A stretch of 64,000 nt of DNA from Xestospongia muta. Its lineage: Eukaryota; Porifera; Demospongiae; Haplosclerida; Petrosiidae. A program made the translations under genes and the position numbers. Numbering within the stretch: the first letter of the stretch is position 1; each line of letters opens with the position of its first letter. Below, in pieces: positions 1-64,000 of this stretch. The notes under the pieces were generated by a model, which saw only the letters and a program-made list of their open reading frames with translations, did no database searches and had not been told where the DNA came from. The stretch spans positions 1,201,594 to 1,265,593 of the forward strand of contig OY848919.1 in the NCBI GenBank assembly GCA_963693285.1, read 5' to 3'.

Positions 1-1010
1 AATCACATTACAATTACAGATAACAAGATATATAATATAAAGAGAGAAGAGAATAAAGTAACAGACAGAATTACAAAGTTAACACTTACTAGTTGACTCC
101 TCCCACAATTACTTTATACTCTAAATCACTGTCTTTTCATCAAGTCACTTGTTCTTCTCTTACAAACAAAATCACATCCACTGATACAATAACTGGACAA
201 TATAACTTACTGTACATTTTGCTATCATCATCCATTCATCCATTATACCATTATATCCTACTAATATAACATACACAATAGATCATGTTGATTCATTGTA
301 AACTTCAGCTTGAGTAGTCTCCGCTCCAAATAACTTACTACCTTATTTACTTACGGTTTGCACATTTCCATAGTTACACGCCACACCCACTAAAGTAGCA
401 GCTGTAGAAGCCAACAGCTGTTGATAAATGATAGTCTTTAATACACTACATTTAAAATAAAACATGTATTATTTGATATGTAAAGTTGATATTACATGTA
501 CCTGTTTATCAACATCAACTAATCTCTGATGATATGGACCTAGTACTTGATTTAATCCAATAGTCAATGGATAAACTTACATTTAGTCAAGAGAAAACAT
601 GTTATAGACTTTGATTGATATTGTAACTAGGTCAGGTTTGTAGACAATATGATGAAACCTACCTTTATCTAGTGTTGTGAGGCCAGACCCTTTCCTCGGA
701 GCAAAGGGTCTGGCTTTTATCATGATATACCTGAACAACTCACTAGAGTTCAAACTGACTGGATCTCCGAGGGAGAAATACACAATTGTTGTTATGTTCC
801 AGTAAGTATCAAGTTCACAGGTCACAGGACATCAAGTAGTATTTCTCAACTAACTGGAGAATGAAAATGTTCCACTGTTAATGATAGCTACCTGTAACTA
901 ATAGTTTTCATTATTACCTGACTAGAACAGACATCATATGAACTTTTGAAATAACATTCCTTTGTCTCCTCCTCTTCCTTCAGTCTGTAGTCTGTTTAAT
1001 AATAGAACAC
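1..1010 (-). pseudogene. Copy of an unidentified multi-exon minus-strand gene (3' part cut by window edge)
   Basis: This segment is a near copy of 28622-29640, where the same exons lie just downstream of the RFC3 3' end. Exon-like pieces read on the minus strand are: about 912-985 (YRLKEEEETKE-like, charged); about 670-770 (residues ending KGSGLTTLDK before a GT donor); about 510-565 (GLNQVLGPYYQRLVDVDKQ-like); about 357-400 (ATLVGVVCNYGNVQT-like, hydrophobic); and about 95-185 (a Cys/Lys/Arg-rich piece). I do not recognise the protein. Reading frames did not join cleanly at every junction, so this may be a relic. The left window edge removes the last exon. Confidence 0.35.
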
Positions 1011-1264
1011 AAGACAACAACACTCTAATATACCGCCATGTTTACTCGCGGGTTTGCATTTTTCCATAGTTACACACCACACCCAATAAAGTAGCAGCTG
1101 TAGAAGTCAGCAGCTGTTGGTGAGAAAAAGTTTGCTGCTTAAGCCTTTACTGCTTTAAGCCTTCTTTACTAGAAACTACTAATGATAGAAGATAACTAAC
1201 TAGCAAAACTGCTAACTACTAGATACAGTCTACTACTGTTAATAGAAACTAAGTTTGTTTAGTA

Positions 1265-1821
1265 GTAAGTTAATAGTTGTAATGTTATCAAGAAATCTTC
1301 TGATGTTGTATGGATCAGTACTTTCATGGAATTGTTAAAAGTGAGTGTATTATTAAATAGAACGTGTTATTAAATATAATATTAATTTGTTAAGTGAACT
1401 GTGTGTGTAGGAAATAAGTTTTTAGGTGATTTGACAAATTAATTGGCTTTAATTAATGGATTTTTTATTAGCAGTAGTAATTAGTGGTATTAGACGTAGC
1501 GATAATATTTAATTTTATATAGCTACTAACTAGAGGCCTATTAATGTACAATTTAGTCTAGTTTGTTTGTTATAATTGTATTTGTAAATATTAGAAATAA
1601 CAATATTGAAGCTTTTATTATTAATTAATGTAGGCGTGGTCAATTATCAAGTAGAGAAGTTGAGTTTTTCTAGAGAAGAAGTGAATTATAAAAATTGTTA
1701 ACTTTGTTAGAAGACAAAGAACTGGAAACTAAAGTATTTAACTAATAATTGACTTAGTTGAATTTGAAATAATTTATTTTTTGTAAAAAGATATCAGCAA
1801 TAATACAAAAATAACTAATAA
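1265..1821. repeat. Shared 3' flank of the Death-LRR units (copy 1)
   Basis: This noncoding AT-rich block recurs downstream of every Death-LRR gene: here, about 10105-10403, 17495-18050, 29885-30445, and 40372-40691 continued at 42587-42811. The sequence entering it from the left differs between copies, so its left end (near 1265, 17495 and 40372) marks duplication or recombination junctions. A short open stretch near its start (about 1270-1345) is conserved among copies, but I could not assign it to a gene. Confidence 0.7.
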
Positions 1822-4800
1822 TTAACAGAGTACTTTCCCATCAAAGACCACACTCAAACTATTATTGTTAACACAAACATTTTGTAATTGTTGTTTACCA
1901 AATTTAGAAATTTTAGGACAGCCATAGAGATGTAGTGCTTTTAATGTTTTAGTGTTAATAATGAGATTAGAGAAATGTGGTATGTCTTTATCAGTAATAT
2001 TATTGTCATTAAACAAGTATAATCTCTTGATTATTTTATTACCAACTACAGCAGTTGTTAATAAGTGGTAAGTATCTGGTACGAGAGGTGAGGAGTGAAG
2101 ATATAGTTCCTCCATTGTTTGGTTATAAGTTAGTACTTGAGTTAGTTGACTGACACAGTTACTATCAAAAGGAGTGTTATATATATCAAGTGCCCTCACT
2201 TGACATTCATTAATATCAGTTAATATTGTAAGTAAACTTTGAGGAGATAATGAGATGAGTTCAATAGTCCATGTTGTGTGTTGTCGTCTCTTTAATTGAC
2301 GTATCACTTCTTTACATTCTGCCACAGTAGATGAAGTAAGTGTAACACTATAACTAGTCCACTTAACACTTCCAGTGTCTCCTATAATAAAACATAAATA
2401 CTATATAATATTTTACACACACAACAATAGCTATACACACACTCTAACATGCTCTACTACGATTGTCGAGGTCTAAAGAAGAAGACGACGCCATTACTAG
2501 TGTTAGGTTACTATAGCAATGATGTACGGAGATGAACGGATTCTACAAAACGGACTTAAATTTACTGAGTGTTATACTAATAATTTACTATATTAGATGA
2601 TCTAAGCCAGGATGGGGATAGCATTGTCTACTATTTAGACGGACACACAAGGTACTGAACTGTCAGATAGACGTCAGTGAAGATGACTCAGTCATACTAC
2701 TATTCAAGATGATTCATAATTAACAAGCAACACTCAAGCATGAATCATCATGATGTCTGGTAACAGTCTTGTGTGCTTATATTAACTTGGTTGACACTTC
2801 TCTTTACTTTACACATGTCATGATCTAATAAAACATTATATTTAATGTTGTGATATGATATCATAATGTAAGTTATGTCATTTATAATGTATTTCAATAT
2901 TTTTGAAACAATAATTATTTGAAATATCCTATCAACGTTAATATTTTGAAGCTGGAATGTGTGTGTAATAATAGTGACATCATTTCTCTATGTCAGTTAA
3001 TGAACATCAGTTAACTCACAGATGTCTTTACAATATTTTCATATCAGCTCAAGATTACTATTCTTCTCTCCATTTTTTGTTTTTCTTATATTTACATCAT
3101 ACATGATAGTACATGTATACATATAGCTGAAAATATTGGTGAGGAATTAATTTAGTAGTTTTGATCATTGCTTAGAATTTGACATTTTTTGATGTTACAC
3201 TTATTTTAACATAATACATTGTAAGCTTTAAATTTTATTCTCTCCAATATTTCCACTATATTCAATACAATACATGTACTATACATTCATATCAGTACAT
3301 GTATGGATGTAGATAATAATATTATTAACTATAAAGGATGATACTGGTACTTTCCTTATGTGAGTGAATTCATGTTTAGCTTGTGTCTTCTTGAACTATG
3401 TGACACAATATAGTCTTCAAATTGTACACTAAAATTCCTTTATCCTGTGGACATCTTTTATAATATCAGTGGTAGTCCTAGATACTGATGTAAGAGTAAC
3501 TATTCCTGTATTACTTGATAATGTGTTTGTTGTTGACTTCTTGATCTCTAGTGATCATGTGACTTATTGTTATTTTATTTGTTGTATCAATTAATGGTAG
3601 ATCATATACAACTATACTTTAGTCTATTTGTTCATCTTGCCAGTAAAAAAAATATCATAACTTTCTAATAACTCAACCAAATTAAAAATTTCAAAGTCAT
3701 TTAGTGGTCTCCTGACGACCCTCCGGTTCTTTTGACATCATTATTAATACGATAATATCCACAAGAACAAATTTAATGTACTTTCCATAAGCAAAACCAT
3801 TGACCACGAGAATGTGATCTCGTGAATATCGTTAACCAATAAAATGGCTGCTGCTCGAAGAGAGAAACCGGTACGGTAAGAAATACATTCTAACGGTAAC
3901 ATCATATAGATATAGGTAAAAGTACTATACTACTGTAGATATAAAGAATGAAGATGAATATAACTATTTTGTATGAGAATAGAAGTATTGCTGAAATCAG
4001 ACATGAATAACAATAAATATTATAAAAGTTATGATAGAGGTAATATATTGTCTAAGAAATCTTGATCAAAGACTTTTAAAACCTCTGTTATGTTGTGCCT
4101 TGGATTGGTACATATGTTTGTCTAGGGTATGTTATTTTTTGTAGTACTTCATCTATTAACTGTCTCTTGTCTTTGTCCATCATGTCATTGTCATTGTTAT
4201 CATCATCATATCATCTTCACTAAGTTCAATTATGAATTATTCTATTGTGTCCTCAAAAAATTTGTCTTTTTCAAAGTGATCATTTTCTATGTCCACAACA
4301 TGTCGACAAAAAATCCTCCACATATCAGTTGTTGTGTATATAACTCTGTCAGGTGTTAGCTGTTCAATTCCTGGTAAGTTGTGTGTCTTATCATGTTTAG
4401 CTACATAGCCTTTCACAGAAGCCCATGCTAACTCTATTGGATTGAGTTCACAATTATGGGACTCCATTTGTGTCAAAATTGGAAAATTTATTTAGCAAAT
4501 AATGAGTATTATAGGTAAATCAATTTTGACACAAATATTAATGGTGCCCCATACACAATGAGCTACTGATAACTTTATAACTGTACATCTGTGTGTATGT
4601 GCTGCTTTCATCAGTAAGGTACAAAGGTCCTCCTGATCTGTGTTGTTTTACTTTCTTTAGTAATGTCTTTAATGTCCTTGTCATCATATTCTATGTTGTG
4701 TTCGGCTAATCATCTTTTAATATTATCTTTGTGTTTGCAGTTGTTGGAGGTTTGTCCTTTTGTTTATGATACGAAGCATTGTCTAAAATTATTACAGATG

Positions 4801-7800
4801 TGAGTGGAATGTTTGGAAGTAACTGTTGTGTAAACCATTCTATAAAGTGTTCTGAGTTAATTTCGTCATGATAGTCTACTGAGTTCATCTTAGATCTAAA
4901 AACCAAGTCTGCATCAGGAACCTAACCCTCCACTCCACCAGGGTCAACAACAATCAATCGATGACCTTTCCCACTTGGCACTTTCTCGTTTACTATTAAC
5001 ATCTACCCAAATATGTTCTTTATAATGATGTGCATTTACCCATATTTCATCAGTATAGATTATTGTCTTGTTGTCATTTCTTAGTTTACATATCATTTGC
5101 AAGTATGAATGTCTTTGTTCCAGTATATTCAATAATGAATTTGTTCTCACAAGAAAAGAAAATCAACTTTATAGACACACACACGTGGTCTTTTACTATA
5201 TGTGATAACTCAGAGAGTAACACCACAAGTATTTAATTTATGATGACGTGGTATGTGTTATGTATACTACCTACACCCACTACTAATTACCAGTGGCAAG
5301 GTGAACAATACAAATAGACTATAGTATATATAGATATATATAGCACTAAATAGTTGAGGTACAGGAATCTCCTCCATTTGTATTTTACAAATTGACTTTA
5401 AAAAATTATACTAACCCAACCATCATACAGTGTATAGTATTGAATTTGAAGTCCTAGTTTCCACATTATACTCAAGCTCTGAAGATAACTTGGACTACAT
5501 TAATTGGTACATGTGTAGGTACTATTATGACAGAGATCATCATAGAGATCCTCTATAGATTACTGAGAAGTATTTGATAATTGAAATCTTTTTATCAACT
5601 TAGCCATTAGTGATGCATCCATTACTCGAGTGCATGTATTAATTTTATCCAATGTTGCGGACAGGTATGAGGATGTAAGCAACTAATGAAATAGACTATG
5701 TCTCCATGAAATAAATTTCACATGCAGTTGTTGTTGTTTGTGAAATTAACTAAACTTATCATGTGTTATAGGAGTGTGCTGTATAACTGTAAGCTAGTAC
5801 ACACTTAAATACAGTTGTTTAAATATTGCTAAAATTATAATGACAGCTTACTTGGTAGTTCTTCATCGTCTGATGATTCCTGTTGGCTGTCCTCCTTATC
5901 TGCATATTTTGATGTTAACTGAGTGATGATTTTATCATTCTCTGTCAATTGAAGAGTTAGCGAACTAATCACCTCCTGTAGTTTTGTAATCTCTTACATT
6001 TACAATACATGTACAATAAATTCATATCATATAGATGTATTGATAATGACTATAAAGAATGATACATTTTCCTTGATATTCCATCTCTAAATCAGTTGAG
6101 TGCTGTACTCAAACACTGAAAGTGTCTTAAAGTAAACTGTCTACTTTTTAAACTTTCCTGTCATCTGATTAGAAGCCATAATTTAATCCACATCAATGTA
6201 CTATTACTATTGATTGATTAATTTGGTCTTTGTACTTATAAATACAATTAGAAAACTATAATATAGTGCCAGCTTTTCAATATCAGATACTCAACAGAAT
6301 ATTGCATGTGACCAACCAATCAAATTGCTCCTAATATCATCAAAAATTACTATATCTTACTTTGACTAGTGATGTCATGATCATCCACTCTGTCATCTGG
6401 TTCTTCTTGAGTTAGTTTGTCATCTGATGATGGCTCTTGTTGGCTAGCTAGTACCTCCTCAAACGTTTGACTTAACTGAGGATCATAACTTTTAATTTGA
6501 TCACGTAGCTGTACCACCTGAGACTGTAGAGCTAAACACATTATCTGATATCATAGAATATCTAGTAATTGTTTACCTTTCATGTTCTCCATTAACTGAC
6601 TAATCTTTTCATCTCTTTCCATTAACTGTAAATTTAGTGACGTTACCTTTTCTTGTAGTATCTCAATCTCTTCTTGTTTGTCTACTAATACTTTATCAGT
6701 AGCTATAGAACATAACCATATATGGTATGTACTACTAACAGTACTATAGCTCACTTTCTTTATATCTGGTTAACTTTTCAATCTCTAACGTCTTTGCTTT
6801 ACTCATTCGGTCTAATAGTTTCAGCTTCTCTGTTTACATTAGGTACATAGTTATATCTCAATTAATATACATGTACCTGATAAAGTGTCAGTTGATGACT
6901 GGTCTTGTTGTTCTCTGTCCATACTGGCATAAACTAATGTTTTAAATAAAGAATAAAATGATCCTTTATATCATACTTATTGTATTAATGTTCACCTTTT
7001 AGAGAAGATTTCAGTTCTGCTATTTCCTTCTCCTTCTCCTTTTGCTGTGATATAACCTTCTCTTCAAGAATTCTAACCTCTTCCATCAGACCTCTTACCT
7101 CCTACGTAATATTAATAACATACATCCAATTTTATTTAATACTACTCATCTCTTACCTTATCTCTTGTACGCTTATCCCATATAATATGGTAGCCAATTA
7201 TTAATTTAAGTAATCCCAGTTTTATTAATAAATTGAGGTTCTTCTCAGCTTCCATTTGTAGAATATCCATTATATGTCGTGGAGCATAGCAAGTCACAAT
7301 GATGGAGTTGCCTTCTTTTACTTCATTAACTAAAACTCTGTCAGCAATATCTCCAAATGTTTTACATAACAGCTCTCTTATTTCGTTGAATGTGCGTTCA
7401 TCTGTCTTCCATTCCAGGACAAACTGAATTGTCTCACATTTGAGAAGAGATGATGGACCTGTCATGAGCTTCTTCTCACACACGTTGAGTTTTACTTCAT
7501 CGCAAAATGTATCGACCGCTGATTTATAAGTTGTGACATGAGCTTTAGCTTCTTCAATCTTGTAATGATTGATTATGCCCTCCAAACATGCAACATTGAT
7601 AATGGTACACTTTTCTTCCACTAAATCCATGACATCATCAAATGATTCAGCTACGGTTAGTCGTGGTTTCAGCTCTCGAAAGCATCTTCGAAGGTACGTT
7701 TTGAACTCTTGCAGTGAAGGTATACTTTTTGCAATGAGAGGAGCAACATTGTCAATAAAATTTCCAAATGTCATTTTCATCTGATCAAATTTGTACTGAT

Positions 7801-8895
7801 AATCAGGCTGAAAATGAACCTCTGTTGCACCTGATGATAATATTGCTAGCTTTAATAATAAAAATTACTTAAATCACTTACTTTGAGTATTTGTTGACAT
7901 AGTGTTCTGTATGGGAGTGGCCAGTGCTGTAACATCTATATATTGAGGTACAGTAATAATATTATAACTTAATAATGTTGTGGTTATTTCAACATTATTG
8001 GAATATTATAGAATATAGGAAATTAACACTTTGTACTTTTTTTATTTAAAAGCTTGCCTTGGAGTCCAAACACATTAATTTTGTGCTAAGTATTAATCCA
8101 TTAATATACAATATGTGATAGTTAAATTGATGTACAGTAAAATATTATAGATCACACTTATACCTGATTGATTTTGAGGTGAACGTTCTTGAGGAAAGTT
8201 TTGGTCTGTATAAATTAAAATATAACAATCACATCACTATATACAGAACTTACCATATTCTTTGAGTATATCTTTTGCTACCAGTACTGTCTCCTTTGAT
8301 TGTAATAAGACAGTACCGAATACTCTTAACTGACCAGGATCTTCAGATACTGTACTAGACAGTGCTCTCAATGGATGATCAGTTAACAAACCTCCTGATC
8401 TTTCCAGTTCTTTGAATGTCTCATTAGAGATGACCTTCTCTGTGTACAACGTCAGAACAAGTTCCACTGAAAGTGCAAGTTGAGAAGAGTGTTTCTGCAG
8501 TATTTGATTGGGTACCTCCTTTTGCACTATATTTGTCATGAGAAAAGTTAATCTAATCTTGGAGCTATAAAATACTCACTTTCTATTAATGTCCTCTTGT
8601 ACTCCTCAGCAATAACATTCTCACCAATGGTTGGCTTTTGTAGTGTTTCAATAACCTCTCTTCTCATAGCTTTTGGCTTGGAACTCAGCCACAATTCAAA
8701 CATCTTTACAGCTTTGACATCACTTTCTTTGTATTGTTGTTCAATACCATCTAGTTTAGTTGCATCTAATTTGAGGAGTACTCCAAACTTGTACCATTTA
8801 GTGTCAATTCTAACGTGTTCACATAACTCATCAAGAGTTGGTTTTCCATTCAAAAACTGGTTGAAGTAGCTGGAGGAAACGGAGGACGAAGCCAT
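1822..8895 (-). CDS. G1: Death / CARD-like / novel module / coiled-coil / LRR protein
   Basis: The gene has about 12 exons. Exon 1 (8580-8895) starts at ATG with MASSSVSS and encodes a Death domain (residues about 10-105). Exon 2 (8254-8526) encodes a second helical domain resembling a CARD. Exons at 8164-8205 and about 7883-7937 are linkers. Exon 5 (7157-7830) carries an alpha/beta module I cannot name. Exons between about 7103 and 6350, plus one near 5848-5990, encode heptad-rich coiled coil. A 3.4 kb intron with a transposon relic follows, then the LRR exon (1822-2381) with about five short repeats and a stop codon. Nearly all junctions are phase 1. No NACHT, transmembrane segment or signal peptide is seen. 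Compared with G3, the small exons around 23.2-23.7 kb are missing here, apparently by a deletion. Known death-fold biology suggests an adaptor or receptor in immunity or apoptosis; that role is inferred. Confidence 0.8.
4129..5240 (-). mobile_element. Dead Tc1/mariner-IS630-like transposase relic in the long G1 intron
   Basis: Minus-strand fragments give a DDE transposase in pieces: IIYTDEIWVN (first catalytic Asp) near 5060, SVIILDNASYH (second Asp) near 4780, and NPIELAWASVKGYV (third acidic site region) near 4400. The pieces are in different frames with stops between, and a MITE splits the gene at 4465-4536, so it is inactive. The same relic sits at the same intron position in G3 (about 20222-21560) and, cut short, in G4 (33357-33600). 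It is absent from G2 and G5, so it entered before the G1/G3/G4 duplications. Confidence 0.75.
4465..4536. mobile_element. Small MITE nested in the transposase relic
   Basis: The element begins with ATTTGTGTCAAAATTGG and ends with the inverse, CAATTTTGACACAAAT, a near-perfect terminal inverted repeat around a short AT-rich centre. It interrupts the transposase between the second and third catalytic motifs. Longer relatives lie at the matching place in G3. Confidence 0.65.
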
Positions 8896-9184
8896 GACCT
8901 TGTAGAGGAATTTGGTGGGTGGGGCTCAATTGACATTGTTCATGACATAATCACTAGTGAGCATGCGCAATTAACTCCACCCTAAATACAGTTTAACGGA
9001 CCATGTACAATAATTATATGCAAAGGAATTTAATATAGTATTATGCAAACTGCAAGCAATATATAAAATGTAAAAAAGACAAATGATAATGTATATTTCT
9101 TGTGGTTTTATTGACATACACATATTGTAACTGACCTAAAGTAATAAAATAATTGTATAATAATATTTCATACAAAATAAATCC

Positions 9185-9660
9185 TCACTGTTTGGTCTCA
9201 GAAACTCATTGTCTTCTAACCACATTGTCCCTGTATGAAGTATATCAGTGACACTAAGTCATGACTATATTACTATAATGATAGTACCTTAGTTTGAATT
9301 TGTTTGAGATCTTCAGGACCAATATAATAAGAATCAAAAAAATAAAACGGAAAAAAACTAAAAGTAACTACATATTATGACAAGTAATATATTAAAATAG
9401 TTCACTAATAGTGTTTTTAATCTGATATCTCCTGACTGTTTAATATATTCAACTCCTAATATGTCCATGTATTACATGATATATTACATGGACTATGTGA
9501 TATATTATATGTACTATATGTGATACATTACATGAAATACATATAGATACATATATGATATGATGGTACAGTCCTCTCTGTATAACCTTAAAGTATAAAC
9601 CAAGACTATTTTGTTTGTAATAAACGATAGGCACAACCCCATCTCAGGAAGTCTCTGTAG
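9185..9660 (-). pseudogene. Exons of an unidentified minus-strand gene, unit 1 copy
   Basis: Three to four conserved minus-strand pieces recur upstream of G1, G3 (25985-26487) and G4 (37265-37775). One at about 9570-9660 reads LIHVLQRLPEMGLCLSFITN and onward. One near 9430 reads like LGVEYIKQSGDI before a donor. One near 9300-9345 reads DSYYIGPEDLKQIQTK, and one near 9180-9245 is acidic. I do not recognise the protein. Stops and weak splice sites in some copies suggest decay. Confidence 0.3.
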
Positions 9661-9719
9661 AACATGAATCAACCTATAAGGTAAACTTGTAATATTATAT
9701 ATTATTATATATTGCTGAT

Positions 9720-9850
9720 ATTATATAGACATTGGAGGATATTGATATTTGACTGTTAGAAAGGGAAAGGATGATAAATAATTTGGAGATGTTCACATTG
9801 ATTGTGTCCAGTTAAGACCATATAAACAATTATGTCTTTTTATAGCATAA
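9720..9850 (+). pseudogene. Decayed FLYWCH-type zinc-finger relic
   Basis: This is recognisable as a degraded copy of the FLYWCH-like frame at 26845-27135: the GYRYLTIRKGK and FWRCS regions survive with stops and changes. It precedes the RFC3 remnant, in the same order as in units 3 and 4. Confidence 0.45.
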
Positions 9851-9884
9851 CTGACTTTCTTGATAGTTAATATAGAAGGAGCAG

Positions 9885-10100
9885 ATATCGTGGGAGTTTT
9901 CATTTTAGGAGTTGGAGTTATGTGAGTTGACATAATGGGAGTTGACATCCCAAAGCCTAACTTTTTATCCATCTTTTATCCATTTATTCGTTTTATAGTG
10001 GTTGTTCTAACAGAAGTATACAGGTTAACAAAGGATGCACAACATGCTCTAAGAAGTTGCAGAAAAATCAGAAATAAATTAATGAATATTATTTAATATT
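9885..10100 (+). pseudogene. RFC3: RFC3 remnant, unit 1
   Basis: The exon encoding [18 protein letters not shown] is present at about 10000-10052 and is then joined directly to a piece matching the later exon with AEKSERN, so an internal deletion removed the sensor and arginine-finger exons. The rest of the gene is missing before the G2 3' flank starts near 10105. It is non-functional. Confidence 0.7.
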
Positions 10101-10403
10101 ATATAGCTACTAACTAGAGGACTATTAATGTACAATTTAGTCTAGTTTGTTTGTTATAATTGTATCTGTAAATTTAGAAATAACAATTAATATTGAAGCT
10201 TTTCTTATTAATTAATGTAGGCGTGGTCAATTCTCAAGTAGACTTAATTTTTTCTGAAGAAGTGAATTATAAAAATTGTTAACTTTGTTAGAAGACAAAG
10301 AACTGGAAACTAAAGTATTTAACTAATAATTGACTTATTTGAATTTGAAATAATTTATTTTTAGTAAAAAATATAATAACAATATTACAAAAATAACTAA
10401 TAA

Positions 10404-13400
10404 TTAACAGAGTCTATTACCATTTATACACACATCCAAACTTTTATTTTTAGCACAAACATTTTGCATAAAAAACTTAGTAATATTAGGACAGTAAAGA
10501 AACAGAAATTGTAATGTTGTATTAGTAGTAATGAGATTATAGATGTATGGCATGTCATTGTCACTAATGTTATTGTCATTAAACAAATATAATCTCTCAA
10601 GTGTGTTATTATTATTTAGAGCTGTTGTTAGTAAGTGGTAAGTATCTGGTAAAAGAGGTGAGGAAGAAAGATATAAGACATCTATTGTTTTGTTATAAGT
10701 TGCTACTTGTATTAGTTGACTGACACAGTTACTATCAAAATGAGTGTTCACTATATAAAGACTCCTCACTTGACATTCATTAATATAAGTTAATAGTGTT
10801 AATAAACTTTGAGAAGATAATGACCTAAGTTCAATATTCCATGTTGTGTGTTGCCGTCTCTTTAATTGATGTATCACTTCTTTACATTCTGCCACAGTAG
10901 ATGAAGTAAGTATAACACTATCACTGTACCACTTAACACTTCCAGTGTCTCCTATAATAAAACATAGTTACTATATAATATTTTACACAATAGCCATATA
11001 CACACTATAATATGCTTGTATGGCTATTTTCAATGACCTGAGACAGGATGAGAACATGCTAAACCCACTGACACAAGTACAAAGGATACTGACTGACCTA
11101 TTGGATAGTCATCAGCAAAGATGAATCATATACATATTACTGACTAACTATGTTGATATACACGCAAGCACTGTCTTCATATCTTATCTGTTGTGTGTTT
11201 ATAATAATTTCACCTGATAAAGTGTCAGTTGATGATTGATCTTGTCGTTCTTCTCTGTCCATACTGTATGCTAATAATAATAACATATACACATAGAGTT
11301 AATGCTAATCCCTGTAGTTCATTCTTTGTGATATAAGTTGTTATACTCACATAGTTTTTTTGATGGTATTTCATCTTCCAAGTTGTAGTCACTTTTTCGT
11401 TTTATGCCACGACTGGTATTAAAACTTTCCATACTATACATTGGTGCATGTTGGGTAGGTTCCTCCTTTATTTTATAAGGTAATAATTGCTGCATGAAAT
11501 CAACACGCTTGCAAGTTGGATCTTCTTCTGGATCCTTCATAGTCAGTGCTAAATTGAGTGAAATAGTTTTTGTGACATGTATAATTTAAAGGAATGAATA
11601 GAGAGATACATGAAGCAATGGTGTGATTGATGGACAGACAAACAATGTCCTTATGTATGCATATACCTTCTTGTTTAATATGAATCCTTAATGTATTTAC
11701 CTCATCAAACTATTTTAGTTTTATTGTTTGTATTGTTGTATATATATATCACTACATTATACTTTAAGTTACTTACCTAATGGAGTGTTAGTTGATGACT
11801 GGTCTTGTTGTTCTCTGTCCATACTGGTATAAACTAATGTTTTAAATAAAGAATAAAGTGATCCTTTATATCATATTTATTGTATTAATGTTTACCTTTC
11901 AGAGAAGAATTCAGCTCTGTTATTTCTTCATCCTTCTTTCTCTTTAATATAACCTTCTCCTCAAGAGCTCCCACTTTTTCCACTGCAGGGGGACCCCTCA
12001 CCTCCTATATATATTAACATGCACATAAAATTGTCTAGTACTACTATTATTGCTCTTACCTTATCTCTAGTACACATATCCCATATAATATGGTAGCCCA
12101 TAGTTAATTTAAGTAATCCCACTTTTATCAATAGGTCAAGATGTTTCTGAGCTTCCATTTGGAGAATATCCATTATGTGTCGTGGAGCATAGCAGGTTAC
12201 AATGATGGAATTGCCTTTCTTTATCACTCTAACTTGGACTTTCTTAGCCATATCTTGGAAGGCTTTTTGTAGCAGAAGTCTGATTTGGCTAAGACAGTAT
12301 TCATCAGCATCCCACTCCATGACAAACTCAACAGTCTCACATTTGAGATGAGAGGACGAACCTATGAAAAAGTTCTGACTTTCACACACATTGAGCTTGA
12401 CATCTTCACAGAATTTTTCAACAGCTGATTTGTAAGCTGTGATATGAGGTTTGGCATCTTGAATGTCATAGTGATCAATAACAGCCTCTAAGCATGCAAC
12501 ATTGATTATGGTGCATTTTTCTTCCACAATTTCCATGACATCATCAAATGATTTTGCTACTGATAACTGAGGTTTTAGCTCTCGAAAACATCTTTTAAGA
12601 TACTTTTTAAAATCTTTCAGTGAGAAAGAAGACTCCTGCTGGGGAAGAGATGGTTCAGATGAAGGAGATGAATTCATAACAGCAGATTTAATAAGAGGTG
12701 CCACACAATGAACAAGGTTTCCTAATTTTATTCTCATTTGATCAAAATCATATTGAAAAGTTGCTGGAAGATACAGTTCTGTTATAGCACCTAATAGAAG
12801 TATATGGAATTCATTATTTAGGAGTATTGAGAAAACTAACTTTCACTAGAAGAACTCGATGTAGTGTTCAGTGCTGGAGTACCAAGAGCATTGGTGTCTA
12901 TTGATAACATTACAGATAGATATATATGTTAATGATCTAATTAAATTATATACCTGGTTGACTTGGCCATACTGGTACTTGAGGAAAGTTTTCATCTATA
13001 GAAAATTTCAACTCTATGATTCTATGAAGTACAAACTTACTGTATTCTTTGAGTATATCTTGTCCTACTTGTATTGTCTCCTCTGATTGTAACAAGACAG
13101 TAGCGAAAACTCTTAGCTTGTTTGAGTCTTCAGATACTCTACTAGAGAGTGCTCTCAGTGGATCATCAGTTAGTACACTTCCTAATCTCTCCACTTCATC
13201 AAATGTATCCTTAGAGATGACTCCCTCTGTATACAAAATACGAACTATCTTTGCAGGAAGAGTGAGCTGTGAGAGACACTTAGCATGTTTCTGTAGTATT
13301 GAAGTAGCAACCTCTTTTTGAACTATTGTACAAATAAATATGAAGAAATTTAACCAGGCTATCTTAATTTTTAATATACACTCACTTTCTGGTAATGTCT

Positions 13401-13689
13401 CTTTGTATTGTTCAGCAATAGCATTCTCACTAATGGCTGGCTTCTTTAGTGTCTCTATAATCTCTCTTCTTGTAGCATTGGGTTTGCTACTCAGCCATAA
13501 TTCAAACATCTTTAATGATTTGAAATCACTATCTTCATTTAGTGATCTGATATCATTTAACTTCTTGATGTCTAACTTGAGAAGTACACCAAGTTTGTGC
13601 CAGTTAGTACCAACTCTGACATGTTCGTATAACTCATGAACAGTTGGTTTTCCATTCAAAAACTGATCGAAGTACGTAGAGACCGCCAT
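10404..13689 (-). CDS. G2: compact Death / CARD-like / novel module / LRR protein
   Basis: Start at ATG 13689 (MAVSTYFDQFLNGKP). Exon 1 (13386-13689) is the Death domain; exon 2 (13041-13322) is the CARD-like domain. The module exon (about 12060-12790) begins after a Gln-rich linker and contains FKKYLKRCFRELKPQL, the TIINVACLEAVIDHY helix and GNSIIVTCYAPRHI strands. It differs from G1 by a short Ser/Pro/Gln insertion before FSLKDFKKYL. Exons at about 11890-12000, 11780-11825, 11350-11550 and 11215-11265 are linker or coil. The 11350-11550 exon carries KRKSDYNLEDEIPSKK, a bipartite nuclear-localisation pattern not found in the other copies. The LRR exon (10404-10951) is slightly shortened near its end. 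It lacks the long coiled-coil exons and the transposon of G1, G3 and G4. Confidence 0.8.
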
Positions 13690-13993
13690 AGTCACAAAAA
13701 TGCTCAAAGGTCACTCACTATTGAACGCGTAGAACTATATTAACTCATTTAACCTTTTTATTGTGGTTATTATAGTAAAGTCAATTTCAATAGTCCAGCC
13801 AACCTACTAAGATAACACTATTGTATTAGTATACAACAGTAATAATATTTAGTAAAATAAATAAAAGAGACAGCATTAAAAATTAAAAATTATCATCATC
13901 ATCATCATCATCATTATTATTATTATATTAAAATATATTTACATACTTGATAAAAATAATATATATTACAAGTTAACTTCGCCCATACTGTAA
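13690..13993. other. AT-rich spacer with (TCA)n/(TTA)n microsatellite
   Basis: No gene is seen. A trinucleotide run (atc then att) occupies about 13893-13926. The spacer matches 46706-47218 upstream of G5, except that the G5 copy carries a 173-base MITE. Confidence 0.6.
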
Positions 13994-16224
13994 CTAATAC
14001 TCATTAGAAGATAGAATAGATTCTGAAGTCACTTCATTATTAATAAGTTTGTCCTCTCTATAAAATATAATAAATAAAGTACATTATTAAATTATTATAA
14101 TGAGTTAATATTAAAAGAACTAGTATCATACAATACAAGGAACATTAATAGTTAATACTAGTTTAATAGTTTGATAATAATGTAGGAGGTACTCATGAAC
14201 ATTACTATTTCAAATAAAGTGAATTAAACTGAATAAAAGATTATTCTATATTTTAGTATTAGGACCTTCTGATGTAATATAATGTCATTACAATCAATGT
14301 TACAAATTTGACATTTATAATAAGACCAATCAATTCTAATGCTACAATATAACATGATATGTGTGTGTGTGTGTGATAACTTACTCTTCTTTTTCTGTTC
14401 CTAGTCCAACATCATACACAACAATATGATTATCACTACATGTAATATGATTTAAAGGTAACGTTGACATTATCCTACTGTTAATATACATGTAGATGTT
14501 AGGATATAGAGGATAAGAAGTGGTAGTGTATAGACTTGCCTCTTACAGAGAGAGGAAATATTTCAATGGTAACAATCCACGCTACAGGACTAAATGATTA
14601 AAATATATCATAGTAATAGTCCTGGTCTAAGACTAGGTATGGGTCTGAGACTATATAGACTCATTTCTATATCAGATGTGGGTCTGAGACTATATAGACC
14701 AGTTCCTGTACCAGGCCTTGGTCTGAGACTATGCAGACCCATCTCTATACCATGTAAGTCTAACTCCAAGACTCACTCAAGTATGAATATAGTTATAACA
14801 GAAGTGGGTCTTACTTACCCCCAGCTAAATGCAAAACTGGCGAAAAAGATAACAACAACATAACCGACCTCTTTATTATTACCTTGATCAATTCAGAAGA
14901 AATGTATCAACAGTCCAGCTGTTAAAATAGTCACAAACATACCAAGTGCTCCAGTAATAAGAGTAATTTACGACCAACCTATATAATGTATTAATATTTA
15001 ACCCTTTAGTCTGTAACATACCTTATCTACTAAGAACACTGTACCAAAGGCTGTTAAGAAATTGACCACACCCACTATGGCTGTAGCTACATAACTAGAG
15101 ACTTCAATACTGCAGAAAATTGATGTTGAATAATACCTACAAATTAATAACTATTTATTAACTTGACTGACTATCTTTATCTGTCCATCCAACCATTCAT
15201 TGATCCATACATCTATTAACTGACATGATAACATTCATACCAGTAAACTGTTGAAACAATTGTAATACCATACCAAGAATGACTCTGGAATGAGAGAGAG
15301 AGAGAGAGAGAGAGAGAGTAATACAATAAACATAGTCCAATATCTACCACTACATCAAGACACACAATATTATAATTAATGTTATTACAATTGACCACAA
15401 TAAATACTTGTCTAACTAGTATATATTGAATGATACTACAACACATGTACATGTACTTGGATTATCACCATCAATCCTTGTACTACCATTATAACATATG
15501 TACATGTACTTGGATTATCACCATCAATCCTTGTACAACCACTATAGTATATGTCATACCTTTCTAATATTCTCCATCTTAGAAATTCTTTCGTAAGTTT
15601 TAACAATGATATTGTCTGATTGAGAGTTTCTTTATGATTTTCTAGTCTTATCACTTACCAAAGATACATTGACGCTGTTTGTATTCCTCCACCAATAAAT
15701 AAGACCACACCCCCTAATATGATGGCATATTTACGACCAATTAAATCCGATAAACCTGTCATTAAAATGTCACATGACATCACATGATAGTCACATGATA
15801 CATGTACCTCCAGCTGTAAGTGCACCAAAGAAGCATCCAACAGAAAATAAGGATACAATTAGTCCCTAAACAAATGGACAGATAAACAGAAATGGACAGA
15901 TAAGAATCACTTTACAAGTAGAGCATTTTCATTTTGATCACTGCCAGTACAACTCAATCCAGAGTCATTAGAGTTATCTGTGAATTCATCTACTTTAGTG
16001 AGATTCATTGTCTCACGAAATCCATCCATATCTTTCACACCATTTATTACTCTAAATGGATGAATGGATAGATATAAAGACATATCAATATATGAATGGA
16101 CAAATGGATCATACCCAATATCATATCCAAACATAAATCCACCAAAAGCAGAGAAAGCAGTAAGTACAATAATATAAGTCTGCTTCTTCTCTGTAGTGAG
16201 CACACAAAAGTAGGTGGAGTTCAT
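13994..16224 (-). pseudogene. Sugar porter (MFS) pseudogene, copy A
   Basis: This is a degraded copy of the intact transporter at 47219-50757. It retains the first exon (ATG at 16224, MNSTYFCVLTTEKKQ then the [11 protein letters not shown] helix), the extracellular-loop exon, the [16 protein letters not shown] exon and the final short exon ending SSNEY. Two internal blocks are missing: one of about 620 bases near 15600 (exons for TM4-6 and the PETPRW region) and one of about 650 bases near 14450 ([12 protein letters not shown] and PETKG exons). The result cannot fold as a 12-helix porter. Introns keep a (GA)n run at 15295-15318, two copies of a 53-base minisatellite at about 15437-15545, and a 'gtctgagactatatagac' repeat at 14629-14755. 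Confidence 0.85.
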
Positions 16225-16279
16225 CTTAATTAAAGTGAGCGAGCAATTTATATTGCGTGGGTGTATAGCCCTATATGGC

Positions 16280-16545
16280 TGGAGTCTTGAGACATAATTC
16301 GAAGCAACAGAGATCTTATTTGAGTTCTTTAACACATATCTCTCTATATTCCTCCACTAACAAACTGAACTCCATTAGAATATGATGTATCTTCAGGTTC
16401 TGGGATGACTCAACTGATGCTGGTATGTACAATGTATGTATCCATTTAAAGAATCATTGATCCATTTTTACTATAGGGACAATAATAGAATTACAATATT
16501 GAATGTTATAACGATGGATCATTTGTAGTCACTAAGACACAAGTA
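16280..16545 (+). pseudogene. AtuA-like pseudogene fragment (first exon fused to an internal exon)
   Basis: The first part matches the first exon of the AtuA gene at 50866 but has an in-frame stop where the intact copy has the Gly of IRIGCSSG. It then jumps to the intron and exon at about 52045-52150 ([20 protein letters not shown]), so several exons are deleted. It ends abruptly in RFC3 sequence near 16546. Confidence 0.8.
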
Positions 16546-17495
16546 CAGGACAACAAGCTCAGCAGGTTAGATAAAGAACAGGCTGGTAATTTAAAATATC
16601 TAGTAAGTGTTAGAAAATATCTAAAAATCTTTTAATTAATCTATGATTAGGTTCAAAGTGGGGACTTCCCCCATTTACTTCTCTATGGACCTTCAGGTGC
16701 TGGTAAGAAGACCAAAATGGTCTGTATTTTAAGGGAACTATATGGTGCTGGTATAAAGAAGCTACTTATTGAACACATGGAATTTATAGTATGTCATTAC
16801 ATAGTATATAATACCTATACTTTATCATAACCACACACATATATACATGGCTATCATAACCACACCCATATACATATGGCTATCATAACCACATCCATAT
16901 ACCCCTAATAATACACATGTCTAGAGTACCAGCAATGAAATATCATACTTTAATATGAAGTTAATACATCTACATCTAAGGTCAGAGGTATAAGGTCTAG
17001 AGTTTAAAGTTTAAAGTACATAGGTGATTATATGACTAGTAAAAGCCCCTCCTACTAATTGTTACCTAATTAATAATTTATTTTTTGTTTTTAGACTCCA
17101 TCCAAAAAGAAGGTAGAGATATCTACTATAGCCAGTAACTACCATATTGAAATGAACCCCAGGTATATACCAGTGTGTCCCCATAATATCATATATTATA
17201 TATATTGCTGTATTAGTGATGCTGGTATACATGATCGTGTTTTTATAATGGAGTTACTAAAAGAAGTAGCTCAGTCTCATTCCATTGATACTAGCCATAG
17301 AGAATTTAAAGGTAATCCATTCATTCAGCCATTTGTCCATCTTCCTAATTATTTATGTTTTCATCTCTCATCCATTCATCCATTTTATAGTGGTTGTTCT
17401 AACAGAGGTAGACACGTTAACAAAGGATGCACAACATGCTCTAAGAAGAACAATGGAGAAATACACATCATCATGTGGACTTATTTTACTTATTT
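16546..17495 (+). pseudogene. RFC3: RFC3 5' half (truncated copy)
   Basis: Exons, read directly: about 16546-16602 (KLSRLDKEQAGNLKYL), 16651-16790 (VQSGDFPHLLLYGPSGAGKK, Walker A of the AAA+ clamp loader), 17096-17161 (TPSKKKVEISTIASNYHIEM), 17217-17312 ([20 protein letters not shown]) and 17388-17490 ([20 protein letters not shown]). RFC3 is a subunit of the RFC complex that loads PCNA on DNA. The first exon (the N-terminal WVDKYRP-type motif) is not present; AtuA-derived DNA lies there instead. After TSSCG the sequence switches into the 3' flank of G3. The frame is open throughout, so it may still be transcribed, but it is incomplete. Confidence 0.85.
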
Positions 17496-18050
17496 TAAGT
17501 TAATAGTTGTAATGTTATCAAGAAATCTTCTGATGTTGTATGGATCAGTACTTTCATGGAATTGTTAAAAGTGAGTGTTCTATTAAATAGAACGTGTTAT
17601 TAAGTATAATATTAATTTGTTAAGTGAACTGTGTGTGTAGGAAATAAGTTTTTAGGTGATTTGACAAATTAATTGGCTTTAATTAATGGATTTTGTATTA
17701 GCAGTAATAATTAGTGGCATTAGACGTAGCTATAATATTTAATTTTATATATCTACTAACTAGAGGCCTATTAATGTACAATTTAGTCCAGTTTGTTTGT
17801 TATAATTGTATTTGTAAATATTAGAAATAACAATATAGAAGCTTTTATTATTAATTAATGTAGGCGTGGTCAATTGTCAAGAGAGAAGTTGAGTTTTTCG
17901 ATAGAAGAAGTGAATTATAAAAATTGTTAACTTTGTTAGAACACAAAGAACTGGAAACTAAAGTATTTAACTAACAATTGACTTATTTGAATTTGAAATA
18001 ATTTATTTTTAGTAAAAAGATATCAGCAATAGTACAAAAATAACTAATAA

Positions 18051-21000
18051 TTAATGGAGTATTTCCCCATTAAAGAACGCACTCAAACTATTATTGTTAA
18101 CACAAACATTTTGTAATTGTTGTTTACCAAATTTAGTAATTTTAGGACAGCCATTGAGATGTAGTACTTGTAATGTTTTATTGTTAATAATGAGATTAGA
18201 GAAATGTGGTATGTCTTTATCAGTAATATTATCGTCATACAACAAGTCTAATCTCTTGATTATTTTATTACCAACTACAGCAGTTGTTAATAAGTGGTAA
18301 GTATCTGGTACGAGAGGTGAGGAGTTAAGATACAGTCCCTCCATTGTTTGGTTATAAGTTAGTACTTGAGATAGTTGACTGACACAGTTACTATCAAAAT
18401 TAGTGTTCCTTATATAAAGTCCCCACACTTGACATTCATTAATATCAGTTAATATTGTAAGTAAACTTTGAGGAGATAATGAGTAGAGTTCAATCCACCA
18501 TGTTGTGTGTTGTAGTCTCTTTAATTGACGTATCACTTCTTTACATTCCGCCACAGTAGATGAAGTAAGTGTAACACTATTACTGTACCACTGAACACTT
18601 CCAGTGTCTCCTATAATAAAACATAGTTACTATATAATATTTTACACACACAACAATAGCTATACACACACTCTAACATGCTCAACTACGATTGTCAAGG
18701 CCTAACGAAGAAGACGACGCCATTACTAGTGTTAGGTTACTATAGCAATGATGTACGGAAATGAACGGATTCTACAAAACGGACTTAAATTTACTGAGTG
18801 TTATACTAATAATTTACTGTATTAGATGATCCGCCAGGATGGAGACGTCAATATCTACTATTGAGACGGACACACAAGGTACTGAACTGTCTGATAGACG
18901 TCAGTGAGGATGACTCAGTCATATCACTAGTCAAGATGATTCACAATTAACAAGCAACACTCAAGCATGAATCATCATGATGTCTGGTAACAGTCTTGTG
19001 TGCTTATATTAACTTGGTTGACACTTCTCTTTACTTTACACATGTCATGATCTAATAAAACATTATATTTAATGTTGTGATATGATACCATAATGTAAGT
19101 TATGTCATTTATAATGTATTTCAATATTTTTGAAACAATAATTATTTGAAAATATCCTATCAACATTGAAGCTGGAACGTGTGTGTAATAATAGTGACAT
19201 CATTTCTCTATGTCAGTTAATGAACACATGTTAACTCACAGATGTCATTACAATATTTTCATATCAGCTCAAGATTACCATTCTTCTCTCCATTTTTTGT
19301 TTTTCTTATATCTTTTCATCATACATGATAGTACATGTATACATATAGCTGAAAATATTGGTGAGGAATTAATTTAGTAGTTTTGATCATTGCTTAGAAT
19401 TTGACATCTTTTGATCCTACACTTATTTTAATATAATACATTGTAAGCTTTAAATTTTATTCTCTCCAATATTTCCACTATATATTCAATACAGTACATG
19501 TACATACTATGTATTCATGATGTCAGTACATGTATGGATGATAATAATATTATTAACTATAAAGCATGATAATGGTACTTTCTTTATGTGAGTGAATTCA
19601 TGTTTAGCTTGAATCTATGTGACACAATATAATCTTCAAATTGTATACTCAATTCCTCTATCCTGTGGACATCTTTCATAATTTTAGACAACTATACTTT
19701 AGTCTATTCGTTCACCTTGCCAGTAATAAAAAATTATCATAACTTTCTAATAACTCTAATAATTAAATTTTCAAAGTCAATTAGTGGTCTCCTGACAACC
19801 CTCCGGTTCGTTTGACATCATTATTAATATGATAATACCCACAATAACAAATTTAATGTACTTTCCATAAGCAAAGTATAGGAGAGATCATTGACCACGA
19901 GAATGTGATCTCGTGAATTTCGTTAATTAATAAAATGGCTTCTGCTCGAAGAGAGAAACCAGAACGGTAAGAAATACATTCTAACGGTAACATAATATAG
20001 ATATAGGTAAAAGTACTATACTACTGTAGATATAAAGAATGAAAATGAATATAACTATTTTGTATGAGAATAGAAGTATTGCTGAAATCAGACTTGAATA
20101 ACAATAAATATTATAATAAAAGTTATTACAGAGGTAATATATTGTCTAAGAAATCTTGATCAAAGACTTTAAAAACCTCTGTTATGTTGTGCCTTGGATT
20201 GGTACATATGTTTGTCTAGGATATGTTATTTTTTGTAGTACTTCATATATTAACTGTCTCTTGTCTTTGTCCATCATGTTATTGTCATTGTTATCATCAT
20301 CATACTATCATCTTCACTAAGTTCAATTATGAATTATTCTGTTGTGTCCTCAAAAAATTTGTCTTTTTCAAAGTAATCATTTTCTATGTCCACAACATGT
20401 CTACAAAAATTCCTCCACATATCAGTTGTTGTGTATGTAACTCTGTCAGGTGTCAGCTGTTCAATTTCTGGTAAGTTATGTGTCTTATCATGTTTAGCTA
20501 CATACTCTTTCACAGAAACCCATACTAACTCTATTGGATTGAGTTCTCAATTATGGGGTGCCGTTTGTGTCAAAACTGGAAAATTATCATGATATATGAT
20601 AAATCATACATTGTTTAGTAAATCGTAGATTATTTAATAAATCATGATAATTTTCCAATTTTGACACAAATAGCTATGGAGCGCCATTTGTGTCAAAATT
20701 GGAAAATTATCATGATGTATTAAATAAGTCATTATTTATTAAATAATTCTTGGTTTATTTAATAAATCACAATTTATTTAGTAAATCACAATTTATTTAA
20801 CAAATAATGAGCATTATAAGTAAATCAATTTAGACACAAATGGTGCCCCATACACAATGAGCTACTGATAACTTTATAACTGTACATCTGTGTGTATGTG
20901 CTGCTTGCATCAGTAAGGTACAAACGTCTTCCTGATCTGTGTTCTTTTACTTTTTCTAGTAATGTCTTTAATGTCCTTGTCATCATATTCTATGTTATGT

Positions 21001-21481
21001 TCGGTTAATCATCTTTTAATGTTATCTTTTGTGTTTGCAGTTGTTGGAGGTTTGTCCTTTTGTTTGTGATACGAAGCATTGTCTAAAATTATTACAGATG
21101 TGGGTGGAATGTTTGGAAGTAACTGTTGTGTAAACCATTTTATAAAGTGTTCTGAGTTAATTTCATCATTATAGTCCACTGAGTTCATCTTAGATCTAAA
21201 AACCAAGTCTGTACCAGGAACCTGACCCTCTACTCCACCAGGGTCAACAACAATCAATCGTTGACCTTTCCCAATTGGCACTTCCTCCTTTACTATTAAC
21301 ATCTACCCAAATATGTTCTTTACAGTAATGTACATTTACCCATATTTCATCAGTATAGATTATTGTCTTGTTGTCATTTCTTAATTTACATATCATTTGC
21401 AAGTATGAATGTCTTTGTTCCAGTATATTCAATAATAAATTTGTTCTCACAAGAAAAGAAAATCAACTCTATACACGCATG

Positions 21482-21512
<31 letters not shown>

Positions 21513-24500
21513 ACACACACACACACACGTGGTCTTTTATTTACATGTGATAACTCAGAGAATAACACCACAAGTATTTAATTTATGATGATGTGGTATG
21601 TGTTATGTATACTACTTACACCCACTACTAATTACCAGTGGCAAGGCAAATAGACTGTAGTATATATAGATATATATAGCACTAAATAGTTGAGGTACAG
21701 GAATCTCCTCCATTTGTATTTTACAAATTGACTTTAAAAAATTATACTAACCCAATCATACAGTGTAGTATTGTATTTGGTGTCCTAGTTTCCACATTAT
21801 GCTCAAACTCTGAAGATATCTTGAAGTAAACAATAACTTGGACTACATTAATTGGTACATGTGTAGGTACTGTTATGACAGAGATCATCATAGAGATTCA
21901 CTATAGATTACTGAGAAATATTTGATAGTTGAAATCTTTTTATCAACTTAGCCATTAGTGATGCATCCATTACTCGAGTACATGTATTAATTTTATCCAA
22001 TGTTGAGGACAGGTATGAGGATGTAAGCAACTAATGAAATAGACTGGTGTGTTCATGAAATACATTTTACATGCAGTTGTTGTTGCTTGTGAAATCATCC
22101 AAAGAGTGTGCTGTATAACTGTAAGCTAGTACACACTTAAGTACAGTTATTTAAATATTGCTAAAGTTATAACGGCAGCTTACTTGGTAGTTCTTCATCA
22201 TCTAATGATTCCTGTTGGCTGTCCTCCTTGTCTGTATCTTTTGATGTTAACTGGGTGATCATTTTATCATTCTCTGTCAATTGAAGAGTTAGTGAACTAA
22301 TCACCTCCTGTAGTTTTGTAATCTCTTACATTTACAATACATGTACAATAAATTCATATCATATAGATGTATTGATAATGACTATAAAGAATGATATATT
22401 TTCTTTGATATTCCATCTCTAAATCAGTTGAGTGCTGTACTCAAACATTGAAAGTGTCTTAAAGTAAACTGTCCACTTTTTAAACTTTCCTGTCATCTGA
22501 TTAGAAGCCATAATTTAATCCACATCAATGTACTATTACTATTGATTGATTAATTTGGTCTTTGTACTTATAAATACAATTAGAAAACTATAATATAGTG
22601 CCAGTTTTTCAATATCAGATACTCAACAGAATATTGCATGTGACCAACCAATCAAATTGCTCCTTATATCATCAAAAATATCTTACTTTGACTAGTGATG
22701 TCATGATCATCCACTCTGTCATCTGGTTCTTCTTGAGTTAGTTTGTCATCTGATGATAGCTCTTGTTGACTAGCTAGTACCTCCTCAAACTTTTGACTTA
22801 ACTGAGGATCATAACTTTTAATTTGATCACGTAACTGTACCACCTGAGACTGTAGAGCTAAACACATTATCTGATATAATAGAATATCTAGTAATTGTTT
22901 ACCTTTCATGTTCTTCATCAACTGACTAATCTTTTCATCTCTCTCCATTAACTGTAAAGTTAATGACATTATCTTCTCTTGTAGTATCTCAATCTCTTCT
23001 TGCTTGTCTACTAATACTTTATCAGTAGCTACAGAACATAACCATATATGGTATGTACTACTATTAGTACTATAGCTCACTTTCCTTAGATCTGGTTAAC
23101 TTCTCTATCTCTAACGTCTTTGCCTTACTCATTCTATCTAATAGTTTCAGCTTCTCTGTTTACATTAGGTACATAGTTATATCTCAATTAATATACATGT
23201 ACCTGATAAAGTGTCAGTTGATTGTGGTCCTTCTCTGTCCATACCGTGTGCTAATAATAATAAAATATACAAATATAGTTATTGCTAGTTCCTGCAGTTC
23301 ATTGTTTTTGATAGAAGGTGTTACACTCACATAATTTCTTAGATTGTGTATCATCTACTTTACGAGGTAATGATTGTTGCTTGAAATCAACTTGCTCAAG
23401 AGTTGGATCTTCTTGTGGATCCTTCATAGTCAGTGCTATATTGAGTGAAGTAGTTTTATGACACTTTTACTTTAAAGGAATGAACAGATGTGTACTTGAA
23501 GGAATGGATGGATGGATTAGTTAATGGATGGACAAAACAGACAATGCAATATCCTTACATATCCATATACCTTCTTTATATATAATGTCTATTTTTAATG
23601 TATTTACCTCATCTAACTATTTTAATTTTATTGTTTGTATTGTTCTATATATATATCACTACATTATACTTTAAGTTACTTACCTAATGGAGTGTAAGTT
23701 GATGACTGGTCTTGTTCTCTGTCCATACTGGTATAAACTAATGTTTTAAATAAAGAATAAAGTCATCCTTTATATCATACCTATTGTATTAATGTTCACC
23801 TTTTAGAGAAGATTTCAGCTCTGCTATTTCCTTCTCCTTCTCCTTTTGCTGTGATATAACCTTCTCTTCAAGAATTCTAACCTTTTCCATCAGACCTCTT
23901 ACCTCCTACGTAATATCAATAACATATACCCAATTTTATTTAATACTACTCATCTCTTACCTTATCTCTTGTACGCTTATCCCATATAATATGGTAGCCA
24001 ATTGTTAATTTAAGTAATCCCAGTTTTATTAATAAATTGAGGTTCTTCTCAGCTTCCATTTGTAGAATATCCATTATATGTCGTGGAGCATAGCAAGTCA
24101 CAATGATGGAGTTGCCTTCTTTTACTTCATTAACTAAAACTCTGTCAGCAATATCTCCAAATGTTTTACATAACAGCTCTCTTATTTCGTTGAATGTGCG
24201 TTCATCTGTCTTCCATTCCAGGACAAACTGAATTGTCTCACGTTTGAGAAGAGATGATGGACCTGTCATGAGCTTGTTCTTACACACATTGAGTTTTACT
24301 TCATTGCAAAATGTATTGACTGCTGATTTATAAGTTGTGACATGAGTTTTAGCTTCTTCAATCTTGTAATGATTGATTATGCCCTCCAAACATGCAACAT
24401 TGATAATGGTACACTTTTCTTCCACTAAATCCATGACATCATCAAATGATTCAGCTACTGTTAGTTGCGGTTTCAGCTCTCGAAAGCATCTTCGAAGGTA

Positions 24501-25702
24501 CGTTTTGAGCTCTCGCAGTGAAGGGATACTTTTTTCAATGAGAGGAGCAACACTGTGAATAAAATTTCCAAAGGTCACTTTCATATGATCAAATTTGTAC
24601 TGATAATCAGGTTGAAAACGAACCTCTGTTGTACCTGATGATAATATAGCTAGCTTTAATAATAAAAATTACTTAAATCACTTACTTTGAGTATTTGTTG
24701 ACATAGTGGTCTGTATGGGAGTGGCCAGTGCTGTAACATCTATATATTGAGATACAGTAATAATATTATAACTTAATAATATTGTGGTTATTTCAACATT
24801 ATTGGAATATTTTAGAATATAGGAAATTAACACTTTGACTTTTTAAATCTAAAAGCTTGCTTTGGAGTCCAAATGCATTAATTTTGTGTTAAGTATTATA
24901 CCATTAATATATAATATGTCTTAGTTAAATTGACGTACAGTAAAATATTATAGATCACACTTATACCTGATTGATTTTGAAATGAACTTTCTTGAGGAAA
25001 GTTTTGGTCTGTATAAATTAAATTATAACAATCACATCACTATTTACAGAACCAACTTACCATATTCTTTGAGTATATCTTTTGCTACCAGTACTGTCTC
25101 CTTTGATTTTAATAAGACAGTACCGAATACTCTTAACTGACCAGGATCTTCAGATACTGTACTAGACAGTGCTCTCAATGGATGATCAGTTAACAAGCCT
25201 CCTGATCTTTCCAGTTCTTTGAATGTCTCATTAGAGATGACCTTCTCTGTGTACAACCTCTGAACAAGTTCCACTGAAAGTGCAAGTTGAGAAGAGTGTT
25301 TCTGCAGTATTTGATTGGGTACCTCCTTTTGCACTATAATTGTCAGGAGAAAAGTTAGTCTAATCTTGGAGCTATAAAATACTCACTTTCTACTAATGTC
25401 CTCTTGTACTCTTCAGCAATTACATTTTCCTCAATGGTTGGCTTTTGTAGTGTTTCAATAATCTCTCTTCTCATAGCTTTTGGCTTGGAACTCAGCCACA
25501 ATTCAAACATCTTTAAAGCTTTAAAACCACTGTCTTCATTCATCACTCTGATACCATCTAGTTTGGACGTATCTAATTTGAGGAGTACACCAAATGTGTA
25601 CCATTTAGTACCAACTCTGATGTGTTCACATAACTCATCAAGAGTTGGTTTGCCATTCAAAAACTGATTGAAGTAGTTTGAGGAAACGGAGGACGAAGCC
25701 AT
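18051..25702 (-). CDS. G3: Death / CARD-like / novel module / coiled-coil / LRR protein
   Basis: Same plan as G1. Death-domain exon ends about 25387 (ATG at 25702); CARD-like exon about 25060-25335; module exon about 23960-24640 (FKTYLRRCF-like start, GNSIIVTCYAPRHI strands, ends at RTRDK before GTAAGAG). Linker and coil exons lie at about 23800-23905, 23690-23735, 23330-23440 (KDPQEDPTLEQ), 23205-23250, 23085-23160, 22900-23035 (KQEEIEILQEK heptads), 22685-22860 and 22180-22325. The LRR exon is 18051-18610. It keeps the small exons that G1 lost. The 3.6 kb last intron contains the transposase relic with two MITEs. The LRR exon is nearly identical to G1 and G4 except for substitution clusters on the predicted beta-strands. 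Function is inferred as death-fold signalling or recognition. Confidence 0.8.
20563..20671. mobile_element. MITE, first of two tandem copies
   Basis: Starts GTTTGTGTCAAAACTGGAAA and ends with the inverse TTTCCAATTTTGACACAAAT around an AT-rich centre containing ATCATGAT and TAAATCATGA repeats, so the whole unit can fold back on itself. Confidence 0.65.
20686..20841. mobile_element. MITE, second tandem copy
   Basis: Same termini as the neighbouring unit (ATTTGTGTCAAAATTGG and its inverse, with one base lost at the right end), separated from it by about 14 bases. The G1 copy has a single, shorter element here, so this array grew or shrank after duplication. Confidence 0.6.
21479..21528. repeat. 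(CA)n microsatellite
   Basis: Dinucleotide run of about 50 bases with one interruption. In the G1 copy (about 5175-5190) it is only a few units long. It creates spurious open frames on both strands. Confidence 0.9.
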
Positions 25703-25984
25703 GACCTTGCAGAGGAATTTGGTGGGTGGGGCTCAATTGACATTAGTCATAATATAGTCACTAGTGAGCATGCGCAATTGATTCCACCCTAAATGGATTT
25801 AACGGCCACTTACAATAATTCTAAGCTAAAGAACTTAATATTGTATTATGAAAACGTTGCAAACTGCAAGCAATATATAAAATGTAAAAAATGACAAATG
25901 ATAATTTATATATCTTGTGGTTTTATTGACATGCACATACTACAACTGACCTAAAGAAATAAAATAATTGTATAATAATATTAT

Positions 25985-26487
25985 ATACAAAACAAACTCT
26001 CACTGTTTGGAGTCAGAGACTCATTATCTTCTGACCACATTGTTCCTTTATGAAATATATCAGTGACACTAAGTCATGACTATATTACTATAATCAGTTA
26101 GTTTCAATTTGCTTGAAATCTTCAGAACAAATATAATGAGAATCTAAAAAGTAAAGGAAAAACTAATGTAACTACATATTATGACAAGTAATATATTAAA
26201 ATAGTTCACTAATAGTGTTTTAACCTGATGTCTCCTGACTGTTTATTGTATTCAACTCCTAATATATCATGTATTACATGTAATACACATGATGTATGTA
26301 GTATATTATATTCATGCAGTATATATATGTAATATTATATGTAATACGTATAGGTACATCTATAATATGATGGTACATTCCTCTCTGTATAACCTTAAAG
26401 TATAAACCATGACAATATTGTTTGTAATGAACGATAGACACAACTCCATACTAGGAAGTCTCTGTAGAACATGAATGAGCCTATAAG
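25985..26487 (-). pseudogene. Exons of an unidentified minus-strand gene, unit 3 copy
   Basis: Best-preserved copy of the pieces also seen at 9185-9660 and 37265-37775. The exon at about 26378-26487 begins after TTATAG and reads LIHVLQRLPSMELCLSFITN and onward. Others lie near 26230-26265 (GVEYNKQSGDI, donor GTTAAA), 26105-26150 and 25990-26060 (KGTMWSEDNESLTPNSESLF then stop). Not recognised. It sits between the 5' end of G3 and the RFC3 3' half. Confidence 0.35.
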
Positions 26488-26524
26488 GACAAACTTACAA
26501 TATTATATATTATATATTGTTGTA

Positions 26525-28137
26525 TTAGTGATGCTGGTATACATGATCATGTTGTTATAATGGAGTTACTAAAAGAAGTAGCTCAGTCTCATTCCATTGA
26601 TACTGGCCATAGAGAATTTAAAGGTAATCCATTCATTTGTCCATTTGTCTATCCACTCTTGGTCTATTTGTCTATCTGCCTAATTATTTTATCAGCTACT
26701 TTCCAGAATATCAACTCCCAAAATACCAACTTTCATTACTGTATTAGAATTACCTTTTAGATAATAACTTGGTGGAACATCTAGTAATTGACCAAACAAC
26801 AGTCCCTATAATATCATTTCATATAGCATTATAGCTTATGGTCTTTGATGTTTTTGGTGATACAAGAAATAATTGCACATACTAAGTTTATCAAGTCAGA
26901 TAATTCAGTATATATAAGCAGGAGTTTAGCAGTTTTAGCAATGTTTACTCAGTTTATGATGGAATGTAACTTTCTTACTACACACAAATATGGAAGAACA
27001 CTTCTTATCGGAGGATATAGATATTTGACTATTAGAAAGGGAAAGAATGGTAAAGAATTTTGGAGATGTTCTAATTGTTTGTGCCCAACTCTAGCTAAGA
27101 CCATATGTAACAAACCATGTCTTTTTATAGCATAATTGACTTTCTTGATAGTTGACACAGAAGGAGTATAGGTATTGTGGGAGTTATAGTGGTTGTTCTA
27201 ACAGAGGTAGACAGGTTAACAAAGGATGCACAACATGCTCTAAGAAGAACAATGGAGAAATACACATCATCATGTCGACTTATTTTACTGTATAATTCTA
27301 CTAGTAAAGTAATACCAGCTATTAAAAGTAGATGTTTAGGGATAAGAGTACCTGCCCCCACAATTGATGAGGTTAAGAAATTGAATATTTTGAACAATAG
27401 TTTATTAACAAGATTTATTTAGATATGTGGTGTTCTACAGTTTCTATGTCGTAAAGAGTCTTTATCTCTACCTGCTGAGCTTGCTAAAAGGATTGCAGAA
27501 AAATCAGAAAGAAATTTACGAAAGGCAATACTTCTTTGTGAAGCTTGTAGAGTACAACAGTTAGTGATAAATCTATCTCTCCATCAATCCATCCATATTG
27601 TGTAGATATCCATTCTCTGCTGATCAAAATATACCAGATTGTGAGTGGGAACTTTTCTTACATGAAACAGCTACAATGATTATTGAAGAACAAACTCCTA
27701 GAAGGTATAATATGGATGAATAAATGAATGAATAAATGAATTGATGGATGGATGGACAAATAAAGTATGTAATTAATTAATGTAGATATGATGAGATATA
27801 ATAGGAGTACTTTATATTTAGATTACTTGATGTAAGAGGTCGATATTATGAACTCCTAACTCATTGTATTCCACCTGATGTTATATTCAAGGTAAATACA
27901 TCAATTATTATAACATAATGTTGTACTCCATTCATTTTGTATCTCAGCATGTTAGCTGAACTAATTATTAATTGTGATGGTTCATTAAAAGCTAATGTTA
28001 TTCAATTAGCTGCACAATATCAACATCAAGTACAGCTGGGTACTAAAGCTATCTTCCACTTGGAGGCATTTACAGCCAAATTTATGAGACTTTATAAACT
28101 ATTTTTGGAAGAAGGACTTGCAGATATGATGTTTTGA
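26525..28137 (+). pseudogene. RFC3: RFC3 3' two-thirds (5'-truncated copy)
   Basis: Exons: about 26529-26625 ([20 protein letters not shown]), 27190-27367 ([20 protein letters not shown], then [20 protein letters not shown] with the SRC arginine-finger motif, then VPAPTIDE), about 27422-27560 (LSLPAELAKRIAEKSERNLR), 27607-27703 (YPFSADQNIPDCEWELFLHE), 27819-27890 (LLDVRGRYYELLTHCIPPD) and 27949-28137 (ending HLEAFTAKFMRLYKLFLEE, MMF, stop TGA). This matches the RFC3 sensor and collar regions to the natural C-terminus without frame breaks. The 5' exons (Walker A) are absent here but present at 16546-17161. It may be a truncated duplicate or the 3' part of a gene interrupted by G3. Confidence 0.85.
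26845..27135 (+). mobile_element. FLYWCH-type zinc-finger frame inside an RFC3 intron
   Basis: An open frame whose last 60 residues read KYGRTLLIGGYRYLTIRKGK, FWRCSNC and a further Cys/His-poor tail. The pattern of an aromatic, G-Y-x-Y, then W-x-C-x-x-C fits a FLYWCH zinc finger, a fold often carried by Mutator-like transposons. No transposase is attached. Copies lie at 38154-38396 and, decayed, at 9720-9850. Confidence 0.5.
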
Positions 28138-28483
28138 CAATATATTTAACCCCTTAGTCACAGTATTTAACCCTCGCAGTTCTTTATTTTAAAAATAACT
28201 ACATGTTCAATAAATTATAATAAAGTCACAAAATAATAACATTATTCTCTCACTAGTCACATGATAATCATGTGTTGTATAAAGTTGAGATAGTATACAT
28301 TAGTATATGGTATCTATCTGTCTTTGTTGAATGATAACTTCTATATATTATTGTAAACTGGCAATCTTCTCTTCATAACCTTTGATGTTTAACTTAACAT
28401 TGTTAAAATGTATTTGTCTGTTTGTTTATCTATACATCCATCTACTGTCTATCCATTCATCCATCAATCTTTACATTGATCCA
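28138..28483. other. Spacer with ATCCATT-type simple repeats
   Basis: Region between the RFC3 stop and the next minus-strand exon. It contains short runs of atccat/tccattc typical of introns and spacers here. No gene seen. Confidence 0.5.
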
Positions 28484-29627
28484 TTAAATACTCTTTCTTT
28501 TATAACCTGTTCTCTCAACATGGACTCCTTTTTCTCTCTTTTCTAAATCTTTCCTTAATTTCTCCAACAATTTGTCTTGTTTTTCAACATCTTCAAGTTA
28601 ATAAAGTGACAATATAACAATAAATCACATTACAATTACAGATAACAAGACATATGATATAAAGAGAGAAGAGAATAAAGTAACAGACAAAATTACAAAG
28701 TTAACACTTACTAGTTGACTCCTCCCACAATTACTTTATACTCTAAATCACTCAGTCTTTTCATCAAGTCACTTGTTCTTCTCTTACAAACAAAATCACA
28801 TCCACTGATACAATAACTGGACAATATAACTTACTGTACATTTTGCTATCATCTTCCATTCATTCATTATACCATTATATCCTTCTAATATAACATACAC
28901 AATAGATCATGTTGACTCATTGTAAACTTCAGCTTGAGTAGTCTCCGCTCCAAATAACTTACTACCTTATTTACTTACGGTTTGCACATTTCCATAGTTA
29001 CACACCACACCCACTAAAGTAGCAGCTGTAGAAGCCAACAGCCGTTGATAAATGATAGTTTTTAATACAATACATTTAAAATAAAACATGTATTATTTGA
29101 TATGTAAAGTTGATGTTACATGTACCTGTTTATCAACATCAACTAATCTCTGATAATATGGACCTAGTACTTGATTTAATCCAATAGTCAATGGATAAAC
29201 TTACATTTAGTCAAGAGAAAACATGTTATAGACTTTGATTGATGTTGTAACTAGGTTATGTTTGTAAACAATATGATGAAACTTACCTTCATCTAGTGTT
29301 GTGAGGCCAGACCCTTTCCTCAGAGCAAAGGGTCTGGCCTTTATCATGATATACCTGAACAACTCACTAGAGCTCAAGCTGATTGGATCTCCGAGGGAGA
29401 AAAGACACACTTGTTGTTATGTTTCAGTAAGTATTAAGTTCACAGGTCACAGGGCATCAAGTAGTATTTCTCAACTAACTGGAGGATGAAAATGTTCCAC
29501 TGTTAATGATAGCTACCTGTAACTAATAGTTTTCATTATTACCTGACTAGAACAGACATCATATGAACTTTTGCATAATATTTCTTTTGTCTCCTCCTCT
29601 TCCTTCAGTCTGTAGTCTGTTTAATAA
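28484..29627 (-). CDS. Unidentified multi-exon gene tail-to-tail with RFC3
   Basis: Minus-strand exon candidates: about 29560-29627 (YRLKEEEETKEILCKSSYDV), 29288-29395 (SSELFRYIMIKARPFALRKG and onward, donor GTAAGT), 29127-29190 (GLNQVLGPYYQRLVDVDKQ), 28978-29035 (ATLVGVVCNYGNVQT, hydrophobic), 28712-28815 (CDFVCKRRTSDLMKRLSDLE) and 28484-28590 (KQDKLLEKLRKDLEKREKG and onward to a TAA). The last exon is strongly alpha-helical and charged. I do not recognise the family. The phase of the last two junctions does not match in my reading, so either an exon is missed or the copy is decayed. Copy 1-1010 is the same segment. Confidence 0.35.
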
Positions 29628-30445
29628 TAAAACACAAAACAACAACACTAATATACCGCCATGTTTACTCGCGGGTTTGCATTTTTCCATAGTTACACAC
29701 CACACCCAACGAAGTAGCAGCTGTAGAAGTTAGCAGCTGTCGGTGAGAAAAAGTTTGCTGCTTAAGCCTTTACTGCTTTAAGCCTTCTTTACTAGAAACT
29801 ACTAATGATAGAAGATAACTAACTAGCAAAACTGCTAACTACTAGATACAGTCTACTACTGTTAATAGAAACTAAGTTTGTTTAGTAGTAAGTTAATAGT
29901 TGTAATGTTATCAAGAAATCTTCTGATGTTGTATGGATCAGTACTTTCATGGAATTGTTAAAAGTGAGTGTATTATTAAATAGAACGTGTTATTAAATAT
30001 AATATTAATTTGTTAAGTGAACTGTGTGTGTAGGAAATAAGTTTTAGGTGATTTGACAAATTAATTGGCTTTAATTAATAGATTTTTTATTAGCAGTAGT
30101 AATTATAGTGGTATTAGACATAGCGATAATATTTAATTTTATATAGCTACTAACTAGAGGACTATTAATGTACAATTTAGTCTAATTTGTTTGTTATAAT
30201 TGTATTTGTAAATATTAGAAATAACAATATTGAAGCTTTTATTACTAATTAATGTAGGCGTGGTCAATTGTCAAGTAGAGAAGTCGAATTTTTCTAGAGA
30301 AGAAGTGAATTATAAAAATTGTTAACTTTGTTAGAAGACAAAGAACTGGAAACTAAAGTATTTAACTAATAATTGACTTATTTGAATTTGAAATAATTTA
30401 TTTTTAGTAAAAAGATATCAGCAAAAGTACAAAAATAACTAATAA

Positions 30446-33400
30446 TTAACGGAGTATTTCCCCATCAAAGTACACACTCAAACTATCATTGTTAACACAA
30501 ACATTTTGTAATTGTTGTTTAGCAAATTTAGTAATTTTAGGACAGCCAGTGAGATCTAGTACTTCTAATGTTTTATTGTTAATAATGAGATTAGAGAAAT
30601 GTGGTATGTCTTTATCAGTAATATTATTGTCATGCCACAAGTATAATCTCTTGATTATTTTATTACCAGCTACAGCAGTTGTTAATAAGTGGTAAGTATC
30701 TGGTACGAGAGGTGAGGAGATAAGAGATAGTACCTCCATTGTTTGGTTATAAGTTAGTACTTGTGATAGTTGACTGACACAGTTGCTATGAAAGTGAGTG
30801 TTTCTTATATTAAGTCTCCTCACTTGACATCCATTAATATCAGTTAATATTCTAAGTAAACTTTGAGGAGATAATCTGTTGAGTACAATACTCCATGTTG
30901 TGTGTTGTAGTCTCTTTAATTGACGTATCACTTCTTTACATTCCGCCACAGTAGATGAAGTAAGTATAACACTATCACTGTACCACTTAACACTTCCAGT
31001 GTCTCCTATAATAAAACATAGTTACTATATAATATTTTACACACACAACAATAGCTATACACACACTCTAACATGCTCAACTACGATTGTCAAGGCCTAA
31101 CGAAGAAGACGACGCCATTACTATACTCTGTCCGAGTTGAGTTGAGCTACCCAGACATGTAAATAACTTACCTGTTTTGCGTGCTATCAGCATGGAACTT
31201 GCACCAATCCGTTCAGCTTGCAAATGCGCTATATATATATAAAATTTGGCTCTCTAGTGCTACGAGAAAGTAGCAAACTATAAACTCCATACATTTTCAA
31301 TGGCATACTTTAGTCATACCTCAAATTCCACACCTTCGAATAACACTTCTCACCTTGAGAAGTCAACCGTGTGTCACGTGGTAATTCAGTTTTAATTATG
31401 TGAACAGATGTTCTATACAATATTTATTACTATTAAAATAATAATCAGATATTGTCTTTTGCGATTTAAGGCAGCTATAAAGCCACCATGGTTCTGAAAA
31501 GAACCTTTTAACAAACAGTCTCAACTTTCTTTTTCTGTAGCCTCTTGATGCTAGCACATGAAACTCCTGTGGCATCAGCAGTTCTTTAAGAGATCCTTGA
31601 GTATATCGACACCTGTGGATTTCCTCGAAATACTCATAGACATTCGCAACAACCTCCTTTGCATCTTGATGAACACGTGGTGTTTTCGCATGATATTCAC
31701 GTGAAAAAGTAATGAATAAGATTAAAATGTACTTCAGTGTGAAGTAGATAAAGTAGGTGATAAAATACCTCACCTTACATTCCATGCATAAACACCTTTT
31801 TTTTAATGAAGGGCTCAACTCAACTCGGACTTAAATTTACGGAGTGTTATACTAATAATTTACTATATTAGATGATCTAAGCCAGGATTGGGAAAGCATT
31901 ATCTACTATTTAGACGGATACACAAGGTACTGAACTGTCAGATAGACGTCAGTGAAGATGACTCAGTCATATCACTAGTCAAAATGATTCATAATTAACA
32001 AGCAATGCTCAAGCATGAATTATCATGATGTCTGGTAACAGTCTTGTGTGCTTATATTAACTTGGTTGACACTTCTCTTTACTTTACACATGTCATGATC
32101 TAATAAAACATTATATTTAATGTTGTGATATGATATCATAATGTAAGTTATGTCATTTATAATGTATTTCAATATTTTTGAAACAATAATTATAGTGACA
32201 TCATTTCTCTATGTCAGCTAATGAACACCAGTTAACTCACAAATGTCATTACAATATTTTCATATCAGCTCAAGATTACTATTCTTCTCTCCATTTTTTG
32301 TTTTTCTTATATTTTCATCATACATGATAGTGTATACATATAGCTGAAAATATTGATGAGGAATTAATTTAGTATATAGTTTTGATCATTGCTTAGAATT
32401 TGACATCTTTTGATCCTACACTTATTTTAACATAATACATTGTAAGCTTTAAATTTTATTCTCTCCAATATTTTGACTATATTTGTATAGTACATGTACT
32501 ATACTATCATGTCAGTACATGTATGAATGTAAATAATAATATTATTAACTATAAAGCATGATACTGGTACTTTACTTATGTGAGTGAATTCATGTTTAGC
32601 TTATGTCTATGTGACACAATAAAACTTTCAAATTGTACAATCAAATTCCTCCATCCTGTGGACATCTTTTATAATGTCAGTGGTAGTCCTAGGTACTGAT
32701 GTCATGAGTAACTATTCCTACATTATTTGATAATGTGTTTGTTTGTTGACTTCTTGATCTTTAGTCATCATGTGACTTATTGTTATTTTATTTGTTGTAT
32801 CAATTAATGGTAGATCATATACAACTATACTTTAGTCTATTTGTTCACCTTGCCAGTAATAAAAAATTATCATAACTTTCTAATAACTCAAACAAATTAA
32901 AAATTTCAAAGTCAATTAGTGGTCTCCTGACAACCCTCCGGTTCGTTTGACATCATTATTAATATGATAATACCCACAATAACAAATTTAATGTACTTTC
33001 CATAAACAAAGTATAGGAGAGACCATTGAGCACGAGAATGTGATCTCGTGAATTTCGTTAATCAATAAAATGGCTGCTGCTCGAAGAGAGAAACCAGTAC
33101 AGTAAGAAATACATTCTTACGGTAACATCATATAGATATAGGTAAAAGTACTATACTACTGTAGATATAAAGAATGAAGATGAATATAACTATTTTGTAT
33201 GAGAATAGAAGTATTGCTGAAATCAGACTTGAATAACAAAAAGTATTATAAAAGTTATGACAGAGGTAATAATATATTGTCTAAAAAATCTTGATCAAAG
33301 ACTTTAAAAACCTCTGTTATGTTGTGCCTTGGATTGGTACATATGTTTGTCTAGGGTATGTTATTTTTTGTAGTACTTCATATATTAACTGTCTCTTGTC

Positions 33401-36400
33401 TTTGTCCATCATGTCATTGTCATTGTTATCATTATCATACTATCATCTTCACTAAGTTCAATTATGAATTATTCTATTGTGTCCTCAAAAAATTTGTCTT
33501 TTTCAAAGTAATCATTTTCTATGTCCACAACATGTCTACAAAAATACCTCCACATATCAGTTGTTGTGTATGTAACTCTGTCAGGTGTCAGCTGTTCAAT
33601 TCCACATCGTATAGATGTATATATAGTGACTATAAAGATTAAAGAATGATATATTTTCTTTGATATTCCATCTCTAAATCAGTTGAGTGCTGTACTCAAA
33701 CACTGAAAATATCTTGAAGCAAACTGTCCACTTTTTAAACTTTCCTGTCATCTGATTAGAAGCCATAATTTGGTCCACATCAATGTACTATTACTATTGA
33801 TTGATTAATTTGGTCTTTGTACTTATAAATACAATTAGAAAACTATAATATAGTGCCAGCTTTTCAATATCAGATACTCAACAGAATATTGCATGTGACC
33901 AACCAATCAAATTGCTCCTAATATCATTAAAAATTACTATATCTTACTTTGACTGGTGATACCATGATCATCCACTCTGTCATCTGGTTCTTCTTGAGTT
34001 AGTTTGTCATCTGATGGTAGCTCTTGTTGGCTAGCTAGTACCTCCTCAAACTTTTGACTTAACTGAGGATCATAACTTTTAATTTGATCACATAACTGTA
34101 CCTCCTGAGACTGTAGAACTAAACACATTATCTGATATAATAGAATATCTAGTAATTGTTTACCTTTCATGTTCTCCATCAAATGACTAATCTTTTCTTC
34201 TCTCTCCATTAACTGTATAGTTAGTGACGTTATCTTCTCTTGTAGTATCTCAATCTCTTCTTGTTTGTCTACTAATACTTTATCTGTAGCTATAGAACAT
34301 AACCATATATGGTATGTACTACTATTAGTACTATAGCTCACCTTCTTTATGTCTGGTTAACTGCTCTATCTCTAACGTCTTTGCCTTACTCATTCGGTCT
34401 AATAGTTTCAGCTTCTCTGTTTACATTAGGTACATAGTTATATCTCAATTAATGTACATGTACCTGATAAAGTGTCAGTTGTTTGTGGTCCTTCTCTGTC
34501 CATACTGTGTGCTAATAATAATAAAATATACAAATATAGTTATTGCTACTTCCTGCAGTTCATTGTTTTTGATAGAAGGTGTTACACTCACATAATTTCT
34601 TTGATTGTGTATCATCTAGTTTATGAGGCAATAATTGTTGCTTGAAATCAACTTGCTCAAGAGTTGGATCTTCTTGTGGATCCTTCATAGTCAGTGCTAT
34701 ATTGAGTGAAGTAGTTTTATGACACTTATACTTTAAAGGAATGAACAGATGTGTACATGAAGGGATGGATGGATGGATTGGTTAATGGATGGACAAAACA
34801 GACAATGCAATATCCTTACATATCCATATACCTTCTTTATATTTAATGTCTACTTTTAATGTATTTACCTCATCTAACTATTTTAGTTTTATTGTTTGTA
34901 TTGTTCTATATATATATCACTACATTATACTTTAAGTTACTTACCTAATGGAGTGTTAGTTGATGACTGGTCTTGTTGTTCTCTGTCCATACTGGTATAA
35001 ACTAATGTTTTAAATAAAGAATAAAGTGATCCTTTATATCATACTTATTGTATTAATGTTTACCTTTTAGAGAAGATTTCAGCTCTGCTATTTCCTCATC
35101 CTTCTCCTTTTGCTGTGATATAACCTTCTCTTCAAAAATTCTAACTTCTTCCGTCACACCTCTTACCTCCTACGTAATATCAATAACATACATCCAATTT
35201 TATTTAATACTACTCATCTCTTACCTTATCTCTTGTACACTTATCCCATATAATATGGTAGCCAATTATTAATTTAAGTAATCCCAGTTTTATTAATAAA
35301 TCGAGGTTCTTCTCAGCTTCCATTTGTAGAATATCCATTATATGTCGTGGAGCATAGCAAGTCACAATCATGGAGTTGCCTTCTATTACTTCATTAACTA
35401 AAACTCTGTCAGCAATATCTCCAAATGTTTTACATAACAGCTCTCTTATTTCGTTGAATGTGCGTTCATCTGTCTTCCATTCCAGGACAAACTGAATTGT
35501 CTCACGTTTGAGAAGAGATGATGGACCTGTCATGAGCTTGTTCTTACACACGTTGAGTTTTACTTCATCGCAAAATTTATCGACTACTGATTTATAAGTT
35601 GTGACATGAGTTTTAGCTTCTTCAATCTTGTAATGATTGATTATGCCCTCCAAACATGCAACATTGATAATGGTACACTTTTCTTCCACTAAATCCATGA
35701 CATCATCAAATGATTCAGCTACGGTTAGTCGTGGTTTCAGCTCTCGAAAGCATCTTTGAAGGTACATTTTCAGCTCTTGCAGTGAAGGGATACTTTTTGC
35801 AATGAGAGGAGCAACAGTGTCAATAAAATTTCCAAAGGTCACTTTCATCTGATCAAATTTGTACCGATAATCAGGTTGAAAACGAACCTCTGTTGTACCT
35901 GATGATAATATTGCTAGCTTTAATAATAAAAATTACTCAAATCACTTACTTCGAGCATTTGGTGACATAGCGTTCTGCGTAGGAGTGGTCAGTGTTGTAA
36001 CATCTATATATTGAGGAGTAGCAATAATATTATAACTTAATAATATTGTGTACTATTTCAACATTATAGGAATATTATAGAATATAGGAAATTAACAGTT
36101 GGTACTTTTCATTCTAAAAGCTTGCCTTGGAGTCCAAATGCATTAATTTTGTGTTAAGTATTATACCATTAATATACAATATGTGATAGTTAGATTGATG
36201 TACAGTAAAATATTATAGATCACACTTATACCTGATTGATTTTGAAACGAACTTTCTTGAGGAAAGTTTTGGTCTGTATAAATTAAAATATAACAATCAC
36301 ATCACTGTACACAGAACTAATTTACCATATTCTTTGAGTATATCTTTTGCTACCAGTACTGTCTCCTTTGATTGTAATAAGACAGTACCAAATACTCTTA

Positions 36401-36967
36401 ACTGACCAGGATCTTCAGATACTGTACTAGACAGTGCTCTCAATGGGCGATCAGTTAACAAACCTCCTGATCTTTCCAGTTCTTTGAATGTTTCATTAGA
36501 GATGACCTTTTCTGTGTACAACATCTGAACAAGTTCCACTGAAAGTGCAAGTTGAGAAGAGTGTTTCTGTAGTATTTGATTGGGTACCTCCTTTTGCACT
36601 ATATTTGTCATGAGAAAAGTTAGTCTAATCTTGGAGCTATAAAATACTCACTTTCTACTAATGCCTTCTTGTACTCCTCAGCAATAACATTTTCCTCAAT
36701 GGTTGGCTTTTGTAGTGTTTCAATAATCTCTCTTCTCATAGCTTTTGGCTTGGAACTCAGCCACAATTCAAACATCTTTAAAGCTTTAAAACCACTGTCT
36801 TCATTCATCACTCTGATACCATCTAGTTTGGACGTATCTAATTTGAAGAGTACACCAAATGTGTACCATTTAGTACCAATTCTAACGTGTTCACATAACT
36901 CATCAAGAGTTGGTTTTCCGTTCAAAAACTGATTGAAGTAGCTGGAGGAAACGAAGGACGAAGCCAT
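30446..36967 (-). CDS. G4: Death / CARD-like / novel module / coiled-coil / LRR protein
   Basis: Same plan as G1 and G3. Death-domain exon from ATG 36967 (MASSFVSSSYFNQFLNGKP) to about 36652; CARD-like exon about 36325-36598; module exon about 35225-35900; coil exons between about 35170 and 33950 (KQEEIEILQEK heptads, then a Gln/Asp/Glu-rich acidic tail); LRR exon 30446-31005. The last coil exon present in G1 (5848-5990) is missing because a deletion joins about 33601 to sequence matching 6020 of unit 1. Flanking exons are phase 1, so the frame survives. The last intron also carries a TIR transposon (31129-31829). LRR substitutions relative to G1 and G3 again cluster on beta-strands. Confidence 0.8.
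31129..31829 (-). mobile_element. TIR DNA transposon unique to G4 intron
   Basis: Ends are GTCCGAGTTGAGTTGAGC at the left and its exact inverse GCTCAACTCAACTCGGAC at the right. The inside reads on the minus strand as KKRCLCMECK, an intron or insert, then DAKEVVANVYEYFEEIHRCR, followed in another frame by ADATGVSCASIKRLQKKK, a helix-turn-helix like the N-terminus of Tc1/IS630-type transposases. The catalytic domain is missing, so it is a non-autonomous derivative. It is absent from the same place in G1 and G3; bases of the host flank were lost on the left. Confidence 0.75.
33357..33600 (-). mobile_element. Truncated transposase relic in G4 intron
   Basis: Only the 3' part of the Tc1/mariner-like relic remains (matching 4129-4370 in G1). 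The rest was removed with a coil exon by a deletion ending at about 33601. Confidence 0.7.
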
Positions 36968-37264
36968 GACCTTTGCAGAGGAATTTGGGTGGGGCTCAGT
37001 TGACCATTATTCATGAATAGTCACTAGTGAGCATGCGCAATTGACTCCACCCTAAATACAGTTTAACGGCCAAGGTACAATAATTATAGGCAAAAGAATT
37101 TAATATTGTATTATGAAGAAGTTGCAAACTGCAAGCAATATATAAAATGTAAAAATGACAAATGATAATTTATATTTCTTGTGGTTTTATTGACATACAC
37201 ATATTATAACTGACCTAAAGAAATAAAATAATTGTATAATAATATTACATACAAAATAAATTCT

Positions 37265-37775
37265 CACTGTTTGGTCCCAGAAACTCATTGTCTTACAACC
37301 ACATTGTCCCTGTATGAAGTATATCAGTGACACTAAGTCATGACTATATTACTATAATGATATTACCTTAGTTTAAATTTGTTTGAGATCTTCAGAACAA
37401 ATATAATGAGGATCTAAAAAAGAAAGGAAAAACTAAAAGTAACTACATATTATGACAAGTAATATATTAAAATAGTTCACTAATAGTGTTTTTAACCTGA
37501 TATATCCTAACTGTTTATTGTATTCAACTCCTAATATATCATGTATTACATGTAATACACATGATGTATGTAGTATATTATATTCATACAGTATATATAT
37601 GTAATATTATATGTAATACATCTAGGTACATCTATAATATGATGGTACAGTCCTCTCTGTATAACCTTAAAGTATAAACCATGACAATATTGTTTGTAAT
37701 GAACGATAGACACAACCCTAATCCCTGGAAACTTCCAGGGATTAGGGTTGTGTCTATCGTTCATAAAGTGTTTGT
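37265..37775 (-). pseudogene. Exons of an unidentified minus-strand gene, unit 4 copy
   Basis: Counterpart of 9185-9660 and 25985-26487. One exon has a stop (TGG TTG TAA in place of the open frame) and the first exon is destroyed by a 66-base palindrome (37699-37764). This copy is a pseudogene. Confidence 0.45.
37699..37764. repeat. 66-base near-continuous palindrome
   Basis: Arms of 32 bases (37699-37730 and 37733-37764) are exact inverse copies separated by two bases. The left arm matches the sister copies at 9625 and 26425 up to about 'cacaac'; the right arm replaces sequence present there. Confidence 0.95.
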
Positions 37776-37814
37776 AGAATGTGAACGAGCCTATAAACTT
37801 GCAATATCATATAT

Positions 37815-39245
37815 TATATATATTGCTGTATTAGTAATGTTGGTATACATGATCGTGTTGTTATAATGGAGTTGCTAAAAGAAGTAGCTCAGTCTCATTC
37901 CATTGATACTAGCCATAGAGAATTTAAATGTAGTCCATTCATTCATTTGTCCATTTGTCTATCCACTCTTGGTCTATTTGTCTATCTGTCTAATTTTTTA
38001 TCAGCTACTTTTCAGAATATCAACTCCCAAAATACCAACTTTCATTACTGTATTAGAATTACCTTTTAGATAATAACTTGGTGGAACATCTAGTAATTGA
38101 CCAAAGAGCAGTCCCTATAATATCATTTCATATAGCATTATAGCTTATGGTCTTTGATGTTTTTGGTGATACAAGAAATAATTGCACATACTAAGTTTAT
38201 CAAGTCAGATAATTCAGTATATAAAATCAGCAGTTTAGCAGTTTTAGCATTATTGTTTACTCAGTTTATGATGGAATGTAACTTTCTTATTACATACAAA
38301 TATGGAAGAACACTTCTTATTAGAGGATACAGATATTTGACTATTAGAAAGGAAAAGGGAAAGGATGGTAAAGAATTTTGGAAATGTTCTAATTGATTGT
38401 GCCCATCTCTAGCTAAAACCATATGTAACAAACCATGTCTTTTTATAGCATAATTGACTTTCTTGATAGTTGTTACAGAAGGAGTAGGTATTGTGGGAGT
38501 TATAGTTGTTCTAACAGAGGTAGACAGGTTAACAAAGGACGCACAACATGCTCTAAGAAGAGCAATGGAGAAATTACATCATCATGTCGACTTATTTTAT
38601 TGTGTAATTCTACTAGTAAAGTTATATCAGCTATTAAATGTAGATGTTTAGGGATAAGAATACCCGCCCCCACAATTGATGAGGTTAAGAAATTGAATAT
38701 TTTGAACAATAGTTTATTAACAAGATTTATTTAGATATGTGGTGTTCTACAGTTTGTATGTCGTAAAGAGTCTTTATCTCTACCTGCTGAACTTGCTAAA
38801 AGGATCTCAGAAAAATCAAAAAGAAATTCATGAACATTTGTGAAGCTTAAGCTTGTAGAGTACAACAGTTAGTTATAAATCTGTTTCTCCATCAATCCTT
38901 CCATATTTTGTAGATATCCATTCTCTGCTGATCAAAATATACTAAATTTTGTGAGTGGGAATTTTTTTTTATATGAAACAGCTGCAATAATTAATAACAA
39001 ACAAACTCCTGGAAAGTATAATATGGAAGAATAAATGCTTGAATAAATGGATGAATAGATAAATTGATGGATGGATGGATGAATAAATTGATAGATGGAT
39101 GGATTATTGGACAGATAAAGTACCTAATAAATGGATGTTGGAGATAAAATGGTATACAATAGGAATACCTTTATATTTAAATTACTTCATGTAAGAGGTC
39201 GATTTTATGAACTCCTAACTCATTGTATTCCATGTTATATTCAAG
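37815..39245 (+). pseudogene. RFC3: RFC3 pseudogene, unit 4
   Basis: Copy of 26525-27890. Exons for [40 protein letters not shown] (with a small deletion near 38570 that shifts the frame), VIPAIK-like and PAELAKRISEKS are present, but the NLRKA segment is deleted near 38828 and the WELFLHETA exon has stops. It has no 3'-terminal exon. Clearly dead. Confidence 0.8.
38154..38396 (+). mobile_element. FLYWCH-type zinc-finger relic, unit 4
   Basis: Copy of 26845-27135 with KYGRTLLIRGYRYLTIRK and FWKCSN, ending early at a stop. Confidence 0.45.
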
Positions 39246-40371
39246 GTAAAAACATCTATTATTATAACATAATGTTGTACTATCTGTAGGTCATGCTGTC
39301 TCATTTTAAACTTTAGCCTGAGTAATATCAGTTTCAAATACTATTTCAAAAGTGAAACTCTTTGAAGGTTCTCTCATCCTTTTTGCATTATATTAGGTAA
39401 GTTCATTGTTTTAAAATACAAGACATAAACATAGACAACAACCGGCATAAAAATATCCATTCATATACAGAGATTTGTACTTACACAAAATAATGTCATA
39501 AAGGTCAAACCTCTTGGACTGCGTCAAAAACATCATCAACCTCATCTTTGGTCATTTTTTCAAATGTATGCTTTTTCCAGTAACAACAAACAGTTCACAC
39601 AGAAAATCCTTTGTCAATATTTGGAAGAATGTCCATCTTTTCTCCATTTTCTAAACCATGCTTTCATCCAGTTACTCCATTTTTATCAAAAACTTAAGGA
39701 TAAAGTAGTAGGAATAAAAGTACAAATTCAATAAGCAAAATTCAAAATTACGTTATATAAACCAATTGAGAATATTCTTGCAAAACTAAATGAAATTGTA
39801 AAATCTAGCTGTAAATCTGCAATTCAGCAAGTCTATCTGTAAAATTGCCCTTAAATGTAGAAATGCAGATTGGCCACTTTTTTTACACTGGTTGACAATG
39901 AACAGATGGATCAACATAAATGGATAAACAGTAGTCTGGTAGGTCACATCTGACATGTCAAAGTCTTCCGTATGTCCTAGGTGTCTATCTGGTATTACCA
40001 CCACTTAATGTAAGAGAAAGTACTGTAGTGCTTTCTGTTTGTTAAGACAGCAAAGAGGATGGGAACCAATTTCCCTTAAACAGAAAATACCAGACAACTA
40101 GCTGAATTAATGGTCATATGAACAGATGATAGTAGATGTAATATAACTAGTAATTACTTATTATTATTGTATATATTAATTTTATACCTATAATTTCTCC
40201 TTTTGTTTGATCCAACATGTACAATGACTGTGTTATTTTTCTTGATCTCTCTGTCTTGTTCATGCATTGATCAACATTGTACAGCTACTCTCAGAATGTC
40301 TACCTTTTTGCATTTTAGATTGTCTCCTCCTCCAGTCTCTATCATAGAAAAGCTTGTAATTTGTAAATTAA
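39246..40371. other. Unassigned spacer between units 4 and 5
   Basis: This is the one part of the duplicated block with no counterpart in the other units. A minus-strand stretch near 39500-39600 reads FEKMTKDEVDDVFDAVQE and could be a gene relic, but no splice-supported continuation is seen. A (ATGG)n-like tract lies at 39060-39110 just before it. No gene can be supported. Confidence 0.4.
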
Positions 40372-40809
40372 TAGTTTTAACGTTGTCAAGAAATCTTCTG
40401 ATGTTGTATGGATCAGTACTTTCATGGAATTGTTAAAAGTGAGTGTATTATTAAATAGAATGTGTTATTAAATATAATATTAATTTGTTAAGTGAACTGT
40501 ATGTGTAGGAAATAAGTTTTTAGGTGATTTGACAAATTAATTGGCTTTAATTAATGGATTTTTTATTAGCAGTAGTAATTAGTGGTATTAGATGTAGCAA
40601 TAATATTTAATTTTATATAGCTACTAACTAGAGGCCTATTAGTTAATGTACAATTTAATCTGGTTTGTTTGTTATAATTGTATTTGTAAATAAAAATGAA
40701 TGTAATTAGTAGTGTTGTCCTAGTTTGCTTAAAACATAGCATTAGTTTTAATTATAAATTTTTAAGTTTTTATACCGATAATTATATTCATAGCAATCGT
40801 TAATGAGAT

Positions 40810-41265
40810 TCATAAGCGCACACTGTCTCGCCCCACAAGAGCATGAAGACAAAATCGTGAGTACATATAAAAGGAAACCAAAACAGTCTTGGTTGCCATT
40901 GTGTTGTAGGCCAGTGTCTGCAATGTATCATGACCTCTGAGATGGTTACCAGCATACTCTTCGGAGTATCCGAAAGGCGGACTAGGATACGGCTGGTAGT
41001 CTCCCTTTAAACGAGATGAGGCTTGGTGTATTGTAGTCCCGGTTTAGTAAAGACGATGATTTCTTCTCGAAGCTCGAAACCCAGTACGGCTGGTTTGAAG
41101 TTAGGGCGACGTTCCAGCCAGGATTACCTCGTCTTCGGACGAGGGTTACCAAGCCAGGTGGCGGTCCTAGCTACCAATAGCAGGGAATCCTGGAGCCTAA
41201 GTGGAAGCCTGCGTGGAAGTGAGTCACGAAAGATCGTTTGGGAAACACACAGGGTTTTTTTTTAA
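40810..41265 (+). ncRNA. GC-rich, hairpin-rich segment, possible RNA gene or SINE
   Basis: Base composition stands out sharply from the surroundings. On the plus strand there is a TATA-like TATAAAAGG at about 40867, then perfect hairpins with TTCG loops: ATACTC-TTCG-GAGTAT near 40957 and CTCGTC-TTCG-GACGAG near 41127. A run of nine T at about 41256-41264 could end RNA polymerase III transcription. I tested by eye for 5S, SRP, RNase P/MRP, 7SK and tRNA-like boxes and saw no match. The open frame 41023-41265 is probably incidental. Could equally be the 5' region of a retroelement. Confidence 0.35.
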
Positions 41266-41529
41266 ATTAAAATTCTATTAATTATAAACAAATCTAATTA
41301 TCTATTTATAAATCTATTTCAAGAGTATTAAAGAATAGTCAGTAAGGATGTTCAGGAGGTGAGTCAGTTGGATCATATGAGTAACACAACTACACCTTTT
41401 TTAAGAAAGTAAAATGTTGAGTTGGCAGGTCTAGGAGCAATAAATTATTTACAAAGTGTCGTATGCGGAATATGTGTCAACAATTCTAAAATATTTTCTT
41501 TGCAATAACTTGAGTAATAAATATAATCT

Positions 41530-42062
41530 TTAAACTATTAAACTGTCTTCTTGTTGCTGTTGCTGTTTGATTCCTAGTTCTATTAAAAGAGTATCCTCTA
41601 ACTTGAGATAATCATCGTATTCCTACCAAAGCAATAGAAATGGACTCATACTTATATTTTCAGACCCAAACTCACTAATTTAGCTTTCTCTTCCCAACCA
41701 CTATCTTTGCTCTGTTGAGGTGTCTCCTATAATTACTAATTATAATTATTAATAATTATACTTCATTGACTAATATAACTTCTGTAGCAGATATTGCTTT
41801 AGCTTCATCCAGTACTTTCTTCTCTTCACTACGCATACTATTTCTTTCAGCAACAAATTCTAATCGCTCGACTTCTCTCTCAAAGAATGACTCCATAATG
41901 GACAACTAGAGAGAGAAAGAATAATCTCTAATTTAAACACTATATCTCCACCTCATTGCTGGAGGGATGACATAGACTCCATGGCACTTCTAATGTATGC
42001 AATGTACCACCACTGTCACCCACTGCTAACATTGATTGACGACCACCTCCAACAATTAAGAG
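41530..42062 (-). pseudogene. 3' fragment of an axonemal dynein intermediate-chain gene (DNAI3/WDR63-like)
   Basis: Four minus-strand exons with good splice sites: 41952-42062 (MLAVGDSGGTLHTLEVPWSL, end of a WD-repeat propeller), 41762-41905 (MESFFEREVERLEFVAERNS and onward, charged helix), 41676-41726 (QQSKDSGWEEKAKL) and 41530-41622 (EYDDYLKLEDTLLIELGIK, Gln run, stop). The order and motifs fit the C-terminus of the inner-arm dynein intermediate chain DNAI3 (WDR63). No upstream exons precede it; an hAT relic lies there. So it is a captured or duplicated fragment, not a working gene. Confidence 0.65.
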
Positions 42063-42230
42063 CTAACAAATAGAGTTAGTACAGCTTACTAGAGAGACAT
42101 CATGGGATAATAGAAGTGATTGAGAGAGAGGAAATATTTTGGGCCAATGATGGTACATGAGATCTTGAGAATGTTTGAATACATGTGATAATAAACGTAT
42201 TTATTCATTACCTACCCAAATTTTTATTGC

Positions 42231-42431
42231 TTGCTACTTACCTCACAAAAAGAATCTAAGTTAATCTTATTGGTGTTGATGAAACTGTCAAATGTTTTGA
42301 CATATTTGCAGGCCACAATGACGGAAAAATGGCTTAACAATTGTCTGGTCCTTCATGTACACAAATGCATAACTAATGAGTGTGATCTTGTTGAAATAGC
42401 TAAGGAATTTGTTATGGTAAATAATGAGTAA
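42231..42431 (+). mobile_element. hAT transposase C-terminal relic
   Basis: The frame contains MTEKWLNNCLVLHVHKCITN and continues with LVEIAKEFV, resembling the dimerisation region at the C-terminus of hAT transposases (the LNN-x-L-x-L-H-x-H-K pattern). The upstream part is broken by stops. Only the end of the gene is present. Confidence 0.55.
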
Positions 42432-42811
42432 AGGAAATACTTTGGTACATTTTAAATTAATGTTGGTAATACTGATTGTGATTATATCAAACATACTTTC
42501 TTCATTATGGGTACATTCGTGTCTGCATATTCATCACATAGTTATGGTGTGAACCCCCCCAAAATATAAGTGCCTCATCCACCTATGAAATATTAGAAAT
42601 AACAATATTGAAGCTTTTAATATTAATAATGTAGGCAAACTCAATTATCAAGTAGAAAAGTTGAATTTTTCTAGAGATTTAATTATAAAAATTGCTAACT
42701 TTTGTGAAAAGACAAAGAACTGGAAACTAAAATTTTTAACTACTAATTGACTTATTGGGATTTGAAATATTTTTTTACTAAAAAAGTATATCAACAATAG
42801 TACAAAAATAA

Positions 42812-45800
42812 CTAATAACAATAACGGAGTCTGTTACTATTAATCCACAAACTCTTCAAAGTATTATTTTTAACTAAAACATGTTTTAATTGTTGTTTAC
42901 CAAATTCAGTAATATTAGGACAGAGAGTGAGAGATAGTCGTTGTAATGTATTACTGTTCGTGATGAGATGACAGAAATAAGGTATATCTTTATCAGTAAT
43001 GTTATTGTCACTCCACAAGTAAAATCCTTTGATTATTTTATTAGCAGTTATAGCTGTTGTTAGAAACTTGTAAGTATCTGGTACGAGAGGTGAGGAGAGA
43101 AGATGTAGTTCTTCTATTGTCTTGTTACAAGTTACTATTTCTACTAGTTGACTGACACAGTTACTATCAAAATGAGTGTTATGTATAGAAACTTCCCTCA
43201 CTTGACATTCATTAATATCAGTTAATAATATTAGTAACGTTTGAGGAGATAATGAGTTGAGTTCAATACTCCATGTTGTGTGTTGTCGTCTCTTTAATTG
43301 ACGTATCACTTCTTTACATTCTGCCTCAGTAGATGAAGTGAGTGTAACACTATCACTGTCCCACTTAACACTTCCAGTGTTTCCTATAATAAAACATAGT
43401 TACTATATAATATTTTACACACACAACAATAGCTATACACACACTCTCACATGTTCAACTACAATTGTCAAGGCTTATCAATAAAGATCTACTATTGAGA
43501 TGGACACACAAGGTACTGAGCTGTCAGATAGACGTCAGTGAGGATGACTCAGTCATATCACTAGTCAAGATGCAATGGTACCTAGCAACATCATAGCTGG
43601 GCCTAAGCTGGCATAGCATTTATAAATAACTTAGAAACTGTAGCAAGGTTCGGCACTTTAGTGCCTTTCATTTTGTCTCTGTGCTTATGTATACAATTGA
43701 AAATCTATACAATATAATACACTCTTTTAGATATCAGATATTCGACAAAAACTTCACGTGACAAACCAATAAAATTGTTTTTATATAATTTCCTATAAAT
43801 TTCTAGATCTTACTTTGACTAGTGGTATCTTTTGTTTCAAAATCTGATGAAGTTAACTTGGAAGCATCATCCACTCTGTCATCTGGTTCTTCATGAGTTA
43901 GTTTGTCATCTGGTGGTAGCTCTTGGATAGCTGGTACCTCCTCAAACGTTTGACTTAACTGAAGATCATCAACTTGAATCTGATCATGCAAGAGCTCGTG
44001 TACTTCTAGATCATGGAACTGTACCACCTGAGACTGTAGAGCTAAACACATTATCTGATATAATATAATATCTAGTAATTGTTTACCTTTCATGTTCTCC
44101 ATCAACAGACTAGTCTTTTCTTCTCTCTCCATTAACTGTAAAGTTAGTGACGTTATCTCTTCTTGTAGCATCTCAATCTTTTCTTGTTTCTCTACTAATA
44201 CTTTATCAGTAGCTATAGAACATAACCATATATGGTATGTACTACTATCAGTATAATCCCTAACCTTCTTTAAATCTGGTTAAATTCTCAATCTCTAAGG
44301 TCTTTGCTTTACTCATTTTCTCCAATAGCTTCAATTTCTCTGTTTACATTAGGTACATAGTTATATCTCAATTAATGTACATGTACCTGATAAAGTGTCA
44401 GTTGATTGCTGTTCTTCTCTGTCCATACTGTACACTAGTAAAAATAAAATACAGAAATATAGTTATTGGTAGTGCTTGCGATTCATTGTTTGTGATATAA
44501 CTTGTTATACTCATATAGTTTCTTTAATGATGTTTCACCTTCCAAGGTAGGTTCCTCCATTAGTTTATGAGGCAGTGATTGCTGCATGAAACCAACTTGC
44601 TCAAAAGTTGGATCTTCTGCATCCTTCGTGGTTGTTACTAAATTGGGTAAAGTATTTTCTGTGACTCATATAAATTAAAGGAATGAATGGATAGGTACAT
44701 GAAGAGATGATATCTTTACATATACATTATTTAGCCTTTCAATTTGCATTATGTATGTATACCTCAGGTTACATACCTAATGGAGAATCAGTTGATGATT
44801 GGTCTTGTGGTCTTTCTCTGTCCATAATGGTACAAAATAACTCCATACTGGTATAAACTAATTGTGTAATAATAAATAATTATATTATAATTACGTATGA
44901 AGCTAATGCTTACCTTTCAGAGAAGATTTTAGCTCCGTTATTTCCTTGTCCTTCTCCTTTCTCTGTGATATCATGGTTATCACCTTCTCTTCAAGAGCTT
45001 TCACCTCTTCCACTAGACCCCTCACCTCCTACATATATCAACACGCACATAATATTATCTAGTACTACTATCGTTCTCACCTTATCTCTACTACATATAT
45101 CCCATATAATATGGTAGCCCATACTTAATTTAAGTAATCCCAGTTTTATCAATAGGTCAAGATGTTTCTCAGCTTCTATTCGGAGAATATCCATTATATG
45201 TCGTGGAGCATAGCAGGTCACAATGATGGAGTTGCCTTTCTTTATGACCCTAACTTGGACCTTCTTAGCCATATCTTGGAAGGCTTTTTGTAATAGAACT
45301 CTAATTTGGCTAAGACAGTATTCATCAGCTTCCCATTCCATGACAAACTCAACAGTCTCACATTTGAGAAGAGAGGATGAACCTATGAAAAAATTCTGAC
45401 TTTCACACACATTGAGCTTGACCTCTTCACAGAATTTTTCGACAGCTGATTTATAATCTGTGATATGAGGTTTGGCATCTTTAATGTCGTAGTGATTGAT
45501 AACAGCCTCTAAGCAGGCAATATTGATTATGGTACATTTTTCTTCCACAATTTCCATGATATCGTCAAATGATTTTGCTACTGATAATTGAGGTTTTAGC
45601 TCTCGAAAACATCTCTTAAGATACTTTTTGAAATCTTTCAATGAGAAAGAAAACTCCTGCTGGGGAAGAGATGGTTCAGATGAATTCGTAACAGCAGATT
45701 TAATGAGAGGTGCTACATTATGAAAAAGGTTTCCCAATTTTATTCTCATTTGATCAAAATCATATTGAAAAGTTGCTGGAAGATAAAGCTCTGTTATAAC

Positions 45801-46705
45801 ACCTAACAGAAGTACATGGAATTTATTGTTTAGGAGTATTGAGAAAACAAACTTTGGCTAGAAGAAGTTGATGTATTGTTCAGTGCTGGAGTAGTGCCAA
45901 GAGCATTAGTGTCTATTGGTAATGCTACATATACATGTACATAAAATGATCTAATTAAATTACATACCTGGCTGACTTGGCCATACTGGTACTTGAGGAA
46001 AGTTTTCATCTATAGAAAATTTTATACTATGATTCTATAAAATATAAACCACTTACTGTACTCTTTGAGTATATCCTGTGCTAAATGTATTGTGTCTTTA
46101 GATTGTAACAAGACACTAGCGAAGACTCTTAACTTCTTTGGGTCTTCAAATACTGTACTAGAGAGTGCTCTCAATGAATTATCAGTTAGTACATTTCCTG
46201 ATCTCTCCATTTCATCAAATGTATCCTTAGAGATGACTCCCTCTGTATACAAAATACGAACTATCTTTGCAGGAAGAGTGAGCTGTGAGAGACACTTAGC
46301 ATGTTTCTGTAGTATTGAAGTAGCAACCTCTTTTTGAACTATTGTACAAATAAATATGAAGAAATTTAACCAGGCTATTTTAATTCTTAATTTACACTCA
46401 CTTTCTGGTAATGTCTCTTTGTATTGTTCAGCAATAGCATTCTCACTAATGGCTGGCTTCTTTAGTGTCTCTATAATCTCTCTTCTTGTAGCATTGGGTT
46501 TACTACTCAGCCATAATTCAAACATCTTTAATGATTTGAAATCACTATCTTCATTTAGTGATCTGATATCATTTAACTTAGTAATATCTAATTTGAGAAG
46601 TACACCAAGTTTGTGCCAGTTAGTACCAACTCTGACATGTTCGTATAATTCGTGAACAGTTGGTTTTCCATTCAAGAATTGATCGAAGTATATAGAGACT
46701 GCCAT
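42812..46705 (-). CDS. G5: compact Death / CARD-like / novel module / coiled-coil / LRR protein
   Basis: Start at ATG 46705 (MAVSIYFDQFLNGKP). Death exon to about 46403; CARD-like exon about 46058-46339 (VQKEVATSILQKHAKCLSQL); linker exons near 45975-46010 and 45855-45920; module exon about 45080-45805; coil exons at about 44905-45030, 44560-44650, 44400-44440, 44080-44210 and 43815-44040 (longer than in G2, with a Glu/Asp-rich tail ending DTTSQSK); LRR exon 42812-43383. Sister of G2 by the shared FSLKDFKKYL module start and the near-identical CARD-like exon. The KRKS nuclear-type signal of G2 is absent. Final LRR residues differ from all other copies. Confidence 0.8.
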
Positions 46706-46881
46706 AGTCACAAAAATGCTAAAAGGTCACTATTGAACACGTACACGTGGAATTATTAACTACATTTAACCTTTCCTTTATCTTGTTATTGTAAGCTCAA
46801 TTTCAATGGTCAGCCAACCTACTAAGATAACACTATTACCAAATGACAATCAACATTTAGTATACAACAGTAATGATATTT

Positions 46882-47054
46882 GCGACCTGATTTGCGATAA
46901 TGGACCACTTTTGGCAAAACAATTGTGATATGATTGTGAACAACTGTTCATGGTATACATGTATACAAAACTGCTTCGAGGTGCTTAATCCTTTTTCATA
47001 ACTCACGTCACAAATGTTTTGATAAAAGTGGTCCCTTATTACAAATCAGGTCAC
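46882..47054. mobile_element. 173-base MITE with target duplication
   Basis: Compared with the same spacer upstream of G2, this element is an insertion flanked by a 4-base repeat 'attt' (46878-46881 and 47055-47058). Left end GCGACCTGATTTGCGATAAT and right-end inverse GTGACCTGATTTGTAATAAG pair over about 40 bases with few mismatches, sharing GGACCACTTTT. No coding capacity. Confidence 0.85.
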
Positions 47055-47105
47055 ATTTAGTAAAATAAATAAAAGAGACAGCATTAAAAATTTAAAATTA
47101 CTATA

Positions 47106-47106
<1 letters not shown>

Positions 47107-47143
<37 letters not shown>

Positions 47144-47146
47144 ACA
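47107..47146. repeat. (ATT)n microsatellite
   Basis: Trinucleotide run of about 40 bases in the spacer between G5 and the sugar porter. Confidence 0.9.
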
Positions 47147-47218
47147 AATATTACACAAAATATTTACACACTTGATAAAAATAATATATACTAAAAGTTA
47201 ACTCCGCCCATATTGTAG

Positions 47219-49175
47219 CTAATACTCATTAGAAGATAGAATAGATTCTGAAGTCACTTCATTATCAATAAGTTTGTCCTCTCTATAAAATATAATAAAT
47301 AAAGTACATTATTATATTATTATAATGAGTTAATATTAAAAGAACTAGTATCATACAATACAAGGTACATTAATAGTTAATACTAGTTTAATAGTTTGAT
47401 AATAATGTAGGAGGTACTCATGAACATTACTATTTCAAATAAAGTGAATTAAACTGACTAAAAGATTGTTTCTATATTTTAGTATTAGGACCTTCTGATG
47501 TAATATAATGTTATTACAATCAATGTTACAAATTTGACATTTATAATAAGACCAGTTAATTCTAATGCTACAATATAACATAATGTGTGTGTGTGTGTGT
47601 GATAACTTACTCTTCTTTCTCTGTTCTTAGTCCAACATTAACATCATATACTACAGTATGATTATCACTACATCTCCAGGGGCAACCCAATCTATACAAA
47701 GTACACATAATATATTATAATAATTCATATACTATATGTATGTGTATCCAGTCTACCACATATCATATAGTCATCTCTAGTCTACCACACTCTAACAGTG
47801 ACAGAGGGAAGCTCCTCTTTACTCGATTTCCGGAGGCAGTATCAAAATGACACACACATATAAATGTCCAATGAAATTGTTCAATTCAAATCTTTGTCAA
47901 TTAATGTATTATTATCACATGGCTGTCACACGTTCAATATATAGATATAACTATTGTCATTGAGAATACATATTAATGTTAAAATTATATAGTTTGACTT
48001 ACTGAGGTCAAAGGTCAAAGTACACTCACCTCAAATAATAGAAAAGGTTGATTCGTTCAAGACATGGTTTCATAAATAGTTGATCAATTTTCTCTAAACT
48101 CTCTCCTTTAGTCTCTGGTAAGGTCAGTAATACAAAGAGAAAGGCAGCAAATAAAAATATTGAGAGAATAAAAAAAGTTCCAGCTGTTCCCAGTGTTGAT
48201 CCCAAGAGAAGAGGAGTTACCATGGCAATAATAAAATTGCCAATCCAATTGCCAGAAGTTGTTATGGAAACAGCAATTCCTATAATCAGATAAGACAGGA
48301 GAGGATATCCGTTTCTTTTGTTTTCTCATGTCAATTACATGTAATAAGAAATTAAAGGTAACATTGACATTATCCTACTGTTAATATACATGTACATGTT
48401 AGGATATAGAGGATAAGAAGTGGTAGTGTATAGACTTACCTCTTATAGAGAGAGGAAATATTTCACTGGTAACAACCCACGCTACAGGACTAAATGATTA
48501 AAATATATCATAGTAATAGTCCTGGTCTAAGACTAGGTATGGGTCTGATATTATATAGAGTCTTATAGACCAGTTCCTGTACCAGGTCTGGGTCTGAGAC
48601 TATGTAGACCCATCTCTATACCATGTAAGTCTAACTCCAAGACTCACTCAAGTATGAATATAGTTATAATAGAAGTGGGTCTTACTTACCCCCAGCTAAA
48701 TGCAAAACTGGCGACAAAGATGACAACCAAGATGACAACAACATAACCGACCTCTTCATTATCACCTTGATCAACTCGGAAGAAATGTATCAACAGTCCA
48801 GCTGCTAAAATAGCCACAAACATACCAAGTGCTCCCAATAATAAAAGGAATTTACGACCAACCTATGTAATGTATTAATATTTAACCCTTTAGTCTGTAA
48901 CATACTTTATCTACTAGGAACACTGTAACAAAGGTTGTTAAGAAATTGACCACACCCACTATGGCTGTAGCTACATAACTAGAGACTTCTATACTGCAGA
49001 AAATTGATGTTGAATAATACCTACAAATTATTAACTATTTATTAACTTGACTGACTATCTTTATCTGTCCATCCAACCATTCATTGATCCATACATCTAT
49101 TAACTGACATGATAACATTCATACCAGTAAACTGTTGAAACAATTGTAATACCATACCAAGAATGACTCTGGAAT

Positions 49176-49206
<31 letters not shown>

Positions 49207-50757
49207 GAGTAATACAATAAACATAGTCCATTATCTACCACTACATCAAGTCAATCAGGTGATACACACAATATTATAATTAATGTTATTACAGTTGACC
49301 ACAATAAATACTTGTCTAACTAGTATATATTGAGTGATACTATAACATATGTACATGTACTTGGATTATCACCATCAATCCTTGTACTACCACTATAACA
49401 TATGTACATGTATTTGGATTATCACCATCAATCCTTGTACTACCACTATAACATATGTACATGTACTTGGATTATCACCATCAATCCTTGTACTACCACT
49501 ATAGTATGTCATACCTTTCTAATATTCTCCATCTTAGAAATTCTCTCATAAGTTTTAACAATGATGTTGTCTGATTTTGTACTGTAAACTCAATATCTGC
49601 TAACTCCTCTTTAATATCTTCCTCTTTTACTTTGTGATGTACTTTGTGTAGTACTTGGTTTGCTTTATCTAGTCTACCTTTCTTTACTAACCACCTACAA
49701 ATCAATGATCATTATATAACAGACTGTTTGCAGTCACTTTTACAAACCTTGGCGTTTCTGGAAGACATAACATTCCTACAATGAGTATGGTTGCTAGGAT
49801 ACATTGTAAACCTAGTGCAATCCTCCAACCAAAACCAGTTTTCCTCACAGCTAAACTCACACAAAAACTAACCTAATATAAACAACGTTGTTATATACTC
49901 ACTATATTGTGTCATCTGTAGTGACACTTACCATAATACCAGCTGTAATAAATAACTGATTTAAAGAGACTAGTCGACCTCTGAGTGTCTTAGGAGCAAT
50001 TTCTGCATTATAAACTGGTACAACCATACTTAATATCCTAAACAAGTAAATATATTACTTGTAAAAATATATAAAATTCACTGATACAATGTATTATAAC
50101 TAACACATACATTGTAGCTGTCTAGAACTTACCCTACACCAGTTCCTGCAACCAATCGTCCCACTAGAACCATCCTAGAGAGAGAGAAAGTGTGTCTTTA
50201 TGATTTTCTAGTCTTATCACTTACCAAAGATACATTGACGCTGTTTGTATTCCTCCGCCAATAAAAAAGACCACACCCCCTAATATGATGGCATATTTAC
50301 GACCAATTAAATCCGATAAACCTATGTCAATAAAATGTCACATGACATCACATGATAGTTACATGATTGATACATGTACCTCCAGCTGTAAGTGCACCAA
50401 AAAAGCATCCAACAGAAAATAAGGATACAATTAGTCCCTAAACAAATGGACAGATAAACAGAAATGGACAGATAGGAATCACTTTACAAGTAGAGCATTT
50501 TCATTTTGATCACTGCCAGCACAGCTCAATCCAGAGTCATTAGAGTTATCTGTGAATTCATCTACTTTAGTGAGATTCATTGTCTCACGGAATCCATCCA
50601 TATCTTTCACACCATTTATTACTCTAAATGGATGAATGGATAGATATAAGGACATATCAATATATGAATGGACAAATGGATCATACCCAATATCATATCC
50701 AAACATAAATCCACCAAAAGCAGCGAATGCAGTAAGTACAATGACATAACCCTGCAT
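47219..50757 (-). CDS. Sugar porter (MFS, SLC2/GLUT-type), intact copy B
   Basis: About 12 exons giving a 12-helix sugar porter. In order: [20 protein letters not shown] (TM1, start ATG 50757); an extracellular-loop exon about 50507-50625; [16 protein letters not shown] (TM2-3 loop signature) near 50290; [17 protein letters not shown] near 50000; [10 protein letters not shown] and PETPRW (49700-49860); the cytoplasmic loop exon about 49510-49695; LQLFQQFTG then NVIMYYSTSIF (49140, 49020); [10 protein letters not shown] (48860); [17 protein letters not shown] (about 48300) and [12 protein letters not shown] (48100). The last exons give [18 protein letters not shown], then [19 protein letters not shown] and stop at 47219. 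The QQxTGIN-like and PETKG motifs fit hexose or inositol porters of the plasma membrane; the substrate cannot be told. I checked several splice phases and they join in frame. Confidence 0.85.
49342..49502. repeat. 53-base minisatellite, three copies, in a porter intron
   Basis: Units start at 49342, 49395 and 49448 (ATAACATATGTACATGTA...). The pseudogene copy A has two units (about 15437-15545). A (GA)n run at 49181-49208 lies in the neighbouring intron. Confidence 0.85.
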
Positions 50758-50865
50758 CTTCTCTCCAGCCAGCAAGCACAAACAAAACAAAAGTAGGTGG
50801 AGTTCGTTTTAATTAACGTGGGAGACCAATTTACATTGCGTGGGTGTACGGTTTGAATTTTGATA
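50758..50865. promoter_or_regulatory. Short divergent promoter region, sugar porter / AtuA-like gene
   Basis: Only about 108 bases separate the two opposite start codons, so the genes probably share a bidirectional promoter. A related arrangement is kept at 16225-16290 between the two pseudogenes. No TATA box is obvious. Confidence 0.5.
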
Positions 50866-53800
50866 ATGGCTGGAGTCTTGAAATATATTTTGAAGCAACA
50901 GAGATCTTATTTGAGTTCTTTAACACATATCTCTCTATATTCCTCTGCTAGTAAACAGGACTCCATCAGAATAGGATGTTCCTCAGGGTTCTGGGGTGAT
51001 TCGGCTGATGCTGGTATGTACAGTCGCATACCCAGACCACAGTTTAGAATATTCAAGTATTATATGTTTCTATTTTCTTAGCTCCTCAACTTATTCGTCA
51101 TGGTAACTTGAATGTCTTGGTAGCAGATTATTTATCTGAAATAACTATGTCCCTGTTAGTAGCCGCAAGGAGGAAATCCCCAGTTAATTAAGACTAATTA
51201 ATTAATAAGTCATGAATATCATTATCATTGTATAGGATTTAGGTTACACACCAGATTTTATTAGACACATGAAGCCAGTACTATATGACATTAAACGTCA
51301 TGGTGATTAACATTATAATGACCACACCCTATTTACTACTCTTTAATTAGGTGTACAGGTCGTGGCCAATGCTGGTGGAATTAATCCCGAAGGTTGTGTG
51401 AATGCTTTAAAAGAATTAGCATCTTCACAAGGGGTAGAACTCTCGGTTGCTATGGTAACAGGCGATGACTTAATGAAAAATGTAAGCCATTAAATATATT
51501 ATAGTATTTACATTTAGCTGTGCATCTTTACATATTTTTGATCACATGATTGTCATGTGATCAACAGCTACAAGTGATTAAGGACAGTGGTCTAGCTATT
51601 GATATGGACACTGGTCTGCCATTACCAAAATCTGTATTAAGTATGAATGCATACCTTGGGTAAGGTGGATGATCTCCATGGCAACGTGATGCTTTCAGTT
51701 AATTAAATAGGGGTTTTCCCATTGCCGATGCTCTTAGTAAAGGTGCTAATATTGTTATTACTGGACGATGTACTGACTCAGCCCTTGTACTTGGTCCACT
51801 AATTAACAAGGTATGTGATCATGTGTCAGTCACATGACTTGTGTCTTTATTATTATCCATTCAGTTCGGATGGAAAGAAACAGATTATGACTTATTAGCT
51901 TCAGGAAGGTAGGTATTATTGATATATAATTAATGCATCATATGAATGTCATTTGATCAGTTTGGCTGGACATTTAATAGAATGTGGAGCTCAAGTAACT
52001 GGCGGAATATTCACAGATTGGGACAATGTAGAAGGATGGTTAGTGTATGCATCCATTTAAAGTATCATTGATCCATTTTTGTTGTAGGGACAATATTGGA
52101 TTTCCGATAGTTGAATGTTATAAAGATGGGTCTTTTGTAGTCACTAAACCTCCTGATACTGGGGGTGTGGTCAACTACGGCACTGTTGCTGAACAAGTAC
52201 ATTCTTCCATCTTTCTATTGATCCATCCATTCATTAATCCACTTTATTCATCCATTGATCCATTTTATCCAGATTGTTTACGAGATAGATGATCCAACCA
52301 ATTATATTCTTCCTGATGTGTCATGTGACTTCTCACAAGTAATATTAACTGAATTACCAGGTAATATACATGTATAATTAACAGTAACTACTATGATGTC
52401 ATCATTACATCATCAAACTAGATGTAGGTGTATTAGTCAAGGGAGCTAAAGGTTACCCAGCCACACCCACTTATAAAGTATATTGTCCTCATAAATGGAA
52501 ACCACCCACTTTTCTCCTAAAAGGTATCTACAACATATATGGATGGCTACCGTACTACAGTTGTCTGTCCTATTATTGGACCAAGAGCTCCTGAAAAAAT
52601 TCAAAAAACAGCAGAAGCTATTTTGAAGAGGTAATTTTTCTATTATTGCAATGTAAGTTCACTTTAACAGGATACCACTGGACAACCTTTGGACGTTCTT
52701 TTCATAGACACAATATTTTTTGTATTTAAATGAACAGCTGGTATTGTTAATAGTAATATGTCCTCATGGACAGGCTCTATTGTATTATTACAATACAAGT
52801 AGAAATATATTCAAATGTATTATATTTATTACATGTAGGACTAGGAGAATGTTTAAAGAAAATGGTTATGAAGATTACAGTGAGACATTTATTAGAGTAG
52901 GTTGCCTTGTATCTACGTAACTGTCCATTCATAATTTCATTTATCCATTCCTCATGTCATCTGTCCATTCTTAACTTCATTTGTCATTCATTTATCCATT
53001 AAATTGAATTATAAGTCATCCATCTATTGATATTCATCCATTTATTACTTCATCTGTCCATCATGCTGTCCAGGTATTGGGTGATTCTTCTTCAGCTGTG
53101 TTATGGCTAGGAGTGAAGCACCAACAAAAAGAAGCGCTGACATTATTTACACAAGAAATAGCTCCAGCTGGTACTGGAATGGGTACGTCAACTATATTTG
53201 ATAAATGGACAAATGAATGGATAGACTATGGATAGATTGACAGATGAAGTGACTGATGGACAAACAGACAAATGGATGGATGGTATGATACTCAACTTGT
53301 TCTCTTTTGTTAGCCCCTGGTCTAACTGCAATGGTAGGAGGAAGACCAAAAGTGTATGTACTTGTATTACGTAACCATATGACCAGTACCTCCTTCTTAG
53401 AACACCTGTGCTGAAGTTAATGTCCTTTCTCTACCCTAAAGACAAGTTACCTGTAAGGAACGAAAGGAGAGAGGGAGGGAAGAAGGGAGGGAAGAAGGAA
53501 AGACAGAGAGAGGGAGAGATAACAATCATTCTATTTCATTAAGGTCACTGTATCAATGGATGACAAAATATTATCAGAGAGGACATACTGGTCATCATCA
53601 ATGGAGACCACTGCAAGAAGAGATGAACCACACACACCAAATACAAAAGTGACTGATGTCACAACTCTATCAACAGCTTTACCTAAACATGTAAAATATT
53701 TACAAGAGATAGCTTATATGAGGAGTGGTGATAAAGGGAACACCGCTAATATTGGTGAGCAACTGTGTAATGATATGAGAGATATTAATGATATTATTAA

Positions 53801-54786
53801 CAGGAGTTGTTTGTCGTAAACCTGAGTATTATCAATATTTAAAACAGTTCCTAACTAAAGAGATCGTAGCCGAACAATTTAAAAACTACTTGGAACCGTC
53901 TGAATCTGAAACATATTTGGATCTAGTTACTAGGTAAGGCAATGCTAATATGAATAGATCCTGTTACTAACTTAAATCATCAGTTATTTCCTAATAAGGA
54001 AATACCATAAGGGTATAAATTTTCGTGGGAGATTTACTTTCGCTGTATTCGTGGGTTGTTGTTTTATGACAAAATTTAACTTTATTCTACCCATGCGTAA
54101 TCACATGATCTCAATAACAGCATGTAAACTGGTAAATTTCAAGAATATTGTTTAGTTGGTTAGTCAATAGCTCTTTTCAAGTATCTACGTATTATTGACA
54201 ACTTTCCTAGTCCATATAGACCATTGCCATCTAACGTTTTAACCAAAACTATCATACTCACCATGGATTCATAGGAATAGCTAGCCATACTTCGCGAAAA
54301 TTACACTTGTATTCATGACATGTGTCTCATACCACACCCATTAATTAATACCTCACACCCACTAAACACAAAATTTAATACCCATGAAATTTAAATAATA
54401 AAGTAACATTTAAAAAAACATGAAAATTTAAACCCTCAAAAATTAGTACCCTTATGGTAATACCTTATTATTCAACGCTGAGAACATTTTATGGTAAGAC
54501 CATTTTCCAATGACCTAAAACCTTCCATTTGTCTTTTTAACTGCTCAGATATTTTCTACACAAACGTCACTATATTTTATTATCATATTATATAGATATG
54601 AACTACCTGGTATAAATGGTCTTAACTTTGTGCTTCGTAAGTCTCTTGGTGGAGGGGGTGTGGCTTCATTACGTAATGATCCTCAGGTAAAATTTTGTTG
54701 CTATGGTAACTTGAATTTTCCCAACTGATGCAATCCAGGGTAAAGGTTACGCACAAATGTTGGCAGAATTACAACTTGAAAAGTGA
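50866..54786 (+). CDS. AtuA-like (DUF1446) protein, possibly mitochondrial
   Basis: About 18 exons with a start ATG at 50866. The first residues ([20 protein letters not shown]) are basic, with Ser/Thr and no acid, like a mitochondrial presequence. Next is [16 protein letters not shown], the family's N-terminal glycine motif, then [69 protein letters not shown], and a C-terminal part with [14 protein letters not shown] typical of the small AtuA-like C-terminal domain. It ends [15 protein letters not shown], stop at 54786. In bacteria AtuA acts in acyclic terpene and leucine-type catabolism; the animal role is unknown. A GA-rich purine tract lies in an intron (about 53456-53520). It has many introns, so it is not a contaminant. 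Confidence 0.85.
53456..53520 (+). repeat. Purine-rich (GA/GGA) tract in an AtuA-like intron
   Basis: About 65 bases almost purely of A and G on the plus strand, with GGGA/GAAG repeats; could form triplex DNA. Confidence 0.8.
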
Positions 54787-54908
54787 ACTGTTTGAAGATA
54801 ATATAATATTAATCTGATATAGTATTTGTCATTGCATTTTGTGTTTTAGATGAAAAATAAATACTAATATATTGTAAACCTGCTTGGATGAAATGTTCAT
54901 GTTGAAGG

Positions 54909-57597
54909 TCAGAATGAAACTAGGGACACTTCTAACATTTCAATTCCTTTCCAATAATTCAAAAACTTTATACTCCTGGCCATTATGTTGCGTTTTGCAA
55001 TCATCAGAGCTGTCACACCATTTTGTGTTTGAAGATCGGGATTAGCATTTCCTTTGAGAAGGAGCTCAATGATATGGTGGTGACCATTTTTGCTGGCAAG
55101 TATTAAAGCTGTCCACCCATCTTCTTCTTGATGGTTAGGGTTGACATTTTCCTGTAGTAGGAGTTCCACAACTTGGTAATGGCCATTTTGACTGGCAGAC
55201 ATTAGAGCCGTCCAACCATTTTGTGTTTGAAGGTTAGGATTGGTGTTTTCTTTAAGTAGAAGTTCTACAACTCGGTAATGGCCATTTTGACTGGCAAGTA
55301 TCAAAGCTGTCCATCCATCATGTGTTTGAATATTAGGATCTGCATTTGCAGCAAGTAAAAGTTCAACAACTCGGTAATGGCCATTTTGACTAGCATATAT
55401 CAGAGCTGTCCAGCCATGATGTTTCTTGAGATTAGGATCAGCATTTTTCTTAAGAAGAGCTTTAACAACTTGAAAATGACCATTTTCACTAGCAAGCATC
55501 AAAGCTGTTGAACCTGTCTGTGTTTGAAGGTTAGGATCGGCTTCTTTCATGAGTAGATGTTTAGTGATTTGAGAATACCCTTTTTCACTGGAATACATGA
55601 GAGCAGTTGAGCCACTCTGTTTTTGAATATTTGGATCAGCTTTTCCTTTGAGTAAAAGTTTAACAACTTGATAATGACCATTTCCACTTGCAAGTATCAA
55701 AGCCGTTGAACCTGTCTGTGTTTGAAGATTAGGATCAGCTTTCTTCGCAAGTAGATATTCAGTAACTTGGTAATGGCCTTTCTGACTGCCATACATTAGA
55801 GCAGTCTTGCCATCTTGTGTCTGAAGATTAGGATCAGCTTTTGCTTTTAGTAGAAGTTCAACAATATGGTAATGGCCATTTTCACTGGCCAGTATCAGAG
55901 CTGTTACACCTTTTTGTGCTTGAAGATCAGGGTCAGCATTTCGTTCAAGTAAAAGTTCGATGACTTGGTAATGACCATTGAAACTGGCAGCCATCAAAGC
56001 ATTCCAACCATCATTGTTTTGTATTTTTGGACTGGCTTGAACCTGCAGTAGCAGATCAACTATCTTGTAGGAATTATTTTCACAAGCGATCATTAATGCA
56101 GTGTAACCGTTGTTATCTTGAATGTCCACTTTAGCTCCAACTGATATTAGTGTCTGTACAACTTGTTCACGCTCACCATTAGTAGCTAACATTAATGCTG
56201 TTCTTCCTTCTTCATTCTGGTAGTCAATATCAACTCCTAACTCCAGTAGCAATGTGACATCATTATTATGACCTGCTTGTGCTGCTTGAAGTAGTGTTTG
56301 CTCAAAAGTGAAAGTTATATCCTCTTCTTTCATTAAAACGAGTTTACCATCGACAATAATTTCAAACATACCAAGTTGGTACATAAACACCATTTTCTCA
56401 GTTACTATGAGTATTTCTCGGTTGCTATGAGTATGAGAGAATGGCATTGTGAGTGAGGTAATAGAAACCTAACACAAATGGATCCTGGCAGAATTTGAAT
56501 ATGTGAATACAGAACTTCTCCAAACAAATATAAAAGTAACCTTTTAAGACTTTTTATTGTCATATTTTCCCATCGTTTTGTTAATTTGATGATGACTTCA
56601 CAGGTTGTGTCAGTGGCCTCATACCTTGGTGGAAATGTTTCTCGAATAGCTTTCTTGATAACCTCTAGCTCAGCTGACTCTTCAAATACATCAAGTTCTT
56701 GTAAGTAGTGTCGTAGTTCAGTTTGTAAGACATCACCACAAAGAAACTCATTAACAATGCTCTCTATTAATGCACAGTTCAGAAAGCAGTAATGAACTTT
56801 GATTTCATTAAATAACTTGTCAATGCTTGTCAACTCTGTCAGTTTATCCAGTTCTATTTCTTCTGATAATAGTAATCCAAGATGTCTAGCTATGTCAGTT
56901 AATTTACATTTACTAGTTTTTATCATCTGTTCAAGTTGACTTATAATCCTACGCACCAGTGATGTAAAGTTGTGAAGAAGTCTCTTTAGTTCTGTTGCAA
57001 CTAGATCTTTAGAACTAATTGTCAATTCTGTTCTTGTTATCTGACTCTGGCTTTCTGATTGAGTGTGTGGTGTACAATGAAGTATTGTGTTGTCTTCTTT
57101 GGTCTGTTCCTTTAGTACTTCAATGTTGCTTTGTTTGTCATCATTCACCATTATCCTCTCAGCTATTTTGTCATCAAAACTGTGTGTATCTAGTTAAAAG
57201 GCACCCACATATATGTCTCATCAGTTATCAACTAGTTACACTCACCTTGATAAGGATCTACTTGTGGTATGGTAGTAGTAAGATTTTCTTGTACTTTTGA
57301 GGCTAGAGTGTGTTCATTAGCTTTTGACAGGGCATTAATTACTTTAGACCAGCTTGCGGAAGAGTCAACTTTGAGCCATTCTGAGAAGAGAGCCAACTTT
57401 CGAAGATCAGTTGACCTATTATCATTTTCAATCTTTTCAATCATAGCACTGGACATCTTAGGTAGATGAACACCAAACTTTTGCCATTTTACTAGTGGTT
57501 CAAGTAGGTCCATTAGTTCAGACTCTGTAGGTCTGTTAGACAGTCTAGGACTATCTACTGGTAGAGTGGTAGTACATCTTGTAGGATTGTCAGACAT
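54909..57597 (-). CDS. Death-module-ankyrin protein 1, with a frame break
   Basis: Exon 1 (57246-57597) starts MSDNPTRCTTTLPVDSPRLS and encodes a Death domain (residues about 25-105). Exon 2 starts at 57189 and joins in phase 1 (QDTHSFDDKIAER). It encodes a charged linker, then the alpha/beta module (CFLNCALIESIVNEF helix; GSICVRFLLPHSQCHSLI strands) and about 14 ankyrin repeats of about 33 residues (GWTALILASQNGHYRVVELL type), stop at 54909. A 20-base tandem duplication (56397-56436) at the end of the module shifts the frame, so the reference reads as two overlapping frames (56405-57151 and 54909-56447). Either a mutated copy or two separate products; the paralogue below is continuous at this point. 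Ankyrin arrays bind proteins; the Death domain suggests signalling. Confidence 0.8.
56397..56436 (-). repeat. 20-base tandem duplication that breaks the ankyrin-1 frame
   Basis: Plus strand units CTCAGTTACTATGAGTATTT (56397-56416) and CTCGGTTGCTATGAGTATGA (56417-56436). The paralogue at about 61262-61282 has one unit. Confidence 0.9.
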
Positions 57598-58224
57598 AAC
57601 GGAAACAATGACCCTAGTAGTTAGAGCTCTTTAAATCCCCTTCTGTACATAACAACCTATAATCTAATTGCAGTTAGTTGTAATATGTAATTATAACTAA
57701 TTGAATTAATAATTTTTTTTATGATTACTTAGTTAGTGTTAACTTATAAGACTTTACATCATGTGACTATAACTCTAGGGTATAGAAATCCATTGTTGAT
57801 GTATTCTATTAATACATGTTACATGTAGAAACAGTCAATGTTTCTACAGTTAATAAAGGTAAGACTATATCCATATTGCCATGTCATCCCTGAAGTAAAA
57901 GAATATAGTTAGAGCTATCTACAAGACTATTGAGTAATGATCTTGAATAGCTTAGAATAATTTGGGGTACTGTATACAGAACAGTTGTTTTATATATACT
58001 AGTCCAGTACTAATACATGTACTTTACAATCTCTGTACGTATCAAGATGAGGACACCTGTAATAAGACAGATCTAGAGTATCCAAGTATGAATTATATAC
58101 TCTTACAGATTTTCTATGAAGATTTAAGTAATGACATACAACTTGTATTGTAAATGGTGATTAGTGGGTGCTTATAAGAGTGAATATGTATAAAATGTTG
58201 TTTATTTTACAATATTACATTGTA
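57598..58224. other. Spacer between the two Death-ankyrin genes
   Basis: AT-rich. A short plus-strand frame at 57962-58153 has no family resemblance. No gene is supported. It contains the 5' flank of the first ankyrin gene. Confidence 0.5.
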
Positions 58225-58320
58225 GACATGAACTACCTGGTAATGATTATTAATGTGTTAAACTTTTATGTTTTATAAGTCTGTTAGTGGAGGGGTACAT
58301 AAGTTAGTGGAGGAATGCAT
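58225..58320 (+). pseudogene. Relic of an AtuA-like 3' exon
   Basis: Matches the exon at about 54596-54690 ([20 protein letters not shown]): 'gaactacctggta' and 'ataagtctgttagtggaggggt' are kept, with stops and small deletions. It lies downstream of the second ankyrin gene just as the real exon lies downstream of the first, so the duplication that made the ankyrin pair carried the AtuA 3' end with it. Confidence 0.7.
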
Positions 58321-58675
58321 TTTTGACATCTCTCTCTCATAAGAAGTAGTACGTTCATAACTGTTATCAATCTACATAGGAGCTATCAGAGTAGACCTGT
58401 GTGTATAGTTATTATTGAAAGTGTTAGTCTGGCATTGCTATCCCTTTGTTTAGTGTATTAGTTACCTCATTATCATAGCCCAGTATGCATGTATTTCATG
58501 ACTTTAAATAGATTGACTTATTTTTTAGTTCCTGTGGAAAATTCCTTTTAAAATACATTTTAAATTTTCAGCTTGCACATGACAAAACAACATTGTATAT
58601 TAATAGTATTGTAATAATATTGCATTTTCGTTAATCTTCTTCTGGATATTTTCATTTTGTGGAGTTGTATTCAAA

Positions 58676-61600
58676 TTAAGATCTAACTGCTATAAAACTG
58701 AGTGATAATTCATTTATCATGTTTGGTGTTTTTTGGAGCCTGTGATCTTCCTCTTGTAAAGCCGCGTATTCTTTGTTATTGAGATTATAATGTATTTCTT
58801 TGTTAAATAGAGACTTATTTGTCTCCATACTTTGCACAAACTGGTCTAAAGTTGAGTCATCAAATGGCTCTAAGTTTTCAGATGGTTCATCATTAGTACT
58901 ACTATCAATATATTTTTCTAGTAATTCTACAACTTGGTAATGGCCTTTCATACCAGCTAACAGTGAAGCAATCCAAATGTCTTGTTTTTTATTAAGATTA
59001 GAATTTTGTTTAAGTAAGAGGGCAACAACTTGGTAATGACCACTGTGACTAGCTAACATTAGAGAAGTCAAACCAAGTTCTGTTTGAAGATTAGGATTTG
59101 CCTTTCTGCTAAGTAGACACTCAACGACTTGGTGATGGCCATTAACACTAGCAGACATCAAAGCAGTCCATCCATTTTGTTTGTCAAGGTTAGGATTAGC
59201 ATTTTCTTTGAGTAAAAGCTCAACAACTTTGAGATGGCCATTTAGACTGGCAGACATTAAAGCGGTGCATCCATCTTCTCCTTGATGATTAGGATCAGCA
59301 TTTCTATTAAGTAAAAGCTTAACGACTTGGTGATGGCCATTTTGACTGGCAAACATTAAAGCAGTCACACCATCTTGTTGTCTTTGATGATTAGGATCAG
59401 CATTTCCATTGAGTAAAAGCTCAACAACTTGGAGATGGCCATTTTGACTGGCAGACATTAAAGCGGTGCGTCCATCTTCTCCTTGATGATTAGGATCAGC
59501 ATTTCTATTAAGTAAAAGCTTAACGACTTGGTGATGGCCATTTTGACTGGCAAACATTAAAGCAGTCACACCATCTTGTTGTCTTTGATGATTAGGATCA
59601 GCATTTCCATTGAGTAAAAGCTCAACAACTTGGAGATGGCCATTTTGACTGGCAGACATTAAAGCGGTGCGTCCATCTTCTCCTTGATGATTAGGATCAG
59701 CATTTCTATTAAGTAAAAGTTCGACGACTTGGTGATGGCCATTTTGACTGGCAAGTATCAAAGCAGTCACACCATCTTGTTTTCTTTGATGATTAGGATC
59801 AGCATTTCTATTAAGTAAAAGTTCGACGACTTGGTGATGGCCATTTTGACTGGCAAGTATCAAAGCAGTCACACCATCTTGTTTTCTTTGATGATTAGGA
59901 TCAGCATTTCTATTAAGTAAAAGTTCGACGACTTGGTGATGGCCATTTTGACTGGCAAGTATCAAAGCAGTCACACCATCTTGTTTTCTTTGATGATTAG
60001 GATCAGCATTTCCATTAAGTAAAAGCTCAACGACTTGGAGATGGCCATTTAGACTGGCAAACATCAAAGCAGTCCATCCATCTTCTTTTTGAAGATTGGG
60101 ATCAGCATTGCCATTAAGTAAAAGTTCAACAACTTGGTGATGGCCATTTTGACTGGCAGACATCAAAGCAGTCTGTCCATCTTCTCCTTGATGATTAGGA
60201 TCAGCATTTCCATTAAGTAAAAGCTCAACGACTTGGAGATGGCCATTTCGACTGGCAAACATCAAAGCAGTCCATCCATCTTCTTTTTGAAGATTGGGAT
60301 CAGCATTGCCATTAAGTAAAAGTTCAACAACTTGGTGATGGCCATTTTGACTGGCGAACATCAAAGCAGTCCGTCCATCTTCTCCTTGATGATTAGGATC
60401 AGCATTGCCATTAAGTAAACACTCGACAACTTGATGATGGCCATTTTCACTGGCAAATATCAGAGCAGTCATACCATCTTGTTGTCTTTGATGATTAGGG
60501 TTGACATTTTCTTTGAGTAAAAGCTCAATGATTTGATAATGGTCATTAACACTGGCAGACATCAAAGCATTCCATCCATTTTCTTTTTGAAGATTAGGAT
60601 CAGCATTTCCATTAAGTAAACGCTCGACAACTTGGTGATGGCCATTTTCACTGGCGAACATCAAAGCAGTCATACCATCTGGTCTTTGAAGGTTAGGATC
60701 AGCATTTTCTTTGAGTAAAAGCTCAATGATTTTGTAATGGCCACTGAAGCTGGCAGCCATTAAAGCTGTTGAACCATTTAAATTTTTAACCATAGGATCA
60801 GCATTTCTTTTGAGTAGAAGCTCTACAGCCTGGTAATGGCCACTATGACTAGCAAGAATTAATGCACTCCAACCATCTTGTCTTTGTATGTTAGGATTTC
60901 CTTGAGCTTGGAGTAGCAGGTCAACCATACTGCAGGAATTATTTTTACAAGCGATCATTAGTGCAGTGTAACCGTTGTTATCTTGAATGTCCACTTTAGC
61001 TCCAGCTGATATTAGTGTCTGCAGCACATTTTCATGCTCACCATTAGTAGCTAACATTAGTCCTGTTCTTCCTTCTTCATTCTGGTAGTCAATGTTAGCT
61101 CCTAATTCCAGTAGCAATGTGACATCATTGTTTTGACCAGCTTGCGCTGCTTGAAGTAGTGTTTGCTCAAAAGTGAATGTTGGAGCTTCTTCTTCCATTA
61201 AGATAGGTTGGTCATTGATGATCATTTCAAAGATACCAACATGATGCATAAAAGTTGTTTTCTCAGCTGCCATAAGTATGAGAGAGTGGCAACGTGAGCA
61301 AGGTGCCAGTAATCTCACACAAATTGATCCTGGTTCGATGTGAATGTGGCTTAAATAATGTTTCTTTGTAGGAAATAAGTAGTTAATAAGTTTATTAAAA
61401 TTTTGTAATGTCATTTGTCCACATCTTCCTTGTAGTTTGATGATGACTTCACATGTCGTTTCTGTAGTTTCTTGCTTTGGCAGATCTATCAGTGCCTCAT
61501 CAATAGCTGCTTTGAAGTGCTGTAGTTGAGCTACTTCCTGAAATGCTTCTAACTCTTCAAAATAATTTGTCAACTCATTTTTTAGGTCAGTTCCAGTAAG

Positions 61601-62467
61601 AAAGCAATCAACAATGCTCTCTATTAACTCACAATTGAGGAAGCTAAAATGAGGTTTGATTTCATCAAATAACATGTCAATGGTCGTTACTTTGGTCAGT
61701 TTATCTAAATCTTTTTCTTCCAACAGTAATACTCCAACACCTCTAGCTAGTTCTTTTAATTCATACTCATTAGTTGTTGTTTCTTCAAGACGACTTATGA
61801 TTCTGCTCACCAATAAAGCAAATCTTTCTTGAAGTCGTTTGAGCTCTTTTGCAACTTGGCCTTTGGAACTAAATGTGAATTCTGTTATTTTTTCTGACTC
61901 TGTCCTCCTGAGTGAATCAAAGTAGTATATTGTGATAGTATGTTGTCTTCTTTGATCTGTTGTTTCTCTGTTACAACATCAATATTGGCCTGTTTGTCTT
62001 CTTTTTTCAATATCTCAGTAGCTAATTTACCATCCTGATCATGTGTACCTATATCATACAACAATACACTCACATATATGTCACGTCAGTTATTTTTTAC
62101 ACTCACCCTGATAAGAGTCTACTGGTGGTATGGTGGTAGTAAGATTTCCTTGTACTTTTGAGGCTAGAGTGTGTTCCTTAGCTTTTAACAGGGCAACAAT
62201 TACGTTTTCCCAGGAAGCAGAAGAGTCAATTCTGAGCCATTCTGAGAAGAGAGCCATTTTTTGATGATCAATTGACGGTTTGTCAATTTCAATTTTCTCA
62301 ATTATATCACTGGACATCTTAGGTAGATGAACACCAAACTTTTGCCATTTTACTAGTGGTTCAAGTAGGTCCATTAGTTCAGACTCAGTAGGTCTGTCAG
62401 ACAGTAGTACTAGTCTAGGACTATCTACTGGTAGAGTGGTAGTACATCTTGTAGGATTGTCAGACAT
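58676..62467 (-). CDS. Death-module-ankyrin protein 2, long repeat array
   Basis: Exon 1 (62107-62467) starts MSDNPTRCTTTLPVDSPRLV and is a Death domain. Exon 2 (58676-62048) joins in phase 1 (YQGTHDQDGKLATEIL), encodes a charged linker, the unnamed alpha/beta module (HFSFLNCELIESIVDCF helix; GSICVRLLAPCSRCHSLI strands) and more than 20 ankyrin repeats, then a 60-residue acidic tail without repeats, stop at 58676. The linker frame ends at 61885 while the module frame is open further upstream; aligning to paralogue 1 shows one A missing in a run of six A near 61890, so the reference has a -1 break. Repeats at 59270-60420 are nearly identical in DNA. Some repeats have 34 instead of 33 residues (HQRKQDGVTAL). 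Confidence 0.8.
59270..60075 (-). repeat. Higher-order ankyrin-coding tandem repeats (201 and 102 bases)
   Basis: Two-repeat units of 201 bases start at 59270 and 59471 and resume at 59672; then single 102-base units at 59771 and 59873 are identical over their whole length and a further near copy starts at 59975. Such sameness means recent duplication or gene conversion. Confidence 0.9.
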
Positions 62468-62976
62468 AGTGACACTTTATTATCACTAGATACTAACAAG
62501 TTGTTTCAGGTCAGCATACAAACTTTTCTAAGAGATAGCTAGCTAGTTAATGATATAATAGTAACTAATAATCCATAATTTAAAAACTACTAATATGGTT
62601 GTTGTTTATCAAAATGAATACTCTCAATAAGTAGTGAATGATGTTACTATAAACCAAATTACATTATGACACATTATGAATATTAGTTGTACTGTAGTAT
62701 GTGCAGTCAAATTTGACAAAACTATTAATATCCACACCTTCACATAATGGAAAGGGAAGTTACTAAGATTATCCTTTAACATTAACATCAATAATCAATT
62801 GTAAAGTTAATGTACAAATATTAATACATATAAAATAAACAATAACAATAACAATAATAATAACAATAATAATAATAATGATAATAATAATAATAATAAT
62901 AATAACAATAATAATAATAACAATGGATATAATAACTTAATTATATTGAAGAAAAAAATTTATAATAATTATAGTC
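62468..62976. other. AT-rich spacer with (AAT)n/(AAC)n microsatellite
   Basis: Between the second Death-ankyrin gene and SRA1. A trinucleotide run of mixed aat and aac units fills about 62838-62925. No gene seen. Confidence 0.6.
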
Positions 62977-63870
62977 TTACTGAGTGTATTGTGTTGCTAT
63001 GACAACCAGTCTTTTCACTCCAACCATCCATTGCTGCACCTAAAGTAACCAAAGACAGTTTAAAGAAATACATCACATAATTGACTTACCTCAGCAGTAT
63101 GATCAACCATTAAACCAACATGTAGAGTTTCTGCAGTTTTATAGTCTTTATCTTGTAATGCTAAAAAAAGCATAGCAGTTGGTCTATATATATATTAGCT
63201 GTTTAGAACTGACCTTTCACAAGTTGACTCATTCTTTGATGTACAGTAGTAGAGATATGGCCTTCACTCCACTGCTTACTAAGTATATCTAATCTTTTTT
63301 TAATCTCAGTGTATATCCTCTCCTGTGTTAGAAAGAAGTAAAGCATACTACATATTGTAAGGTCTCATACCCAGGAAACCTCAAACACATCAACTTTCAA
63401 TGTATTTTTCATACCCAAACTTTGTGTATTTCAGGTTTGGGTATGAGACTATCATTGATCAGTACTAAATTAACGTACTTCTCAAGTACTAAATACTAAT
63501 CAATGGTCTCATACTCATACCAACATACAGGTTTAGGTATGAGTCATAGGTCATAATACATGGTATATTAATATTATAATAACCTGGATATTTTCTCGGT
63601 GAGTCTCAGCAAGTTTATTTAAGAAATTAATAACTTCGTCTGATGTTAGCAAAGTCATTTCATTACTGTCTAAATTAGTGGGTGTGGTCTCACTAGTCTG
63701 TGATAATTGAGGCACTACTGGAGGTGGTTCATTTGAGTCTAAGGTATTACGACCTGTTGACTCTGAGGAAACAGTGTCTGCAGGATACATAGGTCTCTTA
63801 GTGAAGGATATACATTTCTTGGACGCACTCCCGTGATATGAAAACTGTGGAGGATCATTCCAGCCATGTT
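62977..63870 (-). CDS. SRA1: SRA1-like protein (steroid receptor RNA activator), 5' end outside window
   Basis: Minus-strand exons: about 63590-63868 (GWNDPPQFSYHGSASKKC, then a Pro/Ser/Thr-rich stretch, then TSDEVINFLNKLAETHREN), about 63212-63324 (IYTEIKKRLDILSKQWSEGH then TVHQRMSQLVK), about 63090-63160 (LQDKDYKTAETLHVGLMVDH) and 62977-63040 (QQWMVGVKRLVVIATQYTQ, stop TAA at 62977). The GWNDPPQFSY motif, the helical-bundle end and the LMVDHxxEVxQWMVGVKRL run match the SRA1 family, whose C-terminal helical bundle resembles PRP18. The role in sponges is unknown. The start codon lies beyond 64000 or in an exon I could not identify. Confidence 0.8.
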
Positions 63871-64000
63871 CTAAAAGTAAAACAAAAATATATCAATAAT
63901 AATAATAATAATTGTCTTTTCATCAATTACCATTCATTATGAAGGGGGTGTGGTGCTGTGATGTAAGCCACACCCTTTCATTGCTTTCAATCAGCTATTT

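What the first reader, a model, noticed from the sequence alone, without database searches (positions are those of the whole stretch)
1822..43383. LRR paralogues differ mainly at the ligand-facing beta-strand positions
Seen directly: the LRR exons of G1 (1822-2381), G3 (18051-18610) and G4 (30446-31005) are identical over runs of 40-90 bases, yet each run ends in a tight cluster of changes, nearly all amino-acid changing. The clusters are the xLxLxx strands: ALDIYNTPF / GLYIRNTNF / RLNIRNTHF; EELYLHSS / GLYLNSS / VLSLISS; RLYLFNDN / RLDLLYDD / RLYLWHDN; ALHLYGCP / VLHLNGCP / VLDLTGCP. G2 and G5 vary at the same sites. Known: in LRR receptors these positions form the concave binding face. Inference: diversifying selection or conversion-driven variation in a recognition gene family.
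Basis: partly seen in the sequence, partly recalled or inferred. Interest (0 to 1): 0.92.

Follow-up and report, generated by a model that had tools for sequence, protein, structure and literature searches.

The report
Hypervariable leucine-rich-repeat receptor gene family
An animal genome, probably a sponge's, carries on the order of a hundred or more copies of a recognition-type gene that are almost identical except for about 20 amino acids lining the predicted binding surface, which selection has scrambled so fast that the family looks like a built-in antibody library.

Summary
The five minus-strand LRR exons belong to a family with 151 genomic matches (lower bound), clustered on C3, C9 and, diverged, C4. 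In 36 C3 copies and 29 further copies, the x codons of xLxLxx strands have dN/dS near 8, against 0.55-0.83 in the rest of the LRR and 0.09-0.22 in the LxL core. Silent changes are not raised at these codons; fourfold third bases there stay nearly fixed, so this is selection, not a simple mutational hot spot. Nine pairs at 0.5-1% noncoding divergence already differ at 12-15 of 20 residues. AlphaFold (pLDDT 93.6) gives an NLR/ribonuclease-inhibitor-type LRR with 15 of the 20 residues in strands and 5 just after one. The LRR exon is also homogenised between genes whose upstream exon has silent divergence near 0.9, so exon-restricted conversion or exchange operates. The gene plan (Death, second exon, TRADD-N-like, coiled coil, LRR; no NACHT found) matches a published sponge expansion; I found no report of the hypervariable face. 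The immune or self/non-self role is inferred. Silent diversity near the variable codons is mildly raised in one group, so some older shuffled variation is possible.

The parts
1822..2381 (-). G1 LRR terminal exon (acceptor to stop); hypervariable strand codons
10404..10951 (-). G2 LRR terminal exon (diverged, non-homogenised relative)
18051..18610 (-). G3 LRR terminal exon; AlphaFold model of this exon's open frame
30446..31005 (-). G4 LRR terminal exon
42812..43383 (-). G5 LRR terminal exon (diverged relative)
25358..25732 (-). G3 exon-1 open frame, Death domain (Pfam PF00531, E 1.8e-5)
25047..25382 (-). G3 second exon open frame (no Pfam match; death-like domain suspected only)
23949..24668 (-). 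G3 TRADD-N-like exon frame (weak Pfam support from relatives, none for this copy)
22667..23095 (-). G3 open frame that reads as coiled coil (by eye; only sub-threshold Pfam matches)
22170..22325 (-). G3 last coiled-coil exon frame; donor CCAA|GTAAGC (phase 1, read in the G1 copy and this frame) matches the phase of the LRR exon acceptor TTATAG|GAGAC
   Evidence: read by eye
8551..8925 (-). G1 Death-domain exon frame (E 2.8e-7)
12949..13710 (-). G2 Death-domain frame (E 1.8e-5)
36623..37006 (-). G4 Death-domain exon frame (E 5.5e-5)
46025..46726 (-). G5 Death-domain frame (E 7.7e-6)
7145..7864 (-). G1 TRADD-N-like exon frame
35213..35932 (-). G4 TRADD-N-like exon frame
11964..12842 (-). G2 TRADD-N-like exon frame
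44994..45857 (-). G5 TRADD-N-like exon frame
17496..18890 (-). G3 part of the homogenised LRR block (about 260 bp before the exon frame, exon, about 550 bp after) shared with most C3 and C9 copies read, mostly at 87-96%; both edges are breaks in G3's own similarity, other copies share more

Best explanation
This is a large germline-encoded repertoire of receptors with the plan Death, small second exon, TRADD-N-like domain, coiled coil, C-terminal LRR. The terminal exon folds as a ribonuclease-inhibitor/NLR-type LRR. Ectopic gene conversion or exon exchange keeps its framework, neighbouring noncoding DNA and silent sites nearly uniform across gene lineages that diverged long ago. About 17-20 codons, at alternate positions of the concave beta-strands, are under amino-acid-level diversifying selection so strong that they are saturated before noncoding DNA diverges by about 1%. 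Shown by computation: the variation pattern, the excess of amino-acid change without silent change, the homogenisation of the LRR exon, and a confident predicted fold. Inferred: the splicing, that the strand residues contact a ligand, that Death/TRADD-N parts signal cell death or inflammation on binding, that ligands are microbial or non-self, and that two haplotypes of one individual differ in repertoire. The likely working mode is a standing library in which each gene carries one random-looking binding face; new duplicates are kept because they recognise something new.
For: Family size: 151 matches at E<=1e-3, with only 150 of 491 candidates scored; a few are halves of one exon. dN/dS at strand x codons 7.98 (36 copies) and 7.68 (29 copies); rest of the LRR 0.55 and 0.83, LxL core 0.22 and 0.09. 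Silent third-base differences at these codons 0.034 vs 0.036 in framework (A), 0.015 vs 0.021 (B). Fourfold third bases, where every change is silent: 47 of 1714 pairs (0.027) at variable codons vs 0.041 in framework (A); 37 of 1030 (0.036) vs 0.027 (B). Third base of split codons, minimal events: variable codons 4 silent, 26 changing; framework 24 and 11; Fisher p 1.1e-5. Variable-residue difference flat at 0.65-0.68 from 0.5-1% to over 10% noncoding divergence. Pairs with no silent codon difference in the exon (15 of 630 in A, 25 of 351 in B) differ at a mean of 12.8 and 11.7 of 17 residues. AlphaFold pLDDT 93.6, strands at 43-48, 67-73, 97-101, 125-129, 154-158; fold matches NLRP3, NLRP14, NLRP9, NLRP1, ribonuclease inhibitor. 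LRR dS 0.00-0.11 between group A/B genes whose TRADD-N-like exon dS is 0.8-1.2. Variable residues are 19.9% Tyr, 10.5% Arg, 6.2% Trp, each of Cys, Pro, Gln and Met at or below 0.5%.
Against: No expression, ligand or phenotype data; splicing of the LRR exon to the upstream exons is inferred. In the 8 near-allelic protein pairs only 9 of 39 differences lie at the 20 codons, a weak excess over about 12% expected. One pair at 1.5-2% noncoding divergence differs at only 2 of 20 codons, and two near-identical pairs at none. Framework amino-acid differences average 6 even in pairs without silent difference. In group B, silent third-base differences are higher in LxL core codons (0.033) and next to variable codons (0.024) than 4 or more codons away (0.017); not so in A (0.028, 0.030, 0.035). 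The split-codon control confounds silent with transition: against an unbiased 1:2 expectation it gives p 0.012 pooled, 0.003 in B, 0.34 in A alone. The LD test has limited power, and group B shows linkage between neighbouring variable sites (5 of 12 at p<0.05) and shared strand words (14 vs 0.6 expected for neighbouring strands), partly from near-duplicates. In C4 the columns chosen as variable also have raised silent difference (pS 0.269 vs 0.082; pN 0.444 vs 0.058), so the silent control is not clean there. The TRADD-N-like model had no significant fold match.
Confidence: 0.76

Rival explanations
1. Old variants shuffled: the variable codons are ancient, kept by balancing selection, while gene conversion homogenises everything else and re-assorts them among copies.
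For: Conversion or exon exchange is clearly active. Silent and noncoding sites show linkage only to about 180 bp in group A. In group A whole strand words are shared about as often as independent assortment gives, except strand 2 (0.029 vs 0.0115). In group B silent third-base differences rise towards the variable codons (0.017 far, 0.024 adjacent, 0.033 core).
Against: Old variants would drag along much silent variation within 1-6 bases. LxL core dS is below the rest in A (0.049 vs 0.061) and only slightly above in B (0.037 vs 0.032), against dN of about 0.57 at the variable codons. Third bases inside the variable codons are not clearly raised. In A, variable sites 1-2 codons apart show no linkage (mean z -0.07, 0 of 12 at p<0.05), whereas silent sites 1-15 bp apart do (z 3.68), though that test is weakly powered.
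Confidence: 0.18
2. A targeted germline hypermutation or templated mutator (AID-like, or like a diversity-generating retroelement) writes new bases into the strand codons, with selection only filtering.
For: The apparent rate is extreme: 9 of 9 pairs at 0.5-1% noncoding divergence differ at 12-15 of 20 codons, and the transition/transversion ratio of 0.51 at these codons is what fully randomised bases give.
Against: Fourfold third bases of the same codons are nearly fixed (0.027 and 0.036 of pairs differ), where an untargeted-by-phase mutator would randomise them. Third-base A is kept at NNA sites (36 of 36 at codons 46 and 125 in group A), against an adenine-specific mutator. The LxL codons in between change little.
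Confidence: 0.07
3. Relaxed constraint or pseudogene drift after duplication.
For: Many copies; some broken copies exist (one search lists matches with internal stops).
Against: dN far exceeds dS and noncoding divergence at specific codons while neighbouring codons are conserved. The 90 LRR exons read gave open frames, but they were taken from the top of the match list, and two matches in that range were skipped, one with an internal stop and one partial.
Confidence: 0.02
4. Same anatomy, different purpose: self/non-self (allorecognition) or gamete recognition rather than pathogen or symbiont sensing.
For: Repertoires that appear to differ between haplotypes; sponges discriminate self from nonself with remarkable specificity (abstract of PMC5450542, start seen in the search listing).
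Against: Nothing ties these genes to fusion or rejection; 'death domain', 'leucine-rich', 'LRR', 'NLR' and 'ankyrin' do not occur in the main text of the Amphimedon grafting transcriptome paper. Cell location was not tested.
Confidence: 0.25

Closest known systems
NCOA6-clade TRADD-N expansion of the sponge Amphimedon (PMC8195603; section 10 and passages read)
   Same: 1-3 Death-like domains, then TRADD-N, then a variable fast-evolving C-terminus, most often ankyrin repeats or SH3 plus LRRs; 357 proteins; ankyrin versions lie beside the LRR genes here.
   Different: No SH3 or NACHT in the 13 non-LRR frames of G1-G5 scanned; frames that read as coiled coil precede the LRR. The paper's main text has no occurrence of 'positive selection', 'hypervariab' or 'concave', and its section 10 does not mention exon-level homogenisation.
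Plant NLR clusters (RPP8, PMC6771003 passages; hvNLRs, PMC8226289 abstract and outline)
   Same: Selection on exposed LRR residues, exchange between paralogues, high allelic diversity.
   Different: Plant NLRs carry a nucleotide-binding domain; here Death/TRADD-N-like parts. The framework here is far more uniform relative to the binding face.
Lamprey variable lymphocyte receptors (recalled, no call)
   Same: Diversity at concave LRR strand positions over a constant framework.
   Different: VLRs are assembled somatically from cassettes; here each gene carries a complete LRR exon in the assembled genome.
Animal NLRs, including sponge NLRs (PMC12909245 passages; fold matches NLRP3/NLRP14/NLRP1)
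   Same: RI-type LRR as C-terminal sensor, Death domain at the N-terminus in some.
   Different: No NACHT domain found in the frames scanned.

Membership tests
NCOA6-clade Death/TRADD-N receptor expansion (sponge type) | N-terminal Death-like domain | tested here: met
   Pfam Death PF00531 above the curated cut-off in 5 of 5 genes (G1; G2-G5)
NCOA6-clade Death/TRADD-N receptor expansion (sponge type) | TRADD-N domain of NCOA6 type | tested here: inconclusive
   NCOA6_TRADD-N PF13820 is the family matched by most relatives, 13 of 62, best E only 0.013; FcoT-like thioesterase PF10862 is matched by 9 with a better best E (9.2e-5); the G3 copy itself matches none. Fold search without significant match
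NCOA6-clade Death/TRADD-N receptor expansion (sponge type) | variable C-terminus with LRRs or ankyrins, many lineage-specific copies | tested here: met
NLR (NACHT-LRR) | NACHT/NB domain between effector and LRR | tested here: not met
   no NACHT in 13 non-LRR frames of G1-G5 (3, 10); not every small frame between exons was scanned
RI/NLR-type LRR fold | alpha/beta horseshoe, about 28-residue repeats | tested here: met
   AlphaFold pLDDT 93.6, profile match to ribonuclease inhibitors E 1.3e-18, Foldseek NLRP/RI; Pfam LRR models only sub-threshold or partial
Diversity-generating retroelement target | adenine-specific mutation of variable codons | tested here: not met
   third-base A invariant at codons 46 and 125 in group A while bases 1-2 vary
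VLR-type somatic assembly | somatic joining of LRR cassettes | not testable with these tools
   needs RNA and tissue DNA; each copy read here is a complete LRR exon

The most novel reading that the evidence does not exclude
An early-branching animal keeps a germline 'antibody-like library': on the order of a hundred or more LRR receptors share one interchangeable framework exon, and their binding-face codons turn over faster than the surrounding DNA can accumulate about 1% change. The two haplotypes of one individual carry largely different specificities, making it a candidate individuality (allorecognition) and immune repertoire, with exon-restricted conversion spreading the framework and possibly an added diversity-making mechanism.
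Probability: 0.3. Interest if true: 0.95.

Novelty: new variant of a known kind. Interest (0 to 1): 0.85.

Why it matters
It would show an anticipatory, germline-encoded recognition repertoire with a near-random binding face over a frozen scaffold in what is probably a non-bilaterian animal. It is also a favourable natural case for separating amino-acid-level selection from mutation and conversion. It would make an old question, how sponges tell self from non-self and sense a vast microbiota without adaptive immunity, testable gene by gene.

Tried and rejected
Mobile cassette: the sharp edges of the LRR block proved to be breaks in the reference copy's own similarity, so a transposable cassette with fixed ends was dropped.

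DGR-like adenine mutagenesis, three-position hypermutation and relaxed constraint were rejected as main explanations.

LD argument: a simulation along a silent-site tree gave mean z only 0.1-0.6 at every rate, so the linkage equilibrium of group A is supporting evidence only; the simulation cannot estimate the rate either, because its state frequencies are the observed ones.

Allelic comparison: only proteins from unnamed ENA contigs were available; near-alleles gave 9 of 39 differences at the 20 codons. That these contigs include the other haplotype of the same individual is inferred from 42 exact matches against 40 with more than 15 differences (91 of the 120 listed of 210 hits, compared with my 90 exons). 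Three of the 40 unmatched proteins were checked against the whole genome: P0024, P0008 and P0023, best 87, 89 and 85% (only the best 150 candidates are scored).

Fold search of the TRADD-N-like model gave nothing significant. PAML/FUBAR not run. Rows dropped: L050, L062, L066 from group B as outliers; L056 and L058 as near-duplicates; L069-L090 not used in the group statistics. Group B holds three C3 copies (L049, L054, L060). The first run of the statistics script stopped with a division error: the last two group-B rows and the G1/G3/G4 part were not printed; the latter was redone.

Full report
WHAT IS THERE. The window (C3:1201594-1265593 of a 158 Mb, 28-contig genome) holds five minus-strand genes whose last exon encodes an LRR domain in one open frame. 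Upstream on the same strand each gene has a frame with a Death domain above Pfam's cut-off (G1; G2-G5) and a TRADD-N-like frame of 240-293 residues. Frames that read as coiled coil lie between them and the LRR exon; I listed these for G3. The last coiled-coil exon ends in phase 1 at a good donor and the LRR exon begins in the matching phase (read by eye). That the LRR exon is spliced to these exons is inferred, not shown by RNA. No NACHT or SH3 was found in the 13 non-LRR frames scanned.

FAMILY SIZE. Searching the genome with the G3 exon gave 151 matches at E<=1e-3 with only 150 of 491 candidates scored, so this is a lower bound, although a few matches are halves of one exon. Copies cluster at C3 0.27-2.1 Mb, C9 5.8-6.7 Mb and, more diverged, C4 7.4-10.4 Mb. 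I read 90 of these exons and 16 of the C4 type. The TRADD-N-like exon gave 153 matches.

OBSERVATION TEST. Group A is 36 C3 copies, group B 29 copies, mainly C9. Over all pairs (NG86), the 20 strand x codons have pS 0.069, pN 0.401, dN/dS 7.98 in A, and 0.072, 0.404, 7.68 in B. The remaining LRR codons have dN/dS 0.55 and 0.83, the LxL core 0.22 and 0.09. The 20 most variable LRR sites overlap the strand list at 17 of 20 in both groups. The 16 C4 exons, 38-45% identical to G3, repeat the positional pattern: variable columns fall at x positions of xLxLx in successive strands. Those columns were chosen by their variability, and their silent difference is raised too (pS 0.269 vs 0.082 elsewhere), so C4 replicates the places but not the silent control. 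Additional variable positions lie at both ends of the exon (codons 12-19 and 182-191).

SELECTION, NOT A SIMPLE MUTATIONAL HOT SPOT. Silent third-base differences between copies with the same residue and same first two bases are 137 of 4004 at variable codons and 1947 of 54679 in the framework (A), and 39 of 2674 against 759 of 35781 (B). In fourfold boxes, where every third-base change is silent, 47 of 1714 pairs (0.027) and 37 of 1030 (0.036) differ at variable codons, against 0.041 and 0.027 in the framework; a mutator blind to codon phase would randomise them. In split boxes the minimal numbers of third-base changes at variable codons are 4 silent and 12 changing (A), 0 and 14 (B, 27 copies); in the framework 18 and 7, 6 and 4 (pooled Fisher p 1.1e-5). 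That contrast is confounded with transition/transversion; against an unbiased 1:2 expectation it is p 0.012 pooled, 0.003 in B and 0.34 in A.

SPEED. The share of strand residues that differ is flat, 0.65-0.68, across noncoding-divergence bins from 0.5-1% (9 pairs, all of group B) to over 10%. Two pairs, at 0 and 0.28%, are identical at all 20, and the lowest value otherwise is 2 of 20 at 1.5-2% (pairs overlap and are not independent). Pairs with no silent difference in the exon, 15 of 630 in A and 25 of 351 in B, differ at a mean of 12.8 and 11.7 of 17 residues (range 10-17 and 2-16), while framework differences rise with silent differences from about 6 to 12 in A. In A, neighbouring variable sites show no linkage (0 of 12 at p<0.05) though silent sites within 15 bp do (62% at p<0.05); B shows some (5 of 12). 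A simulation shows that this test has little power, so I lean on the divergence comparison. Distance at variable sites does not track silent distance (Mantel r -0.09, p 0.82 in A; 0.056, p 0.23 in B).

HOW OLD ARE THE VARIANTS. If they were old and merely shuffled, silent sites a few bases away should be very diverse. In A they are not (third-base differences: core 0.028, adjacent 0.030, 4 or more codons away 0.035). In B there is a mild gradient (0.033, 0.024, 0.017). Recent selected change is therefore favoured, with some older shuffled variation possible in B.

EXON-RESTRICTED HOMOGENISATION. For 17 genes I compared the TRADD-N-like exon with the LRR exon of the same gene, paired by position and strand. 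Between different TRADD-N lineages dS is about 0.8-1.2, yet the LRR exons of the same group A/B pairs have dS 0.00-0.11. G2 and G5 escaped: their LRR dS against the others is 0.12-0.30. Gene conversion or exon exchange confined to the LRR end explains this. Nearly identical genes (TRADD-N-like dS 0.01-0.03, 6 pairs) still have strand dN of 0.38-0.77.

STRUCTURE. AlphaFold2 on the G3 frame with an alignment of 43 sequences gave pLDDT 93.6 and pTM 0.89, with strands at 43-48, 67-73, 97-101, 125-129 and 154-158 and helices between. Fifteen of the 20 codons lie in these strands and 5 directly after one. Foldseek lists NLRP3, NLRP14, NLRP9, NLRP1 and ribonuclease inhibitor, and the profile matches ribonuclease inhibitors (1.3e-18). 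Alternation of variable x with L/I puts the variable residues on the exposed concave side; that step uses established LRR geometry, not a computed surface. Over 17 sites and 65 copies, variable residues are 19.9% Tyr, 10.5% Arg, 8.5% Glu, 8.0% Ser, with Cys, Pro, Gln and Met each at or below 0.5%.

HAPLOTYPES. Of 120 listed relatives among 210 hits in a collection of predicted proteins, 91 have a best match of 80% or more among my 90 exons: 42 are identical apart from the start residue, 7 differ by 1-7, 2 by 8-15 and 40 by more than 15. Half of the 40 (20) sit on four contigs (412931, 345629, 82883, 103207), two of which also hold identical copies. Three of the 40 were checked against the whole genome and have nothing above 87, 89 and 85%. 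The simplest reading is a second haplotype with a largely different repertoire; this is inference. Differences in 8 near-allelic pairs are only mildly concentrated at the strand codons (9 of 39), a result against a very fast process.

KNOWN CONTEXT. PMC8195603 (section 10 and passages read) describes 357 Amphimedon proteins with Death-like domains, TRADD-N and an often fast-evolving C-terminus, commonly ankyrins or SH3 plus LRRs. The window's genes and their ankyrin neighbours fit that plan. NCOA6_TRADD-N is the Pfam family matched by most relatives (13 of 62), but weakly (best E 0.013), and an unrelated family (FcoT, 9 of 62) has a better single score, so the TRADD-N label is likely, not proven. 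Paper searches (listings with abstract starts seen) showed no report of hypervariable LRR faces in sponges; the library lacks most subscription papers. The nearest parallel is plant NLR clusters (PMC6771003 passages; PMC8226289 abstract and outline).

VERDICT. Filed as a new variant of a known kind: a known type of gene expansion with a diversification of the binding face that I found nowhere reported, unusually extreme against a uniform framework.

Noticed in passing
window 58679-61978 and 54912-56468 (-): Neighbouring Death plus ankyrin genes have tandem ankyrin repeats, some near-identical, that vary mainly at a few fixed positions (the residue before TAL and some helix positions), reminiscent of designed ankyrin binders (recalled); possibly a parallel diversification inside one gene.
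   Followed up: partly
window 20337-21462, also about 4240-4491: Fragments that look like a DDE-type transposase (by eye) lie in the last intron of G3 and G1, between the coiled-coil frames and the LRR exon.
   Followed up: no
window 27156-27419 and 38429-38731 (+): Fragments resembling a replication factor C subunit (by eye) recur between the genes.
   Followed up: no
window 15910-16356, 48029-48374, 50482-50906 (-): Recurrent fragments that read like a sugar-transporter gene (by eye).
   Followed up: no
G000 C4 7.4-10.4 Mb (L104-L119): A separate, diverged cluster with a longer LRR exon (frame about 269 residues) shows the same positional pattern of variability.
   Followed up: partly
L056/L061, L058/L059, L073/L074, L088/L089: Near-identical copies tens to hundreds of kb apart on the same contig: very recent duplicates or assembly duplicates.
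   Followed up: no
P0046 (ENA protein): A copy with an in-frame extra strand segment of about 14 residues, suggesting unequal exchange within the LRR exon.
   Followed up: no
P0004 and other relatives: Many relatives carry Pfam accession PF27087, which did not appear in the Pfam scans made here.
   Followed up: no
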